Part shown: piece after piece, positions 1 through 64,000 of the stretch | Layout of the letters: every line of letters begins with the position of its first letter | How positions within the stretch are numbered: position 1 is the first letter of the stretch | DNA from: Sipunculus nudus | Lineage: Eukaryota; Annelida; Sipuncula; Golfingiida; Sipunculidae | Reading direction: 5' to 3' | Assembly: GCA_026874595.1 (NCBI GenBank) | Contig: CM049322.1 | Span: 52,913,386-52,977,385 of the forward strand | DNA: 64,000 nucleotides | Notes under the pieces: model-generated | Told to the model about the DNA's origin: nothing | Seen by the model: only the letters and a program-made list of their open reading frames with translations | The model's database searches: none | Translations under genes and position numbers: made by a program

Positions 1-489
1 GGACAATGCAATTGAGTAATAACGTGTTCTTATTTGATCCGGTACTAAATGTGGGAGCTAATTGACTATTATTGAAATATGGTTTTGCTGTGCTGTTTAA
101 CTAATCTTACCTTTGATCAAAAAGCGATTCATGCAAAAAAGTTAAATAATCTTTTCATTTTTGGCATTTCAAATCACAGCAAAATGTCAGTGTCTCATCT
201 GTGGTTTTACCTAATGTGCTGAAACCTCTTACGTGTATTGGTAATGACTTGTTCTATCATTTCCAGAAGAGTGGTGGCGCCACGTTTATTTTTGTTCGTA
301 CATTTTTCCTATATGCTTAGACTTGCAAATTGCAGCAAAGGTGTCAGTTTCTCATCTGTGGATTCATCTTGTGTCTTGGTATGTTTATTTATTCATTATT
401 TCACCTCATAAGTTTATATATCCTAACGAGTTTTTTTTGTTTGACGAAGATAGAAAGTCATCTGAGCGAAAGCGATCACTCCTTGTCCG

Positions 490-1700
490 TCATCCGTTCT
501 TATGTTTGTTATCAAGGCACAAATTATGACCATTTAACCTTGGATATTCTAACTCCACATCAACAGAGGAACTTAAATACTCTCCTTGGACACCTGAAAT
601 TAGGTCACCGCGACATATATTCCCTGAGGTAGGGGCTTGTTTGTGCACCCCAGAACAAAATTTGATTTGAAAATTTTATACCAAAGCTCCAATATCTGAA
701 TAACTGCCATGATTTTTTCCATGCATATGTATCATTATGAGTTTCATCAGTTACCCAAAGCTGATGGCACTGCCTTTATTTTTTTCTCATTTTTACAGAT
801 TTTTGTCTCCTATTTCGAGACTTCCATATGAAGCAATCCGGCTGTTAAAACGGCACAAACCGTAACCGTTAGACATAGAAACAACTTAGTCTACCTTCAG
901 GGAGGTCATAGACAAATCTCCTTGGAACACTGCAGCTAGGTCATGATGCCAGCTAACAGTCTAAAAAATGATTTTGAGTATCCAGAGTCAGACAGAGCAC
1001 AAATTGTTACCAATAGGCCTAAAATCTACAGCTGTAACATTCAGGGAGGTCCTGGGCATATCCCTTTAGAAACAAACTATGTTATGGCGACCCATATTCT
1101 GTTACCTATATTCTGCAAGAAACTGGCCAAAAGTATGATCATGAGCACCCAGTAATCAGGCAAGGCACAAAATGGTATTGTTGACCTAACATCTTGTAAT
1201 ATGACATCCAGGGACATCCATAAAGTTTTTTAATAAAAAAATTAGGTCACTGTGACCTATATTCTGTAAGCTATGGGCATAATATATACTTTTGAGTATC
1301 AGGAAAATCAGACTGGGTTGTTGGATCTGAAAATATTTGTCCTGATGTTAAGGGATGTCAATGTAGTGTATCCTTTCACACATAAAACAAGATCAATGTA
1401 ACCTATAACATGTGAGCTATGTGAAAGAACATGCTGTATATATGTCAGAAGGACAGATGTTTGACATCAGTATCTAGGAACTCCCTGGTAAAACTTTCGT
1501 GGAAACATAAGTAACATCGTTGTTGCTTATTTCCGAAAGACTATGGGCAAAAACATGATTTAAACTCTCTGAAAGTCATTCCACCCATAACTCAAGGTTT
1601 ATTATTATATATATTTTTTAACAGATTCTATCATCAATAATAAATACATTCATCACCTGTCCGTCAAATTCAGCTGAGCGTCATGACCCGTGGGTCACTT
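490..1700 (+). repeat. Diverged ~200-bp repeat array with palindromic end
   Basis: Several diverged units recur here, each with phrases like TTCAGGGAGGTC, CTCCTTGGAA and TTAGGTCACNGTGACC. The same unit appears in reverse orientation at about 27.2-27.85 kb. On the right the block ends in GCTGAGCGTCATGACCCGTG (from about 1,673), whose reverse complement borders the other array near 26,989. No open frame of note is present. This looks like one interspersed repeat family; the shared end could be an element terminus. Class unknown. Confidence 0.5.
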
Positions 1701-1869
1701 TTTAATATTGTGCTTAAACATTATGATCAAGGAAACGGAGTACGGTGTTATATGATGCTATTAATAGTGGCCTCAAATAGGACATCCCGCACACATGAAC
1801 ACATTTTGTTATTGATGTATAGAATTTAGCACAACGTAGTATTGTTATAGAGCATTTAAAACGTTATAC

Positions 1870-2436
1870 TTATAATACTGCGCACACGAACACATTCATG
1901 TGATTCTTTACTAAGATATGAAAATCTCCCGATGTTTTCAGCACATTTAGTAACATTCTAAATATGGCAAACGAACCTTGAAACTGGTTTTGATATACGC
2001 AGACTAGAAACCATTCGGGTAATTTAATTTTCCTTGGACCGACTGGAAACCAATATGTGATGTGCGAATATGGAATTGGGCCTACATGTAAAATCATATA
2101 ATATGTGCTATTTATCATAGTATATTGTTTGGCAATACCAGATATTTGATTTTCTGTTAACAGGTGCTTTTTAGGCAGTGTTCTGTGCCAGTTAGACAGT
2201 GTTCGTATGTAATGAACAACATAAAGAAAAGCAATCGCAATCAATAAGTAAAGGCTTTGATACTGATTAGTAAAAACACCAATATATTCTGGAGAACATG
2301 GCTGATAACGTTGTGATAAAACATTAAATGTTCTGTGGTCTAGAGGACCCAATGCTGTGAGATAGTTAGACCAAATCTCAACCATCAACAGGCAACGCTC
2401 TGCAGGCTTAATGAGGAGTCCAAGTCCAATGTCCAT
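1870..2436 (-). CDS. Orphan 188-residue open reading frame
   Basis: An uninterrupted ATG-initiated frame of 188 codons stands out in AT-rich sequence where frames this long are rare. The product has one strongly hydrophobic segment around residues 63-80 (YLLIAIAFLYVV), many Tyr and Trp, and a repeated PVGP/VGPIP-like loop near residues 120-135. I do not recognise a family. No splice sites or promoter were convincingly identified around it, and no neighbouring gene gives context. It may be an exon of a membrane protein, a retrotransposed fragment or a chance frame; I lean only weakly toward a real coding segment. Confidence 0.3.
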   Translation of the reverse strand: MDIGLGLLIKPAERCLLMVEIWSNYLTALGPLDHRTFNVLSQRYQPCSPEYIGVFTNQYQSLYLLIAIAFLYVVHYIRTLSNWHRTLPKKHLLTENQISGIAKQYTMINSTYYMILHVGPIPYSHITYWFPVGPRKIKLPEWFLVCVYQNQFQGSFAIFRMLLNVLKTSGDFHILVKNHMNVFVCAVL

Positions 2437-9480
<7,044 letters not shown>

Positions 9481-9482
9481 AG

Positions 9483-9545
9483 GACGTCGCCTAGCGGTTA
9501 TAGCTTTGGACATCGGAGTTGTAGGTCTCCACTACGAACCCCGTC
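9483..9545 (+). repeat. tRNA-derived SINE-like fragment
   Basis: The segment has an A-box-like CTAGCGGTTATAGC and, about 35 nt later, a degraded B-box-like CACTACGAACCCCGT. This is the layout of the tRNA-related head of a SINE. A proper cloverleaf cannot be drawn, so it is not a functional tRNA. The neighbours are non-coding. Confidence 0.45.
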
Positions 9546-12500
9546 GATGTGTCAATGGCATAATGGTGAAATTTCACCAGAAACAAAGAGATTCCCTCTA
9601 ATGTCTTAACGTTAGGATATGACTTCTGTTTATAAGATACCGTTTTTCTCGTATGGATAAACTAATTATCATAGAAAGTGATACCATTAGGTCTAGATCT
9701 ACCCTTATCAAAAGCCTACAGCACGATGTTGTTACCTTCTAAATGTGTACTTGGTCTGTGTTCATGTAAGCAAAGAGTCTAAAAGCTGCAGCATCACCTC
9801 ATAGTAAAAGAGGTATTGGATCTATACACCTGACAGGTGCGAGCTTTAACCCTCTGTGTGTATTTTGACATGCACGCATTTAGTCCTAAATAAAATTTAT
9901 TAACAATAAAATTTATTGTCCTTACTTTTTGTTTGGAGGCTGGATACCTGGGGAGGTGGGGTGGGGGTAAGGGGAATTAAAGCGGGTTTTTTTACATCGT
10001 CTCTAGAGGAAGAGGAAGTGGGCTGGTCATAGTCTGTATTGTGCTCTTCATATTTTCTCAGCAACAAAGCCTCATGATAAACCGCCAGGACTTATTCTCT
10101 TCTGAGATAAATGATATTTACCCTGTTAAAATTCTTAAAATCATAGGTATCAGTGGGGTGCTTTTGTTGGAACATGATAGCTCACAACAACCTCGTTTTC
10201 GGCTTGAATGCAAGTACATTATTGTTGCTGTGGCATTGCCAATTGATATTGTTACTTCACAAACGGCATCCATACTTGTATGTACTTATATGTACTAAAC
10301 TGTCCTTATATATTTGCGATTATTGTGCAAATTATTTTTATGTACTGATCTGTATTGAGTAGCCTTTTTTTACAATATACACGTGTAAATGGTGTATAAA
10401 TGTGTAAAATAATACGAGTATGCCAAAGAATATTGGATATAATATTTAACGTCCTTAATTGACGGGGAATTACATATATGTAAAATAACACAAACTTAGC
10501 GGAATGACCAATCGAAAAAATATATTCTTCACTTCGATATTCATCCCGGCTAAAATCCATACAGGCCTTCAGCATTAAAGATACGAAAGGACTGGGTTGT
10601 TAAATTAATTTTTGTTTACCTTTTACGATATCAATAAAACCAAACATATATGTTTGGGTTCAATTTCATCAGAAATATTACTTCTGTTTCAATTAATTAT
10701 TTTTTTTACAAAAGAATATAGCCGAAACCTCCAAAATAGTTGTTTATGAACATGGATGAACATGTTGAAAGCCATGGATATGATTTCCTTATAGTGTTAT
10801 ACAAAAGGCATAACTTAAACTTAAATAATTGCATTATTTTGGGCAGGCGTTGCTCATTGTGTATGTAACAAACGAGACCTTACAAAATGAGCACCACGAG
10901 TATAGTTTAGTACCCGGCTGGCGACTCACCTTAACCAAACAGTCATAGAAGTTGGAGCATTTGACATACTATTCAATTGGGTACTTGAAAAGGCAGATTG
11001 TAACTCATTCAGGCTTAGGAACGATAAAATATGGATACGTTTAACATTTCAATAAGCGGAAAATCTAAAGAAACTTTATAATTAGAGTATAACATTTAAT
11101 ATTCAAAAAGTTTACCTAAATATACAATCAAAATACAGCCACGCTGTTTCCCGCATTTGAATCACAACAAAGTGTAATTAACGTCATATGAATTAAAAAG
11201 ATATATATATGTAATATATCTCTGTTTCTACTCTAAACTTGACTTAGATACCTTGGTATATATCTCGGGAATATTTGATATTAATGATTAATAATGAATA
11301 ACAAAATATCTGTAAAAGATTTTTTTTTGTAATAGTTATTCAGTTTATAACAGAAATTTTTTTTAATGTGAGCTTTTGTTGGTTGTATAATATAACACTC
11401 GCCACAAAACGGTAATATATTTTACTTTTACCTGTCCCCCATGTTTGACAAGTTGCCATTCAATCCTGGGTGAAGAGGGGGCACCATTTTGGTAAATACA
11501 TTGGCTGGAAATCATAGCGTTAGAACGCGGTCAGTTCGGAATCGAACCCACATCCTTTCGGTCACGAATCCGTCGCACTAACCATAATGCCAAAATATTC
11601 CACGCTATATATGAGTTTGTGCATACATATGAAAATATCTTCACAAGAGTGATGCATTTGCTGCCAGTCCATGCTTATTCGCATATACACATTTACACGC
11701 GTACGCACAAATTATATTCGAACCCTTGACCTTTTAGGCATATTAATAAAAGATGACTCATTAATGATGACTCATGAATGACAGAACCGGAGGATGTTTT
11801 CATGAGTGCAAAGGCAAATTTCAAGAAAACGAATGAGTGTCAAGGTTTAAAGTGCTTTATTTTGATGTTTTAACTGCCGTTATGGCTATGTAACTGGAAA
11901 ACTATGGTGTTATTCCTGGAAAAGATATATTAATATATCGACTACCAGTGATTTTATGTATTACATACACTGCAGTAGAATGGGTAAAATACAGTCCTAT
12001 ACAAAGTTCAGATAGCATTGTTAATGATAGTACGAGTGACATATAATTAAAATGACTATTTTTTTGTCATCAAAGATATATTCTGTATATAATTTTCTTT
12101 TGCTAAAGGAAAGTGCATGTGCAAGTATCTGAATCTCAATCAGAAATTTCTTCCGAAACATTTCTAATCAGTATCACGCTTTTAAGTGTATTAGGCTCAC
12201 ACTCAGTCGCACAAAACCAAGCACGTCGGATATTTAAGCAATACCAATTTTATTAAAATTATATGTGAAAAATGAAACGACATCATCCCAAATTGTGCAC
12301 AGCCAGATTTAATAAAACATATCCAGTGTGATAAAAATCGACATAAACAGTAATGATTTCTTAAATGACCCTAACAGTTGAAACATAGTCCTTGTAAAAG
12401 ATAAATCTTTGACTATTAAATTCTATGCATTATCATTCTTCTATACTACTCTGAATGTTTCATTTCGTTCCCTTTTCCATTGGAATCAAATGCATTGTTA

Positions 12501-13084
12501 CCCTTGAATATAATAAAATACCAAAATCATTTTAGATTTTCTGTATAAATGTGACATGGAGATTTCAAATAGTGTTGTTGAACAAGTAAACGTGACAAGC
12601 TGCATTGTTCTTCTGCTGAGAATAAAATGATCAGCTGGATGGTTTGCGTCGGCAGGTAAATAGGCTTAGTCTCATGGTTGTGCGCCGGTAGGTAAATATG
12701 ACCAGCTGGATGTTTATGCGACGGCAAGACAACACGATCGGGTCATTGATGGTGCTGACGAAAAATGACTGTATGGTTTATAAGGTCTTTTTGTTATTAT
12801 TGTGCTTCCATTGGATAAAATTATTAGCTACATGATAGGGCAGTAACGGGTCTAGGAACCAATACATAGAGTACATTCCATAGAGTAACCAATCCCGATA
12901 AAACTTCTGAGGATACAACGATCAGCCACTGATGGTATAAGCAGGAATATAGCGAATATCTCTATAATTGTACAGCAGGGCATATATTGATCAATGCAAT
13001 GGCATAGGAACACAGTAAGTAGTCTAAATTCGGAGGCAGCTAGGGTATAGATATGATATTTTAACGTTACTTCATATTTTACTT
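9546..13084. other. Non-coding stretch with a second SINE-like head
   Basis: No gene recognised. On the minus strand at about 11,518-11,590 there is another tRNA-like pair: GGTTAGTGCGACGG followed by GTGGGTTCGATTCC, again suggesting a SINE head. A near-duplicate phrase (CAGCTGGATG..TGCG.CGGCA) recurs at about 12,630 and 12,700. The rest is AT-rich and featureless to my reading. Confidence 0.5.
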
Positions 13085-14301
13085 TCATGTAGGTTTCAAA
13101 GTGATGGTCTTGCTTGTGTTTTTATATCTACAATTAAGCCTATCTCTAGTGCGTATGGTATTTTTGATGTCTTTTATCCTGGGTCTATCCTTTGAATGTA
13201 TTTTAACAGTGTGACACGGTATGTATTCATTGGCTAATTGAAGTACGAGGTCTATCCAGCTTTCTGCAGCATAGTTCACATCATCTATTTCTTCGGGTAT
13301 TTCCCTAAATGGAATGTCATCAATGGCTGTGTTGAGCCCTTCAATGTCTGCTTCCTGGTATTTCAAGATTTCAACTGTATATGTTTTTTTTTTTTCAAAT
13401 ATTCTTTAACGGTTTATGTTACAGTATATCACAGCATGGTGTGATGTGCCTAAGAGTGGTAGGGTTCCTGATTTTGTAACACTTCCAGGTGTGCTTGTGA
13501 AATAAAATATCTATGAAATTCGCCGAGGTTTTTTTTTCAAGTAAGTTGGATCGTTGTTTAGTTGGACTAGTTGTCAATCAGATCCAGATGCTTAAGTTCA
13601 CTGTATATGTGAATACTTTTCCATAAAGTACATCGATCGTTTAAGTCTCCCAATATATAGACACCGTCGTTGTTTTTATTCATAGCCGCATGGATTGTAT
13701 CCTGTAGGTTATTCACAAACTCATTTGCTTGGGGTCTGGTCATACTTGGTGGTCTGTAGCATATTGCTACCAGGACTGGTCTGGGTTTCAGACACACTTC
13801 AATCCATATCAGTTCTGATTATTTGTTTTCAAGATCATTTCTTCTCTTGCAATGCAGTGAAGTGTGCATATAGATAAAAAAAGCTCCGCCTCCTCTAATT
13901 TATTTGTCCTTGTGATATACATTTCAGTTCGATAGTTCAATTTCTTCATCAGTTAAAGAGTTTGTAAGCCATGTTCGCTTATACCTATCATTTTCAAATT
14001 TATGCTGATGATACAAGACAATTTGTAGCTGATCTGGTTTGGAGTTTGCTTGAGTTCTTTAAAGAAGTGTTTAAAAATTTTGAGATCCATGATACTTTTA
14101 TTGGTACTATTCGCTCCGGTTTCTCTTAGGATTTGGTCCTGATTTGACAGCCCCTTTCTTGACCCCATCAACAAGATCGGGACTCTGGTGAAAGTTGTTC
14201 CTATCCTTCTCGTCGTTTTCTTTCGTGTTGCCTTCGTGTTTAATCGTTTGATGCTGATTTTTCCGGTAATGTAACGCTGTAATAATTGTTTTCACGGACA
14301 T
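13085..14301 (-). mobile_element. Degraded non-LTR retrotransposon (endonuclease region)
   Basis: Read on the minus strand, broken frames line up as parts of one LINE. At 14.3-13.95 kb a fragment contains IGISEHGLQTL, resembling the ISETWL region of an apurinic-type endonuclease. At 13,797-13,567 a frame has VAICYRPP and then VYILGDLNDRCTLW, matching the endonuclease strand that carries GDFN. At 13,366-13,085 a frame resembles the linker before reverse transcriptase (acidic IDDVNYAAE, then KDRPRIKD). Stops and frameshifts separate the pieces, and no reverse transcriptase follows. This is a dead, 3'-truncated copy. Confidence 0.7.
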
Positions 14302-15199
14302 CGTTCTAAAAAATTCAAATTATTTGGAGGTGGCGTGAGCACTGGGCGTCAGTTATATATTGGGTGGTGCGTAACGCGGTCGATTGTTTACAGGTTGACA
14401 ACGTGGGTCCGGTTTTTGTGAAAACGTTTCGCTTTGTTTTTCTTGAGAAATACTATATGACATTTCTTAAAATTTCTCTTATCAAAGCGAAGTTTATTAT
14501 AACATCGTTTACACGTTTTTGGTAATCATGTGGTGGTAATTAGAAAATTACGTCAAACTACGCGCCTACACTAATCCAAAGTTGGTCGACTTTTTTACTG
14601 GGCCCCGTATGTTACACAAAAGTTTATAAAGGGGGAAAGATTGGGTAGATCCAGGACTCTAACCCATGTCGGGTGCGAACATATCCGTACATATCCTTAG
14701 CGCATTTATAGAAAAACAGGCTTCACCAGTGAAACATTCTGGTATGTTTCATCTGCTCCCCGAAACAATATATATATAAATTATGCTGAACAGCCTGTAA
14801 GTCACCTTTCACTCATGGTCATTTTCCTTATTGATTGGCCAATGATGATCAGAATACTGTTAAACAGAAGCTAAAAGCTGGTGTAATTAGTGGTATGCTT
14901 TTACCGTTTTAGTTACGATTAATGTCGAGAAGAACTAGAGTCCATTGTTTTGGTCCAGCTACTTACAGAATTTCCAATTGGACATTTCATTCAATAATAA
15001 ATACAGCAGAATACTAGAGTAACACATTTAGTTCTTCTTATATAATGTATAAATCATCATCAAATATGAAATCAAAACACATTCTAATATTGCCTATTAA
15101 AAAATCTTCTGGAAAAACGTGGTATTCAGTCAAAATAAAAAGTTAATTGGATTCTAGATTTAGTTTCGTCAACCATTTTCTTTGTTCGATTTATTTTAG
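14302..15199. other. Intergenic or intronic DNA before the ILEI exon
   Basis: AT-rich with no recognised coding sequence. It ends in a pyrimidine-rich tract and TTTATTTTAG, which is the splice acceptor of the following exon. The upstream exon or exons of that gene, expected to start with a signal peptide and end in phase 1, were not found here. Confidence 0.5.
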
Positions 15200-15715
15200 A
15201 ATGTTTGACGGTGACAACGCCATATTGCTTGATACAACTAGAAAGCTATGGTCTTGAGGATCCAGCCTACGAAACATGGAAGTCAGCGATTTTTATTAAC
15301 GGGGAAAAGATGGATGTCAAGCAGTTCAAGCATGAGGGCACCTGGTACGTAAAGCAGCGCGGGGTAAAAATTGCCATACTCAAAATGTCAGATAACGCTT
15401 GTCACGTGACGTTCAAGGGGGCGTATGATACATTTGATTACCCTGATGCATCGATGGCTCTAAGAAATCGGTTGCTCAGCCTCTCTACCGGCACACTGGT
15501 TGTTGCTATCACAGAGGACGCTTTTACAGTAAGACTTATAAACGCCGTCGACACCCTCGGAAAGCTGGGTATCCAGATCTCGCTTGGAAATTACCGATCT
15601 AAGTGGTACCGTTCGTCGGCAGTTTGGGTAGCAGTTGTTGGCCATCCAGCTCTAACTCAAGCGGTTCAACTCCCAAGAGGACATGGACCTGCCGTCTTAA
15701 CCGTTGACCTACTTG
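15200..15715 (+). CDS. ILEI/FAM3-like domain exon, gene copy 1
   Basis: This internal exon lies between a TTTATTTTAG acceptor and a GTGAGT donor at 15,716. Both flanking introns are phase 1, so the exon is a symmetric 1-1 domain module. The product matches the interleukin-like EMT inducer (ILEI/FAM3) fold: WKSAIFING, then VKIAIL, a YDTF strand, LLSLSTGTLVVAITEDAF (the conserved GxxVxxxxxDxA core) and LGKLGI, ending in a W-rich SSAVWVAVVGHP strand. In animals this domain occurs in secreted cytokine-like and extracellular-matrix proteins. The split codon joins cleanly to the PAN exon at 17,015. A diverged duplicate lies at 34,404. The domain call is fairly sure; ligand and role are unknown. Confidence 0.75.
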
Positions 15716-17014
15716 GTGAGTAGAATGCAGGGTCTTCGGTGTTGTAATTCGCTTACTGGATGTATGGTTCATATTCCTGTCAACATCTGTGCTCGTTGAT
15801 GCACCAATGGCACCAAAATGTGGTGATAGATATTAAATGTTCAAACTCGAAAGTTCCTTTAATCATAGTAGCATATTGAGGAATGTAGGAAAATATACGC
15901 ATGTAAAGCACCGGTGCCTAGAGAACCAGTGGTTTAGTAAAACATATAATATAGTGTTTTAATCCTATCACAAAAGTATACCACTACGTCTTTGAATATC
16001 TCTGTATGTATGTATGTATGTTTGTATATATATATATGTAAAGTGGAAGAGTGACTCCTTTTAGATCGAATAATTTATTTGTTGTCATATATTTGTCACT
16101 CAAATATATTAAGGAATAATTTTATTAACGGCTGGAAAATATTTGAGATCACTGTATATTTTTAAGATTCCCAGATTGTGTAACTAAACGCCACGAACAG
16201 CCGACACCTTGCTGAAAATGTATCAGGAGGAAAACGTTATACCTATATTTTATTTGGTAGTTTTGCTGTGATTATACCATTGCAATATTAGGCTATAAAA
16301 ATAGTATTGTCACTTTGACAGTCACTTAAGTGAGAACATAATGCTGTGCACAGTGCCGCATTTGTATGATTTTTGAGACTGTTAATAACCGTTAGTCTAT
16401 AAATTTTAAATATCATACACATCGGATTGTAGAAGGTTGTAACACTATCTCGGCTGACTGAGAGTCATCTCAGCTATAGCAATTACACTTCCTCCTCCAT
16501 CCGTTCGTCTGTCCATCCGTAAATCCGTCCTTTTGAGTAAGGCACTTGTAACTGGATCACTTGGACGTATATTCTAAGAGTTACAAGGTCCTGATTATTC
16601 ACGTCAGAATAATTAAAAAAACTGATACAGAAACTCCAGTATCTCAATAACTATGTTTTTGATTGCCATGATTATTGCCTTACATAATTAACATTGATAG
16701 TTTCATCGTTTCATGAAAACTAGTGGTGTTTTATATATTTCTGTCTGATTTTTCCGTCAGTTTTTGAGACTACCAAATAACAGTAATGATGTCTGCTTCT
16801 CAGATGTGGTTTCATCTGGTGCCCTGAAATACAGTGTGCTTATTGAGTATAAATTATTTCATTAGTTACTAAAGACTTACGTTATAGATGTGTTAAGTTA
16901 ACACTGTTAACTCTTATCACCGTGTATTATATATGGTGTAGCACAGTACTGATTCACCATTCAGTTAATGAGAGATATATTATGCTTTAGATTAATTTGA
17001 ATAATTCATTACAG
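15716..17014 (+). other. Intron between ILEI and PAN exons
   Basis: A phase-1 intron of about 1.3 kb with GT-AG ends. The first ~600 nt are homologous to the sequence after the second ILEI exon (34,911 onward), showing that the duplication included the intron. At about 16,440-16,830 it carries an interspersed repeat with CCATCCGTTCGTCTGTCCATCC and a segment similar to 660-840, so repeats have inserted or were shared. Confidence 0.6.
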
Positions 17015-17286
17015 AAAACACCTGTAAAATGACAAGTACCGGACGTTTCAACCTAATTCCTGAGAGTGAGTTCGTTGGAGCGGAGCCTGCCCTAATTCTG
17101 ACAGACAAGACCAAGACCGAGTGCATCATGAAATGTCTTCAGATCTCAGCATGCATGACCATCAACGTCATCGAGCAGCCAGGGGGGAGGCTTTGCCAAC
17201 TGTTCAAGGCACGACGTGGATACAAGAATGCGAATATCCAAGAAAGTGCTGACACTTCAACCTTAGAATTAATCGAGTGCCCTTAA
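17015..17286 (+). CDS. PAN/Apple domain terminal exon, gene copy 1
   Basis: The exon follows the acceptor ATTCATTACAG and ends with a TAA at 17,284-17,286. The spliced codon formed with the ILEI exon (1 + 2 nt) keeps the frame open, so the two exons belong to one transcript. The product has the PAN/Apple cysteine pattern: an early Cys, a central ECIMKCLQISAC helix, then RLCQLF and a late Cys near the end. PAN modules bind proteins or carbohydrates outside the cell. The gene therefore encodes a secreted ILEI-PAN protein; the first exon was not located. I saw no counterpart after copy 2. Confidence 0.7.
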
Positions 17287-18786
17287 AGACCATTACCTTC
17301 TTATGCTGTTCGTTTCTCACCAGAAAAAAACGCATACATGCATCTAAAACAATCAAAGAAATTGCGAATGGATTTCGAAACAGCATTATAGAGCAACATG
17401 TGATGATATATATAAATGCATATATGAATATATAAATATATTAAGATGAATGAATGAGGCACATAATACCATAAAGGCATATATAATACAATAAAAATAT
17501 CATATATATTAAACTCGTTTAGCAATTTAATATTTAACAAGAATATTTACTTTTGATATTTGAATCCAGAAAGTAAAATTTAAAACATAGGGAGGTCATT
17601 TACACTCTATTTGTAGACATACAAAGAATCGGAGATTGTATCCATACATATGTGTACCTACATATACATACATTAATGTATATACAAACATTGTATATGT
17701 GTAAAAAGATCGACGTGAGCCTTGTTTAGCTTATGCGACTTTCAAATTTGTGTGAAATATCCACACATCACTATAAGGAAACCTGTACCACTGAGGGTAC
17801 TACTAAATAAACACTGCTCGACCCAGCACCGGAAGAGCCCATATCAAACGTAGTATCCCGCAGGTGGTCTACATGGCATACATGCAAAATGAAATCCAAC
17901 AGGTTTGAATGTAACTGTTAAATATAAACAAATAAACGAAAAAAAAAAATAGTGGAAATAATTATAATAATAAAAGATTGTTCTATAGAGTATTATTCGA
18001 TTACCAAAAAAATAACAAAATAGCTTGTCAACGCTGCATAAACATTAGATAACTAATAAAAGGAAGGAGTGTGCTTTTGTGGCAGTTAAATTTATTGGTC
18101 GTGACTGGTGATGTTACTCCTACAAATATCCCGTTAGAAAAAGAACATAAGACCTTCATAGTGAAGAAAAAAAAACAATACATTGATTAAAAAGAACATG
18201 TATTTTTATATATTATATGAGCTATGTGGTGGAACATGATGCCTTTAAGTCAGAAAACAGAAGTTGAAGCAGTGTGGTATCAGCACCTATGGAGTTCCAG
18301 GTAAAATCTTCGTGAAAAAATAACCAGTGAAAGAACTACAAAACACAAACAAATAATAACAATCTGTGACAAATAATAGTACAATAATATACAGCTAGAG
18401 CAAATAAATAAATGTTGTCGGACAATAGTCCTCAGAGGGCCCCGCATTTCTGGTAGTGCTGGACCAGTTTACAAATGGGTAAAATGTCTAGTTTATAGTT
18501 TTAAGATATGACAAACAGAAACAGGTGTTTATTAATATTCACGAGGGAACAAAAATCTTAATAGTTCTTGTTGAGATAACGCACGCGAAAAAAAATCATT
18601 GGTTGTGCTCTGGCGGCATATAGGAATTTTGACAGGTCTGATATGCAATAGGACGGCCACTGACGGACGGACTGGAGGAAGAGGAAGGACGGATGGACGG
18701 ATGGACAGAAGGACTATCACAATGATCACCATAGGGTTGTCTGAATCTCTTCAAGAGGGCCCTAATAATATGTGATGACGTCATAC

Positions 18787-18823
<37 letters not shown>

Positions 18824-20807
18824 TCTGTTTCCACTCCATCTACCTGACAGAGAAGGCATGACAAATCCCATCCCTGAGAAAGATTTGTGATCATATGAAG
18901 GGATTTGAAGATTATTTTGTATATATATTAAAGCCAATATATATGTATATAAGACATATATAATAATTATCAAGTTTATAACAGAAACTACTTTGTTTAA
19001 TGTTATAATTTTTTCCCATGAAAGATAAGTGTGGTTTTCATGAAAAATTATTTTATAAATGTAATGGCTACTTTCTTTTTGTTTTAGAATACAAGTAAAC
19101 TGTATAATGATATTAAAATCCTACAAAAACACATGGGATTATAAATTAATATCATGGTAAACTTTTGTTTGATTCAAATGTTATTTTCTGTCTGCGAAGA
19201 CATGTTGAATATATAATGTTCATTATTTATATGCGCATGACATATCGAAGTGTCAAAAAATCTGAGATATCGTTAGGAAAACACTGTGAGGAAAGAAAAC
19301 GTAGTGATGAGGCATATTTAGAGAACACAACAGCAGTCGACTGGTTGACACATTTTGGGATACCAAATATACAGTCTGAGAGACAGATCGAGGTGCTCAG
19401 ATTCTAGTGCGAATGTGGATATTATTTTAAACAATTCGATGAATGAATTTAAAGTACGTAGAGCATGTGGGCCTGATGCATTTAGAATGAGACCAAAACC
19501 ATTTAAGAGTCAAGGTGAAACATGCCCAGCTTTGGAAAATATAAATGAGCATACGATAACACCGCTCCCAAGAATATGCCGATTGAACATGTTTTCATCA
19601 AATGTTTACTGAAAAACAATGCATCCAATTAGAATCCTGTTTTATTCAGTTGCAGCCTCAAACCTCAGTACTTCAGGCCAAAATCAGTCAACGAATAGCT
19701 GACCCTTATATCTAAACTCAGATTAAGTCTCCGTAATTGCCCTTGTCCATGAGAATGCGCACTAAGAGTAATGATCGCCTGCTTCGATTGGACCAGCGAA
19801 TCTGCACTGTATGATTTGTCAATAGGAATAAAAAAAAATGCCGGACAATCCCGCATGATCCTCACCGTAAAATGTATGATTTTTTTTTTACATTAAATCA
19901 TCTGATAAAAAAAACTTAATACATTCTTTTTCGTCGATATTATGTACGCGAACATTCAGTGTCAGCTTTACACGACAGGTGGCGTGGGTCTAAAAGGTTA
20001 ATTTAAAAGCTGCCGTTGAATACTTGTTGAATTTCTTTATATACTGCCCGGCAAACACGAAACCTGAAATGTGCTACCTTTATAACATATGGATCTATAT
20101 TCTATGTAATAATTGTTCTATAGTTGGCAGGACCAATCAGATAATTGTCAGGCACAAGGTGTTCGACCACACATATTATAATTTGTCATTTATCTTTGCT
20201 TTTAAAGTGATAAACAGTTCAATATTTCAATTTTATCACATTTACAACACGCCCTGCATTGTCATCAGTTATAGGTGGCAGTAAAACATTCTATGTATCA
20301 TTCTATGATACCCCTCTATTTTGATTCGCTCCTGCTTTCTAAACTTCAACAAAAGGGGGCGCCAGTTTATTTTACTAAGTAATTCAAACAACTGATCATT
20401 CGCAAAATAAAATCAATATACAGACGTGTCCCTGTGTTTAAGTAAAATGCATGTTTCTTGGACTTACATTTCAATGTGATCCAACAATTTGTCAACCGAG
20501 GTTTTATGTTGTAATTAAAATGTTTACTTTTCTAATTAGATTGACATGTAAGATCATTTTCTCCTTGGATTTACCGTTTAATCGACCTCATTCTTGATTT
20601 TGAATTCATAAAAATATAAATTATTCACGTTGGAATATAAATATTTGCAAAGTAGAAAATACTTAGTCTTCTTGTAGCCTACACACGTAAGAATGGTTGG
20701 TGGGAGATATTATTGCAAGAAACGTTACGGTCCTGTCCGATTTGTCATCGCTTGTTGAAGTACAGAATAACTAATGAAGAGATTCTACGAGTGCCTGGTT
20801 GCTTGAA
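17287..20807. other. Non-coding stretch with interspersed repeats
   Basis: No convincing gene. At about 18,620-18,770 lies a GGAC/GGAT-rich dispersed repeat (GGACGGATGGACGGATGGAC) followed by CTTCAAGAGGGCCC and a TA tract at 18,786-18,822. Two overlapping short plus frames at 19,165-19,612 have protein-like composition but no splice or start support, so they are not called. Confidence 0.5.
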
Positions 20808-20847
20808 ATGTTCCTGTTTGCAGTGTCTATCTTGGTCGCTAGCTCAG
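20808..20847 (+). CDS. Candidate signal-peptide first exon
   Basis: An ATG opens 13 codons of hydrophobic sequence (MFLFAVSILVASS) and runs straight into a GTAAGG donor at 20,848, leaving one extra nucleotide, so the intron is phase 1. That phase matches the acceptors of the ILEI exons in this window. It could be a first exon of the ILEI copy-2 gene or of an unseen gene. The evidence is only the start codon, hydrophobicity, donor and phase. Confidence 0.35.
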
Positions 20848-22084
20848 GTAAGGACGTTTCCTTTCTGTTGATTCCACCTTCAGTGGAGAAAGTAGCTGCT
20901 TTATCTAGCCCAGTTCCTTGTTTCTGCATGTAATTTGAATATACTTTATTCTCATGTTTTACGAACAATCTAAAAAAATCAGTATTGTCACAAACTTAGA
21001 TGAACTTTTGCAAAAATGTCTCCTGCATTTTCGCGACAATATTAAAATTCTTTATTATCCAAGCTTTTAGCTTTTAATTCTTAAATTATCAGGTTAATCT
21101 GTGATTAAAAAAAAGGTTCCAATAAACTGTTATCTAATTTTTTCACACAATAGTTAGACAATACATGATATAGCACAGGTTCTAGTGTTGCTAAATCATG
21201 AGTGAAAGAGGCAATCTTGCATTCTAAGAAAAGGAGGTAATAGCCACGAAAGCAACAAACTATGGATTAGACTGGTGTAAGGAGATTCAAAAATATTACC
21301 CTCATTGATATAGTTTTGCCTTATTTCACTTTTAGCTTTTACTTTATTTAGAGAAACCAGCGTAAAAGGGCATAAGTAGAACAAAAATTATTTCGAAACT
21401 TAGCGAAATACAATCCCATGGTATATTAAATTTGGATCTTGGCACGATATATTCCGTATGTCCGATTAATGCCCTTGTCCCTTTTACTCAAGAAATTTAT
21501 TCGCTTTGCACTAGCAAGTAAATTAACATATGTAAAATGTCGAACTTTGTCGATTTGTCGAAATGTCGATTGTCAGAATTGTCAGAATTCATTTAAGTAT
21601 ATGAATGATTCTTTAAATATTTGACAGGAGAATATGTTAATTGTCTGTTGATCAAAATATTGATATTTTGGGTAATAAATTCACACAACGTATGCAGGGG
21701 CTTCTATAATATCAGTAAGCTTAGCTTCACCATGCAATCCTATCAATGTTTATAACAAAACAAAAACCTTCATGACGCCTTTCAAACAGAACTGTTTTAG
21801 CAACCGCGGATTGCAGAAAACGATTTTGGGCTTTCACTCGGCAAATAAATCAAAACGGTTTGGGCAGTTGGAAAGTGTAGGCGGCGTCATGCCTACCAAC
21901 CAAATGGTCATATGAAATAATGGACCAGACGTGCCAGGGAGCAGACGTGCAATAAGGGGTTACGCAACATTGGCCAAAGCGCACATTTAATGCCTTGTGA
22001 ACGGCCAATGTAGATTGAAAACGCTTTGAAACTATTTCGCATTTGCCGTGTGAAATTATTAAAAGTAAGGTTTTAATACGGAAC
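20848..22084. other. Non-coding stretch
   Basis: AT-rich sequence without a recognised gene or repeat. A small run of CGA/TGTCGA words (about 21,540-21,590) is a local simple repeat. Confidence 0.4.
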
Positions 22085-22086
22085 TA

Positions 22087-24007
22087 CGGTGGCTGATTTA
22101 GGACACAGAAAAAAAAATATTTATCTCGTGATCTCGAGATAACATCTCGAGATCTCGACAAAGAATTTCGCAAAAAAAAAAATTAGGAAGCAAAAAAAAT
22201 TTTTAGGAAGCAAAAAAAAATTTTAGGAAGCAAAAAAAAAAAAAATTGAGGAAGCATTAATATAATTTTAGGAAGCAAAAAAAAAAATTTTTAGGAAGCA
22301 AAAAAAAAAAAATTTTAGGAAGCAAAAAAAAAAAAAATTAGGAAGTATAAAAAAAATTTATGAAGCAAAAAAAAAATTTTTAGGAAGCAAAAAAAAAATT
22401 TTAGGAAGCAAAAAAAAAAAAAAAATTAGGAAGCAAAAAAAAAATTTTGGAAGAAACCCCAGCTGGGAATGGGTCTTATAACGTCACTTTGACGTATAAA
22501 CATTTTATCTAAAGGCTACTTGTATACAAGCCACTTGAGCAAGTGTTAACATACAGATAAAAACATGTAACAGAGTTATTGAAAGATCACTAGTTGATAT
22601 TCGTTGGAGCATGTGAAGCAATGCAGTATTTGTCATTTACAGAATTCTGTAATCTCTGAATTGAAGCCAGATGTTTCTGCCGGACGTCTTTCTATTACGA
22701 TCGGTGGCAATTTTTGCACCCCCCCCCCCCCGACCCATGTTATAAAAAAAACGTGGATATAGACAAAGACACCGCCTTTACCCATGGCATTGGCTCATTT
22801 TTATGAAAGATTAATAGATTATGTTTACCTAGATTATGTTTATGATCACCTTCACTTCTTTAATATGTATATGCAGAGTTAGCCTGTATTACAAAGATTC
22901 TATAAATAAGGCAGGTGAATAGCGACTTTAAGACCAAAGCAGAGCATTTTGCTGAAGAAAAATCATGATGAGAGATGATCGAAATTTTAAAGCGTTTATT
23001 TATGAATATAAAACATTTATGAAGATAGGTTGATTAAATTAATCTGAGCTATAGTAAGAGCTAAAGTGGATCAAGACTTGGGCTTTAGGGGCTGAAGCAA
23101 CGTCCCTCCCCGACCCCCCCCCCCCCCCCAGCGTACCTACCCGAAAACACAGTAATCAGTTTTAGCATATTTTAATTTATGATGGTCTAATACATGTTCC
23201 ATAAAACGACACACCATTTCAATAAAACAAAAGCTGAAAGAAATTGTACAAAAAGCGTGTTTCTATAAGAAGCTCATATTTGTTTGTATTCTTAAAATAA
23301 TAAGGTACCCACAATGCATGCATGCAGACCTAAACATTTCTATTTGAGTGATTGAACAGACATCGCTCCGAATCCGCCGTTCAGGTAGAATGTTTCAGAT
23401 TCTTTAGGCTTTGACATCTTCCTTACGGATATGAATATTAAATATTGAATTTATATTGAACTTTTCTTCAACTCGCCTTATCTCAGGGGATATACAAACT
23501 TGATTGATTTTAAATTAATTATATTGTATTACCGTTCAGTTAAACACAGTATACATGGTCTTTGTTTTATAATTGCAATAGTAAGCACTCTTAACGTATA
23601 CTGTCCCCATAAGTTTGCTTTGTTTTATGTCAATTCAGCTTCGAATGGTTCGTACAAGTGTGACATTTTTTCTGGAGACCTCGAAAGATAATTTTTTTTT
23701 TGCTTCCTAAAAATTTTTTTTTTTTTGCTTTCTATAATTTTTTTTTTGCTTCCTTAAATTTTTTTTTTTTGCTTCCTAAAATTTTTTTTTTTTGCTTCCT
23801 AAAAATTTGTTTTGCTTCCTAAAATTTTTTTTTTTGCTTCCTAAAAATTTTTTTTTTGCTTCCCAAAATTTTTTTTTTTGCTTCCAAAAAAATTTTTTTT
23901 TTCTTCCTAAAATTTTTTTTTGCGAAATTCTATGATGAGATCTCGAGATGTTATCTCGAGATCTCGAGATAAATATTTTTTTTTTCTGTGTCCTAAATCA
24001 GCCACCG
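22087..24007. mobile_element. Non-autonomous TIR transposon with repeat-array arms
   Basis: The ends are inverted: CGGTGGCTGATTTAGGACAC on the left and its reverse complement on the right, each next to TA, which fits a TA target-site duplication. Inside each end a palindromic CTCGAGAT block precedes an array of ~20-bp units, TTTTAGGAAGC plus an A-run on the left (22,178-22,450) and the mirror GCTTCCTAAAA plus a T-run on the right (23,690-23,925). The core of ~1.2 kb has no transposase. TA duplication suggests mobilisation by a Tc1/mariner-type enzyme (inference). Confidence 0.75.
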
Positions 24008-24009
24008 TA

Positions 24010-26915
24010 CTGAACATATATTTACCTTATATTCCATAAAGTCTCTAAAAAGGATATTCATGCCAGCCAAAGAAATTATGATAGGAGTGTTTTATGACAT
24101 GAGAGTTAGGGCACGAGGGCACACCTTCATGCCCTTACAATGTTAGGGTATGAAGGGAGACCCACATGTACTCTATGTTGCAAAAATAAGAAGGGTTTGC
24201 GTAACTTATCTAAAGGGTTCAGATACGGCATATATTAGAATATAATACATGCGTCATAATGTACTAATGCTCATAGTGTATGAGTACATAAAATACTATA
24301 GGATAAAATAGCCAATTCTAAAACTAAAAACGCATCCATAAATATGAAAGTGATGCAATCGACCAATACATTACTATACATCTTGTTTTTCTTGTCGAAC
24401 ACACGGAACTCAAATTAACTTTCATCGGTCGTGACGCATTACTAACCCAATAAACATAGGAGAATTTGATCAGACTTTTAATACAGAGAAGCATTCAGTC
24501 AATAATTTACTATGGGTTTAGTCGGTGTGTATACAGCGTGTGTGATTGTGGGTTGTGTGTGTGTGTGGGGGGGGGATTTTGTCATCATGCAAAAAAAGAG
24601 AAATACTTTGCCATTACTTTTATTTCAATCTAATGAAAAAAAAATTAGAGTCGTACCAAAATAATACTTGAGCACAAACCTGAAATTTGGAAAGCCTTTT
24701 TTGTTTAAATAATACTGTCCAGTCTCCCGGGGTTAGTGACACTAGAGATTCATTTTCAAAGGACCATCTGGAGACGAAATTTTGTCGTATTACTGGGACC
24801 TTGTTTTTTAAGTGGTAAGTGTATGAAAATGAGTCCCGATCAGCTAATAAGTCTCAACAATGATCTTATTTCATTGGATAGATAAAGAAGATAATTCATG
24901 TATCTCGTTTTTCATAATCATATAATTTCTACTCAGAACTACTAAAGTCTTCATTGGCGTTTGTCCAACTCTTTGTAGACTTCTGGTTAGTATGGATTAT
25001 TTATATAGAAAGATTTCTAAAAAAAAACTCGGAAAACTATACAGCAGAATATATAAAATTTGTTTTCATTTGCGATCGGAATTGATGTAATCACATTACA
25101 TGCGAGTTAGCCATGCTGGTGATCCAAAAATACTCTAAAATAAATAATACAAAACGAATATTTCCAAATAATATTGTAATTTCTATGATGACTAACATCG
25201 GCACAAAATTGACCAATTACAAAATGATAAATAAAGATATTGCTTTAACCATAAATAGAAAATTCGTCTTGATTTCAGGTGACGTGATCCGCTTTCCGCA
25301 CGTGTATCAAATATAATCACATATTTGCTGTTCTCAAGTGTTACACGGATGAATGGGCACGGGTCATGAGCTCTCTATGGGCCGGTAAAATTTTAAAGAC
25401 TTCATAGAAAGACTCAGAATCAATTAAGTTGTGTCATCTCCATCAATAAAGTGTTAACTTTTTAAATTTTAACCTGACCCACAACCATGACATGAACAAA
25501 TCTCCGATGCCTACGCCTTAAAGATACGAGCCACAAGGCTCAGTGGCAAGGGGCGTAGAATACAACTATATTATCCTTTTGAAATTTGCAATTGCAAAGG
25601 ATATCAAGATATGTAAGATAAAATTTAAGGTTTACGAGAGATGTCATAAATAATGTTAGTCTATGTATGATTCCATGATGACGAAAAGAGTAATTTAGAA
25701 TAAACGACATGCGTCCATACATCACCGAAGTATCTACTGGTAAGTCATGCAGCTGTCATTCTGTATTACAATGCATCCTCCATCGAACGACCTTAATGAT
25801 CAAATTTATAATGCGTCACGAATAAAGCAAATATAAAAAGTTTTCCCATGGATCTTATTTTCTCTCACCTGGATCTCGGACATTCCGGCTGTGATAGGAT
25901 TATGCTGTTTGTACAACAACATTATACTGCCCATGAGGGCGCTGTATTTTAAAGCACTGGTAGACATGTGACGTCATGCCAGAGACGCTGGTACATTTCA
26001 ATCACACTCCGGGAGATAGAATGCTGTACATGTATATTTCACTTTAAACAGTTCGAACAGGTGACTTGATGTTAGCTGGCACACTCACCACTTAATGTAA
26101 ATGTTCCTCGCGTGTGTAACATATCTAGGCCGGGGAATGGTTGATTTTGTGATGCAACATCAGATGCACACACCAGATGCACATGCACCATGAGGGAACG
26201 CTGGCTAAATATTAATGTTCATGTTCATGTTAAACAAGAGTATAAAGAAAATAAATTCCCCCGATGCTTACCACGTTTTACCTGGTTGCCGCCATGTTGC
26301 TAAATTAACCTCCTTTACTAGAGAGCAGGAATCTCAGGACACGCGTATTATCCGGTGACATACGTATTTTATATAGTTCTTTAACCCTCCCACAACACGA
26401 AGTGGAATATATCAGTAGTGATCCAGTTCCTCTTAATTCGGAAATAAGAACATCCTGGTTAAAATTATAGTAACATTTAACAGCATAATAATTCACATTG
26501 TTATTATGTCGTTTTGCTCAGCTAATTAAGATATAAACCTAAATTGGTAACTTTAGAATGACATTTTTTTCACAATCGTTTATAGGTAGGTATAAGATTT
26601 GAAAATTCATTGTTGTCACAATTCCACACTGTGATACAGATCTGAAACTGTTTTATATTATTATTTTATATTTCTCTTTCATTTCAAACCTTTTTATGGC
26701 GCTTCCTAAATTTATCTGAATATACCTGACTGTATTTAATACAAAAAAATGCATAAATGAAGGGAAGGAAAACAGGATACTTTATTTTTATTTAAGTAGA
26801 TTAACATTCTAAATCAATTAATAAACTATCCAATATCAATATGTTTTAAGGTAAATTCAAGCTCTCATTATCTTGTATTAATATGACAGAAAAAAGAATG
26901 TCAAAAAGAAATTCT
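24010..26915. other. Non-coding stretch
   Basis: No gene recognised on either strand. It includes a short GT/G-rich tract near 24,541-24,575. Short frames (about 60-67 codons) at 25.1-25.7 kb and 26.3-26.5 kb have no features supporting expression. Confidence 0.5.
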
Positions 26916-26988
26916 TTTTCAGGTGGAAAATTCATCGTTAATTATGCAACTCTAAAAAAGGGTTGCACTGATTTTAAAAGAAAACAAG

Positions 26989-27900
26989 TGACCCGTGGGT
27001 CATGACGCTCAGCCGACTGACATGTTGACAATATGTCCTTACACAGACAACTAATTAAGATAATGTAGGTGGCATCATTGTTCATGCATATTGGCTTAAG
27101 TTCATCAGGACCCATAAGCACAACAAATCTGATGACAAACCAACCGGCCTTTCAACTGTTTTTGTGCTTTATTTCTAGGGGGCTTAAACATACCCCAAAA
27201 CTCTGAGAATATTGTTCATTGTGACCTAATTTCAGGTTTCCAAGGAGATTTTCATAGACCTCCCTGGATTTTAGGTTAGAAGATTCCAGGTTCAATGTTA
27301 ATGATCTGTGCCCTGCTTTGGTATCAAATTTTTAATTATGACGGGAGTTGCTTATAAGCCAAATAGCTCAGAGAATATGGAATATGCATCAGTTGTTCAG
27401 ATCCTTGAGCTTTTGTATCAAATTTTTATTATTCTGGGGGATACTTCGGAGCCCCAGAGCTTAAAGAATATGGATGACAGAGACCTAATTTTAGGTTTCC
27501 AAGGAGATTTTTCATGGACCTCTCTGGGTTTAAAGTGAGAATAGATATTCCAGGTCTAGCGGTTACGATTGGTGCCCTGTTAACAGATCGTCACATCTTT
27601 TAAGGTCTCAAAAATAGAGAAAAAAAATCATGAAAAATTTATGATGAATGCATTAGTTGTTCAGATACTTGAGCTTTTGTATTATATTTTTCATTATTCT
27701 GTTTGGGGGGGTCTTTGGAGCCCAATAGCTTGAAGAATATGAGTAACAGAGACCTAATTCCAGGTTTCCCAGGAGATTTTTCATGGACCTCTTTGGATAT
27801 AAAGTAAGAAGATTCCAGGTCGAGTTGTTACAATTTGTGCCTTGTTAACGGACAGACGGCCGGGTGGCCGGGTGGCCGGACGGACGACGGACAAAGAGTG
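26989..27900 (-). repeat. Inverted copy of the ~200-bp repeat family
   Basis: Starting at GTGACCCGTGGGTCATGACG, three units of about 200 bp follow, each with GACCTAATTNCAGGTTTCC and a CCTCCCTGGAT-like phrase. They are reverse-complement relatives of the 0.5-1.7 kb array. The block ends near a (GGCCGG)-rich patch and GACGGACAAAG at about 27,850-27,895, like other dispersed repeats in this window. Confidence 0.55.
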
Positions 27901-27939
27901 ATCGCTATAGCTCAGGTGACTTACTGTCAACTGAGCTCA

Positions 27940-28810
27940 AAAATGGCATAATAATAGGGAAACAGATCTGTCTGCTGAATATATCATTTTTTTCATTTTT
28001 ATGATCCTTTGCAAATGTTAGATTACTGAACGTACATAGTAACAATTATATTTGTATACAATTTTTACAATAAAAAATTAATACAAATTTTTAAAATAGA
28101 AAAAAAGTTAAAGAAGAAATGATCTAGTATGAATCAAAATATCTCTCTCTGAGAGATAATAAACAAACGACAATGAAGTGTAGAACTGATAAATTATTTG
28201 TAAGGACACTTTAGGATCACAATCATGTTTGAAAAGTACATGTCATTCCTAAAGGCATGATCCGATTGACATTGATAATTCATCGTGTGGCCGAGAAGGT
28301 GATATTTAGAAATTCTTTTTCAGGTGGACAAATCATTGTCAATCATGCAACTCTTAGTATTTAAAAAATGGGTGTTGCACTGATTTTAAAAGAAAAAATG
28401 GCATAATAATAGGGAAACAGATCTGTCTGTTGAATATATCATTTTTTTTTTCATTTTTATAATCGTTTGCAAATGTTAGATTACTAAACGTACATAGTAA
28501 CAATTATATTTGTATACATTTTTTACAATAACAAAATTAATACAAATTAGTAAAAATACAAAAAAAGTATAAAAAAGTCAGGTCGATCAGCTTTTAAGCA
28601 GAACCTGCGAAGAAATGATCTAGTATGAATCCAAATATCTCTCTCTCTTGGAGATAATAAACAAATGAAAATGACGTGTAGAACTGATGAATTATTTGTA
28701 AGGACATTTTAGGATCACAAATCATGATTAAAAAAAGTTCATTTCATTCCTAAAGGTCTTATCCAATTGACATAGATATTTCATCGTGTGGCCGGGAAGG
28801 TGACATTTAT
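27940..28810 (+). repeat. Direct duplication, two ~430-bp units
   Basis: The segment beginning ATGGCATAATAATAGGGAAA at about 27,943 recurs from about 28,398 and stays similar through CTCTCTCTNNGAGATAATAA and GATCACAATCATG. The joining piece (TTCTTTTTCAGGTGGA..GCACTGATTTTAAAAG) also occurs at about 26,916. No coding content. Confidence 0.7.
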
Positions 28811-31048
28811 AATTAAATCAGTTATTTACCTGGCTATTATGGTATATTTATAAGATTTTGTTTCCAAAAGGGGACATAATTAAAATAAACTGCAGTTGAA
28901 GACACATAGCTTATGCAAAAGGTGTATATACAGGGCTTTCAATTAGAAGAACATTTGAAGAGTCCGGGACGCTCAGGCATCAATTTGGAGGGAGTCCAGT
29001 CTGAGTTTGGAGTATACCAGAGGAGATGACATGTATCTCATTTTGAAGAATTATGTAAAAAAATGAATTGTTTTCTATGGCATTATTATATCATTAAATA
29101 CATTTGTCATCATTTGAATATATACTTATAGCGAAATGTTAGCCTCAGTTATCAGCACTGTTTTACACCACTTTCGGTTTTTTTTTTCAGGTAGCCGGTA
29201 ATGGTTATTGACTGCCATAATGTCAAATAGGGCACAGCAGTTACCAGTAGGGCCACTTAATGACACGAGTTAGCTGTGTGTGTAGCAGTGTGTAGCGCTG
29301 GTCTGTTATCACCACAGCAGGGGTATCGGGTTTCTCGCGCAGAGTAACACTTTGGGCCACTATAGCTCACTGATGTATGGATCAGCAGGGACATGTACTG
29401 TATTTTATACTCCCAAACAGTTGATTTTTAATCAATTATTTCAATTTTTGTATGTTAAGAAATATCATTTTGTGGAGCTGGTCATGTTAAAAAATGGTTA
29501 AATTATATTAGAAATCAGCGGAGCAAGGACGCATATTTCATACCAAACTAGGCAAACATATAAAATATTAGGAATCTAAAAAACAGTGTATTTTACAGAA
29601 AAAAACCCTGGTATAACTCATTAAATCCAATTTTTAGAGTAAAAATTTTTCCCTGAATGATACTTTATGTCTTTCTGCACCTGGGCCTCCAACACCTGTT
29701 TGATTTCATTTTTTCTTGTTCCTCTATGGTCAGTAAAACCTCTTCCTGTAAGCTAGTTTAAACCTTAACCCAAGGTCTATTCTCATAAAATTCCCTGGTA
29801 TTTATTTACCTGTTATTACCACGAGCGCCTAATTCACGTATACGATGCTTTATTTTCACTTATAAATATAAATAAAAAGAGAGAATAAGAAAAACAAAAT
29901 AGAGTGTATTTACCAAGAAGTAACATTTCTTTATCATATGGAGAACAAATGAAACCCCTATATTAAAAACAGATCTGAATATATTATATCTAACAGTAAA
30001 ATAGTGGTGTACGCCAAACCTTAATTATAGATTATAGATTATAGATTATATTACAATTATAGATATCCAAGGCAAGCTAATAGTCTGAATGTATCTTGTA
30101 TGAGTATATCATGTTACTAGAGGTGCGGACAGGACCGAACCACCCCCTGGAAGTCCGGTCCAACACATAATAGGTCCGGTCCTGGTCCGGTCCAGCCGTA
30201 TGCAGTCCAATACATTAGTTGGACCAGTCCAGGCGGTTTGGTCCATTTATTAAAATATAATTGAAATAAAAAAAATGATTTTGTGAATTATGGTCGATTT
30301 ACTATTTCGTAAGTCTACACCAGCTTTCCTTTATTTGATATTATTTTCTGTGTTCAGCTATACATTTCTCAACATTATCCCATGTATGATTTCCTCTAAA
30401 CTCAGTGCTAGAGCATGTGCTTTCGTAACCGGTAATAAATTATACCAAATAGGCGATAGCTATCCGATGGTTTTGTCTCATCAGAGTTTGTCATAGTTAA
30501 AGTACACTCATGTGGTTTATGACTTGTTGGATAAGTTAACCTGTCATCAAGTAAACGTTGGTACAATTAATGTTTTTTTTTTATATATTACTTTATCATA
30601 TGGTTGCTTATGTGAGTATTCAAATAAAATAAAAATTAAAGAGATTCCACTGCATAGTTGTTCATAAAACAAAATGTTTATCTATATTTAGTTTATTGAA
30701 CGTAGAATCTATATCTATCCAGCCCAGTCTAACCTGTCTATGCCATTTCCATCTATACACAATGAACCAGCATCGCTATTCATACATCTATATATAATAT
30801 ATACCGTACACCATATAAGGCCATTAGTTCGTTATGCTGCATGCAAAGTCGCCGTGCCGACACATAGTGGGTGAGACTATGGCGTCACTACCGTGACCTC
30901 ACTTCGCTGGTTCCTATTAAAGTGTGCTAATACACAGAGGGGAAGGGGATCTGGAGTAGCCAAGTGGTTAAGGCACCCGACCAGAATCGGAAGATCGATT
31001 GTGCGTTGATTCCCACCTTCAGTGAACCCATTTTTCTGTGTAAACCAT

Positions 31049-31103
<55 letters not shown>

Positions 31104-31777
31104 TTTATATATATATATATATTTATATATATATACTTATTGTATAAAAACTTATAAATATCGCCATCTATTCTAGTGAATATGGACAACATTAATGTAT
31201 ATTTTGTATATTACATCAAACTGTGATATTTCAAATGGATAATTGTGTTGAGAAATTGTTAAATTGTTAACTGTATTATAAGGCATTTCAATACATATGC
31301 GTATATGTGTGTGAATGAACGTGTATGTGGCAATTCTCAAAATTCTCCTGTAAACACACATGATTCTCTTATCCATTACAATTGTCTTCCTTTCTAGTGG
31401 TCGAGGAACATGTGACAGAAAACTATACAAAATAACTGAAATGAATTTAACATTTAAAATCGATTGCCGACAATAAAGCGACTATAATACGCATCACCTT
31501 TGAGGCACCTTTGTATTGGTTGCGCTGTACCTGAGATCTAAGGCAATATATGAAAACGCACACACAAGGGAAAGCATTTTATTCCAAACCAAACTAACGG
31601 GTAAATTGATACGATCACTTAATAAATGGCCCCAACGACGAAATGACATCCCTGCTGAGCTTGAGGCTGAGATAAGGGTTTGGTTATATTTATGAAAGCT
31701 ATATGATGTATTCATCTGGTATCATTTGCAGCTGCAACAACTGGGTGTCTGCATTAAAGCCTTGTTCGTTTGACAAA
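28811..31777. other. Non-coding stretch with SINE-like head and TA tract
   Basis: No gene recognised. At about 30,120-30,245 there is a GGTCCGGTCC-rich low-complexity patch. At 30,953-31,020 a tRNA-like head (GTAGCCAAGTGGTTAAGGC..GTTGATTCCC) resembles a SINE start, followed by a (TA)n tract at 31,053-31,134. Confidence 0.5.
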
Positions 31778-31826
31778 ATGGTTTTTGGGCGTTCATTTAT
31801 CGCATTCCTCCTGATCCAAGGCCAAG
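31778..31826 (+). CDS. Candidate signal-peptide exon of ILEI copy 2
   Basis: An ATG opens 16 codons with a hydrophobic core (MVFGRSFIAFLLIQGQ), ending with one nucleotide before a GTAATA donor, so the intron is phase 1. The next phase-1-compatible acceptor on this strand that leads to a clear domain is the ILEI exon at 34,404, 2.6 kb downstream. It is the better placed of two candidate first exons (the other is at 20,808). The donor is weaker than consensus and no promoter was identified. Confidence 0.4.
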
Positions 31827-33785
31827 GTAATAAGTTGCTCATGGCGTACAAATTAGCCAATTATAGCATGTGACAAGATTAGCATATAGAAATTCACGTG
31901 TTTTGTTTACGTGAACCATATATACTTATCTGTATCGGTCAGGTTAAGGTGTTAGATTAAATATTTATCACCATCACCTAAGTAAATTAGAATATTCAAA
32001 GGAAATGTTATTGGGTATAGAGCAGTTTAGAAAATAGACGTTAATGAAATAAAATATTTATCTATAATTAGTTTATTGAATATACAATCTACGTCTATCG
32101 AGCCCAATCTAACCAGGCTTTTATTTATCTTTGTGGCTCGAGGGATCTTTGTTATTATTTTTTCACCCTCTTTTTTTCACCTCCTCATGACTAATTAGCA
32201 ATCTCGTTTAAATTTACAAAGTATGCCAGTGTCTTATGATCTTTAACACTTTTTTTAATATTACACAGTCTACAATAGGTCCTAAGCAGTCAGGTGGTAC
32301 AGGATCGCCTCTCTAGGTTGGGCGCCCGGTTTCAATATATGACCTTGCGTTCAGAGTATGTTGTATATGACCGTGCATGGCCCGCGGTATTATCTGGGTC
32401 TTTCGGTGTCCTTAAACATACAGGCCAGCCAACGCCACAATCTCAGCCACTGAGATGTCCTATTACAATTTATAATGCCTGTAATCGCCTCATCAATAAA
32501 GAAAATATGTACAGTTTCCTACAGATGTTTGGCCTCTCAAAGCTCGGATATCTTCTTCAACAGGACCGCAGGCTCGACTACTTTATGTTGCTGTAGATCA
32601 CAATATACTGTCCATTCAGGGCGCCTCTCTTTACGGATCCTCGTCTTAAACCGAGTGAAACCATTTTAGGAGTGACAAATTTTCCTAAAGCGTAGATGCC
32701 TCTGAAACTAGTGGTCCCATCCTATTAATAATAAATGAATTTAATCGGTTTATTCATTCAATAACAGTCAGCACCTGACGTGTGCCATTTTTATCCGCGA
32801 CTACTATCAACTATCCGTTGATCTATGCACAGAGCTTTATATAACTTCAGGAAGGCATCACCTTGCATACAGCTATTACTCCCTCCACGCTCACAATATA
32901 GTAATGTCGGATGACACGACAATGGAACAATATAGCGACAACAAAATAAGTACAGTTTGCATCATACATGAATTTGTTGCTTACGTCCAAACATTATAGA
33001 AATCTGTTGATGAAAAGCTGAAGGTTGTGGGCATATTTTAACAGAAGGACCTGAAGTTGTCAATGTTGAGCAGATTATTTTCGCTTTTTTTGTAACCTTT
33101 ATACATGAAAATTTAATTTATGTATTTGACGTATAATTTACATATATTAAATAATTTTGAAGCCCATGATGCATCTTTATTAGCTGAATATACAAAACGT
33201 ATCTGTATGATGTTTCATAAATGCTATCATGTAAACTTTACACTCACTCTTAAATTTAAGAAAAATTTAAACTTCGGTTAGGCTCGATAGGTTTGTGGAT
33301 TTGTTACGCTGTGGGAAGCATTGCCTCATGCGAAATTGTATTACTCGCGTCTTTCATATAACGGCGGTTACAGAAACATGAAAATTAAGTGTTAAAATAC
33401 AGTTTTATTTTACAAAATAGATTTAAATAGCAGGGGATATGTACATTAAAAAAAGCAATGTGAATTTTAATTTCCATTTCTTTTAATATCCATCTTTATT
33501 TATGAATCTTCAATGAAATACGCATAATAATCATCAGTCCAATGTATAATATTTATCCTTTTAATAGCAGAAATACGTATACTTGGCGATAATGTATAAA
33601 GCCTGACGAAGCAAATTGTTATGTAAAGCCTAATACCTGAATTAGATTAAGCTGAATGTCAAATAATGTTATTGTTATTTGCAACTTTCGTTGGAACGCC
33701 TGAGTTGGATACCCGCGAATACCAGACCAATATCACGCGTCTCTGATGCTCATTCCCGCGTACCTGGAAAACATATAAAGATATG

Positions 33786-33837
<52 letters not shown>

Positions 33838-34403
33838 TATAAGTATATATATAATGAACAAAGATAATTTAACTATATTTAATGAATCGCTTCTCTACTA
33901 AAGGTAAGACTAGTAAAACAGCACAACAACAAAATTTCAATATAAGTGAATGGCTCCTATATTTAGTACCGAAACAAATAAGAAACATAGTTAATCAATG
34001 CCATTATTTGTCGATATCATAAATGTTTACTTGGCAATACGTGAGCGGTAATTTGAAATAGATAAGTTGCATATTACGTATTTTTAGAAACTTCACAACA
34101 GAGCAGTAGAGTAAAATAGCTCTTTTAAATAAATATATTCATCACAACTAATATAAAATTAAATATTTTCACTCCTCCTTTACTTTTTTTCATGTTACGT
34201 GGTATCGTTTTAGTTGAAACAATAAAATTTAGTGTGGACGTATTTTATGAGCAGAATGTTTTCCAGCTTTCATATTTTGGTTTGCTGCTGCGCAAGCTCA
34301 TATCTGTTTCTGCTATTTTTATATGTCCTAAAAAAATCATCTCGATTTGTCGCTCTTATTTTTGTTTTATATTATTATTTTTCCTTTTTGTGTTCAGTTT
34401 TAG
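31827..34403 (+). other. Presumed intron or intergenic DNA
   Basis: Contains a tRNA-like/SINE-like fragment near 32,285-32,345, a (TA)n tract at 33,783-33,834, and a T-rich tract ending TTCAGTTTTAG just before the ILEI exon. The long open frame running into that exon from about 34,232 is intronic pyrimidine-rich sequence, not a real N-terminus. Confidence 0.45.
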
Positions 34404-34910
34404 AAGGATCGCCAATGTCAGCTAAATACTGCTTGATACAACTAGAGAGTTTCGGTAGTAACGATCAAGGCTACGAACCCTGGAAGTCAGCGATGTTCAT
34501 TAACGGGTATAAAATGGATATTAAGCATTTCGACCATGAGGTCACTCTGGGACGAGATGACCGTGGGGTGAAAATTGCCATACTCGGAATATCAGATACC
34601 ACTTGTAACGTGACCTTCACGGCAGCGTATGATACATATGCTTCAACTGCTGCATCATCCGCACTGAATACTTGGTTGCTCAGCCTCTCTGACAGGACCT
34701 TGGTTGTCGGTATCACAGGGGACGAATTTACATCTAAACTGAAGAACGCCTACAACACCCTCAGAAAACTGGGTATCATGATCTCTAGAGGAAGGAAGTG
34801 GTGGCGTTCGTCGGCGGCTTGGGTAGCATTTGTTGGCGACCCAGCCCGCACCCAGACTGTTCAGCTTCCACGGGGACAGGGACCTGCCGTCTTAACCTTT
34901 GACCTTCTTG
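34404..34910 (+). CDS. ILEI/FAM3-like domain exon, gene copy 2
   Basis: A diverged duplicate of the exon at 15,200, three codons shorter, with the same TTTTAG acceptor, the same phase-1 borders and the same GTGAGTAG donor context. It keeps WKSAMFING, VKIAIL, the YDTY strand, LLSLSDRTLVVGITGDEF and the terminal SSAAWVAFVGDP strand. The glycine of the TGTLVV turn is Arg here. The following ~300 nt and a later segment to about 36,560 match the copy-1 intron, with a ~1.1-kb insertion between. No PAN exon was found where expected, so the last exon is lost, moved or too diverged to see. The frame itself is intact. Confidence 0.7.
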
Positions 34911-35884
34911 GTGAGTAGAAGTGCATTTTTTTATGTGTTACAATTCCCTTACCGTTGCATGGCCTATATTCCTGTATAAATATCTGCTTGTAGCTGCACA
35001 AATCCCTCAAATATGTTATGAAATATATTAAATGTTTAAACTAAATCCGAGGAGTATACCGGAGATTTCGGGAATATGTTTGTTTTACACTGTACATATG
35101 TAAAGCATAGGCGCTTAAAGCGCAAGTGCTTTAATTATGATCAGAAGGTGGTGCTTTAAACGTATCACACAAGTTATCACCATGTCTTTCAGTATCGATG
35201 GATACCAAATGATATAAATGAGTTTCTCTGTTAGGGTGTTCATAAACGTTTTCTCCTCGCTGACGACTGTCACTGTGTTTATTGAAATAATTGACACTCA
35301 GTGAAGGAAAATCTTTCAGAATTCCTCACATGACTTCTCTGTCTTCCTATTTGATGTAAAGGACTTAATGTCCATTACATCAAATAGGCAAAGGACTTAA
35401 TGTCCATTGCCTGGAACCAAATCTTTAGATGGTCAACCTTACATTACAGCCTTTTGAAACCTAAACGAGTAGGAAAACACGGCTGTATTGCACTTTGTAG
35501 TGATTTACTTAACTCTTACTGAACTGTCATCGGTCTCCAAATAGATAACCATAAATTACAATATCTTCTTATACATGCTATGACATCAATTTCAGCATCT
35601 CCTGCTTAATAATAACCTGACTGTGAATCAAAACATGAAGGAATCAGTAGTTCCACGAAGTGTGAGAACACTGAACCCTCTGACACGTGCGGCCTTTAGT
35701 TTATTGGCAGTGGAATAAGGTTAACAGCTTAATAAAGCCTTGAGGAAAGGGTTTTGTCCAGTGGAACTTAATTTAAATCAATATCTGCCTCACTTAATAT
35801 GGAGAGTACTTGGTTTTCTTACTGCCCAGTTTTTCTGCTGTTTTCGACCGTTATATTTCATAAATATTTTATTGTCAATTACGG

Positions 35885-36172
35885 TCACTTCTCTATTCCG
35901 TAATACGGCCAGGTCTCTCGGTCCTGCAGGCCGGGAAACGCCTCATTTACGGTCAGGGCAGTGACTCCTGACATGGGCTCAACAAATCGAGCGGCCATTT
36001 CTGGCCTCAATATCATTACAAAAGTCTCCGCTCTCACATATTCCTCTCTGTTAATGAGTGCCTGGATAAAGGAAACCACTCGACCGTGACTGAGATGTTT
36101 GACACGGAGCCAGCGTCGCACTACCCCACTCAGCCTCATAAGTATGCACAATAGTAAGGCATGTGTTCCCAC
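35885..36172 (-). pseudogene. Protein-like fragment inside intron insertion
   Basis: Within the ~1.1-kb segment absent from the copy-1 intron, the minus strand is open for 95 codons. It has coding-like composition and GC, including REEYVRAETFVMILRPEMAA and EAFPGLQDRETWPYYG. The frame starts without a good ATG, and a second minus frame just upstream (36,387-36,136) ends in the same area, as if one gene had been frameshifted. I do not recognise the family. A retrocopy or captured gene fragment is the simplest reading. Confidence 0.35.
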
Positions 36173-36572
36173 CAGCGTGTATGTTTGGGAATCAGTCGTG
36201 CGAGACGGATCTTAATCAGGGTGTCAGTATGCTTTGATGGATACAAAGGGCTTCCCAACATTTGTACAAATATTATTGATATACAATCTGTTTGTATTTT
36301 AATAACGAACACTGTAATTGAGTAATTGTGAATCTTTTTAAATAGAGTATCTAATTTGTTATCACAGTATAAATATATCAAGGTCACTGTATATCTTTAA
36401 TATTCTAAGATCGTGTATTTATAGATCATAACCAACTTAAACTTTGTAGAAAATGAGAACGAGAAAAGTTTTACCTTTATTTTTATTTAGTTATTTGCTG
36501 TGACTTTGCCATTAGAAAATTAAACTATTAAAATATTATTGTTTCTTTGATAGTTATAAACATTATTTTGAT

Positions 36573-37168
36573 TTATATCACACAACTACTGATCTGCAGA
36601 CTCCAATATGTGCTCACATATTTCTCTCCAATGATCTCCCGTCCTGATGAAAACCCAACATGATCAGTATGAATGTTACTGCTCATTTCACCCGTGGTCA
36701 GATTAAATTTGTCGTCTGATGTAAGCAGCTGTGTGTTTCCTGCCACGTCAAGATTTGACAAATGCGAGTTGTCTGAGTGTGCTCTCCACATTACGATTTG
36801 AATTTTGTACAGACAACACGTCGTCAAATATTAGTATACTTTTGGAACTGGCTGGCTGGATGGACTTTCAGTTAAGAGCTTGTGCCATAAATGGTATTGT
36901 GAGTTGAACGCATTAACTGAACAGTCGTATCTAAATGTGCTGCAAACTGTGATTTGAGACGTTATTGTTTGAATTCTGGTATCATCTGGTAATCTGGTGT
37001 CTGTTTCTGTGATAACAGTAGAGTGCCAGATGTGAAATAGACTATAAAGACTGCCCTTTCAGGAATTGTTGCATATATACGGCGCCTTCCTGTAAGTTTG
37101 TTTAGTGACAATAGACCCGGTCGATATCTCTTTTGTTGTGAAACAGTGAAGAACCAGACACGTACCAT
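36573..37168 (-). other. Two minus-strand exon-like frames
   Basis: Frames at 36,827-36,573 and 37,168-36,962 (minus) have balanced, protein-like composition (for example DVAGNTQLLTSDDKFNLTTG and RYRPGLLSLNKLTGRRRIYA), unlike the low-complexity chance frames nearby. No splice sites were confirmed and no family is recognised. They lie where the copy-1/copy-2 homology of the ILEI locus ends. Confidence 0.2.
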
Positions 37169-37301
37169 TATATGAAATATCTAATATGATACTGTTCAGC
37201 GGACTATTCATAATTATACAACAAACCAGAAGATTTTCATTTGGTGAAAACCGTTACATCAAACATATGTAATGTGTCATGTAATAATCTGTTACATGAC
37301 C

Positions 37302-37441
37302 ACCATATCGCTCGGACATTGTGATGATAACCACATCGCTCGGACACGGTCATGATGACCACATCGCTCGGACACGGCCATGATGACCACATCGCTCGGA
37401 CACGGTGATGATAACCACATCGCTCTGACACGTGATAGCCT
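37302..37441. repeat. 28-bp minisatellite, ~5 units
   Basis: Units of the form ACCACATCGCTCGGACACGG plus TCATGATG repeat five times with few changes, the last partly degraded. Since 28 is not a multiple of three, the minus-strand open frames across it cycle through all frames and are not coding evidence. Confidence 0.85.
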
Positions 37442-38533
37442 AAGGACACTTCGCTGGACGGTTCGATGACGTCCGATGATGTGATCTCCAGCCAAAAAGA
37501 TGTGATATAGACTTCTTCATCCTGATGCAGAGGCATTTATGACTCTCCTGGTGTCTGTATGCAATGTAATAGTGCTACAGGTATACGCTGCATATTTTGT
37601 TATTTGTTCTAGCATGCCGACAGTATTCAAATAAAACACGCATCCATAATACACACACATACACATACACACATATACACACACACACACACATATATAT
37701 ATATAATATATATAATATATGTGCAAGTATCCATATCACACGCATCCGCTATATCATTGCGATCGATATCAGATCTCTTGTTGTATATCCATATGTTTGT
37801 ATTATAGCGGATATACTTTTTTGTATATACTTTAATGCTCGAAGTATAACATTCTTTCTGTATTATAACATATTTTTGTGTCGACCGTGTATACCTGTCC
37901 TTGTTGAATTACCTGTTTGCATATTTGATAATGTCTCGATATCAGTATGTTAGTTTTGAGATATAGGAAAATATTTCTATTTAATGAAGGAACACAAATG
38001 TCTTCAGTAAAACACTACCGTATATGCACCCTTTCTGTTATTCATATATTTATATGGGAAACTATATCTTTGGTAAAGAGAGCTCCTTATTACTATATAA
38101 TGTTAAAGAATGACACGTAATCTTACGTTATTTCTTGTGAACGACCTGCATGTTTGGTCGTGATACCGTGTGGTTCAGATGGTCGTTATTACTTATTTGT
38201 ATGATTGTACTCATCATTTCACTTATGGTTCTACAGGTCAGATTCTCAGATGATTTTACTTTACCGTTTTGTCGACAATCAGATTGATAGTCGTACGTGT
38301 CAGATACATTTTCTTTGTAAGCGACCTGTATGTTGGGTCGTGATATTCTCGTATTTACCGTTTTATTTCGTGTTGTTTGTTCCCTTTTTTTGCTGATAAC
38401 TGGTATCTAAGTATTTGTCAGTAATGTTTTAAATATCTTCTGATCTACTGTCACACCCCTTACGATACTTACCTGTAGCTCTGTCCATTCCCTTGTGCGA
38501 TGAAACATGCCAGCAGTTCATAGAGACATGTAC

Positions 38534-38564
<31 letters not shown>

Positions 38565-38685
38565 CATATATACAGTGGAACTCCGTCTTGTAACCATCCC
38601 GCAATTACGTAATTGAACCATTACGACTATTTTTTTGTCCCAGCACATAGGAAATATGCGTGTGTATATAAGTGTATATATAATT

Positions 38686-38720
<35 letters not shown>

Positions 38721-39124
38721 ACAGATCATATATGTTACGGGCTTTCATCAGGATGCGTTATCGTGATATGACGTACCGTACATCGTTCTCCGACTTCACG
38801 TTATGTTGCCTGTTTGACATTCCTTCCTCTTACCTCTTGTTGGGTTTTCTCTTGTTAAATTCCTCTTCCATCCACTCTTGTTTCTTCATATCCTTTCATA
38901 GGGTCAATGATATCCATATACATTTTTTACACGTATAGATGGATTGTTCCTTGTGTGACGCCTTACCTGTAGATTCCCAAGGCATTTACTTACAGGTCAT
39001 CTTTAGCCAGTTTCTCCACATGTTCCTCTTGTCGATTTGATCTTACTATTGCAAACATACCTCCTAGGCATTTGTATATTACACACACACACATATTTAT
39101 ATATATCTATATATATACACACAC

Positions 39125-39420
39125 ACACATGTCATATCTCAGTGCTCGCCATTTACGGTTAACCGCTTGCACGGGGACAGTAAAAGTTCCTAAAATAGTG
39201 GTAAGGCAACTACAAGTCCCCTCCTACTTGCCCGACTGGACCAATCGGTCCAACAGAAAAACTTTACCTAAGGCATGCAAAAACGTCTTTGTGTTTTTCG
39301 ATACAATCATTCATATTTGTAAGGCAAGTAAACATTCATGTAGGGCAAGTAATAGCTAGATGTTACTTACCCGGTCAGGCAAATACTTTCAAAAGTTAAT
39401 GTCGAGCCCTGAATATATAT
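39125..39420 (-). repeat. Dispersed repeat fragment
   Basis: Reverse complement begins near CAGGGCTCGACATTAAC and continues with ACTTGCC/GGCAAGTA phrases. This resembles a sequence block I have seen dispersed in animal genomes. No reading frame is maintained; both edges meet TA/CA microsatellites. Confidence 0.4.
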
Positions 39421-41317
39421 ATTGTTTTCTTGTGTGAGGGTTAGTGATCCCCACATCTTTATTTGCGACATTGTATAATGTGTATCCCCTGTTATTGTTC
39501 CCGATTTTCCCACCTCTTACAGACGACGTTTCTTACCTACACTTAATGTTATGACAGTTTCTCTTCCTTTTTATTGCGTGGTTCCTTTCGCTGCATGCTG
39601 GTTCTGTGTTAGTGTTCTGATCTGCTTGCATTTCTCGATCTCTTCAATGACGTATATAAACAAAGCGATTGTTGGTACGTTCCCTTTCTCCCCAGTTCGG
39701 TTTCATATTCTTTTTATTTTTTAAGGCAATGTCCCAGACAGTTGGTTTCTTCTGTTTCAGTTATGGTACTTGCAATTTGTTGCCTTATTTTACTTACCCC
39801 ACGTAAAACTTTTTCATTGTTAGCGTCCTGCATGTTGGGTCGTGATATCGTTCGTATGATTTACCGGGTCGTGTGTACTGATTTGTTTGATTATACTTAC
39901 AATTTCTCCCATGGTACTGCAGGTTGGACTCTGCGATGACCTTAACTAATCGCAACATTATTTTGCTCAGAGTATTTTTTTAAATGTCATGCTGTGTATG
40001 TTCTTGGTCTCACTCTCAATATAGATTGATTTTAGGGACGAGCCGGTCTTCCTTTTCTGTTTTGCCTTGGATGTTGACGCTATGAGGAATATCCCTTCTC
40101 AAGATGACGATATGTGAAAAGGTCCCCTTCTCAATATAAACCGACAGTAATTGTCGATTACCGAACGGTTGTCGTAACTGCACGTGTGGTTTGACTTTTC
40201 TTTTCTGTCTTCCCTTATGATCCGCACTTTGATGGTTTTTCTCCTATGTTTGTCACAATGTGTGTCGCAGGATTTCGTAAGTCCTTTTTAATCCATCTTC
40301 TATTCGACTGACACGGTGTTCCATATATGCTTCCAATAAATGTCCAGTTCTCAAAGGCTGGTTATTGTATTCTCCATCCCACTTATCGAGACTTCATCAA
40401 GTACTAGGTTTTCGATGAGAGCTCCTGAAACCAACTAAAAATCGTTTCATGAAGCCAGTTGATCATATTCCGTCGGCACTAGTGTTTTTTGTCTTCTGCC
40501 TCCCGCAACATTGTAATTCATCCTTTACCCTTCTACGTCTTCTTCACTGGATGATTATGTCACATAATCGTCACTGTCCTGTGGCTTATTTCTTGCTGGT
40601 GTTATTTCCTTTCATTTACAAAGGATGCTTTTATCGGTATTGGGAATAGGATAATCGGTTCCGGTATTACAGTCACTCGATACTTTATGTATCGATCTCT
40701 TTTATATATATACACAAATATAATACGGTGGAAACTCGTTATGTTAAAAACTCGATATTCCGGACAACTCTAGTTAAATTATTACCAAATACAACTGTGT
40801 ATATATGCTTATGTAAAGTATGTATATATAAATATGTTCATGTATATAAATATATATATATATCCTGATGTTAATAGAAAATACCAATTGCAAAGTTCAA
40901 ACTGCACTTCCTCTCACATTTCACCGCCGCTTAACGAGTTGGTAGAAAGCGTCTCCGTTTTTTATGATCCTACTTGTCTGGACACACACCTGTGCCTCTT
41001 TGTTTTCTTTCCCATTGTCTCCTTCGCCCAACTTTCCCTTGAACTGTGTTTCTTCCTTGTGTTTTCCAGGTTTCCTCCCTGGAAATGTTTGATACAAAAA
41101 AAACTATTATGTGTTTTGTTTACTCCCTCATGTATGTGAATCGCTAACGATGTTGTTGCTGCTGTTGTTCCTTTCATCTGCTTCTCTCGTAAGCGATAAT
41201 ATCTGTTCCGTTCTCAGATATCTTGGTATTGTTGGATACGAATATAACGGAACGCATGAGACATTGGCAGTTTTTCTTCTGAGGGCGTGTTGGCATAGCT
41301 CAGGTCCTCCGGGTCTC

Positions 41318-41695
41318 TTACAGCCTGTACCTTGTCCATCTCACAGCTACCTTCCATGTTGGTTCACTGTTTATCCTTTGTTGCTTCACTGAATCCAACT
41401 GTCTGCCAGTCACAGTGATTGCTCTTCCATCCCCTTTCGCGTGTAGGCCTTTTTGCTTCTCCTTCCAAGCCAAATTGTTTAGGGTGTTATAGGTTCTTCT
41501 GTAGTTGTTGTGTTGACCGGCACGCGGTGCAAAATACAGGTGGTATTGGTTCTTCCCATAATGCAGCAATGTTACAGTTCTGACACGCTCTCCTCCAGTT
41601 GTTATAATGTAGTAAAAGAATCTGGTAACGATCGGCATTAGCACCGTGAGAGTGTCCTTCTTAGCACACACTACATAATTCTTTACATTCAACAT
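41318..41695 (-). CDS. Basic 125-residue protein, unknown
   Basis: An ATG-initiated minus-strand frame with coding-like composition in a region otherwise poor in frames. The product starts with a moderately hydrophobic 30 residues (including MPIVTRFFYYIITTGG) and is basic afterwards (NYRRTYNTLNN, WKEKQKG, WKVAVRWTRYRL). About 50 nt upstream on the same strand is a good 3' splice site (TCTTTGCAG), followed by a short upstream ATG frame. This is the same acceptor-then-ATG layout as the genes to the right. No known family. It may be an outlying member of the island. Confidence 0.4.
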   Translation of the reverse strand: MLNVKNYVVCAKKDTLTVLMPIVTRFFYYIITTGGERVRTVTLLHYGKNQYHLYFAPRAGQHNNYRRTYNTLNNLAWKEKQKGLHAKGDGRAITVTGRQLDSVKQQRINSEPTWKVAVRWTRYRL

Positions 41696-41909
41696 AAAAA
41701 CGTCGATTTATTTCCCAGTTGCATGTTTGTGATACTTTCTGCAAAGACCGTCAGGTATCTTCCACACAGTCATATAAGATAATCTCCATGTTAGAAGGCC
41801 GCTGCATGTTGTTGCAGGTATTAAACATCCATCAGCTAACGAAGGTCGCTGATGCCTGTTTCTCTTGTTCCCAAGCAGTTTGTTTCTTTGTATATATAAA
41901 TATATATAC

Positions 41910-41973
<64 letters not shown>

Positions 41974-42832
41974 GTGCATTCAGTACATCCACATATAATT
42001 ACCCCGAACCCTAAACACTACATTTACGTATGTAACATGGCGCCATCAGATTTTGTCTTTACCTCGTAGAGTATTACTTACCCGATTTTATTTTCAGATC
42101 TGTTGGCATGTTGCTATCATATTACTTTTCCTTTTCATGGGCAATGTGCTGCTTTGAATGCTATCCGTAAACATCATCCGTCGTCCTATAAAACGGACCT
42201 CTTTTGTTTGGTCATATATGTGTCCGACGCACAATCTGTGGGTAGATATGTCGTTGTCTTTTTTGAGCCTTCTGTAATGATCGCCAAATCCTTCCAGCTG
42301 ATATTTGTTTCTTACCAAACATTTTGTCCTTGCGTGCCCTTTTCCATTTTGCCTTCCGTCATGCTTACCTTGAAAGGTGTATGTTCGTGGGCTGTCGTTC
42401 CGTTATAGTTATGATAATACTTCCAGCCTGTCTCTTGGTCTTACATACCCATTACACGTTTCTCATGGTTCAGGTCATGCATAATTTTTTACTTACCAAA
42501 GAATTGTTTTCTCAACTTATACTCTTGTTGCCTATCAGTTGTTTATTCCCAATCCCTTTCCTGTGTTTGGAGCAATATAATGCTTTGTTTTGTAATCTGG
42601 TACTCACCATTTTTTATATTTTTGTTTACAACTCTTTTGTGAACCCTTCCATCCTTTCTATTTGCTAATGTTGCTTACCCATACATGGTTTTCCCTGTAT
42701 GTATATATGATGGGCCCAGTGTCTGCTGTGCTTATGTCCCTTGTTCACATCAGACTGACACGGTCAAACCTGCGCTTCGTTTTTTTCTCTCATGTATCTT
42801 TTGTGATAACAATAAAACATATTACTCCCCTG

Positions 42833-43000
42833 CCGAGACTATAACCTTGCCGTGGTAGGGGAGCTTGTGTACTTCAATGACCCTGTGAGCTCTGCTGGCG
42901 TAGATTTTATCTATATTGAGGGACACCCATGCCAGAAAGGTCACACGGGTAGAAGTCAGACGAATAATAGTCTCATCCATCCCTAACAGGGATCACACGT
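42833..43000 (+). mobile_element. Probable retroelement 5' fragment
   Basis: The phrase ACCTTGCCGTGGTAGGGGAG, then GACCCTGTGAGCTCTGCTGG and GCCAGAAAGGTCACACGGGT, resembles 5' untranslated leader sequence of LINE-type elements seen in many animal genomes. Only ~160 bp is present and no open frame follows. This rests on recollection of the motif, so it is tentative. Confidence 0.35.
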
Positions 43001-43626
43001 GCCACAGATTATTTTGCTTTTATTTCAAATTACGTTCTTTTGTTTGTATGTTTATCATATATGTCTTATCGCTAAACGGTGAATCCGTTGTTCTGTAAAC
43101 CCCTTTCCTCTTTAGTTAATACGAGTGGTATGTTTAACATTTTCGTTACTGCCACATATCTATACATTATTATACCTCGTTCTGTTTTGTTAAGGGACAT
43201 CACAGTTTCTATATAGAATATGCGATGTGGTAACATGTACCTGCTTATGTTTATGGGTTGACGTTCATGAATGTAAATATATGATTGACAGATATCTGTA
43301 GATAGAAAGATGTATATACATATATATAGGTGTTAATGTCTAATGTTTTCAACTTGGATTCCTTATTTCATTTTTTTTCCATATCAGTTAACGATATATG
43401 TGCTGCACATGATGTTGGAAGCTTTTTTCCTCTGTCGACGTTCTCTGCCGGGAATCTGCACAAATGCAAAGCAGTACCACTTGTATAAGCACGTACTTGT
43501 ATCATATGTTTTATTTGTTTGATTGATTTATTCAGACGGCGCATACTGATGTATATGATTCTGACTGACATATGCTGTGTAGATATGCATGTATAAGCTA
43601 TATATCTTCCATATCTGGTTTCGTTT

Positions 43627-43718
43627 CATATATACATATATTATATATACCCATATATTTCATATATACATATATTATATATGCACATATATTTCATATA
43701 TACATATATTATATATAT
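43627..43718. repeat. ~36-bp AT-rich tandem repeat
   Basis: Three near-identical units of TATATACATATATTATATA followed by NCACATATATTTCA sit in tandem. No coding content. Confidence 0.75.
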
Positions 43719-44254
43719 ATTGTACATGACATATCATATGTCATCACTTTCTGTACATTCAATAAACGTCTGTGTAACTAGAAAAGGCATAGCGTTTGTG
43801 TTATTTTACTCTTGGTGTAACAGGTTCACGTCTCGTGACTGTGCTGGTACGTCTGAGCGTGACAGGGGCTGTCTGCGTGAGTGTTTCCTGATGTGTGTGA
43901 TGCAGGACTGCTGTATTGTCAGGTGGTTTTTTTTAGATGTTATGTGTCATACACGTTGCCACATACAGACTGCTCATGTTTACGTAAATACATATAACTA
44001 TACATATATACATCCAATACCCGTACATGGAATCGTTACGAAAAAAAATCACTAAAAACAAATGATAGAGTAAAGGAAGCGGGCTGTATGATTAACATTC
44101 GATGGTATTGCGCAACTTTACTGTAGACACGCCGTGACCCCATGTGTCGTGACTCAGTTTGTAACGAGATATGTTGTTTTCCCTGAACGTGTCAATCACG
44201 TGTGCACCAAAACGGGATGAATTACGCTCGCACGCTCATGTCAGCAGTGTATGT

Positions 44255-44290
44255 GTCAGTCACGTGACATAACAAGATAACGTATATAAG
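44255..44290 (+). promoter_or_regulatory. TATA promoter P1 of the gene island
   Basis: A palindromic TCACGTGA lies 12-20 nt upstream of a strong TATATAAGG at 44,283-44,291. The same arrangement occurs at 47,005-47,037 (GTCACGTCACAAG then TATATAAGG). Transcription would start near 44,311-44,315. The first exon has no long frame, fitting a leader. Confidence 0.65.
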
Positions 44291-44412
44291 GGGCTGCAGG
44301 GCAGCGTTGCTTGCACACTGCCTGATGCTGGCGAAGCGAATACAGCAACTGGGTGGACCCATTGACACATACACTGATCATTCGTACGGATTGCGTGCCA
44401 GTCGAATAAAAC

Positions 44413-44524
44413 GTGAGTGACCTTTTTTGTACATAGACGGATGTAGTGACTGGACGACCGTGTCCATTATTTGTGCGGATCATGTGACGTAATGATGTGA
44501 CGCGTGTCCATTTATTAATTGCAG
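44413..44524 (+). other. 5' leader intron after promoter P1
   Basis: GTGAGTGACC at 44,413 and TTATTAATTGCAG ending at 44,524 define a 112-bp GT-AG intron. The upstream exon would run from about 44,312 to 44,412. The donor is close to consensus and could also serve more distant acceptors. Confidence 0.55.
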
Positions 44525-44556
44525 TTTTCTTTGTATTGCCATTACACGAGTCAGAC

Positions 44557-46011
44557 ATGTCAGACATGTGGCCTCCGGTCGATCTTGCTGTTCATGACAC
44601 AGGGCCCGACGGCATCATGGGTACATATTTCGGGATGGCGCACAAGGACGGAGCGGTGGTCTCTTTTGACACTGACCCGTCAGATCGCGTCCCCCGACTC
44701 TTCCACGAGACTGTATTTTTCAAACTGTCCGGCGCCACGTTTAACACGTACTGGGTTTGCACGGACGGCAAAGGACGAGTTTCACAGTTTGTTTTCGACA
44801 TAAGGGACTGGCGACAGGAAATCGATCACGCAGGCGGGGAGGTTCACCTCATGGTGGGACGTTACATCCAATGCGAACACGGATTGGCCTTAGTTTGGGT
44901 GCCCGTTCGCGCATCGAGGTCGTCAATGGAGCCCGCCAGTCTTAGACCGTTTTACGTGACGCCTTATGCAGTGGCACTAAACGTGGTGTACGTTGGTTGG
45001 GATCCGGAAGGGGTGGTCAAAAGAGATTCTGCTTGGTCGTGGCTCAAAAGGCAGCCTCCAATGGCGTACTACCAGGACGCTCCGGTGCAGTGCACGGACG
45101 CGGGAGGGCGGGTTTTCTGTGAATACCTGGCCATGGAAGGTCTGATGTCTTTTGCGATGACTTGCTTTCCTGAGCGTTCGCGTCTGCGGGCAGTATTCGG
45201 AGCAGTTGAACCCAAATGGGCTTTCGGCCACTGTTGGGTGGAGCGTGAACGGGCCACAGGGAGAAAATACACCGTTTGGTCAGATGCCAGTTATCCCGAG
45301 GGCCTCAGACGCGGAACTACCGTACTTGAAAAGTACGAGTGGAGAGGTACACCGCCAGGTGGTGTAAAGATGAAACGGAGTTTGGACGGAGACCACCCTG
45401 TCACACTGATCGCAACCCTGCACGACCCTCAAGATAATGACGTGCGTATTTCTGGGGAACCTCCCACATCGATTGACTGGGCTGCAAACGTGCATCATGT
45501 CTGGGATGTCAGCTTGGGACAAAAAATCATGTCGAGGCATACCAGAATGGACCCATACGTGCGATTTTACAGCACATTTGCTCCCGGAAAAGACGTTAGT
45601 CTGTGGGACAGGGTACATATCGTTAAAACCGCTGCAACGTTCTCTCCGAGTGAAGTGATGAACCCTGAGCTGTATGTAGCGAGCGTAGTGAAAACGGTCG
45701 AGCTGTTCGACCAATACAGATCTGGTTTTGGTTGTCCTCGGGGACTATCTGTTTATATGAATATAATCAAAAAGTGCAAAAGGGACTGGCCGGACGAGGT
45801 CGAATGCATACGCGATGGTCGCGTGGGACGAAAAGAGTATGTGTTGCACAGGACTGATACGCCGGGAGGTAATCGGTATCCGTCAGGTGGAAGCATTCGC
45901 AAGCAACCATCGTGCAACATGTATCGGATGCATAAAAGGTTTGTACATGCCATATTACCGAGCTTTTCCACAGTTTCCATAGAACAAAAAGATGTGCCAG
46001 TACTGATATAA
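44557..46011 (+). CDS. Large 484-residue island protein, unknown
   Basis: The largest frame in the window. The start is taken as ATG 44,557 because the open frame upstream crosses a splice acceptor at 44,524 and has no other ATG. The product is Trp- and Cys-rich and globular throughout (YFGMAHKDGAVVSFDTD near the start, VFCEYLAMEGLMSFAM, FGHCWVERERATGRKYTVW), without an evident signal peptide, membrane segment or coiled coil after the chosen start. No family was recognised. It is the first gene after promoter P1 and the most GC-rich gene here. Possible ATAAA polyadenylation signals follow at about 46,075. Real gene with high confidence; function unknown. Confidence 0.75.
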   Translation: MSDMWPPVDLAVHDTGPDGIMGTYFGMAHKDGAVVSFDTDPSDRVPRLFHETVFFKLSGATFNTYWVCTDGKGRVSQFVFDIRDWRQEIDHAGGEVHLMVGRYIQCEHGLALVWVPVRASRSSMEPASLRPFYVTPYAVALNVVYVGWDPEGVVKRDSAWSWLKRQPPMAYYQDAPVQCTDAGGRVFCEYLAMEGLMSFAMTCFPERSRLRAVFGAVEPKWAFGHCWVERERATGRKYTVWSDASYPEGLRRGTTVLEKYEWRGTPPGGVKMKRSLDGDHPVTLIATLHDPQDNDVRISGEPPTSIDWAANVHHVWDVSLGQKIMSRHTRMDPYVRFYSTFAPGKDVSLWDRVHIVKTAATFSPSEVMNPELYVASVVKTVELFDQYRSGFGCPRGLSVYMNIIKKCKRDWPDEVECIRDGRVGRKEYVLHRTDTPGGNRYPSGGSIRKQPSCNMYRMHKRFVHAILPSFSTVSIEQKDVPVLI

Positions 46012-47004
46012 GAAGGGTATGACTTTAGCAAGCCGTGATCATACGTGTGCACATTTTGTTATGAAGTATATTATTGATAAAACTTTACAGAGTGTTATAT
46101 GAGTAAAGATAACGTATGACCGAGTGTTTCTTTTATTACAGGTGAAGGTGTATATTATGAGAACGTATGAGGTCAGCTGACGCTGCCAGAACACGCAGAG
46201 AAACACATGAGCGGAGATAACACGCGACGCATATTGACAAATATATTGAATTGGAAATCTCAGTATTAGACGTGCGACAGTTAGGCCTTCTGTGTGCTTT
46301 AACTTGCCAAACACGTTCGTTCATTGACGTTGGGCTATATCAAATGCACTTAGACACCAAAGACATGTACGTGTTACTAATGATCGAGATTTATGAGAAA
46401 GCTTGACAAACAGCGAAGAAAAAGAGGGGGGGGGGGGTGTTTGCTACCAAGACGTGTGCTGCACTCATGTTGCATCTGATGTACGTCGCAGCTCAGGATA
46501 TGTGTCCATTATAAAATTTGTTATTCATCCTTGACTGTTATGTGTGGCTGTGAGCCCATTAAGAAATCCACACACACGCCGGCTGCATCCCTCGACTGAT
46601 AGAAGTGGGTTTTATTATGAGCTTGGTACCGGCATCCGTCTGCGAAACATGTCCGTTCATATTTTTGATGGGTAGACGACCACATGTCATGATGTGTCTG
46701 AAGACATGTACACTTATAAACCTTCATTCAAACGGGAATCAAAGACATATGAGCATTGGTCATTGTGTCTGTTCTGCCTGGCGTACTGAAGCTCTGAAAG
46801 CATGCTTCTTATGATACCACGTGTTGTACATCCGAAGTAGACATACACGTTACCTCTTTGTCACGTGAACCACTTACCGACCAGACATGCCGATATATAT
46901 ATTCATATATTTATATAATATCAACAAACACAATAATACGTAGGTCTGTGCACATTCCGGAACCATTTAGGGTTTCACCGGATGTCACTCTGGCTCTTTG
47001 TATG
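46012..47004. other. Spacer with poly-G and an empty splice acceptor
   Basis: At 46,130-46,141 TTCTTTTATTACAG precedes an ATG (46,157) that closes after seven codons, so an acceptor exists without a frame worth calling. A G-run lies at about 46,426-46,437. Overlapping opposite-strand frames at 46.5-46.8 kb cannot be ranked and are not called. Confidence 0.4.
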
Positions 47005-47037
47005 TGTCACGTCACAAGCTAAATTGTGTATATAAGG
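47005..47037 (+). promoter_or_regulatory. TATA promoter P2 of the gene island
   Basis: TGTCACGTCACAAG followed 17 nt later by TATATAAGG (47,029-47,037). It shares the CACGT box, an AAG/AA-rich spacer and the identical TATA core with P1. Downstream lies an ATG-free leader exon of ~185 nt ending in a GTGAGT donor at 47,248. Confidence 0.65.
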
Positions 47038-47247
47038 ACCCTACTCGCAACAGTGCAATCACTCTCGCTTAGAGACATACCACTGCAAGTGAACAGCAGC
47101 AAGGGACTTATACCGTAGCACACGGATACTAGTATAGAAGCAGTATAGGACTTCACTGAAGCAATTTACAGGCGTGAAGGATAGACAGAAGAAGCGAGTG
47201 AAGAATAAAGAGTATACTTACAACAAAAAGCGAGCAAGAAATCAAAA

Positions 47248-47399
47248 GTGAGTACATTTATTTTATCGTTCAACACATTTAGTTTACTGTAAAAGGTGTT
47301 CATCTCTTACTGATGTACATTCTGATCCAACTGTTCGGCAATGTCATATGTGATATATGAAAACGGTTTTTGTAAAACCAGTGTTGCCTTTGGTTGTAG
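47248..47399 (+). other. Candidate leader intron after promoter P2
   Basis: The donor AAAAG/TGAGT is good (GTGAGT at 47,248). The best nearby acceptor is CCTTTGGTTGTAG ending 47,399, but it lies inside the next reading frame, after its ATG. The same donor could instead join acceptors farther right, such as 48,131 or 48,532. Which pairing is used cannot be told from sequence. Confidence 0.4.
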
Positions 47400-47866
47400 T
47401 GGCACAGCCCCCGAACAGCGCACCATCCCGACCCCAAGGCAACCATGTTCCGGGTACCTTACAAGGCCAGTGGTCGCCTTTGTTGCCCGTGGGTGCGCAG
47501 TATAATGCGCAACAGCATGTTGACGGTTTACCGGTGAACTTTCGCCGAAACCTGCCTCTGGTGCCGTACAGGCCAGAAACGTACCTGGAACGTATGATTC
47601 AAGGGAATGTTCAGATGTCGGACCAGATGCGCCAGCTACTGACGACAACTGTGACATTATTCATGTCATTATTCCCTTACACGTCACACGTGTTCGACCC
47701 TACCCCGAACAGCAACCCCAGGCAGACAGGAGATCACATCTTGGTGTTCATCAGGAACATTCTTAACCGGAACCGGCCGGACAGAGAAACCCACATAATG
47801 CTGTTTCATTTCCTGGTTAACACGTTTGTCGGCGCATATTTCCAATCGATGCTGGCAGGTCAGTGA
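47357..47866 (+). CDS. Pro-rich 169-residue island protein
   Basis: ATG-initiated frame of 169 codons. The N-terminal third is Pro/Gln-rich and probably disordered (VVVAQPPNSAPSRPQG); the C-terminal half is predicted helical (SDQMRQLLTTTVTLFMSLF and HIMLFHFLVNTFVGAYFQ). The latter faintly recalls the helical core of the downstream family. A splice acceptor at 47,399 falls inside the frame; if used from the P2 leader, the ATG is removed and the next in-frame ATG is far downstream, so the true start is uncertain. A second, overlapping 54-codon frame begins at 47,341. No known family. Confidence 0.55.
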   Translation: MKTVFVKPVLPLVVVAQPPNSAPSRPQGNHVPGTLQGQWSPLLPVGAQYNAQQHVDGLPVNFRRNLPLVPYRPETYLERMIQGNVQMSDQMRQLLTTTVTLFMSLFPYTSHVFDPTPNSNPRQTGDHILVFIRNILNRNRPDRETHIMLFHFLVNTFVGAYFQSMLAGQ

Positions 47867-48089
47867 GGCACACGCCTTGATGCCTGTTGAGTTGCAGTTG
47901 CTGTTAAGTTGTTGCTTTATATATTTTTTTTTATTGTTATCGTTTTGTTTGTGCTGACTAGCATTGGAAGAGTACCTTGTCATTTATATTTCAGGGGGCA
48001 GTTGATAAATGTAATGATTTGAATATGGTTTGTGATAGGGATACTGGCATTCACCATATGTGGTTGTCGTTTCCTGTTGTAGATTATCA

Positions 48090-48251
48090 ATGGTGACTGT
48101 GTGTTCTTACGGTGTTGTTGTTTTATTGCAGAGCAAAGCGAAGACATATAAAGAAGAGAGACACAAATCGTTCCGGATATCACAGCTAAATGTGAGTACA
48201 ATATTGTTTATGAAATCTTATTGTACAGACCGCATTTCTGACAGTTTGTAA
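48090..48251 (+). CDS. Small 53-residue frame behind a splice acceptor
   Basis: CCTGTTGTAG ends at 48,082 and ATG follows 7 nt later, opening 53 codons (hydrophobic start VCSYGVVVLL, then basic KAKTYKEERHK). The same stretch also holds a self-contained exon, 48,132-48,191, bounded by TTTTATTGCAG and GTGAGTACA. Either this is a small gene in the acceptor-ATG style, or the inner exon is a second leader segment spliced onto downstream genes. Both could be true. Confidence 0.35.
   Translation: MVTVCSYGVVVLLQSKAKTYKEERHKSFRISQLNVSTILFMKSYCTDRISDSL
48132..48191 (+). other. Candidate internal leader exon
   Basis: A 60-nt segment flanked by a strong acceptor (TTGTTTTATTGCAG) and a strong donor (GTGAGTACA). 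The next acceptor is 48,532, eight nt before the ATG of the following gene, giving a 341-nt intron. It has no ATG of its own. It could form part of a multi-part leader shared by rightward genes. Confidence 0.5.
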
Positions 48252-48540
48252 ATAATGTTGACAAACAAATATTAATAGTACTATAATAATACTCAGTCAT
48301 ATTTATATGGTGACGGTAATCGAACGACATCCTGTTACTACGTAATCATGCACAGTATAATTTACACGGCGGCGGAATATTGACGTGTTACTACACGTAC
48401 CTGCATCAAGTAAAACAAGAGATTCAACATCCTACAACTGAATGTAAATATCGGTCATCAACACGATATAGACATAACACATGGACAATTGTGCAGGACG
48501 GTCGTGATGATGTCGTTTGTATGTAATTGTAGTTCTGACA

Positions 48541-49014
48541 ATGGAACACAACGATATTCTTGTGGAAGATGTACTTGGAAAGTTGAAATTAACTGCAGAA
48601 ACGTGTCTACGTATTACTCCAAACAGCGACAATGACACGACGTTAAAGCAATATGTAGAATGTATTTCTATGTTCCAACAGTGCTTTGATCAATTGTTGG
48701 GGTGTGTCATATCATACCAAACGTATCCGTGTGAAAATATGGATATGGATCAAATACTTGCGGACCTGTCGTGTATCGCAAATAACGTGCTATCGTTGTC
48801 ATGTTCTGAGCTTGTTGTGAAAGCACTTTGGGCGGTGTATAAGCGGTTGTGCGCTGTACACCGGAGATACGTACTCGTTATAGAAAACATGCAAACATTA
48901 GTATGTGTCGTTGATGAGCATAAACTGCAATGCCAAGAAATGAACCAGATGACACAGTGCTTGCTGGCTGATTTGTGGCAGACATATCCGGACTTTGTTA
49001 CATGTATCCAATAA
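48541..49014 (+). CDS. Helical Cys-rich 157-residue protein
   Basis: Start chosen at ATG 48,541 because a 3' splice site (GTAATTGTAG) ends at 48,532, 8 nt upstream. The protein looks all-helical with many Cys (CISMFQQCFDQLLGC, LSCIANNVLSLSCSELVVKALW). The stretch SELVVKALWAVYKRL resembles the DLVYPALCKLSGY core of the paralog family downstream, so it may be a distant member (inference). No signal peptide or membrane segment. Unknown family otherwise. Confidence 0.6.
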   Translation: MEHNDILVEDVLGKLKLTAETCLRITPNSDNDTTLKQYVECISMFQQCFDQLLGCVISYQTYPCENMDMDQILADLSCIANNVLSLSCSELVVKALWAVYKRLCAVHRRYVLVIENMQTLVCVVDEHKLQCQEMNQMTQCLLADLWQTYPDFVTCIQ

Positions 49015-49179
49015 TCATGGCCGGCACGACGTGAACCAATTAAACTGTGACTCGACGTAATAGACAGTGACATTGGTTTTGTATTTGTTACATTATATGT
49101 GTCATCATTACTCAGGTCGCGTTATAATTATTGCAGCACGCGCGATACATTCATAGAAACTACAGACATTTGCGAAAAG

Positions 49180-49764
49180 ATGAACTCATTAAGAATGAAC
49201 GTGAATGACTCCCCAGATGAATACGACCCAGAGAAACATGAAATAGTGGGCAAACAAATGTTAGACGACATGGCGAAACTGGCCAAGGAGGCGGAAGAGC
49301 GATCATCGAAACTGGTCAAGGATACAGAACAGCGATCATCCGATGATGAAGATGAGGGTATGGCTTTAAAAGAGTTCGCTACATACATCAAGGATCTGGT
49401 TGCCGTAATATCTCAGATCCCTGGGTACATTCAAAACTTCGAGGCAAGGGATGGACAACAAGAATATAACGGCTTCGTAGTAGATGGCGGATACGTGAAG
49501 ACGTTCAAGAAGATGTATTCCATCGTCGGCGTAATGCGTCGCAGGTCATGCAGTGATATATTGTGGCTGGCCTTATGTCAATTGTCGGCGTACATGTTAT
49601 GGGTCAGGACCCTTTACATACGTAGGAGCATGGTTCACTGTAAGTCGATACCATCTGAAATGATGTGGCACCATCACCATTGGGAGGAGTTCGCACAGGG
49701 GGTGTTAGGTTGTGCTTTATGGTTAGAGAAGAAGGCTGCAGCGGACGAAAATGGAAGAAAGTAA
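49180..49764 (+). CDS. Acidic helical family member A (194 aa)
   Basis: First clear copy of a tandem family (others at 50,135, 52,334 and 53,659). A splice acceptor TTATTGCAG ends at 49,135 followed by CACGCGCGATAC, matching CACGCCCGTTAC in sister copies. The codon aligned with the sister start reads ATA, so translation most likely begins nine codons later at 49,180. The conserved core is present: DDEDEGMALKEF, then ISQIPGYIQNFEA, CSDILWLALCQLSAYMLWV and WEEFAQ. The basic tail of the other copies is missing. AATAAA follows at 49,961. Function unknown. Confidence 0.65.
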   Translation: MNSLRMNVNDSPDEYDPEKHEIVGKQMLDDMAKLAKEAEERSSKLVKDTEQRSSDDEDEGMALKEFATYIKDLVAVISQIPGYIQNFEARDGQQEYNGFVVDGGYVKTFKKMYSIVGVMRRRSCSDILWLALCQLSAYMLWVRTLYIRRSMVHCKSIPSEMMWHHHHWEEFAQGVLGCALWLEKKAAADENGRK

Positions 49765-49960
49765 CAGTGTTATGTTTACAAAAGGACTTATGGCTGAACG
49801 GACTTGTGGATAAACATGTAAATATGCCAATATATTTACCCATTGCAGATGTTTGGTTTTTGTAAGTGACTGTAGATAGTGTGATCAGTATATCGATCTT
49901 AATATCCCCGTATTCCCTCAATTAGAATACGTGATTGTCGTATCTTGTATATCTCATCAG

Positions 49961-49966
49961 AATAAA
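49961..49966 (+). terminator. Polyadenylation signal of family member A
   Basis: CAGAATAAATGATTG, about 200 nt after the stop codon and ~150 nt before the splice acceptor of member B. The equivalent GGAATAAATGATG recurs ahead of the other copies. Confidence 0.5.
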
Positions 49967-50134
49967 TGATTGTAAGTTGTATTAATGTCTTTTAGTTTTT
50001 TTCATGAATCACGTGATATGGTTGTTTCACTGTACTGAGAGTTTGAATGTTGGCATGCTAATTTGGATGGTATTTTTCCTGATACCCTTCCCTTAATGGC
50101 GTTTGTGGATTATTACAGCACACCCGATACGATA

Positions 50135-50947
50135 ATGGAAACGACAGAAGTTAGCGGAGAGATGAGCCCCCAAAAGATTAGCGCCCCGGACCCTCCAATG
50201 AATGGGCAGGCCAACCAGGACAGTCCAATTATCGGCCAAACACAAGAGGAACAGAAAATTGACCCTCCAGGGCACGACCAAGCCAATCAGGACCCTCCAA
50301 AGAGCTTCCGGCAGAAGCACGAAATGTGGGTCAATAAAGAAATGGAGGACCGCATACAAGAACTCAAGGGTCTGGTAGACATTGCCGAAAAGCGAATCAT
50401 AGAATCGCCTGATGATGATGAAGAGTGTAGGGAAGAGTGTAGGGGTTTAAAGGATTTTGCTGATAAGACCAAAAATCTTATTGATGTAATATCAAAGTTC
50501 CCTGGACATATACAAAAGTTTGAGGCAGATGCCATGGTTGGACCAAAAGATGGGAAACGCGTCGTGAAAGACGGTGCATACAAACTGACGTACAAGAGAA
50601 TGAAAGCTATCATCGACGCAATGAGAAAAACGCCGTGTCAGGATCTGGTGTATGATGCATTCGGTATATTATCTTTTTACATAGAGGCGATCCTGATCCT
50701 TTACACAGACATGCAGGACAGGCTGCGTGACTGCATACCCGAAGGGGAACTTCCTGTGGTACTAGTGGCACCGTGTTTTGTGCGGGAGTACCACAGTTGG
50801 AACTGGGAAAAACTCGAGCGATGTCAGTCATGGTTAGATCATGAGGTATCAGATGAGGTACAAGAGGCAATGGTTAAACAATCGAGAAAGAAAAAACGCC
50901 GCGTGACGTCTACCGTGCAGGATCAATCCAAAACCAAAACAGTTTAA
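50135..50947 (+). CDS. Acidic helical family member B (270 aa)
   Basis: ATG 50,135 lies 16 nt after the acceptor GGATTATTACAG. The N-terminus has a repeated Asp-Pro-Pro motif (DPPMNGQANQD, DPPGHDQANQD, DPPKSF), probably disordered. The family core follows: IIESPDDDEECRE, VISKFPGHIQKFEADA, CQDLVYDAFGILSFYIEAI and WEKLERCQSWLDHE. The tail is basic (KQSRKKKRRVTSTVQD), like a nuclear localisation signal. The stop (TAA at 50,945) falls where sister D has a Lys codon; in-frame sequence after it stays open and basic for about 18 codons, so this copy was shortened by a point change. Function unknown. Confidence 0.7.
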   Translation: METTEVSGEMSPQKISAPDPPMNGQANQDSPIIGQTQEEQKIDPPGHDQANQDPPKSFRQKHEMWVNKEMEDRIQELKGLVDIAEKRIIESPDDDEECREECRGLKDFADKTKNLIDVISKFPGHIQKFEADAMVGPKDGKRVVKDGAYKLTYKRMKAIIDAMRKTPCQDLVYDAFGILSFYIEAILILYTDMQDRLRDCIPEGELPVVLVAPCFVREYHSWNWEKLERCQSWLDHEVSDEVQEAMVKQSRKKKRRVTSTVQDQSKTKTV

Positions 50948-51144
50948 ACAGGTCGCGTCAACAAGAAACGCAAGAGGCGTGGCCGAAAAAATAACAAAAA
51001 GTAAACAAAAGAAAAACTTTCATCAACAAAGACATATTTCAACAAAGACATGTACAAATATTTCGTTTGCTCTCGTGATTTTGTTGTATACATTGACATT
51101 ATCAGTAAATGGTATCGTATCTGTTTGCAGCTTGTGTTGGCACG

Positions 51145-51708
51145 ATGACGGACATACAGGATATATTTGATAGACGGGTCTGCCGACAGTTGAGACGGCT
51201 GGCGGATATCTACGAAAGACGTGCCAAAAGGTCTACATCAGCTATACATAAGATGTACATGTTTGATTGCTGCCGGGTTGCATTAATGTTAGAGGTGTAC
51301 GTGCGTATCTTCGACACGACAGGACTTCACGGCCTCCCTGATTTGTACCTCAGCGATAGATGCTGGTTTAAGGCCACATATCACACGCTGTTTAATTATA
51401 TTTCTGGAAGACTGTACAAGCAAGACGCACGTTGCGATGGCTTCGTGGTCGCTGCATTGCTGTTATTGCATCGGTACTTTACCCGTGTACAGCAGAAATA
51501 CAATTGTTTAATAAAGGAGCTGCAACACAATCGGAATACTCAAAGAGATCTGCAGAAAATATTGTATAAGTGCAACATGCTGCGTAAATGTAAGGATGGT
51601 TTATGGTGTGAGATACAGAAACGTCGAGGTCGAGATGCTGCTGCTCGTGCAAGGAAACAAAGCATGCGTGATCGTAAACGACAGAACTCAGTGTGTGGTC
51701 TGATGTGA
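51145..51708 (+). CDS. Basic helical 187-residue protein
   Basis: ATG 51,145 lies 14 nt after the acceptor CTGTTTGCAG. The product is highly helical and basic, with VCRQLRRLADIYERRAKR near the N-terminus, a central hydrophobic DGFVVAALLLLHRYFTRVQ and an Arg/Lys-rich end (KRRGRDAAARARKQSMRDRKR) typical of nuclear or nucleic-acid-bound proteins. The central part matches the spacing of the family core (dlVypAL.kLs.y), so it could be a far relative lodged between members B and C. No known family. The downstream AATAAA is only at 52,138, leaving a ~430-nt AT-rich spacer. Confidence 0.6.
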   Translation: MTDIQDIFDRRVCRQLRRLADIYERRAKRSTSAIHKMYMFDCCRVALMLEVYVRIFDTTGLHGLPDLYLSDRCWFKATYHTLFNYISGRLYKQDARCDGFVVAALLLLHRYFTRVQQKYNCLIKELQHNRNTQRDLQKILYKCNMLRKCKDGLWCEIQKRRGRDAAARARKQSMRDRKRQNSVCGLM

Positions 51709-52333
51709 ATATGTAGCCAACTTTTTCACACCAAGACTGCCCGATGCATAAATACCTTTGTACAGAACTGTTTTGTAATGTAATTCTTTCTTTTTTTGTC
51801 CATATTTACTGCTACGTACCTGTAATCCAAGAGTCTGCTACAGTTTTGTTTACATATAATATTTTGCTTACATATATTTTGTTGTATTTTCATCATATTT
51901 CGTACAGTTACATGTGTGTACCTGATGTAAATATTTTAACAATATGTGCCTCATAGAAGTAGGTTTGATGTATAATGTAAGCGTTAGGTTGTTTGATATT
52001 CATATAACCACCAAAAAATGTAACATATAATTTTGTGATGTATTTGATTTCTGGTGTATGTTTTGTTAGGTGATGATGAGACTGTTTGTTAATTTTTATA
52101 ACCATCGGCATAAACATTCTTTGTAACATTTAGTCGGAATAAATGATGTAACTTTCATTTCCGTCTCCGTTTTAATGTATCGCAGGCAAGCATCGGAGAT
52201 TTGCAAGCGAAACAGGGGTATGGATGTTTCACTGTACAGAGAGTTTGAATGTTGGCGTGCTAGCTTGGATTGTCATTTTCCTGATACCCTGCCCTTAATG
52301 CGTTTTGTGTATATTGCAGCACGCCCGTTACAA
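51709..52333 (+). other. Spacer and 5' intron region of member C
   Basis: AT-rich 3' region with AATAAA at 52,138-52,143 (CGGAATAAATGATG), then a block conserved before members C and D and the 286-residue gene (CGTCTCCGTTTT.ATGTATCGCA, then GTTTGAATGTTGGCGTGCTA, CCTGATACCCTGCCC), ending in the acceptor TGTATATTGCAG at 52,319. No TATA promoter was found in it. Confidence 0.5.
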
Positions 52334-53146
52334 ATGGAAACGACAGAAGTGTGCGACCAAACAATGACTGACATGGTGGACGCCCCGAGCCATCAAACGG
52401 ACGACCCTGACAACCAAGACTGTTCACCCAACTACCAAGGAAAAGCCAACACCCCAGATTCCGACATATCGGATGACTCGTCAGATGACTCGTCGGATGA
52501 CTTGTCGGATGAAGAAACCCGAAATCTGTGGGGACAGATTATCGAAACGTCAGCCAGAAGAGCGTTAAAGGACAACACTGAGGCGCTACTACAACTGGCC
52601 AATGGTGCGGACAAACGTGTACAAGAATCACCCGATGAAGAAGGAGAGTGCCAGGTTTTGATGGATTTCTCATTAAAGATGAGGCTGTTGGTTGATATCA
52701 TGTCGCGGTACCCAGGGTACATCAAACAATTCGAGGAAGAATCCTGTCATGGACGAAACGAAAGTGAAGTCTCCGTGAACGATAGAGAATACTGGGGTAC
52801 GTTTAAGCAGATGTCTGAAACCGTCGACATACTGACAAACATGCCGTGCCAGGATCTGGTGTACCCAGCTCTATTGAAACTGTCTGGGTACATGTATTGG
52901 GTGGAGACCCTTTATAATTATATGATTGACACACTGGAACGTACGACCAAAAGGATACCATATTATGTGGTGCATGACCACAGCATAATCTGGGACAGGC
53001 TCGCGTGTTATTTGAAATGGTTAAATAATGAGGCCATATGTGTCGCAAAAGAAAAAGCGGAAAAAATAGCGAAAAAACGCCGCGTGACTTCTACCGTGAA
53101 GGATCAACCTGAAACCAAAACAGTTAAAACAGGTCGCGTCAACTAG
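52334..53146 (+). CDS. Acidic helical family member C (270 aa)
   Basis: ATG 52,334 lies 14 nt after the acceptor TATATTGCAG. An open frame continues upstream through the intron but has no role if spliced. N-terminus has METTEV, then a Ser/Asp tract (DISDDSSDDSSDDLSDEE). The core follows: SPDEEGECQVLMDFSLKMR, MSRYPGYIKQFEEES, MPCQDLVYPALLKLSGYMYWVETLY and WDRLACYLKWLNNE. The basic tail KKRRVTSTVKDQ ends in GRVN and a TAG where member D continues. It is closest to member D. Acidic head plus basic tail suggests a nuclear or chromatin-related regulator (inference only). Confidence 0.7.
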   Translation: METTEVCDQTMTDMVDAPSHQTDDPDNQDCSPNYQGKANTPDSDISDDSSDDSSDDLSDEETRNLWGQIIETSARRALKDNTEALLQLANGADKRVQESPDEEGECQVLMDFSLKMRLLVDIMSRYPGYIKQFEEESCHGRNESEVSVNDREYWGTFKQMSETVDILTNMPCQDLVYPALLKLSGYMYWVETLYNYMIDTLERTTKRIPYYVVHDHSIIWDRLACYLKWLNNEAICVAKEKAEKIAKKRRVTSTVKDQPETKTVKTGRVN

Positions 53147-53461
53147 ACCCTTGTGAACGGCGGTACACGCTGTGTGGTGTACAGGATATATATGTGGCAT
53201 CTTTGACCAAGAGAACTTTTGTTATATAATCGCATTTTAATATCCATTTTTTTTATGCCACGTACGTGTAATCAAGGTACATGTTATGGTTTTTGTTAAC
53301 TGAGATTGTGTGTGTTATTTTTATCATAGATCGCACGTAATATGTATTTTGTTTAATGTGTACCTACTGTAAATATTTTGTCCGTGTATGCCTTACATAT
53401 ATCGGTTTCATAGTTTATGAGACAGTTTTTGATATATATTGTTTGTAACAGTTTAGTTCGG

Positions 53462-53467
53462 AATAAA
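53462..53467 (+). terminator. Polyadenylation signal of member C
   Basis: CGGAATAAATGATGTAACTT, 316 nt after the stop codon and 175 nt before the splice acceptor of member D. Identical wording occurs at 52,138 and 54,888. Confidence 0.5.
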
Positions 53468-53658
53468 TGATGTAACTTTCACTACCGTCTCCGTTTTCAT
53501 GTATCGCATGTAGGAATCGGAGTTTTGCCGGCGAAACTGTGGTATGAATGTTTCACTGTGCAGAAAGTTTGAATGTTGGCGTGCTAGCTTGGATTGTCAT
53601 TTTCCTGATACCCTGCCCTTAATGCGTTTGTGTATATTGCAGCACGCCCGTTACGAAA

Positions 53659-54516
53659 ATGGAAACGACAGAAGTGTGCGACCAAACAATGACTGACATG
53701 GTGGACGCCCCGCGCCATCAAACGGACGACCCAGACCACCAAGACTGTTCACTCAACTACCAAGTAAAAGCCAACACCCCAGATTCCGACATATCGGATG
53801 ACTCATGGGATGACTCGTCGGATGACTCATCTGATGAAGAAACCCGAAACAAGTACCGACTGATGCACGAAACGTCAGCCAGAAAAGCGTTAAAGAAAAA
53901 CACTGAGGCGCTCCTAAAACTGGCCAATGGTGCGGAAAAACGTGTGCTAGAATCACCCGATGAAGAAGGAGAGTGCCAGGTTTTGAAAGATTTCTCATTA
54001 AAGACGAGGCTGTTGGTTGATATCATGTCGCGGTATCCAGGGTACATCAAACAATTCGAGGAAGAATCCTGGGATGGACGAAACGAAAGAGACGTTTTTG
54101 TGCACGATAGGGAATACTGGAATACGTATATGCAGATGTATGAAACCGTCGACGAACTGACAGACATGCCGTGCCAGGATCTGGTGTACCCAGCTCTATG
54201 TAAACTGTCAGGGTACAAGGATTGGGTGGAGACCCTTTATATTGATATGATTGACACACTGGATAATACGACCAAATGGGTACCATATGAAGCGGTGCAG
54301 GACCACCGCTTGAACTGGGACAGGCTCGCGGATTATTTGAAATGGTTAAATGATGAGGCCATATGTATCGCAGAAGAAAAAGCGGAAAAAATAGCGAGGA
54401 AGAAAAAACGCCGCGTGACTTCTACCGCGCAGGATCAACCTAAAACCACAACAGTTAAAACAGGTCGCGTCATCAAGAAACGCAAGATGCGTGGCAAAAA
54501 AAGGAACACAAAGTAA
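53659..54516 (+). CDS. Acidic helical family member D (285 aa)
   Basis: ATG 53,659 lies 17 nt after the acceptor TATATTGCAG. It is the longest family copy and nearly collinear with C: METTEV, an acidic tract (DDSWDDSSDDSSDEE), SPDEEGECQVLKDF, MSRYPGYIKQFEEES, MPCQDLVYPALCKLSGYKDW and WDRLADYLKWLNDE. The tail is strongly basic (KKKRRVTSTAQDQ, then KKRKMRGKKRNTK), resembling a bipartite nuclear signal. Promoter-side, intron-side and 3' sequences are shared with C, so C and D arose by a recent duplication of about 1.3 kb. No outside homology recognised. Confidence 0.7.
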   Translation: METTEVCDQTMTDMVDAPRHQTDDPDHQDCSLNYQVKANTPDSDISDDSWDDSSDDSSDEETRNKYRLMHETSARKALKKNTEALLKLANGAEKRVLESPDEEGECQVLKDFSLKTRLLVDIMSRYPGYIKQFEEESWDGRNERDVFVHDREYWNTYMQMYETVDELTDMPCQDLVYPALCKLSGYKDWVETLYIDMIDTLDNTTKWVPYEAVQDHRLNWDRLADYLKWLNDEAICIAEEKAEKIARKKKRRVTSTAQDQPKTTTVKTGRVIKKRKMRGKKRNTK

Positions 54517-54887
54517 AGAAAATCATGTCAACCAAGAAATGTACATTTTATGCCCCTGTGAAGGGTGGTACACGCTGTGTGGTGTACAGGATATATGTGG
54601 TATCTTTGACCAAGAGAACATTTGTTATATGATCGCATTTTAATACCCATTTGTTAATGCCACGTACGTACAATCAAGGTACATCTTATTGTTTAGTTAA
54701 CTTGTCTTATTTTTATCATAGATCGCACTTGATATGTATTTTGTTTAATGTGTACCTACTGTAAATATTTTGTCCATGTATGCCTTACATATATCGGTTT
54801 CATAGTTTATAAGACAGTTTTTGATATATATTGTTTGTAACAGTTTGGATGATAGCGCAGTAGATATTCTTGTACCAGTTAGTTCGG

Positions 54888-54893
54888 AATAAA
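54888..54893 (+). terminator. Polyadenylation signal of member D
   Basis: CGGAATAAATGATGTAACTT, 372 nt after the stop. It is followed at once by the CGTCTCC..ATGTATCGCATG block and, 191 nt later, the acceptor of the next gene. Confidence 0.5.
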
Positions 54894-55084
54894 TGATGTA
54901 ACTTTCACTACCGTCTCCTTTTTCATGTATCGCATGCAAGAATCGGAGTTTTGCCGGCGAAACTGCGGTATGGATGTGCCTGTACGCAGGGTTTGAAATG
55001 TTGGCGTGCAAGGTCGGATGGTCATTTTTACATGATACCCTGTTTGTAATTTCTCTATCTCTATCTCTCTCTGTTCTGTCACAG

Positions 55085-55945
55085 ATGGCCCATATCCGGT
55101 CTGAGGTGTATGCGAACAACGAAGCTGTAATGAGGTACATGGGACGTCAGATACCCACACTGGCTCAGAAAATCCACACGAAGGTGACATCCCCCCTTTG
55201 GAATATAATGTTGCAGCTCGGTTTCCTTGATCGTACGATGTTTGAAAACATCATGCAAGAAAAACGTGCCAAAGTACGCGGCGTCATGTTGCTTAGTCAT
55301 CTGGCAGGGCGGTTCCCTTTGGAAAAAATGGACGAGGCCATGAAGCTATTTTGCAAAACCGGTGAATCGCAGGTGTATTATTTTTTTTGGAACGTGGTCA
55401 TGCGACACGCCATACAGAGCCTGCCGCGGGCGCCGACTGCGGATCATAAGATGAATAAAACGGTACAAGATCCTGCTTACAGTAAACAACTGTCTCGGCT
55501 GGAGGCATTCTTTCATTCCCGACGGTACACATGTCCAGGAGCATCCACAGGCGGCGAGAAAGACCTTGGTGTCCTCATGGCTGAATATATACGTCCCCTG
55601 TTTATTCGGGATGACATCCTGTGCATGGACGAGTCCTGTGTCGTTACGCGTTTGTGTGTAGACTTGCATATAATGAACCAGTTTCAAAGGGATAAACTGT
55701 TTCTCATCACCGGATTAGCGTTTAAAAGGCGCTTGACTTTTTTTACTTACCTTGAAAAACTTCCGCTGTGGTACTGGAACAAACTGGCGGTTATCTTTCG
55801 CGAGGCAGGATACGGACAGATAGGTGGAACAATCGAACGTGGTCTCAGTTTGTCAGGCGTGCAGGTCTTGTTTCCCGATTACATCACATTCCTGCAGAGT
55901 AACCGGAAAAAAATAACCCGTACGTTGTTATCTGAACAATCGTGA
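55085..55945 (+). CDS. Putative double CARD-like protein (286 aa)
   Basis: The acceptor CTGTTCTGTCACAG abuts ATG 55,085 directly. Residues about 25-95 have the spacing of a CARD: a helix, then SPLWNIMLQLGFLDRTMFENI, KRAKVRGVMLLSHL and DEAMKLFCKTGESQ. Residues about 195-280 show a second such pattern (MNQFQRDKLFLITGL, TYLEKLPLWYWNKLAVIF). CARDs are homotypic death-fold modules in apoptosis and inflammasome or RIG-I/MAVS-type signalling, so this could intercept such complexes (inference). The upstream region is borrowed from the C/D family although the protein is unrelated. AATAAA follows at 55,963. Gene call firm; fold call moderate. Confidence 0.65.
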   Translation: MAHIRSEVYANNEAVMRYMGRQIPTLAQKIHTKVTSPLWNIMLQLGFLDRTMFENIMQEKRAKVRGVMLLSHLAGRFPLEKMDEAMKLFCKTGESQVYYFFWNVVMRHAIQSLPRAPTADHKMNKTVQDPAYSKQLSRLEAFFHSRRYTCPGASTGGEKDLGVLMAEYIRPLFIRDDILCMDESCVVTRLCVDLHIMNQFQRDKLFLITGLAFKRRLTFFTYLEKLPLWYWNKLAVIFREAGYGQIGGTIERGLSLSGVQVLFPDYITFLQSNRKKITRTLLSEQS

Positions 55946-56100
55946 CCTTATATGCACATGTGAATAAACCTCTGCTTGGAATGTGGGAAATGTTCATATA
56001 AACATTCGTAATTGGTTGTTATGATACGTTTCTGCTTGGTGGAGATAACAGAACATTCATGACCATATATGCACATGTGATTAAACCACTGCTTGGTATG
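55942..56100. repeat. Direct repeat after the CARD-like gene
   Basis: A ~43-bp phrase, TGACCNTATATGCACATGTG followed by ANTAAACCNCTGCTTGG, occurs at about 55,942 and again at about 56,058. The first carries AATAAA. The repeat may duplicate a 3' processing region. Confidence 0.6.
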
Positions 56101-56403
56101 TAATAACCTGAAATAAACGTTTATGGTACATGTTACATATGTGTCATTCTCGTCTACACGTATACGTGTTAATGAATGTGTGAGACGGTTGTCCTCGTGT
56201 CACAAAATATGGATTCTGCCACTACCACCACCTCCCCCTCCCTCCACCCCTTTTGCCCCCTTCCGTTATAACAATCTTGCATTCTCCGACTGGTCGCCCG
56301 CCTCATATCACACAAACTTTCTCACTGCAATGATGATAAATACGATGAAGCGACGTGACGATGTGAACGTGTATCTATTTGTACTGATGATAGATACTTG
56401 TGT

Positions 56404-56952
56404 ATGGGGCTGTGTGACGGACTCCTGTACATGGACGAAGGAACCATGGATGCATGTGTCACAAAAGGTCAAGGTCAAAGTAGCAACGATGTATACTGTG
56501 ATAAATGCAAGTGCTTGCTTCACGTGACATGCGATTGTGACAGTGATTGTAAAGGCGTGGATGGCCACTGCTGTGACTGTTCATTGGAAACAACATATGA
56601 CATGAGTGAACGTTTTGAAGACGCTTTCTCGTGTGAACGTTCTGTTCAGCTATATGACGAACTGGACAAACAGGATGCAATAGCTCCCCTTATGGAGAAG
56701 TACCTGCCTGTAAATTGCGGCAACGATGTGGAGACATTTCATGATTTCGCAGATTTCGTGTCAAATGCGCCAATGGCGCGCTGGCATTTGATACAGTCGC
56801 TGATGGCGGAATTGCAGATAATATTGCCAGATGTGGATTTTACACCGTGGTCAAAGGTCAAACATCGGGTCACATGTTTGTTCACAGACTGGAGGTCAGA
56901 GTTGGACATTGAGCGCCCCTTTTACAAGGGAGGGGTGTATCCGTTGTTATAA
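56404..56952 (+). CDS. Cys-rich zinc-finger-like protein (182 aa)
   Basis: ATG 56,404 gives 182 residues; ATG 56,431 is an alternative. Residues about 30-60 contain a dense Cys/His cluster (YCDKCKCLLHVTCDCDSDC, then GHCCDC), reminiscent of a PHD- or RING-type zinc site but not matching a family exactly. The rest is acidic and helical (LYDELDKQDAIAPLMEKYL, FHDFADFVSNAP, WHLIQSLMAELQ), possibly another death-fold-like bundle. Unlike its neighbours, no clear splice acceptor sits right before the ATG. An overlapping Pro-rich frame (56,123-56,527) is probably low-complexity noise. It is the last rightward gene. Confidence 0.55.
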   Translation: MGLCDGLLYMDEGTMDACVTKGQGQSSNDVYCDKCKCLLHVTCDCDSDCKGVDGHCCDCSLETTYDMSERFEDAFSCERSVQLYDELDKQDAIAPLMEKYLPVNCGNDVETFHDFADFVSNAPMARWHLIQSLMAELQIILPDVDFTPWSKVKHRVTCLFTDWRSELDIERPFYKGGVYPLL

Positions 56953-57310
56953 ACGGCGCCTGGTTTGCGGGAGAAAAAGATGAATATGTCGATCTGTTTT
57001 TTTTTTTTTTTTTTGGCTTGGGGAATACACAGCTAACATCAGGCAAAGTTCAAATAAACGGACATGAATGTGCAGGTGTGTTTGTTGTTTATGATTATGA
57101 TTGTTACATAACAACTCCTTCTCTCGGCGTCTTCCGTTTCACACTTGCCCCCCCCCCCCTTTCCCCTCTCCCCCCGTCTTCCCAAATCCGGAACATTGTC
57201 GCTGTAAGAAATGTGCGCAGTTGATTGTTATTTTAACATAAACATTTATAACCTTCTGGTTTCGTCAGCCAGCCGTATGTACATGTTACGTCATGTGTGA
57301 GCACATTGAT
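56953..57310. other. Spacer with homopolymer runs
   Basis: Contains a T-run at about 56,997-57,014 and C-runs at about 57,149-57,172. No gene. It begins the convergence zone between rightward and leftward genes. Confidence 0.5.
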
Positions 57311-57313
57311 GTG

Positions 57314-57385
57314 GGTGTTGTGGCTCAATGGATAGAGCACTGGTTTCCGAAGCAAGGGGTTGTGGGTTCGAATCCCGCCAGCACC
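57314..57385 (+). tRNA. tRNA-Arg (anticodon CCG)
   Basis: A full cloverleaf can be drawn. The acceptor stem is GGTGTTG with CAGCACC (one G-T pair). The D-arm is GCTC..GAGC with A-box TGGCTCAATGG. The anticodon loop TTCCGAA gives CCG. A 5-nt variable loop precedes the T-arm GTGGG-TTCGAAT-CCCGC with a consensus B-box. The anticodon stem has one G-A mismatch. No CCA is encoded and a T-run follows at about 57,396, as for polymerase III genes. It sits between the two opposing gene blocks. It could be a resident host tRNA or one carried by the island. Confidence 0.85.
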
Positions 57386-57611
57386 TTCATGATACATTTT
57401 TCTCCATCTGTTTGTCATTTATACAATTTTCTTTGTGTAAGTTTTGTCTATCACGTCAGTTGTTCGTGTTCATAACAGACAATCCACTCGGCATTACTTT
57501 TTTGTTGCGTTATATCTACTTGGCGTGTCGTGTCTGTTTATATAGCACAGTCACCGCCAGATGGCAGTATATGCACCCTTGCCGATGTTTTTATTTTTTG
57601 TTTTAAAACCA

Positions 57612-57707
57612 TATGTTGGATGTATGTCTTTCACGTATGTTGGATGTCTGTCTTTAGCGTATGTTGGATGTCTGTCTTTCGCGTATGTTGGATGTCTGTC
57701 TTCCTCG
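57612..57707. repeat. 24-bp tandem repeat, four units
   Basis: Four consecutive units of TATGTTGGATGTCTGTCTTT followed by a variable CACG/AGCG/CGCG (the last CCTCG). The pattern is in frame with multiples of three, but the surrounding frame is not otherwise supported. Confidence 0.9.
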
Positions 57708-58294
57708 TGTTACAATTTGTTTTTTTCAAAGGGATAGTGTCGTTCAATGTCTGATATTAAGGCCGGGTACGTTTTCATATTTCCTGAGGCTATGTGGACT
57801 ATAACAACGTACACTGTACACCAGCTTACAAAACCACACATTTACATATAAGCACACACGTATATATCTGCACAAAGGATTGGTAATCTTCTAATATGTC
57901 TTCAGGTGATGAGGGCGATCGTAAACATACCCAAACACACCGCAAGCAAAGCACATTTTACACATAAACGCACACACATACATCAGCATACACACGGAAA
58001 CATGAAATGAATAATGAGACATGTTGTCAGGTATACATAAATATATTCCGTTCACTTAAACATTTTACATTTATACAGGTTTACATATATCAGATATATT
58101 TCATATCATCGATAAACATACATGGCAAGCGTGCAAATGTCATAAAGGTCATGTGTAGTCACAGCGAATTGTCCCACAATATACAGAAGCGTGACAGACG
58201 ACAGCGAATTGTTCCACAATATATATATATATATAAATATATATATATGTACCTTTTCGATAAAATGTTGTTTGTACAACGTGCGTGGAAATGG
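57708..58294. other. Convergence-zone spacer
   Basis: AT/CA-rich sequence with a ~25-bp direct repeat (CAGCGAATTGTNCCACAATA) at about 58,158 and 58,201 and a short TA tract. The open frame on the plus strand (58,007-58,483) overlaps the better supported minus-strand gene and looks like a chance frame. Confidence 0.45.
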
Positions 58295-58603
58295 TCACGG
58301 GTACAGGTTTATAAGAAAACCCAACAACTCTGCAGGCTTCCAGCGCAGCTTTGGATGAATTTTCCGTTGCATATCAGATGTGAACATGAACTGTCGCTCG
58401 GGTGTATGATTGTGTTTTTTTGTACCAGGTGCCCGTACACGCTCCAGCCTCACTCTCAGGCATTTGTCAATCCGGCAAGGTGACTGTATACGCTCCAGTC
58501 TCACTTTAAGGCATTTATCAATTCGGCCATCTAACCGAATGCATACTTTCAGCCCCTCTCTTCGCGTTGACATGTAGCACCTGCATATCGCTTTTGGGTT
58601 CAT
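58295..58603 (-). CDS. Small basic repeat protein (102 aa)
   Basis: The acceptor TTATGTTCCAG abuts ATG 58,603, fixing the start although the frame is open farther upstream. The product is very basic and contains a 17-residue direct repeat, RIDKCLKVRLERIQSPC, then RIDKCLRVRLERVRAPG, encoded by a 51-bp duplication. Preceded by RCYMSTRREGLKVC. No known family, signal peptide or membrane segment. It is the last of the leftward genes, with the same acceptor-ATG junction as the others, which is the main reason to call it. Confidence 0.5.
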   Translation of the reverse strand: MNPKAICRCYMSTRREGLKVCIRLDGRIDKCLKVRLERIQSPCRIDKCLRVRLERVRAPGTKKHNHTPERQFMFTSDMQRKIHPKLRWKPAELLGFLINLYP

Positions 58604-58881
58604 CTGGAACATAAGCAAATGATAATGTAAAAGTACACTTGTATAAGAAGAAGAACAAAACCTGTGGGGGGGGCAGCAAATCATGCAAACATGTGAAACA
58701 TTGCCAGATGCTCGGATGGAATGTCCCATTTGACCCTGAAATAAATAAACACATATGTATAACGACACAACACTATCATATTACAACATATATATATTGT
58801 TTATATATATATATTTATATATATATATATCAATATACAACAAGTATATTAACACCAACACACATACAGACAGATGGACGG
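58604..58881. other. Short spacer with TA tract
   Basis: Contains TA-rich sequence at about 58,788-58,832 and a G-run near 58,665. It forms the 3' region of the RING gene and the 5' intron region of the small basic gene. Confidence 0.4.
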
Positions 58882-59601
58882 TCAAAACATATTTACAAAA
58901 CGACACGCCACCCACCAGATGTATATCTTCACCACATCAGTGCGTTTGTTGGGTACCCTGCATGTCGGACAATGGACCTCCTCGCGGGAAGTGGAACGGG
59001 ACGTGGAACGGAACATGTTGTCGCGCAAGCGATTTATAAACGCTTGAAAGTCGTTTCTATTTTCATTGTAGGAGAACACCGCCATTATACATCTGTGACA
59101 AAACATGTGTCCGCATATTTTTAGGAAACAGTCCACGGTGTTCTCCAAACAAATTGGACACCGGAAGCGACTTAGCCTTTCCTGGGCATCCCTTTCTTTA
59201 CTTTGAAGCTGGGCAATCATGGTCTGAGCGTGTGCGAGCTGCTCCTCCACACTGGAAACGACAACGCCTGGATCTGAAACGTTTGCCGAACCTCTGCAAG
59301 CAGAAACTGTCGCCGAACGGATTGGTGTGTCAGGTGCTGCCGAAACTGTTTCCGCATTGCCACCCGTATATGGAGGAAACATCGCTGCTTCGGTGGCGCC
59401 CGTCCTGACGTGTCGAAGCTTTAACCTTTTGGGTGCAGGCAAAATGTTATCAGATCGGGTCTGACCTCCCTGGGTTGATGTATCATGTTCCGATGGAGGC
59501 GCAGGGTCCACGGGAGGTCGACGTTCAGAAGTCAATTGATCAGAGGCGTCTGTGTCGTCAGCGACATTTTGGGACGGGTTGGTTGCTGTTATGGAATTCA
59601 T
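58882..59601 (-). CDS. RING-finger protein, probable E3 ligase (239 aa)
   Basis: Start ATG 59,601 is 3 nt after the acceptor ATAATTGCAG. Residues 1-110 are low-complexity (Pro/Ser/Thr), residues about 118-146 a likely coiled coil (VEEQLAHAQTMIAQLQSKER), and residues about 148-214 a C3HC4 RING: CPIC, KICGHMFCHRC, then after ~39 residues CPTC. RING domains recruit ubiquitin-conjugating enzymes, so the protein probably ubiquitinates host or island-encoded targets. The frame is continuous with the upstream 410-residue gene apart from a single TAA inside the acceptor tract, so a spliced fusion is conceivable. Domain call is very firm. Confidence 0.85.
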   Translation of the reverse strand: MNSITATNPSQNVADDTDASDQLTSERRPPVDPAPPSEHDTSTQGGQTRSDNILPAPKRLKLRHVRTGATEAAMFPPYTGGNAETVSAAPDTPIRSATVSACRGSANVSDPGVVVSSVEEQLAHAQTMIAQLQSKERDAQERLSRFRCPICLENTVDCFLKICGHMFCHRCIMAVFSYNENRNDFQAFINRLRDNMFRSTSRSTSREEVHCPTCRVPNKRTDVVKIYIWWVACRFVNMF

Positions 59602-59610
59602 CAACTGCAA

Positions 59611-60843
59611 TTATTCCCGACCTGCATCAAACGGGCTCTCAGTACGCGATTGTGACGAGGTCGAAGACGGGGCGGGTGATGACGGCCTTGTGGTATATCG
59701 CCTTTTTCTCCTGGGAAAGCGGCCATTCCAATTCATGTCAAGATGCAACGCTACGTTGCATTTATGTGAACCGGTGATCCCTGAAACACGACCTGGTTGA
59801 TTAAAGTCCATCTCTGCCGGCAGGAAATCCCGGAGACACCTATCGGCATCTGTCTGCCTCGCCACCTGGACGCAAAACCTCAGGAGTAAGAGGCGTTTAA
59901 ATGCTTTCCTCCGTGTTGTCTCCCCAGGGCGATAGATATGACCGAGCACGCGTCGGACGTCCTGTTTCTTATAGATGTCTTCGACTTCAGTTTTGCTCAA
60001 GGGGGCGTCTATCATACCGTGTTTTTTTAGTAATTTCATTAAAAGCCTAGTTAAACGTATACTTCCGACCAGGTCGGCCACCAAGCTGTCCCATTGCGTG
60101 GCATCAAACAGGGTGTATGCGATCCTGAACTCCGGCTCATACCAAACGTCTTTCTCGATATACGCTAAAACAGCCTCACGTACGCGTTGGTATTCACGTT
60201 CTTTTGAAACCTCCCGCGCATCCAAACCTTCCTCACCCCCGTCCGCTTGGTCTGCATTTTCCGCCCCTCCTTCTTGCTGCGCATGCGGCTCAGGACGTGT
60301 TACGTCATTGTATCCGTCTCCCGGCATGAATTGTTCTTCTTCACACTGTGTAAACCGCATGATGTGTTCATCGTCATCAGACACCAACACGATCGGGTAG
60401 TAACGGTGCGGGACCACATTGTTGAAACAGTCTTTTAATATGCACATTTCAAATACCTCGCTTAACAGGGCACATGCGTCGGACATGCCTCTTTGGAAGA
60501 GCCTGTGGTATAGCTCCAATATGTTTATATTGAACAAAGAACAGTTCACGTATAAAGCAGTGGTAATGGAGCGCGCTTCCGATTTTCCACTTTCCCTATA
60601 CGACTGCACGTACTTGAGGTCATCCCTGTGTGGCAGCAGCGTAGGCAGATCTATCAGATTGACGTCTGTGGCTAAAGCGAGGAGATCAACACGGAGGCTC
60701 AGAGCATCTTCAACCTCCATGTAGTTCAGAAACAAGCCTCTGATGCTTAACGCTTCCGACTCGTTCCGCTGGCGTTCGGTGCCGATGTATATAACGTCCT
60801 CCTCTTCTATGGACGAACTGTCGGAATGTTCAGTCTGTTCCAT
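59611..60843 (-). CDS. 410-residue protein with CARD-like segments
   Basis: ATG 60,843 lies 4 nt after the acceptor TTATCATTTCAG. The N-terminus is acidic (HSDSSSIEEEDVIY). Residues about 40-140 are helical (LSLRVDLLALATDVNLIDL). A middle acidic, disordered stretch (about 180-225) follows. Residues about 255-340 resemble a CARD: LTRLLMKLLKKHGMIDAPLS, EVEDIYKKQDVRRVLGHIYR, AFKRLLLLRF. The C-terminus has a basic RRKRRYTTRP and a Ser/Pro tail. The stop lies in the RING gene's splice acceptor. A leader exon carrying hairpins, ending at a GTATGC donor near 61,143, could be its 5' end. The fold is a hypothesis; the gene is well supported. Confidence 0.7.
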   Translation of the reverse strand: MEQTEHSDSSSIEEEDVIYIGTERQRNESEALSIRGLFLNYMEVEDALSLRVDLLALATDVNLIDLPTLLPHRDDLKYVQSYRESGKSEARSITTALYVNCSLFNINILELYHRLFQRGMSDACALLSEVFEMCILKDCFNNVVPHRYYPIVLVSDDDEHIMRFTQCEEEQFMPGDGYNDVTRPEPHAQQEGGAENADQADGGEEGLDAREVSKEREYQRVREAVLAYIEKDVWYEPEFRIAYTLFDATQWDSLVADLVGSIRLTRLLMKLLKKHGMIDAPLSKTEVEDIYKKQDVRRVLGHIYRPGETTRRKAFKRLLLLRFCVQVARQTDADRCLRDFLPAEMDFNQPGRVSGITGSHKCNVALHLDMNWNGRFPRRKRRYTTRPSSPAPSSTSSQSRTESPFDAGRE

Positions 60844-60847
60844 CGCT

Positions 60848-61143
60848 CTGAAATGATAAGGAAACACACATGAGACGTGTTATGGCAAAAGAAGAGGGGG
60901 GGGGGGGTGTACATGGTATGTATGTGTAATGTTGCCTGTGATGACATAGCATCATACGTAAACAGAAGAGAACAGATGACAAGTCAATACAAACTAAGAT
61001 AAAACATAATTACTGTTTCTTTACAACAGAAACACACCGACAGCGCTGTACGTATCTTAGAACATATTATTTTGTACACAAACATGACTACATATCCTGA
61101 TGAAAAACGTACATGCACTGCAAAAAAAACAACAGCATACCTG
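60848..61143 (-). other. Candidate 5' intron of the 410-residue gene
   Basis: On the minus strand a GTATGC donor (CAG before it) near 61,143 and the TTTCAG acceptor ending at 60,848 would define an intron of about 295 nt. It contains a G-run (plus strand 60,896-60,906) and another acceptor-like tract near 61,120. Confidence 0.35.
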
Positions 61144-61147
61144 AACA

Positions 61148-61396
61148 TCCGGCGATGGTTTCAGCCGGTGAGGGCGGCGGGGACCATCACTCCGACACTC
61201 GTTCTGGGTTCTTTTTGAGAGATGACAAGAAAGCCGGAGCATCTGCCCGCCCGCCCTCCGGCTCCAGCTTTCTTGTCATCTTTTAGACGTCTTGGATAAT
61301 TACTGCTTGCTTGGTGATCTGTGGTGATGGTGAAGAAACTCAAGGGCGTCTGCCAGCCCGCCGCCGGCCCTTTGGATTCCTTCAGCATCAACCACA
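61148..61396 (-). ncRNA. Cluster of GC-rich hairpins (structured leader or small RNAs)
   Basis: Three inverted repeats lie in a row. 61,221-61,280 has 14-bp perfect arms (GATGACAAGAAAGC and its complement) with a C/G-rich loop. 61,320-61,396 has longer imperfect arms (TGTGGTGATGGTGAAG with CTTCAGCATCAACCACA). 61,148-61,196 is weaker (GATGGT with ACCATC). The second and third share the loop phrase TCTGCC.GCCCGCC and equivalent arms whose bases differ but still pair (ACAAG/CTTGT versus TGAAG/CTTCA). They could be pre-miRNA-like, a structured 5' leader of the 410-residue gene, or DNA cruciforms. Strand is a guess. Confidence 0.5.
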
Positions 61397-61731
61397 TGTT
61401 AAAAGGATTGTCCATTTACATACAGGTAAACAAAATAACATACCCTGTATCAAATATACAATGACCTTTATTCTGATAACATAACAGATACACAGATCTG
61501 GTGTATACAATATATACATAAAAAGCTAAAAAAAAATGACATATACAAAACTTTTGAAATGTTGAACGTTTCATTGTACAGGAGATGAAACGTTTACCAA
61601 TTTTTAATACGTTTTTGGCATTATCAACCCCAATTTTCAATTACAGTTTTCCATGTTTTTACAAAGTTTATTTACATTTCCAACCCAATTTCAATTAAAG
61701 TTTACCACAGTTCATATTTTTTTTTTACACT
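61397..61731. other. Spacer and outer duplication edge
   Basis: AT-rich spacer. On the minus strand AATAAA occurs near 61,466 and 61,666, both possible 3' ends for leftward transcripts. The segment from about 61,655 matches 62,073 onward as part of a tandem duplication. Confidence 0.45.
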
Positions 61732-62400
61732 TTAACCCCAGTTTTCAATCACCCCCCATAATTCCGGGCAACGTTCTGTGAATTTACGTTTTTGGTGCAA
61801 TATAGGTCTTTTCACATGCGGGTTGAAGATAAATTTACCAATAAAATCCCTCCCCAGTACACCCGACGCACTGGGTAATTTCCAGTCATATACAATATTC
61901 ATATCCACGTTATTATAGAAACATTTCCCCAGTGAGTCCTCGAAGAGCACTTGTATGTGTCTTTTTTTTTATACGGATGCACTGTAATATATACATGTTA
62001 CACCTGTACAATATTTATGTAGAAATGATATATACAACCAATTTGAAATGTTCAATTAAAGTTTACAAAGTTTTTACAAAGTCTATTTACATTTCCAACC
62101 CAATGTTCAATTACAGTTTATCATATTTTACAAGTTTGTTTTTTACACTTCACCCCCAATTTTCAATCACCCCCCACACATGCTGGCAACGCTCTGTGAA
62201 TTTACGTTTTTGGTGTAATGTAGGTTTTTTCACATGCGGGGTGAAAATAAATTTACCAATGAAATCCCTCCCCAGTACACCCGACGCACTGGGGAATTTC
62301 CAGTCATATACAATATTCATATCCACCTTATTATAGAAACATTGCCCCAGTGCGTCCTCGAAGAGCACTTGTACGTGTCTTTTTTTATATGGGTGTACTG
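61655..62400. repeat. ~415-bp tandem duplication
   Basis: Two adjacent units (about 61,655-61,975 and 62,073-62,395) share AAAGTNTATTTACATTTCCA, the TTTCAATCACCCCCCA block and the coding end of the LGRDF-protein gene. Divergence is small. Confidence 0.7.
61732..61950 (-). pseudogene. Partial duplicate of the LGRDF-protein gene
   Basis: Seventy-two codons closely match the C-terminal half of the gene at 62,150-62,602 (FEDSLGKCFYNNVDMNIVYD, then SGVLGRDFIGKFIF and the same VIENWG end). The N-terminal half is absent, and no splice acceptor with ATG precedes it. The 3' flank (ACAAAGTTTATTTACATTTC) is shared with the full copy, so a ~420-bp tandem duplication made it. Few substitutions suggest recent origin. 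Probably not translated. Confidence 0.65.
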
Positions 62401-62602
62401 CGGTCCCTCTGTGGGCACCCCCACAAGCTCTGCATGGCTCTCGCACTAATAGTGGTTTGTGCAGAATGTCGTCCCACATCGGGGTGTACCAGAAGTTCTG
62501 CGGCAGAAACACCTTCATGTCAACCATAGAGATTGGACTCTCTATGTCCAGGATGAAATGCTTGCACCCGATGCCATCCACAGTTACGTTGTAGTATGTC
62601 AT
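62150..62602 (-). CDS. LGRDF-motif protein, retropepsin-like? (150 aa)
   Basis: ATG 62,602 lies 4 nt after the acceptor CGTTTGTAG. The product begins TYYNVTVDGIGCKHFILDIE, carries a CRACGGAH cluster near residue 57 that could bind a metal, and ends with SASGVLGRDFIGKFIF and a basic/aromatic tail. The pattern of an early FILD strand and a late VLGRDFI strand recalls retropepsin-type aspartic proteases, which have (I/L)LGxDF near the C-terminus. Here the position expected for DTG reads DIE, so activity is doubtful. The gene call is firm, helped by the preserved duplicate next door; the family call is speculative. Confidence 0.6.
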   Translation of the reverse strand: MTYYNVTVDGIGCKHFILDIESPISMVDMKVFLPQNFWYTPMWDDILHKPLLVREPCRACGGAHRGTAVHPYKKRHVQVLFEDALGQCFYNKVDMNIVYDWKFPSASGVLGRDFIGKFIFTPHVKKPTLHQKRKFTERCQHVWGVIENWG

Positions 62603-62931
62603 CTTTCTACAAACGAAACACAAACTCTCATAAACAGATCATACAAATTCTCTCTCTCTCTCTATGTCTCATTTAAATAGGATAGAGAAGATATGCATGC
62701 CATGCATTATTTTTTTACTGACGTTAATCCCTGTTTATCACACGTATATACCATAACTGGAGGTTACCACGAGCCAGTGGTAATTGGTTAATCACATAAA
62801 CTGATTATGCAACAATATCAGATACATATATCAGATACATAAATATAATTATACAAGCTTTCCTTTCACACTAAAAACATATATCATTATTACGGCCCAG
62901 TACAGGGACGCAGACTAAAAAACTACAATAA
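62603..62931. other. Spacer
   Basis: Contains a CT-repeat (plus strand 62,648-62,663), which on the minus strand is GA-rich, and TTTAAATA near 62,674. No gene recognised. Confidence 0.4.
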
Positions 62932-63003
62932 TTAATTGTTGTCAGATGTGCGTTCCTTCGTCTGCCATTCCGTCTCGTTATCAGCCCATTTGTACCCGAT
63001 CAT
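62932..63003 (-). CDS. Micro-ORF of 23 codons behind a splice acceptor
   Basis: The acceptor TTTTCAATCAG is followed after 6 nt by ATG 63,003 and 23 codons (MIGYKWADNETEWQTKER then TSDNN) before TAA. The size is far below usual gene thresholds. It is reported because the junction has exactly the acceptor-ATG layout of the verified-looking genes and the peptide is hydrophilic and compositionally ordinary. It could be a microprotein or a coincidence. Confidence 0.25.
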   Translation of the reverse strand: MIGYKWADNETEWQTKERTSDNN

Positions 63004-63009
63004 TATATT

Positions 63010-63416
63010 CTGATTGAAAACATAAAACAACCACAAACCGTACACAAAGGTAAAAATGTCAAATGTGCATACTTACATCAGCGGTGTCTGCGGGTGGTCT
63101 TGTATCTGTGATTTAATCCTATGTAATCTCTGCTCTAAAAAAAAAAACAGTACAAAATATCTTCAATCAATTGTCCTTCGTCACCTTTCCAAATATGGTT
63201 ATAACACATGTTCATACAGTTGCTGCTCGTACCACATATGGTTCTTCATTTTACAAAATATATACACGCGGCACCTCCTATTCCAGAAAATGTTTATTGT
63301 AAAGGGTTAACGCGTAATCTGGCGCGCTTTATCCCCCTTTCAACGAAATATTCTTTCGGAGGCCGTCGACATGTCACCCTCCTTCGTGCACTCATACCAC
63401 CATCTGTATATGCCTC
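63010..63416. other. 3' region of the rightmost gene
   Basis: On the minus strand AATAAA lies near 63,291, about 125 nt beyond the stop codon of the next gene. No other feature was recognised; the plus-strand frames here are Cys/Tyr-rich shadows. Confidence 0.4.
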
Positions 63417-63947
63417 CTAAACACCAAACTGCCAAGGTACTGTTGCACAAACACAGTTCCCCTGTTTGACAAGTCTGTTCACGTCCTTTGATTTGTCGGG
63501 CAAGTCTACACGGCACCACAGCTGCTGTATGATCTCGTGAGGCCGGGTCGGTCCCCAATACCTGGACACGTAAAGGGCACCTCTGTGCACCCAGCAAATC
63601 ATGTCGGGCCACTCGGATATTGTCTTATATTGTTCGAGGTCGACGTCTCGGTGAAACGACGCGTGCAAACGCATATCTCTCGTTATGACCTTGCACTTTG
63701 TGCACCTCAGCACGGGAGGCTCCTTGCACATGTCGCGTATGAATTCCTCGCCGGTGCACTTAGCGTTGCACTTCCTGCAAAATTGAGTCGTCGAAGCTGT
63801 TTCTATCAACTCGTCTAATATTATGTCCGGCACGGTCAACCAAAATATCTGCGGGTTGTACCGCTCGCATAAGTATTCCTTTGTCATTGTGTACAGTGGT
63901 TTAGGATTGTACACAGGGTTTATTTTCGTCTTTTCACTCAGCATCAT
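63417..63947 (-). CDS. Zinc-ribbon-like protein (176 aa)
   Basis: ATG 63,947 lies 4 nt after the acceptor CTCGTTTCAG. Residues about 58-85 form a candidate zinc ribbon with two CxxC knuckles (FCRKCNAKC and LRCTKC, about 20 residues apart). The N-terminus (KEYLCERYNPQIFWLTVPDI) and C-terminus (WPDMICWVHRGALYVSRYW) are Trp-rich and globular. Zinc ribbons of this type occur in nucleic-acid-binding and transcription proteins, but no specific family was recognised. AATAAA follows near 63,291 on the same strand. Its own leader exon would lie beyond the window. Confidence 0.65.
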   Translation of the reverse strand: MMLSEKTKINPVYNPKPLYTMTKEYLCERYNPQIFWLTVPDIILDELIETASTTQFCRKCNAKCTGEEFIRDMCKEPPVLRCTKCKVITRDMRLHASFHRDVDLEQYKTISEWPDMICWVHRGALYVSRYWGPTRPHEIIQQLWCRVDLPDKSKDVNRLVKQGNCVCATVPWQFGV

Positions 63948-64000
63948 TGGTCTGAAACGAGCGCAAAATCCACCTTTACTGTCAGCGCAACGCTAACTGT

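What the first reader, a model, noticed from the sequence alone, without database searches (positions are those of the whole stretch)
44250..64000. Compact virus-like gene island in animal DNA with no hallmark gene visible
About 17 short frames, two opposing gene blocks, tiny spacers and paralog expansion contrast sharply with the gene-poor, repeat-rich 37 kb to the left. Content is regulatory in flavour: RING, CARD-like, Cys clusters and acidic/basic nuclear-type proteins. None of the proteins was recognised outside the RING domain. This could be an endogenised large DNA virus (a malacoherpesvirus-like agent is one idea), an unrelated new element, or a fast-evolving host immune cluster.
Basis: partly seen in the sequence, partly recalled or inferred. 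Interest (0 to 1): 0.9.

Follow-up and report, generated by a model that had tools for sequence, protein, structure and literature searches.

The report
Herpesvirus-derived giant jumping element, 50-odd copies
The odd gene cluster is one broken piece of a herpesvirus-like genome that also carries a jumping-gene enzyme and sits at over fifty places in this animal's chromosomes, most of the copies checked still looking intact in the genes examined.

Summary
The island is real but is only a fragment: the right-hand arm of a dispersed element of at least about 177 kb. Its 484-aa marker gene (window 44557-46011) recurs full length 53 times in this 1.43 Gb animal genome, 95-100% identical, 52 of 53 without a stop. 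Hallmarks absent from the window occur in other copies: herpesvirus terminase (PF02499, up to 106.9 bits, 48 near-full of 60 rows), glycoprotein B (PF00606, 1.2e-19; 53 full-length of 57 rows) and a Mutator-like (MULE) transposase with a FLYWCH finger (46 full-length of 75 rows). 36 of 53 copies hold all four genes in one order and orientation. The right terminus is sharp in the two copies compared. The window copy is broken at 36546, not 44250. Eight compared copies differ under purifying selection (pN/pS 0.16). I read it as a Teratorn-like herpesvirus-transposon fusion with a MULE transposase. Not shown: left terminus, terminal repeats, target-site duplication, movement, host name, Malacoherpesviridae membership. 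PF00136 found no multicopy DNA polymerase.

The parts
36546..64000 (+). Part of the dispersed herpesvirus-like element held in this window: broken at its left in this copy; by inference it continues to the right beyond the window
   Evidence: 9 of 9 other copies match 36546-43058 or further; 7 of 7 match 43057-47508; relatives of the genes at 62150 and 63417 lie in copy B with further genes to the right (L033). The stretch 47509-62149 was not compared with other copies
36546..44250 (.). Element DNA without frames of 140 aa or more; T/C-skewed from 38 to 43 kb; 28-bp tandem repeat 37295-37432
44283..44290 (+). TATATAAG promoter-like box before the 484-aa gene
44557..46011 (+). 484-aa gene of unknown function; marker used for counting copies
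   Evidence: 53 full-length of 68 rows; pN/pS 0.16 among 8 copies; no protein or PDB match
47029..47036 (+). TATATAAG promoter-like box; a donor-like site follows at 47246
47357..47866 (+). 169-aa frame, unknown
48541..49014 (+). 157-aa frame, possible distant member of the paralog family
   Evidence: E 0.066
49180..49764 (+). Paralog 1 (194 aa)
50135..50947 (+). Paralog 2, basic C end
51145..51708 (+). 187-aa frame, probable diverged paralog
   Evidence: E 0.02, collinear over 110 columns
52334..53146 (+). Paralog 3, acidic N part, basic C end
   Evidence: 80% identical to paralog 4
53659..54516 (+). Paralog 4, acidic N part, basic C end
55085..55945 (+). 286-aa protein directly after a high-scoring splice-acceptor motif; CARD-like fold suspected, not shown
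   Evidence: mean pLDDT 44.8; no Pfam
56404..56952 (+). 182-aa Cys-rich frame
57313..57388 (+). tRNA-Arg(CCG)-like gene inside the element
   Evidence: 58.6 bits
58882..59601 (-). RING-finger protein, 239 aa
59611..60843 (-). 410-aa protein, unknown
61214..61287 (.). Near-perfect hairpin, pre-miRNA-like
   Evidence: z -5.1 and -5.05
61315..61401 (.). Second pre-miRNA-like hairpin
   Evidence: z -3.4 and -3.7
61717..61972 (-). Partial 91% duplicate of the 3' part of the next gene
62150..62602 (-). 150-aa frame
   Evidence: a 150-aa relative in copy B, L033
63417..63947 (-). 176-aa Cys-rich frame
   Evidence: a 217-aa relative in copy B, L033

Best explanation
The island is the right-hand, probably accessory and regulatory arm of an endogenous herpesvirus-derived mobile element of at least about 177 kb. 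In the copies sampled the element has, from left to right, a herpesvirus terminase, glycoprotein B, a MULE transposase with a FLYWCH zinc finger beside a C-type-lectin protein, CARD-RING proteins, and then the arm seen in the window. Shown: the herpesvirus genes, the copy number, the conserved gene order, mostly open frames of four genes, a right terminus that is sharp in two copies, and the break of the window copy at 36546. Inferred: that the element's own transposase recognises its ends and moves the whole viral genome about the host chromosomes as a giant transposon, while the viral genes may still allow replication or packaging. Also inferred: that the RING, CARD-RING, hairpin-RNA and acidic/basic paralog genes act on host ubiquitin, death and gene-expression pathways.
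For: 53 full-length copies of the 484-aa gene of 68 rows; 27 places on each strand among 54 tallied, on 16 of the contigs C1-C17. gB: Pfam 1.2e-19; 53 full-length of 57 rows. Terminase: PF02499 up to 106.9 bits, 48 near-full of 60 rows, 0 of 14 control genomes. Transposase: MULE 4.7e-11 and FLYWCH 1.3e-7, 46 full-length of 75 rows, beside 44 of 53 marker copies at a median of -39.6 kb. 36 of 53 copies hold all four genes in order. Right terminus: homology of copies A and C stops at the same base, unrelated flanks follow; 26 of 41 rows for the terminal 288 bp are 99-100% identical and 34 of 41 end at base 287. pN/pS 0.16 among 8 copies.
Against: The left terminus was not reached; terminal inverted repeats and target-site duplications were not shown. 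Among the 41 rows I saw by eye none that I could read as an inverted left end, but only 40 of 117 candidates were scored. 9 of 53 marker copies lack a full-length transposase at the expected place. No multicopy DNA polymerase B by PF00136. The major capsid protein was not searched and the protease search did not complete. gB and terminase found no relatives in the protein and viral collections. Nothing shows present movement or expression.
Confidence: 0.78

Rival explanations
1. A herpesvirus that entered the germ line many times, or was amplified by recombination or segmental duplication, with the MULE transposase as an old nested passenger that plays no part in its spread.
For: Purifying selection among copies fits repeated entry from a replicating pool. 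The termini needed to prove transposition were only half seen. Some neighbourhoods, such as C7 around 27.8-28.0 Mb, hold clustered copies. An integrated herpes-like genome, BelcheriHV-1, is reported in amphioxus, and the section read names no transposase of its own (PMC12373286, section 8).
Against: A right terminus conserved to the same last bases recurs, with unrelated flanks in the two copies compared; the transposase gene sits at the same place beside 44 of 53 marker copies, and 44 of its 46 full-length matches have no stop.
Confidence: 0.18
2. Assembly artefact or contamination: a free viral genome wrongly joined to host contigs.
For: A composition change at the left edge of this copy.
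Against: 53 full-length marker copies, on 16 of the contigs C1-C17 and in both orientations, with small differences and different breaks.
Confidence: 0.02
3. A fast-evolving host immune gene cluster.
For: RING and CARD genes, tandem paralogs.
Against: The same DNA, including non-coding parts, recurs 98.7-99.5% identical in 7 of 7 compared dispersed copies, and the marker gene is linked to terminase and gB.
Confidence: 0.01
4. An endogenous element of a virus group outside Herpesvirales that borrowed gB and a terminase.
For: No family-B DNA polymerase by PF00136; many of the proteins scanned match nothing.
Against: Terminase nuclease and gB together are herpesvirus hallmarks, and the size fits.
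Confidence: 0.06

Closest known systems
Teratorn of medaka and its relatives (PMC5601938 and PMC10175614, passages seen)
   Same: Herpesvirus genome combined with a DNA transposon gene; about 180 kb; tens of copies per haploid genome; two subtypes; frames intact in the copies sequenced; terminase and envelope glycoprotein present.
   Different: Teratorn carries a piggyBac transposase, 18-bp terminal inverted repeats and target-site duplications, belongs to Alloherpesviridae and has a recognised DNA polymerase. Here the transposase found is a MULE with a FLYWCH finger, the left end is unseen, the family is unknown, and no multicopy DNA polymerase B was found by PF00136.
BelcheriHV-1, integrated malacoherpesvirus-like genome of amphioxus (PMC12373286, passages, section 8)
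   Same: Integrated herpes-like genome of comparable size (149.9 kb) and GC (45.7%); one sparse 21 kb block of genes not recognisably similar to known malacoherpesvirus genes.
   Different: [quoted passage not shown] here there are 50-odd dispersed copies, most with one.
Malacoherpesviridae (OsHV-1, HaHV-1; BaHV paper PMC11092209, passages seen)
   Same: Large herpesviruses of invertebrates with several zinc-finger genes.
MULE (Mutator-like) DNA transposons
   Same: MULE transposase domain and FLYWCH finger.
   Different: Recalled: ordinary MULEs are a few kb with terminal inverted repeats; this element is at least about 177 kb and carries viral genes.
Endogenous nimaviruses of crustaceans (PMC10871703, search listing only)
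   Same: Large endogenous DNA viruses, associated with integrases according to the title.
   Different: Another virus family; no gB or herpesvirus terminase (recalled).

Membership tests
Herpesvirales | Herpesvirus terminase (DNA packaging nuclease) | tested here: met
   PF02499 up to 106.9 bits, cut-off 22.8; 48 near-full of 60 rows; 0 of 14 control genomes
Herpesvirales | Glycoprotein B fusogen (recalled as typical) | tested here: met
   PF00606 71.1 bits, cut-off 43; PDB gB entries down to 4.7e-14
Herpesvirales | Family-B DNA polymerase | tested here: not met
   PF00136 gave 9 rows, none of them multicopy; a too-diverged gene is not excluded. I therefore call the element herpesvirus-derived and do not file it as a member of the order
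Herpesvirales | Major capsid protein, portal, capsid protease | not tested
   Protease family search unanswered; the others not run
Herpesvirales | Genome size in the 124-295 kb range (PMC10175614 passage) | tested here: met
   At least about 177 kb from the terminase to the right terminus in copy A; total size not known
Malacoherpesviridae | Closest sequence kinship to OsHV-1 and HaHV-1 | not testable with these tools
   I found no such reference sequences among the tools; gB had no match in the protein collection, terminase none in viral contigs
Teratorn-like herpesvirus-transposon fusions | Herpesvirus core genes and a transposase in one multicopy unit | tested here: met
   36 of 53 copies with terminase, gB, transposase and marker gene in order
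Teratorn-like herpesvirus-transposon fusions | piggyBac transposase | tested here: inconclusive
   The transposase found is MULE with FLYWCH; no search for piggyBac was run and unsampled stretches remain
Teratorn-like herpesvirus-transposon fusions | Terminal inverted repeats and target-site duplications | tested here: inconclusive
   Right end only; the pattern search for left ends did not complete (last try)
MULE transposons | MULE transposase domain | tested here: met
   PF10551 4.7e-11, 43.4 bits, cut-off 27.6
MULE transposons | Long terminal inverted repeats and 8-11 bp target-site duplication (recalled) | tested here: inconclusive
   The terminal 287 bp recurs, also in variants of 87-96%; an inverted partner was not found

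The most novel reading that the evidence does not exclude
A second, independent origin of a herpesvirus that became a giant transposon, this time probably in an invertebrate and with a Mutator-type transposase: a 50-copy population of nearly intact viral genomes that has been dispersing recently in a germ line, under selection, and perhaps with its own DNA polymerase lost or altered beyond recognition, so that transposition or host enzymes replicate it.
Probability: 0.5. Interest if true: 0.95.

Novelty: new variant of a known kind. Interest (0 to 1): 0.88.

Why it matters
Most herpesviruses do not enter germ lines. Teratorn and its fish relatives, with piggyBac, are the known case in which one became a transposon. 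A second fusion with an unrelated transposase, probably in an invertebrate, would show that the virus-to-transposon step is repeatable and not a peculiarity of fish or of piggyBac. It would also put up to about 9 Mb of viral DNA into one animal genome (53 copies times 177 kb, my arithmetic; an upper figure, since 17 of the 53 lack one or more of the four genes), where age, silencing, expression and gene retention can be measured on many copies at once.

Tried and rejected
Homology searches from single proteins led nowhere: Pfam on window frames (RING apart), 5.8 billion proteins for the 484-aa, 410-aa and gB proteins, PDB for two window proteins, IMG/VR for three window proteins and the terminase, phages for the 484-aa protein. 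A CARD fold for window 55085-55945 stayed unproven: single-sequence model, mean pLDDT 44.8. Rfam had no match above its own cut-offs for the hairpins.

Idea weakened: that every gene has a strong splice acceptor before its start. With a crude score only some starts exceed the 90th percentile of all ATGs. With a simple motif, 11 of 14 genes have one within 20 nt against 9.7% of 939 other ATGs, but I had moved four starts with the acceptors in view; with the longest-frame ATGs it is 7 of 14, P 1.5e-4.

Idea rejected: that the place where copy B parts from copies A and C (L032:3793) is the left end of the element. In B too the terminase lies about 20 kb further left, so it is a local difference.

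Idea rejected: seventh paralog at 47357.
Full report
Check of the observation. The island is real and beyond chance: 17 frames of at least 140 aa in 44250-64000 against a simulated mean of 0.55, higher GC and CpG o/e than the left part, a plus block and a minus block, and tandem paralogs. RING is the only Pfam domain above its cut-off among the 15 window frames scanned. The left part looks like host DNA: two exon-like frames with an ILEI domain (PF15711, 1.3e-6 and 1.6e-10) and simple repeats.

What changed the picture. The whole-genome search placed the window at C17:52913386-52977385 of a genome of 1,426,538,692 bp in 153 contigs. It found the 484-aa protein of the island full length 53 times among 68 rows, 36 at 98-100% and 17 at 95-96% identity, 52 of 53 without a stop. 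Seven of seven other copies match 4.45 kb of DNA around it at 98.7-99.5% (in one, L007, in two pieces). Ten-kb stretches upstream of nine copies match the window from 36546-36558 rightwards, 9 of 9, and match one another further left (three of the nine used as queries).

Extent. Sampled probes of copy A (C1) against copy B (C5) are 96.4-99.4% identical at -20, -40, -60, -90 and +20 kb from the 484-aa gene, and do not match at -130, +40, +60, +90 and +130 kb. The miss at -130 kb is not the end: copies A and C match at about -126 and -139 kb, while B differs locally there. On the right, copies A and C stop matching at the same base, followed by unrelated flanks. The terminal 288 bp gave 41 rows: 26 at 99-100%, 14 at 87-96%, one short piece at 81%; 34 of 41 end at base 287; only 40 of 117 candidates were scored. 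From the terminase to the right terminus copy A spans about 177 kb (C1:77657569 to 77834948); the left terminus was not reached.

What it encodes. A 599-aa protein at about -40 kb has a MULE transposase domain (4.7e-11) and a FLYWCH finger (1.3e-7); next to it is a protein with a C-type lectin domain (1.1e-10), with two similar frames beside it that were not scanned. Three proteins at about -20 kb carry CARD (1.4e-11, 5.1e-8, 3e-7), two of them with a C-terminal RING. At about -122 kb lies glycoprotein B: the 603 residues held in L042 match PF00606 at 1.2e-19 and solved gB structures down to 4.7e-14. At about -144 kb lies the herpesvirus terminase: PF02499, 60 rows, 48 near-full at 101.3-106.9 bits, none in 14 control genomes. 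Large proteins of L030, L031 and L032 match nothing in Pfam above cut-off.

One unit. In the whole genome the transposase is full length 46 times of 75 rows, 44 of these without a stop, and gB 53 times of 57 rows, 52 without a stop. For the count I kept only full-length or near-full matches; rows dropped were 15 of 68 (484-aa), 29 of 75 (transposase), 4 of 57 (gB) and 12 of 60 (terminase). Of the 53 marker places, the transposase is present beside 44, gB beside 44 and the terminase beside 43, at medians of -39.6, -121.9 and -144.4 kb; 36 of 53 have all four in the same order and orientation. The window copy is one of the 17 that do not; it has none of the other three at the expected places. 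With partial transposase matches and partial marker places included, 50 of 58 places pair with a transposase.

Selection and age. Among 8 copies of the 484-aa gene, summed over all pairs (not independent), there are 63 synonymous and 35 non-synonymous differences, pN/pS 0.16. The differences therefore arose mostly while the gene was under constraint, in a replicating or transposing lineage. High identity and open frames suggest recent spread; I give no date because no host rate is known. In contrast, paralogs 3 and 4 of the window show dN/dS 1.26 on 14 synonymous and 66 non-synonymous changes.

How it most likely works. Inferred: the MULE transposase, kept open and in place in most copies, recognises the conserved terminus and moves the whole viral genome between chromosomes. 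The two facts that would prove it, a matching left terminus and a target-site duplication, are not in hand. The right-hand arm seen in the window looks accessory: RING, Cys-rich and acidic or basic proteins; two TATATAAG promoter-like boxes, one with a donor-like site after it, and acceptor-like motifs before many starts; a tRNA-Arg-like gene; and two hairpins with z about -5.1 and -3.4 to -3.7 that look like microRNA precursors. In a scan of 90-nt windows of the plus strand of all 64 kb the first hairpin ranks second, after an (AT)n repeat. Interference with ubiquitin, death signalling and gene expression is the natural guess for these genes, and no more than that.

Against the reading. PF00136 found no multicopy DNA polymerase, although malacoherpesviruses have one (PMC11092209, passages). 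By eye a 979-aa protein in L030 has motifs in the order of a family-B polymerase, the third departing from the usual form; the PDB sequence search gave no support. The protease search did not complete and capsid genes were not searched. gB had no match in the large protein collection and the terminase none in viral contigs, so the nearest viral relatives are unknown.

Compared with what is known. The closest system is Teratorn of medaka: about 180 kb, 30-40 and about 5 copies of two subtypes, intact frames in the copies sequenced, piggyBac transposase, 18-bp terminal repeats (PMC5601938 and PMC10175614, passages). The present element resembles it in make-up; the transposase found is not piggyBac, and the terminal-repeat criterion is open. 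An integrated malacoherpesvirus-like genome is known from amphioxus (PMC12373286, passages and section 8). Three full-text searches of the open-licence library listed no title on a herpesvirus fused with a Mutator-like transposase (the first 20 of 25, 12 of 14 and 10 of 197 papers were shown); preprint servers and most subscription papers are not covered.

Verdict. A new variant of a known kind: a Teratorn-like herpesvirus-transposon, high-copy and with mostly open frames in the four genes examined, with a different transposase and probably in an invertebrate. Confidence about 0.95 that it is a dispersed herpesvirus-derived element, about 0.6 that its own MULE transposase drives the dispersal.

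Noticed in passing
window 61214-61287 and 61315-61401: Two adjacent long hairpins with similar GC-rich loops (z -5.1; -3.4 to -3.7) and a weaker third at 61140-61205 (z -1.4 and -1.6); candidate viral microRNA cluster upstream of the 410-aa gene.
   Followed up: partly
window 57313-57388: tRNA-Arg(CCG)-like gene with a T run shortly after it, inside the element between the two gene blocks.
   Followed up: no
window 44557-63947: Splice-acceptor-like motifs just upstream of many start codons (11 of 14 with chosen starts, 7 of 14 with longest-frame starts, against 9.7% of other ATGs); 5' UTR introns or a common leader are possible.
   Followed up: partly
L030:2656-5595: 979-aa protein with, by eye, motifs in the order of family-B DNA polymerases, the third unusual; no database support.
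   Followed up: partly
L028:1049-2212, 5272-5925, 8161-8958: CARD proteins, two with a C-terminal RING, partly in a tandem repeat of about 0.5 kb steps; IAP-like without a BIR match.
   Followed up: partly
L029:3969-8169: Three neighbouring similar membrane-type proteins; the one scanned has a C-type lectin domain, the other two were not scanned.
   Followed up: partly
right ends, L034:4642-4929: The terminal 287 bp exists in variants of 87-88%, 92% and 94-96% to the main form, some with longer right arms, although sampled parts of the element are 96-99% alike; may mean recombination between element lineages.
   Followed up: no
G000 C7 27.79-27.99 Mb: Clustered matches in both orientations, two termini almost adjacent at 27814522-27814928.
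   Followed up: no
window 22109-23984: Foldback structure with inverted arms (92% over 96 nt) and inverted arrays of a 20-23 bp unit; probably a separate non-autonomous element in host DNA.
   Followed up: no
window 15139-15723 and 34226-34918: Two similar exon-like frames with an ILEI domain, likely a host gene or gene pair next to the insertion.
   Followed up: no
G000 C106:39276-40433: One family-B DNA polymerase match in a single frame (142.6 bits, 800-aa open frame) on another contig; contaminant, episome or another virus, not examined.
   Followed up: no
G000 C12:4869484 and C3:44358528: Diverged relatives of the 484-aa gene (39% and 64%) with stops: perhaps traces of older related elements.
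   Followed up: no
window 52334-54516: Paralogs 3 and 4 differ with dN/dS 1.26 (66 non-synonymous, 14 synonymous changes), a weak hint of adaptive divergence.
   Followed up: no
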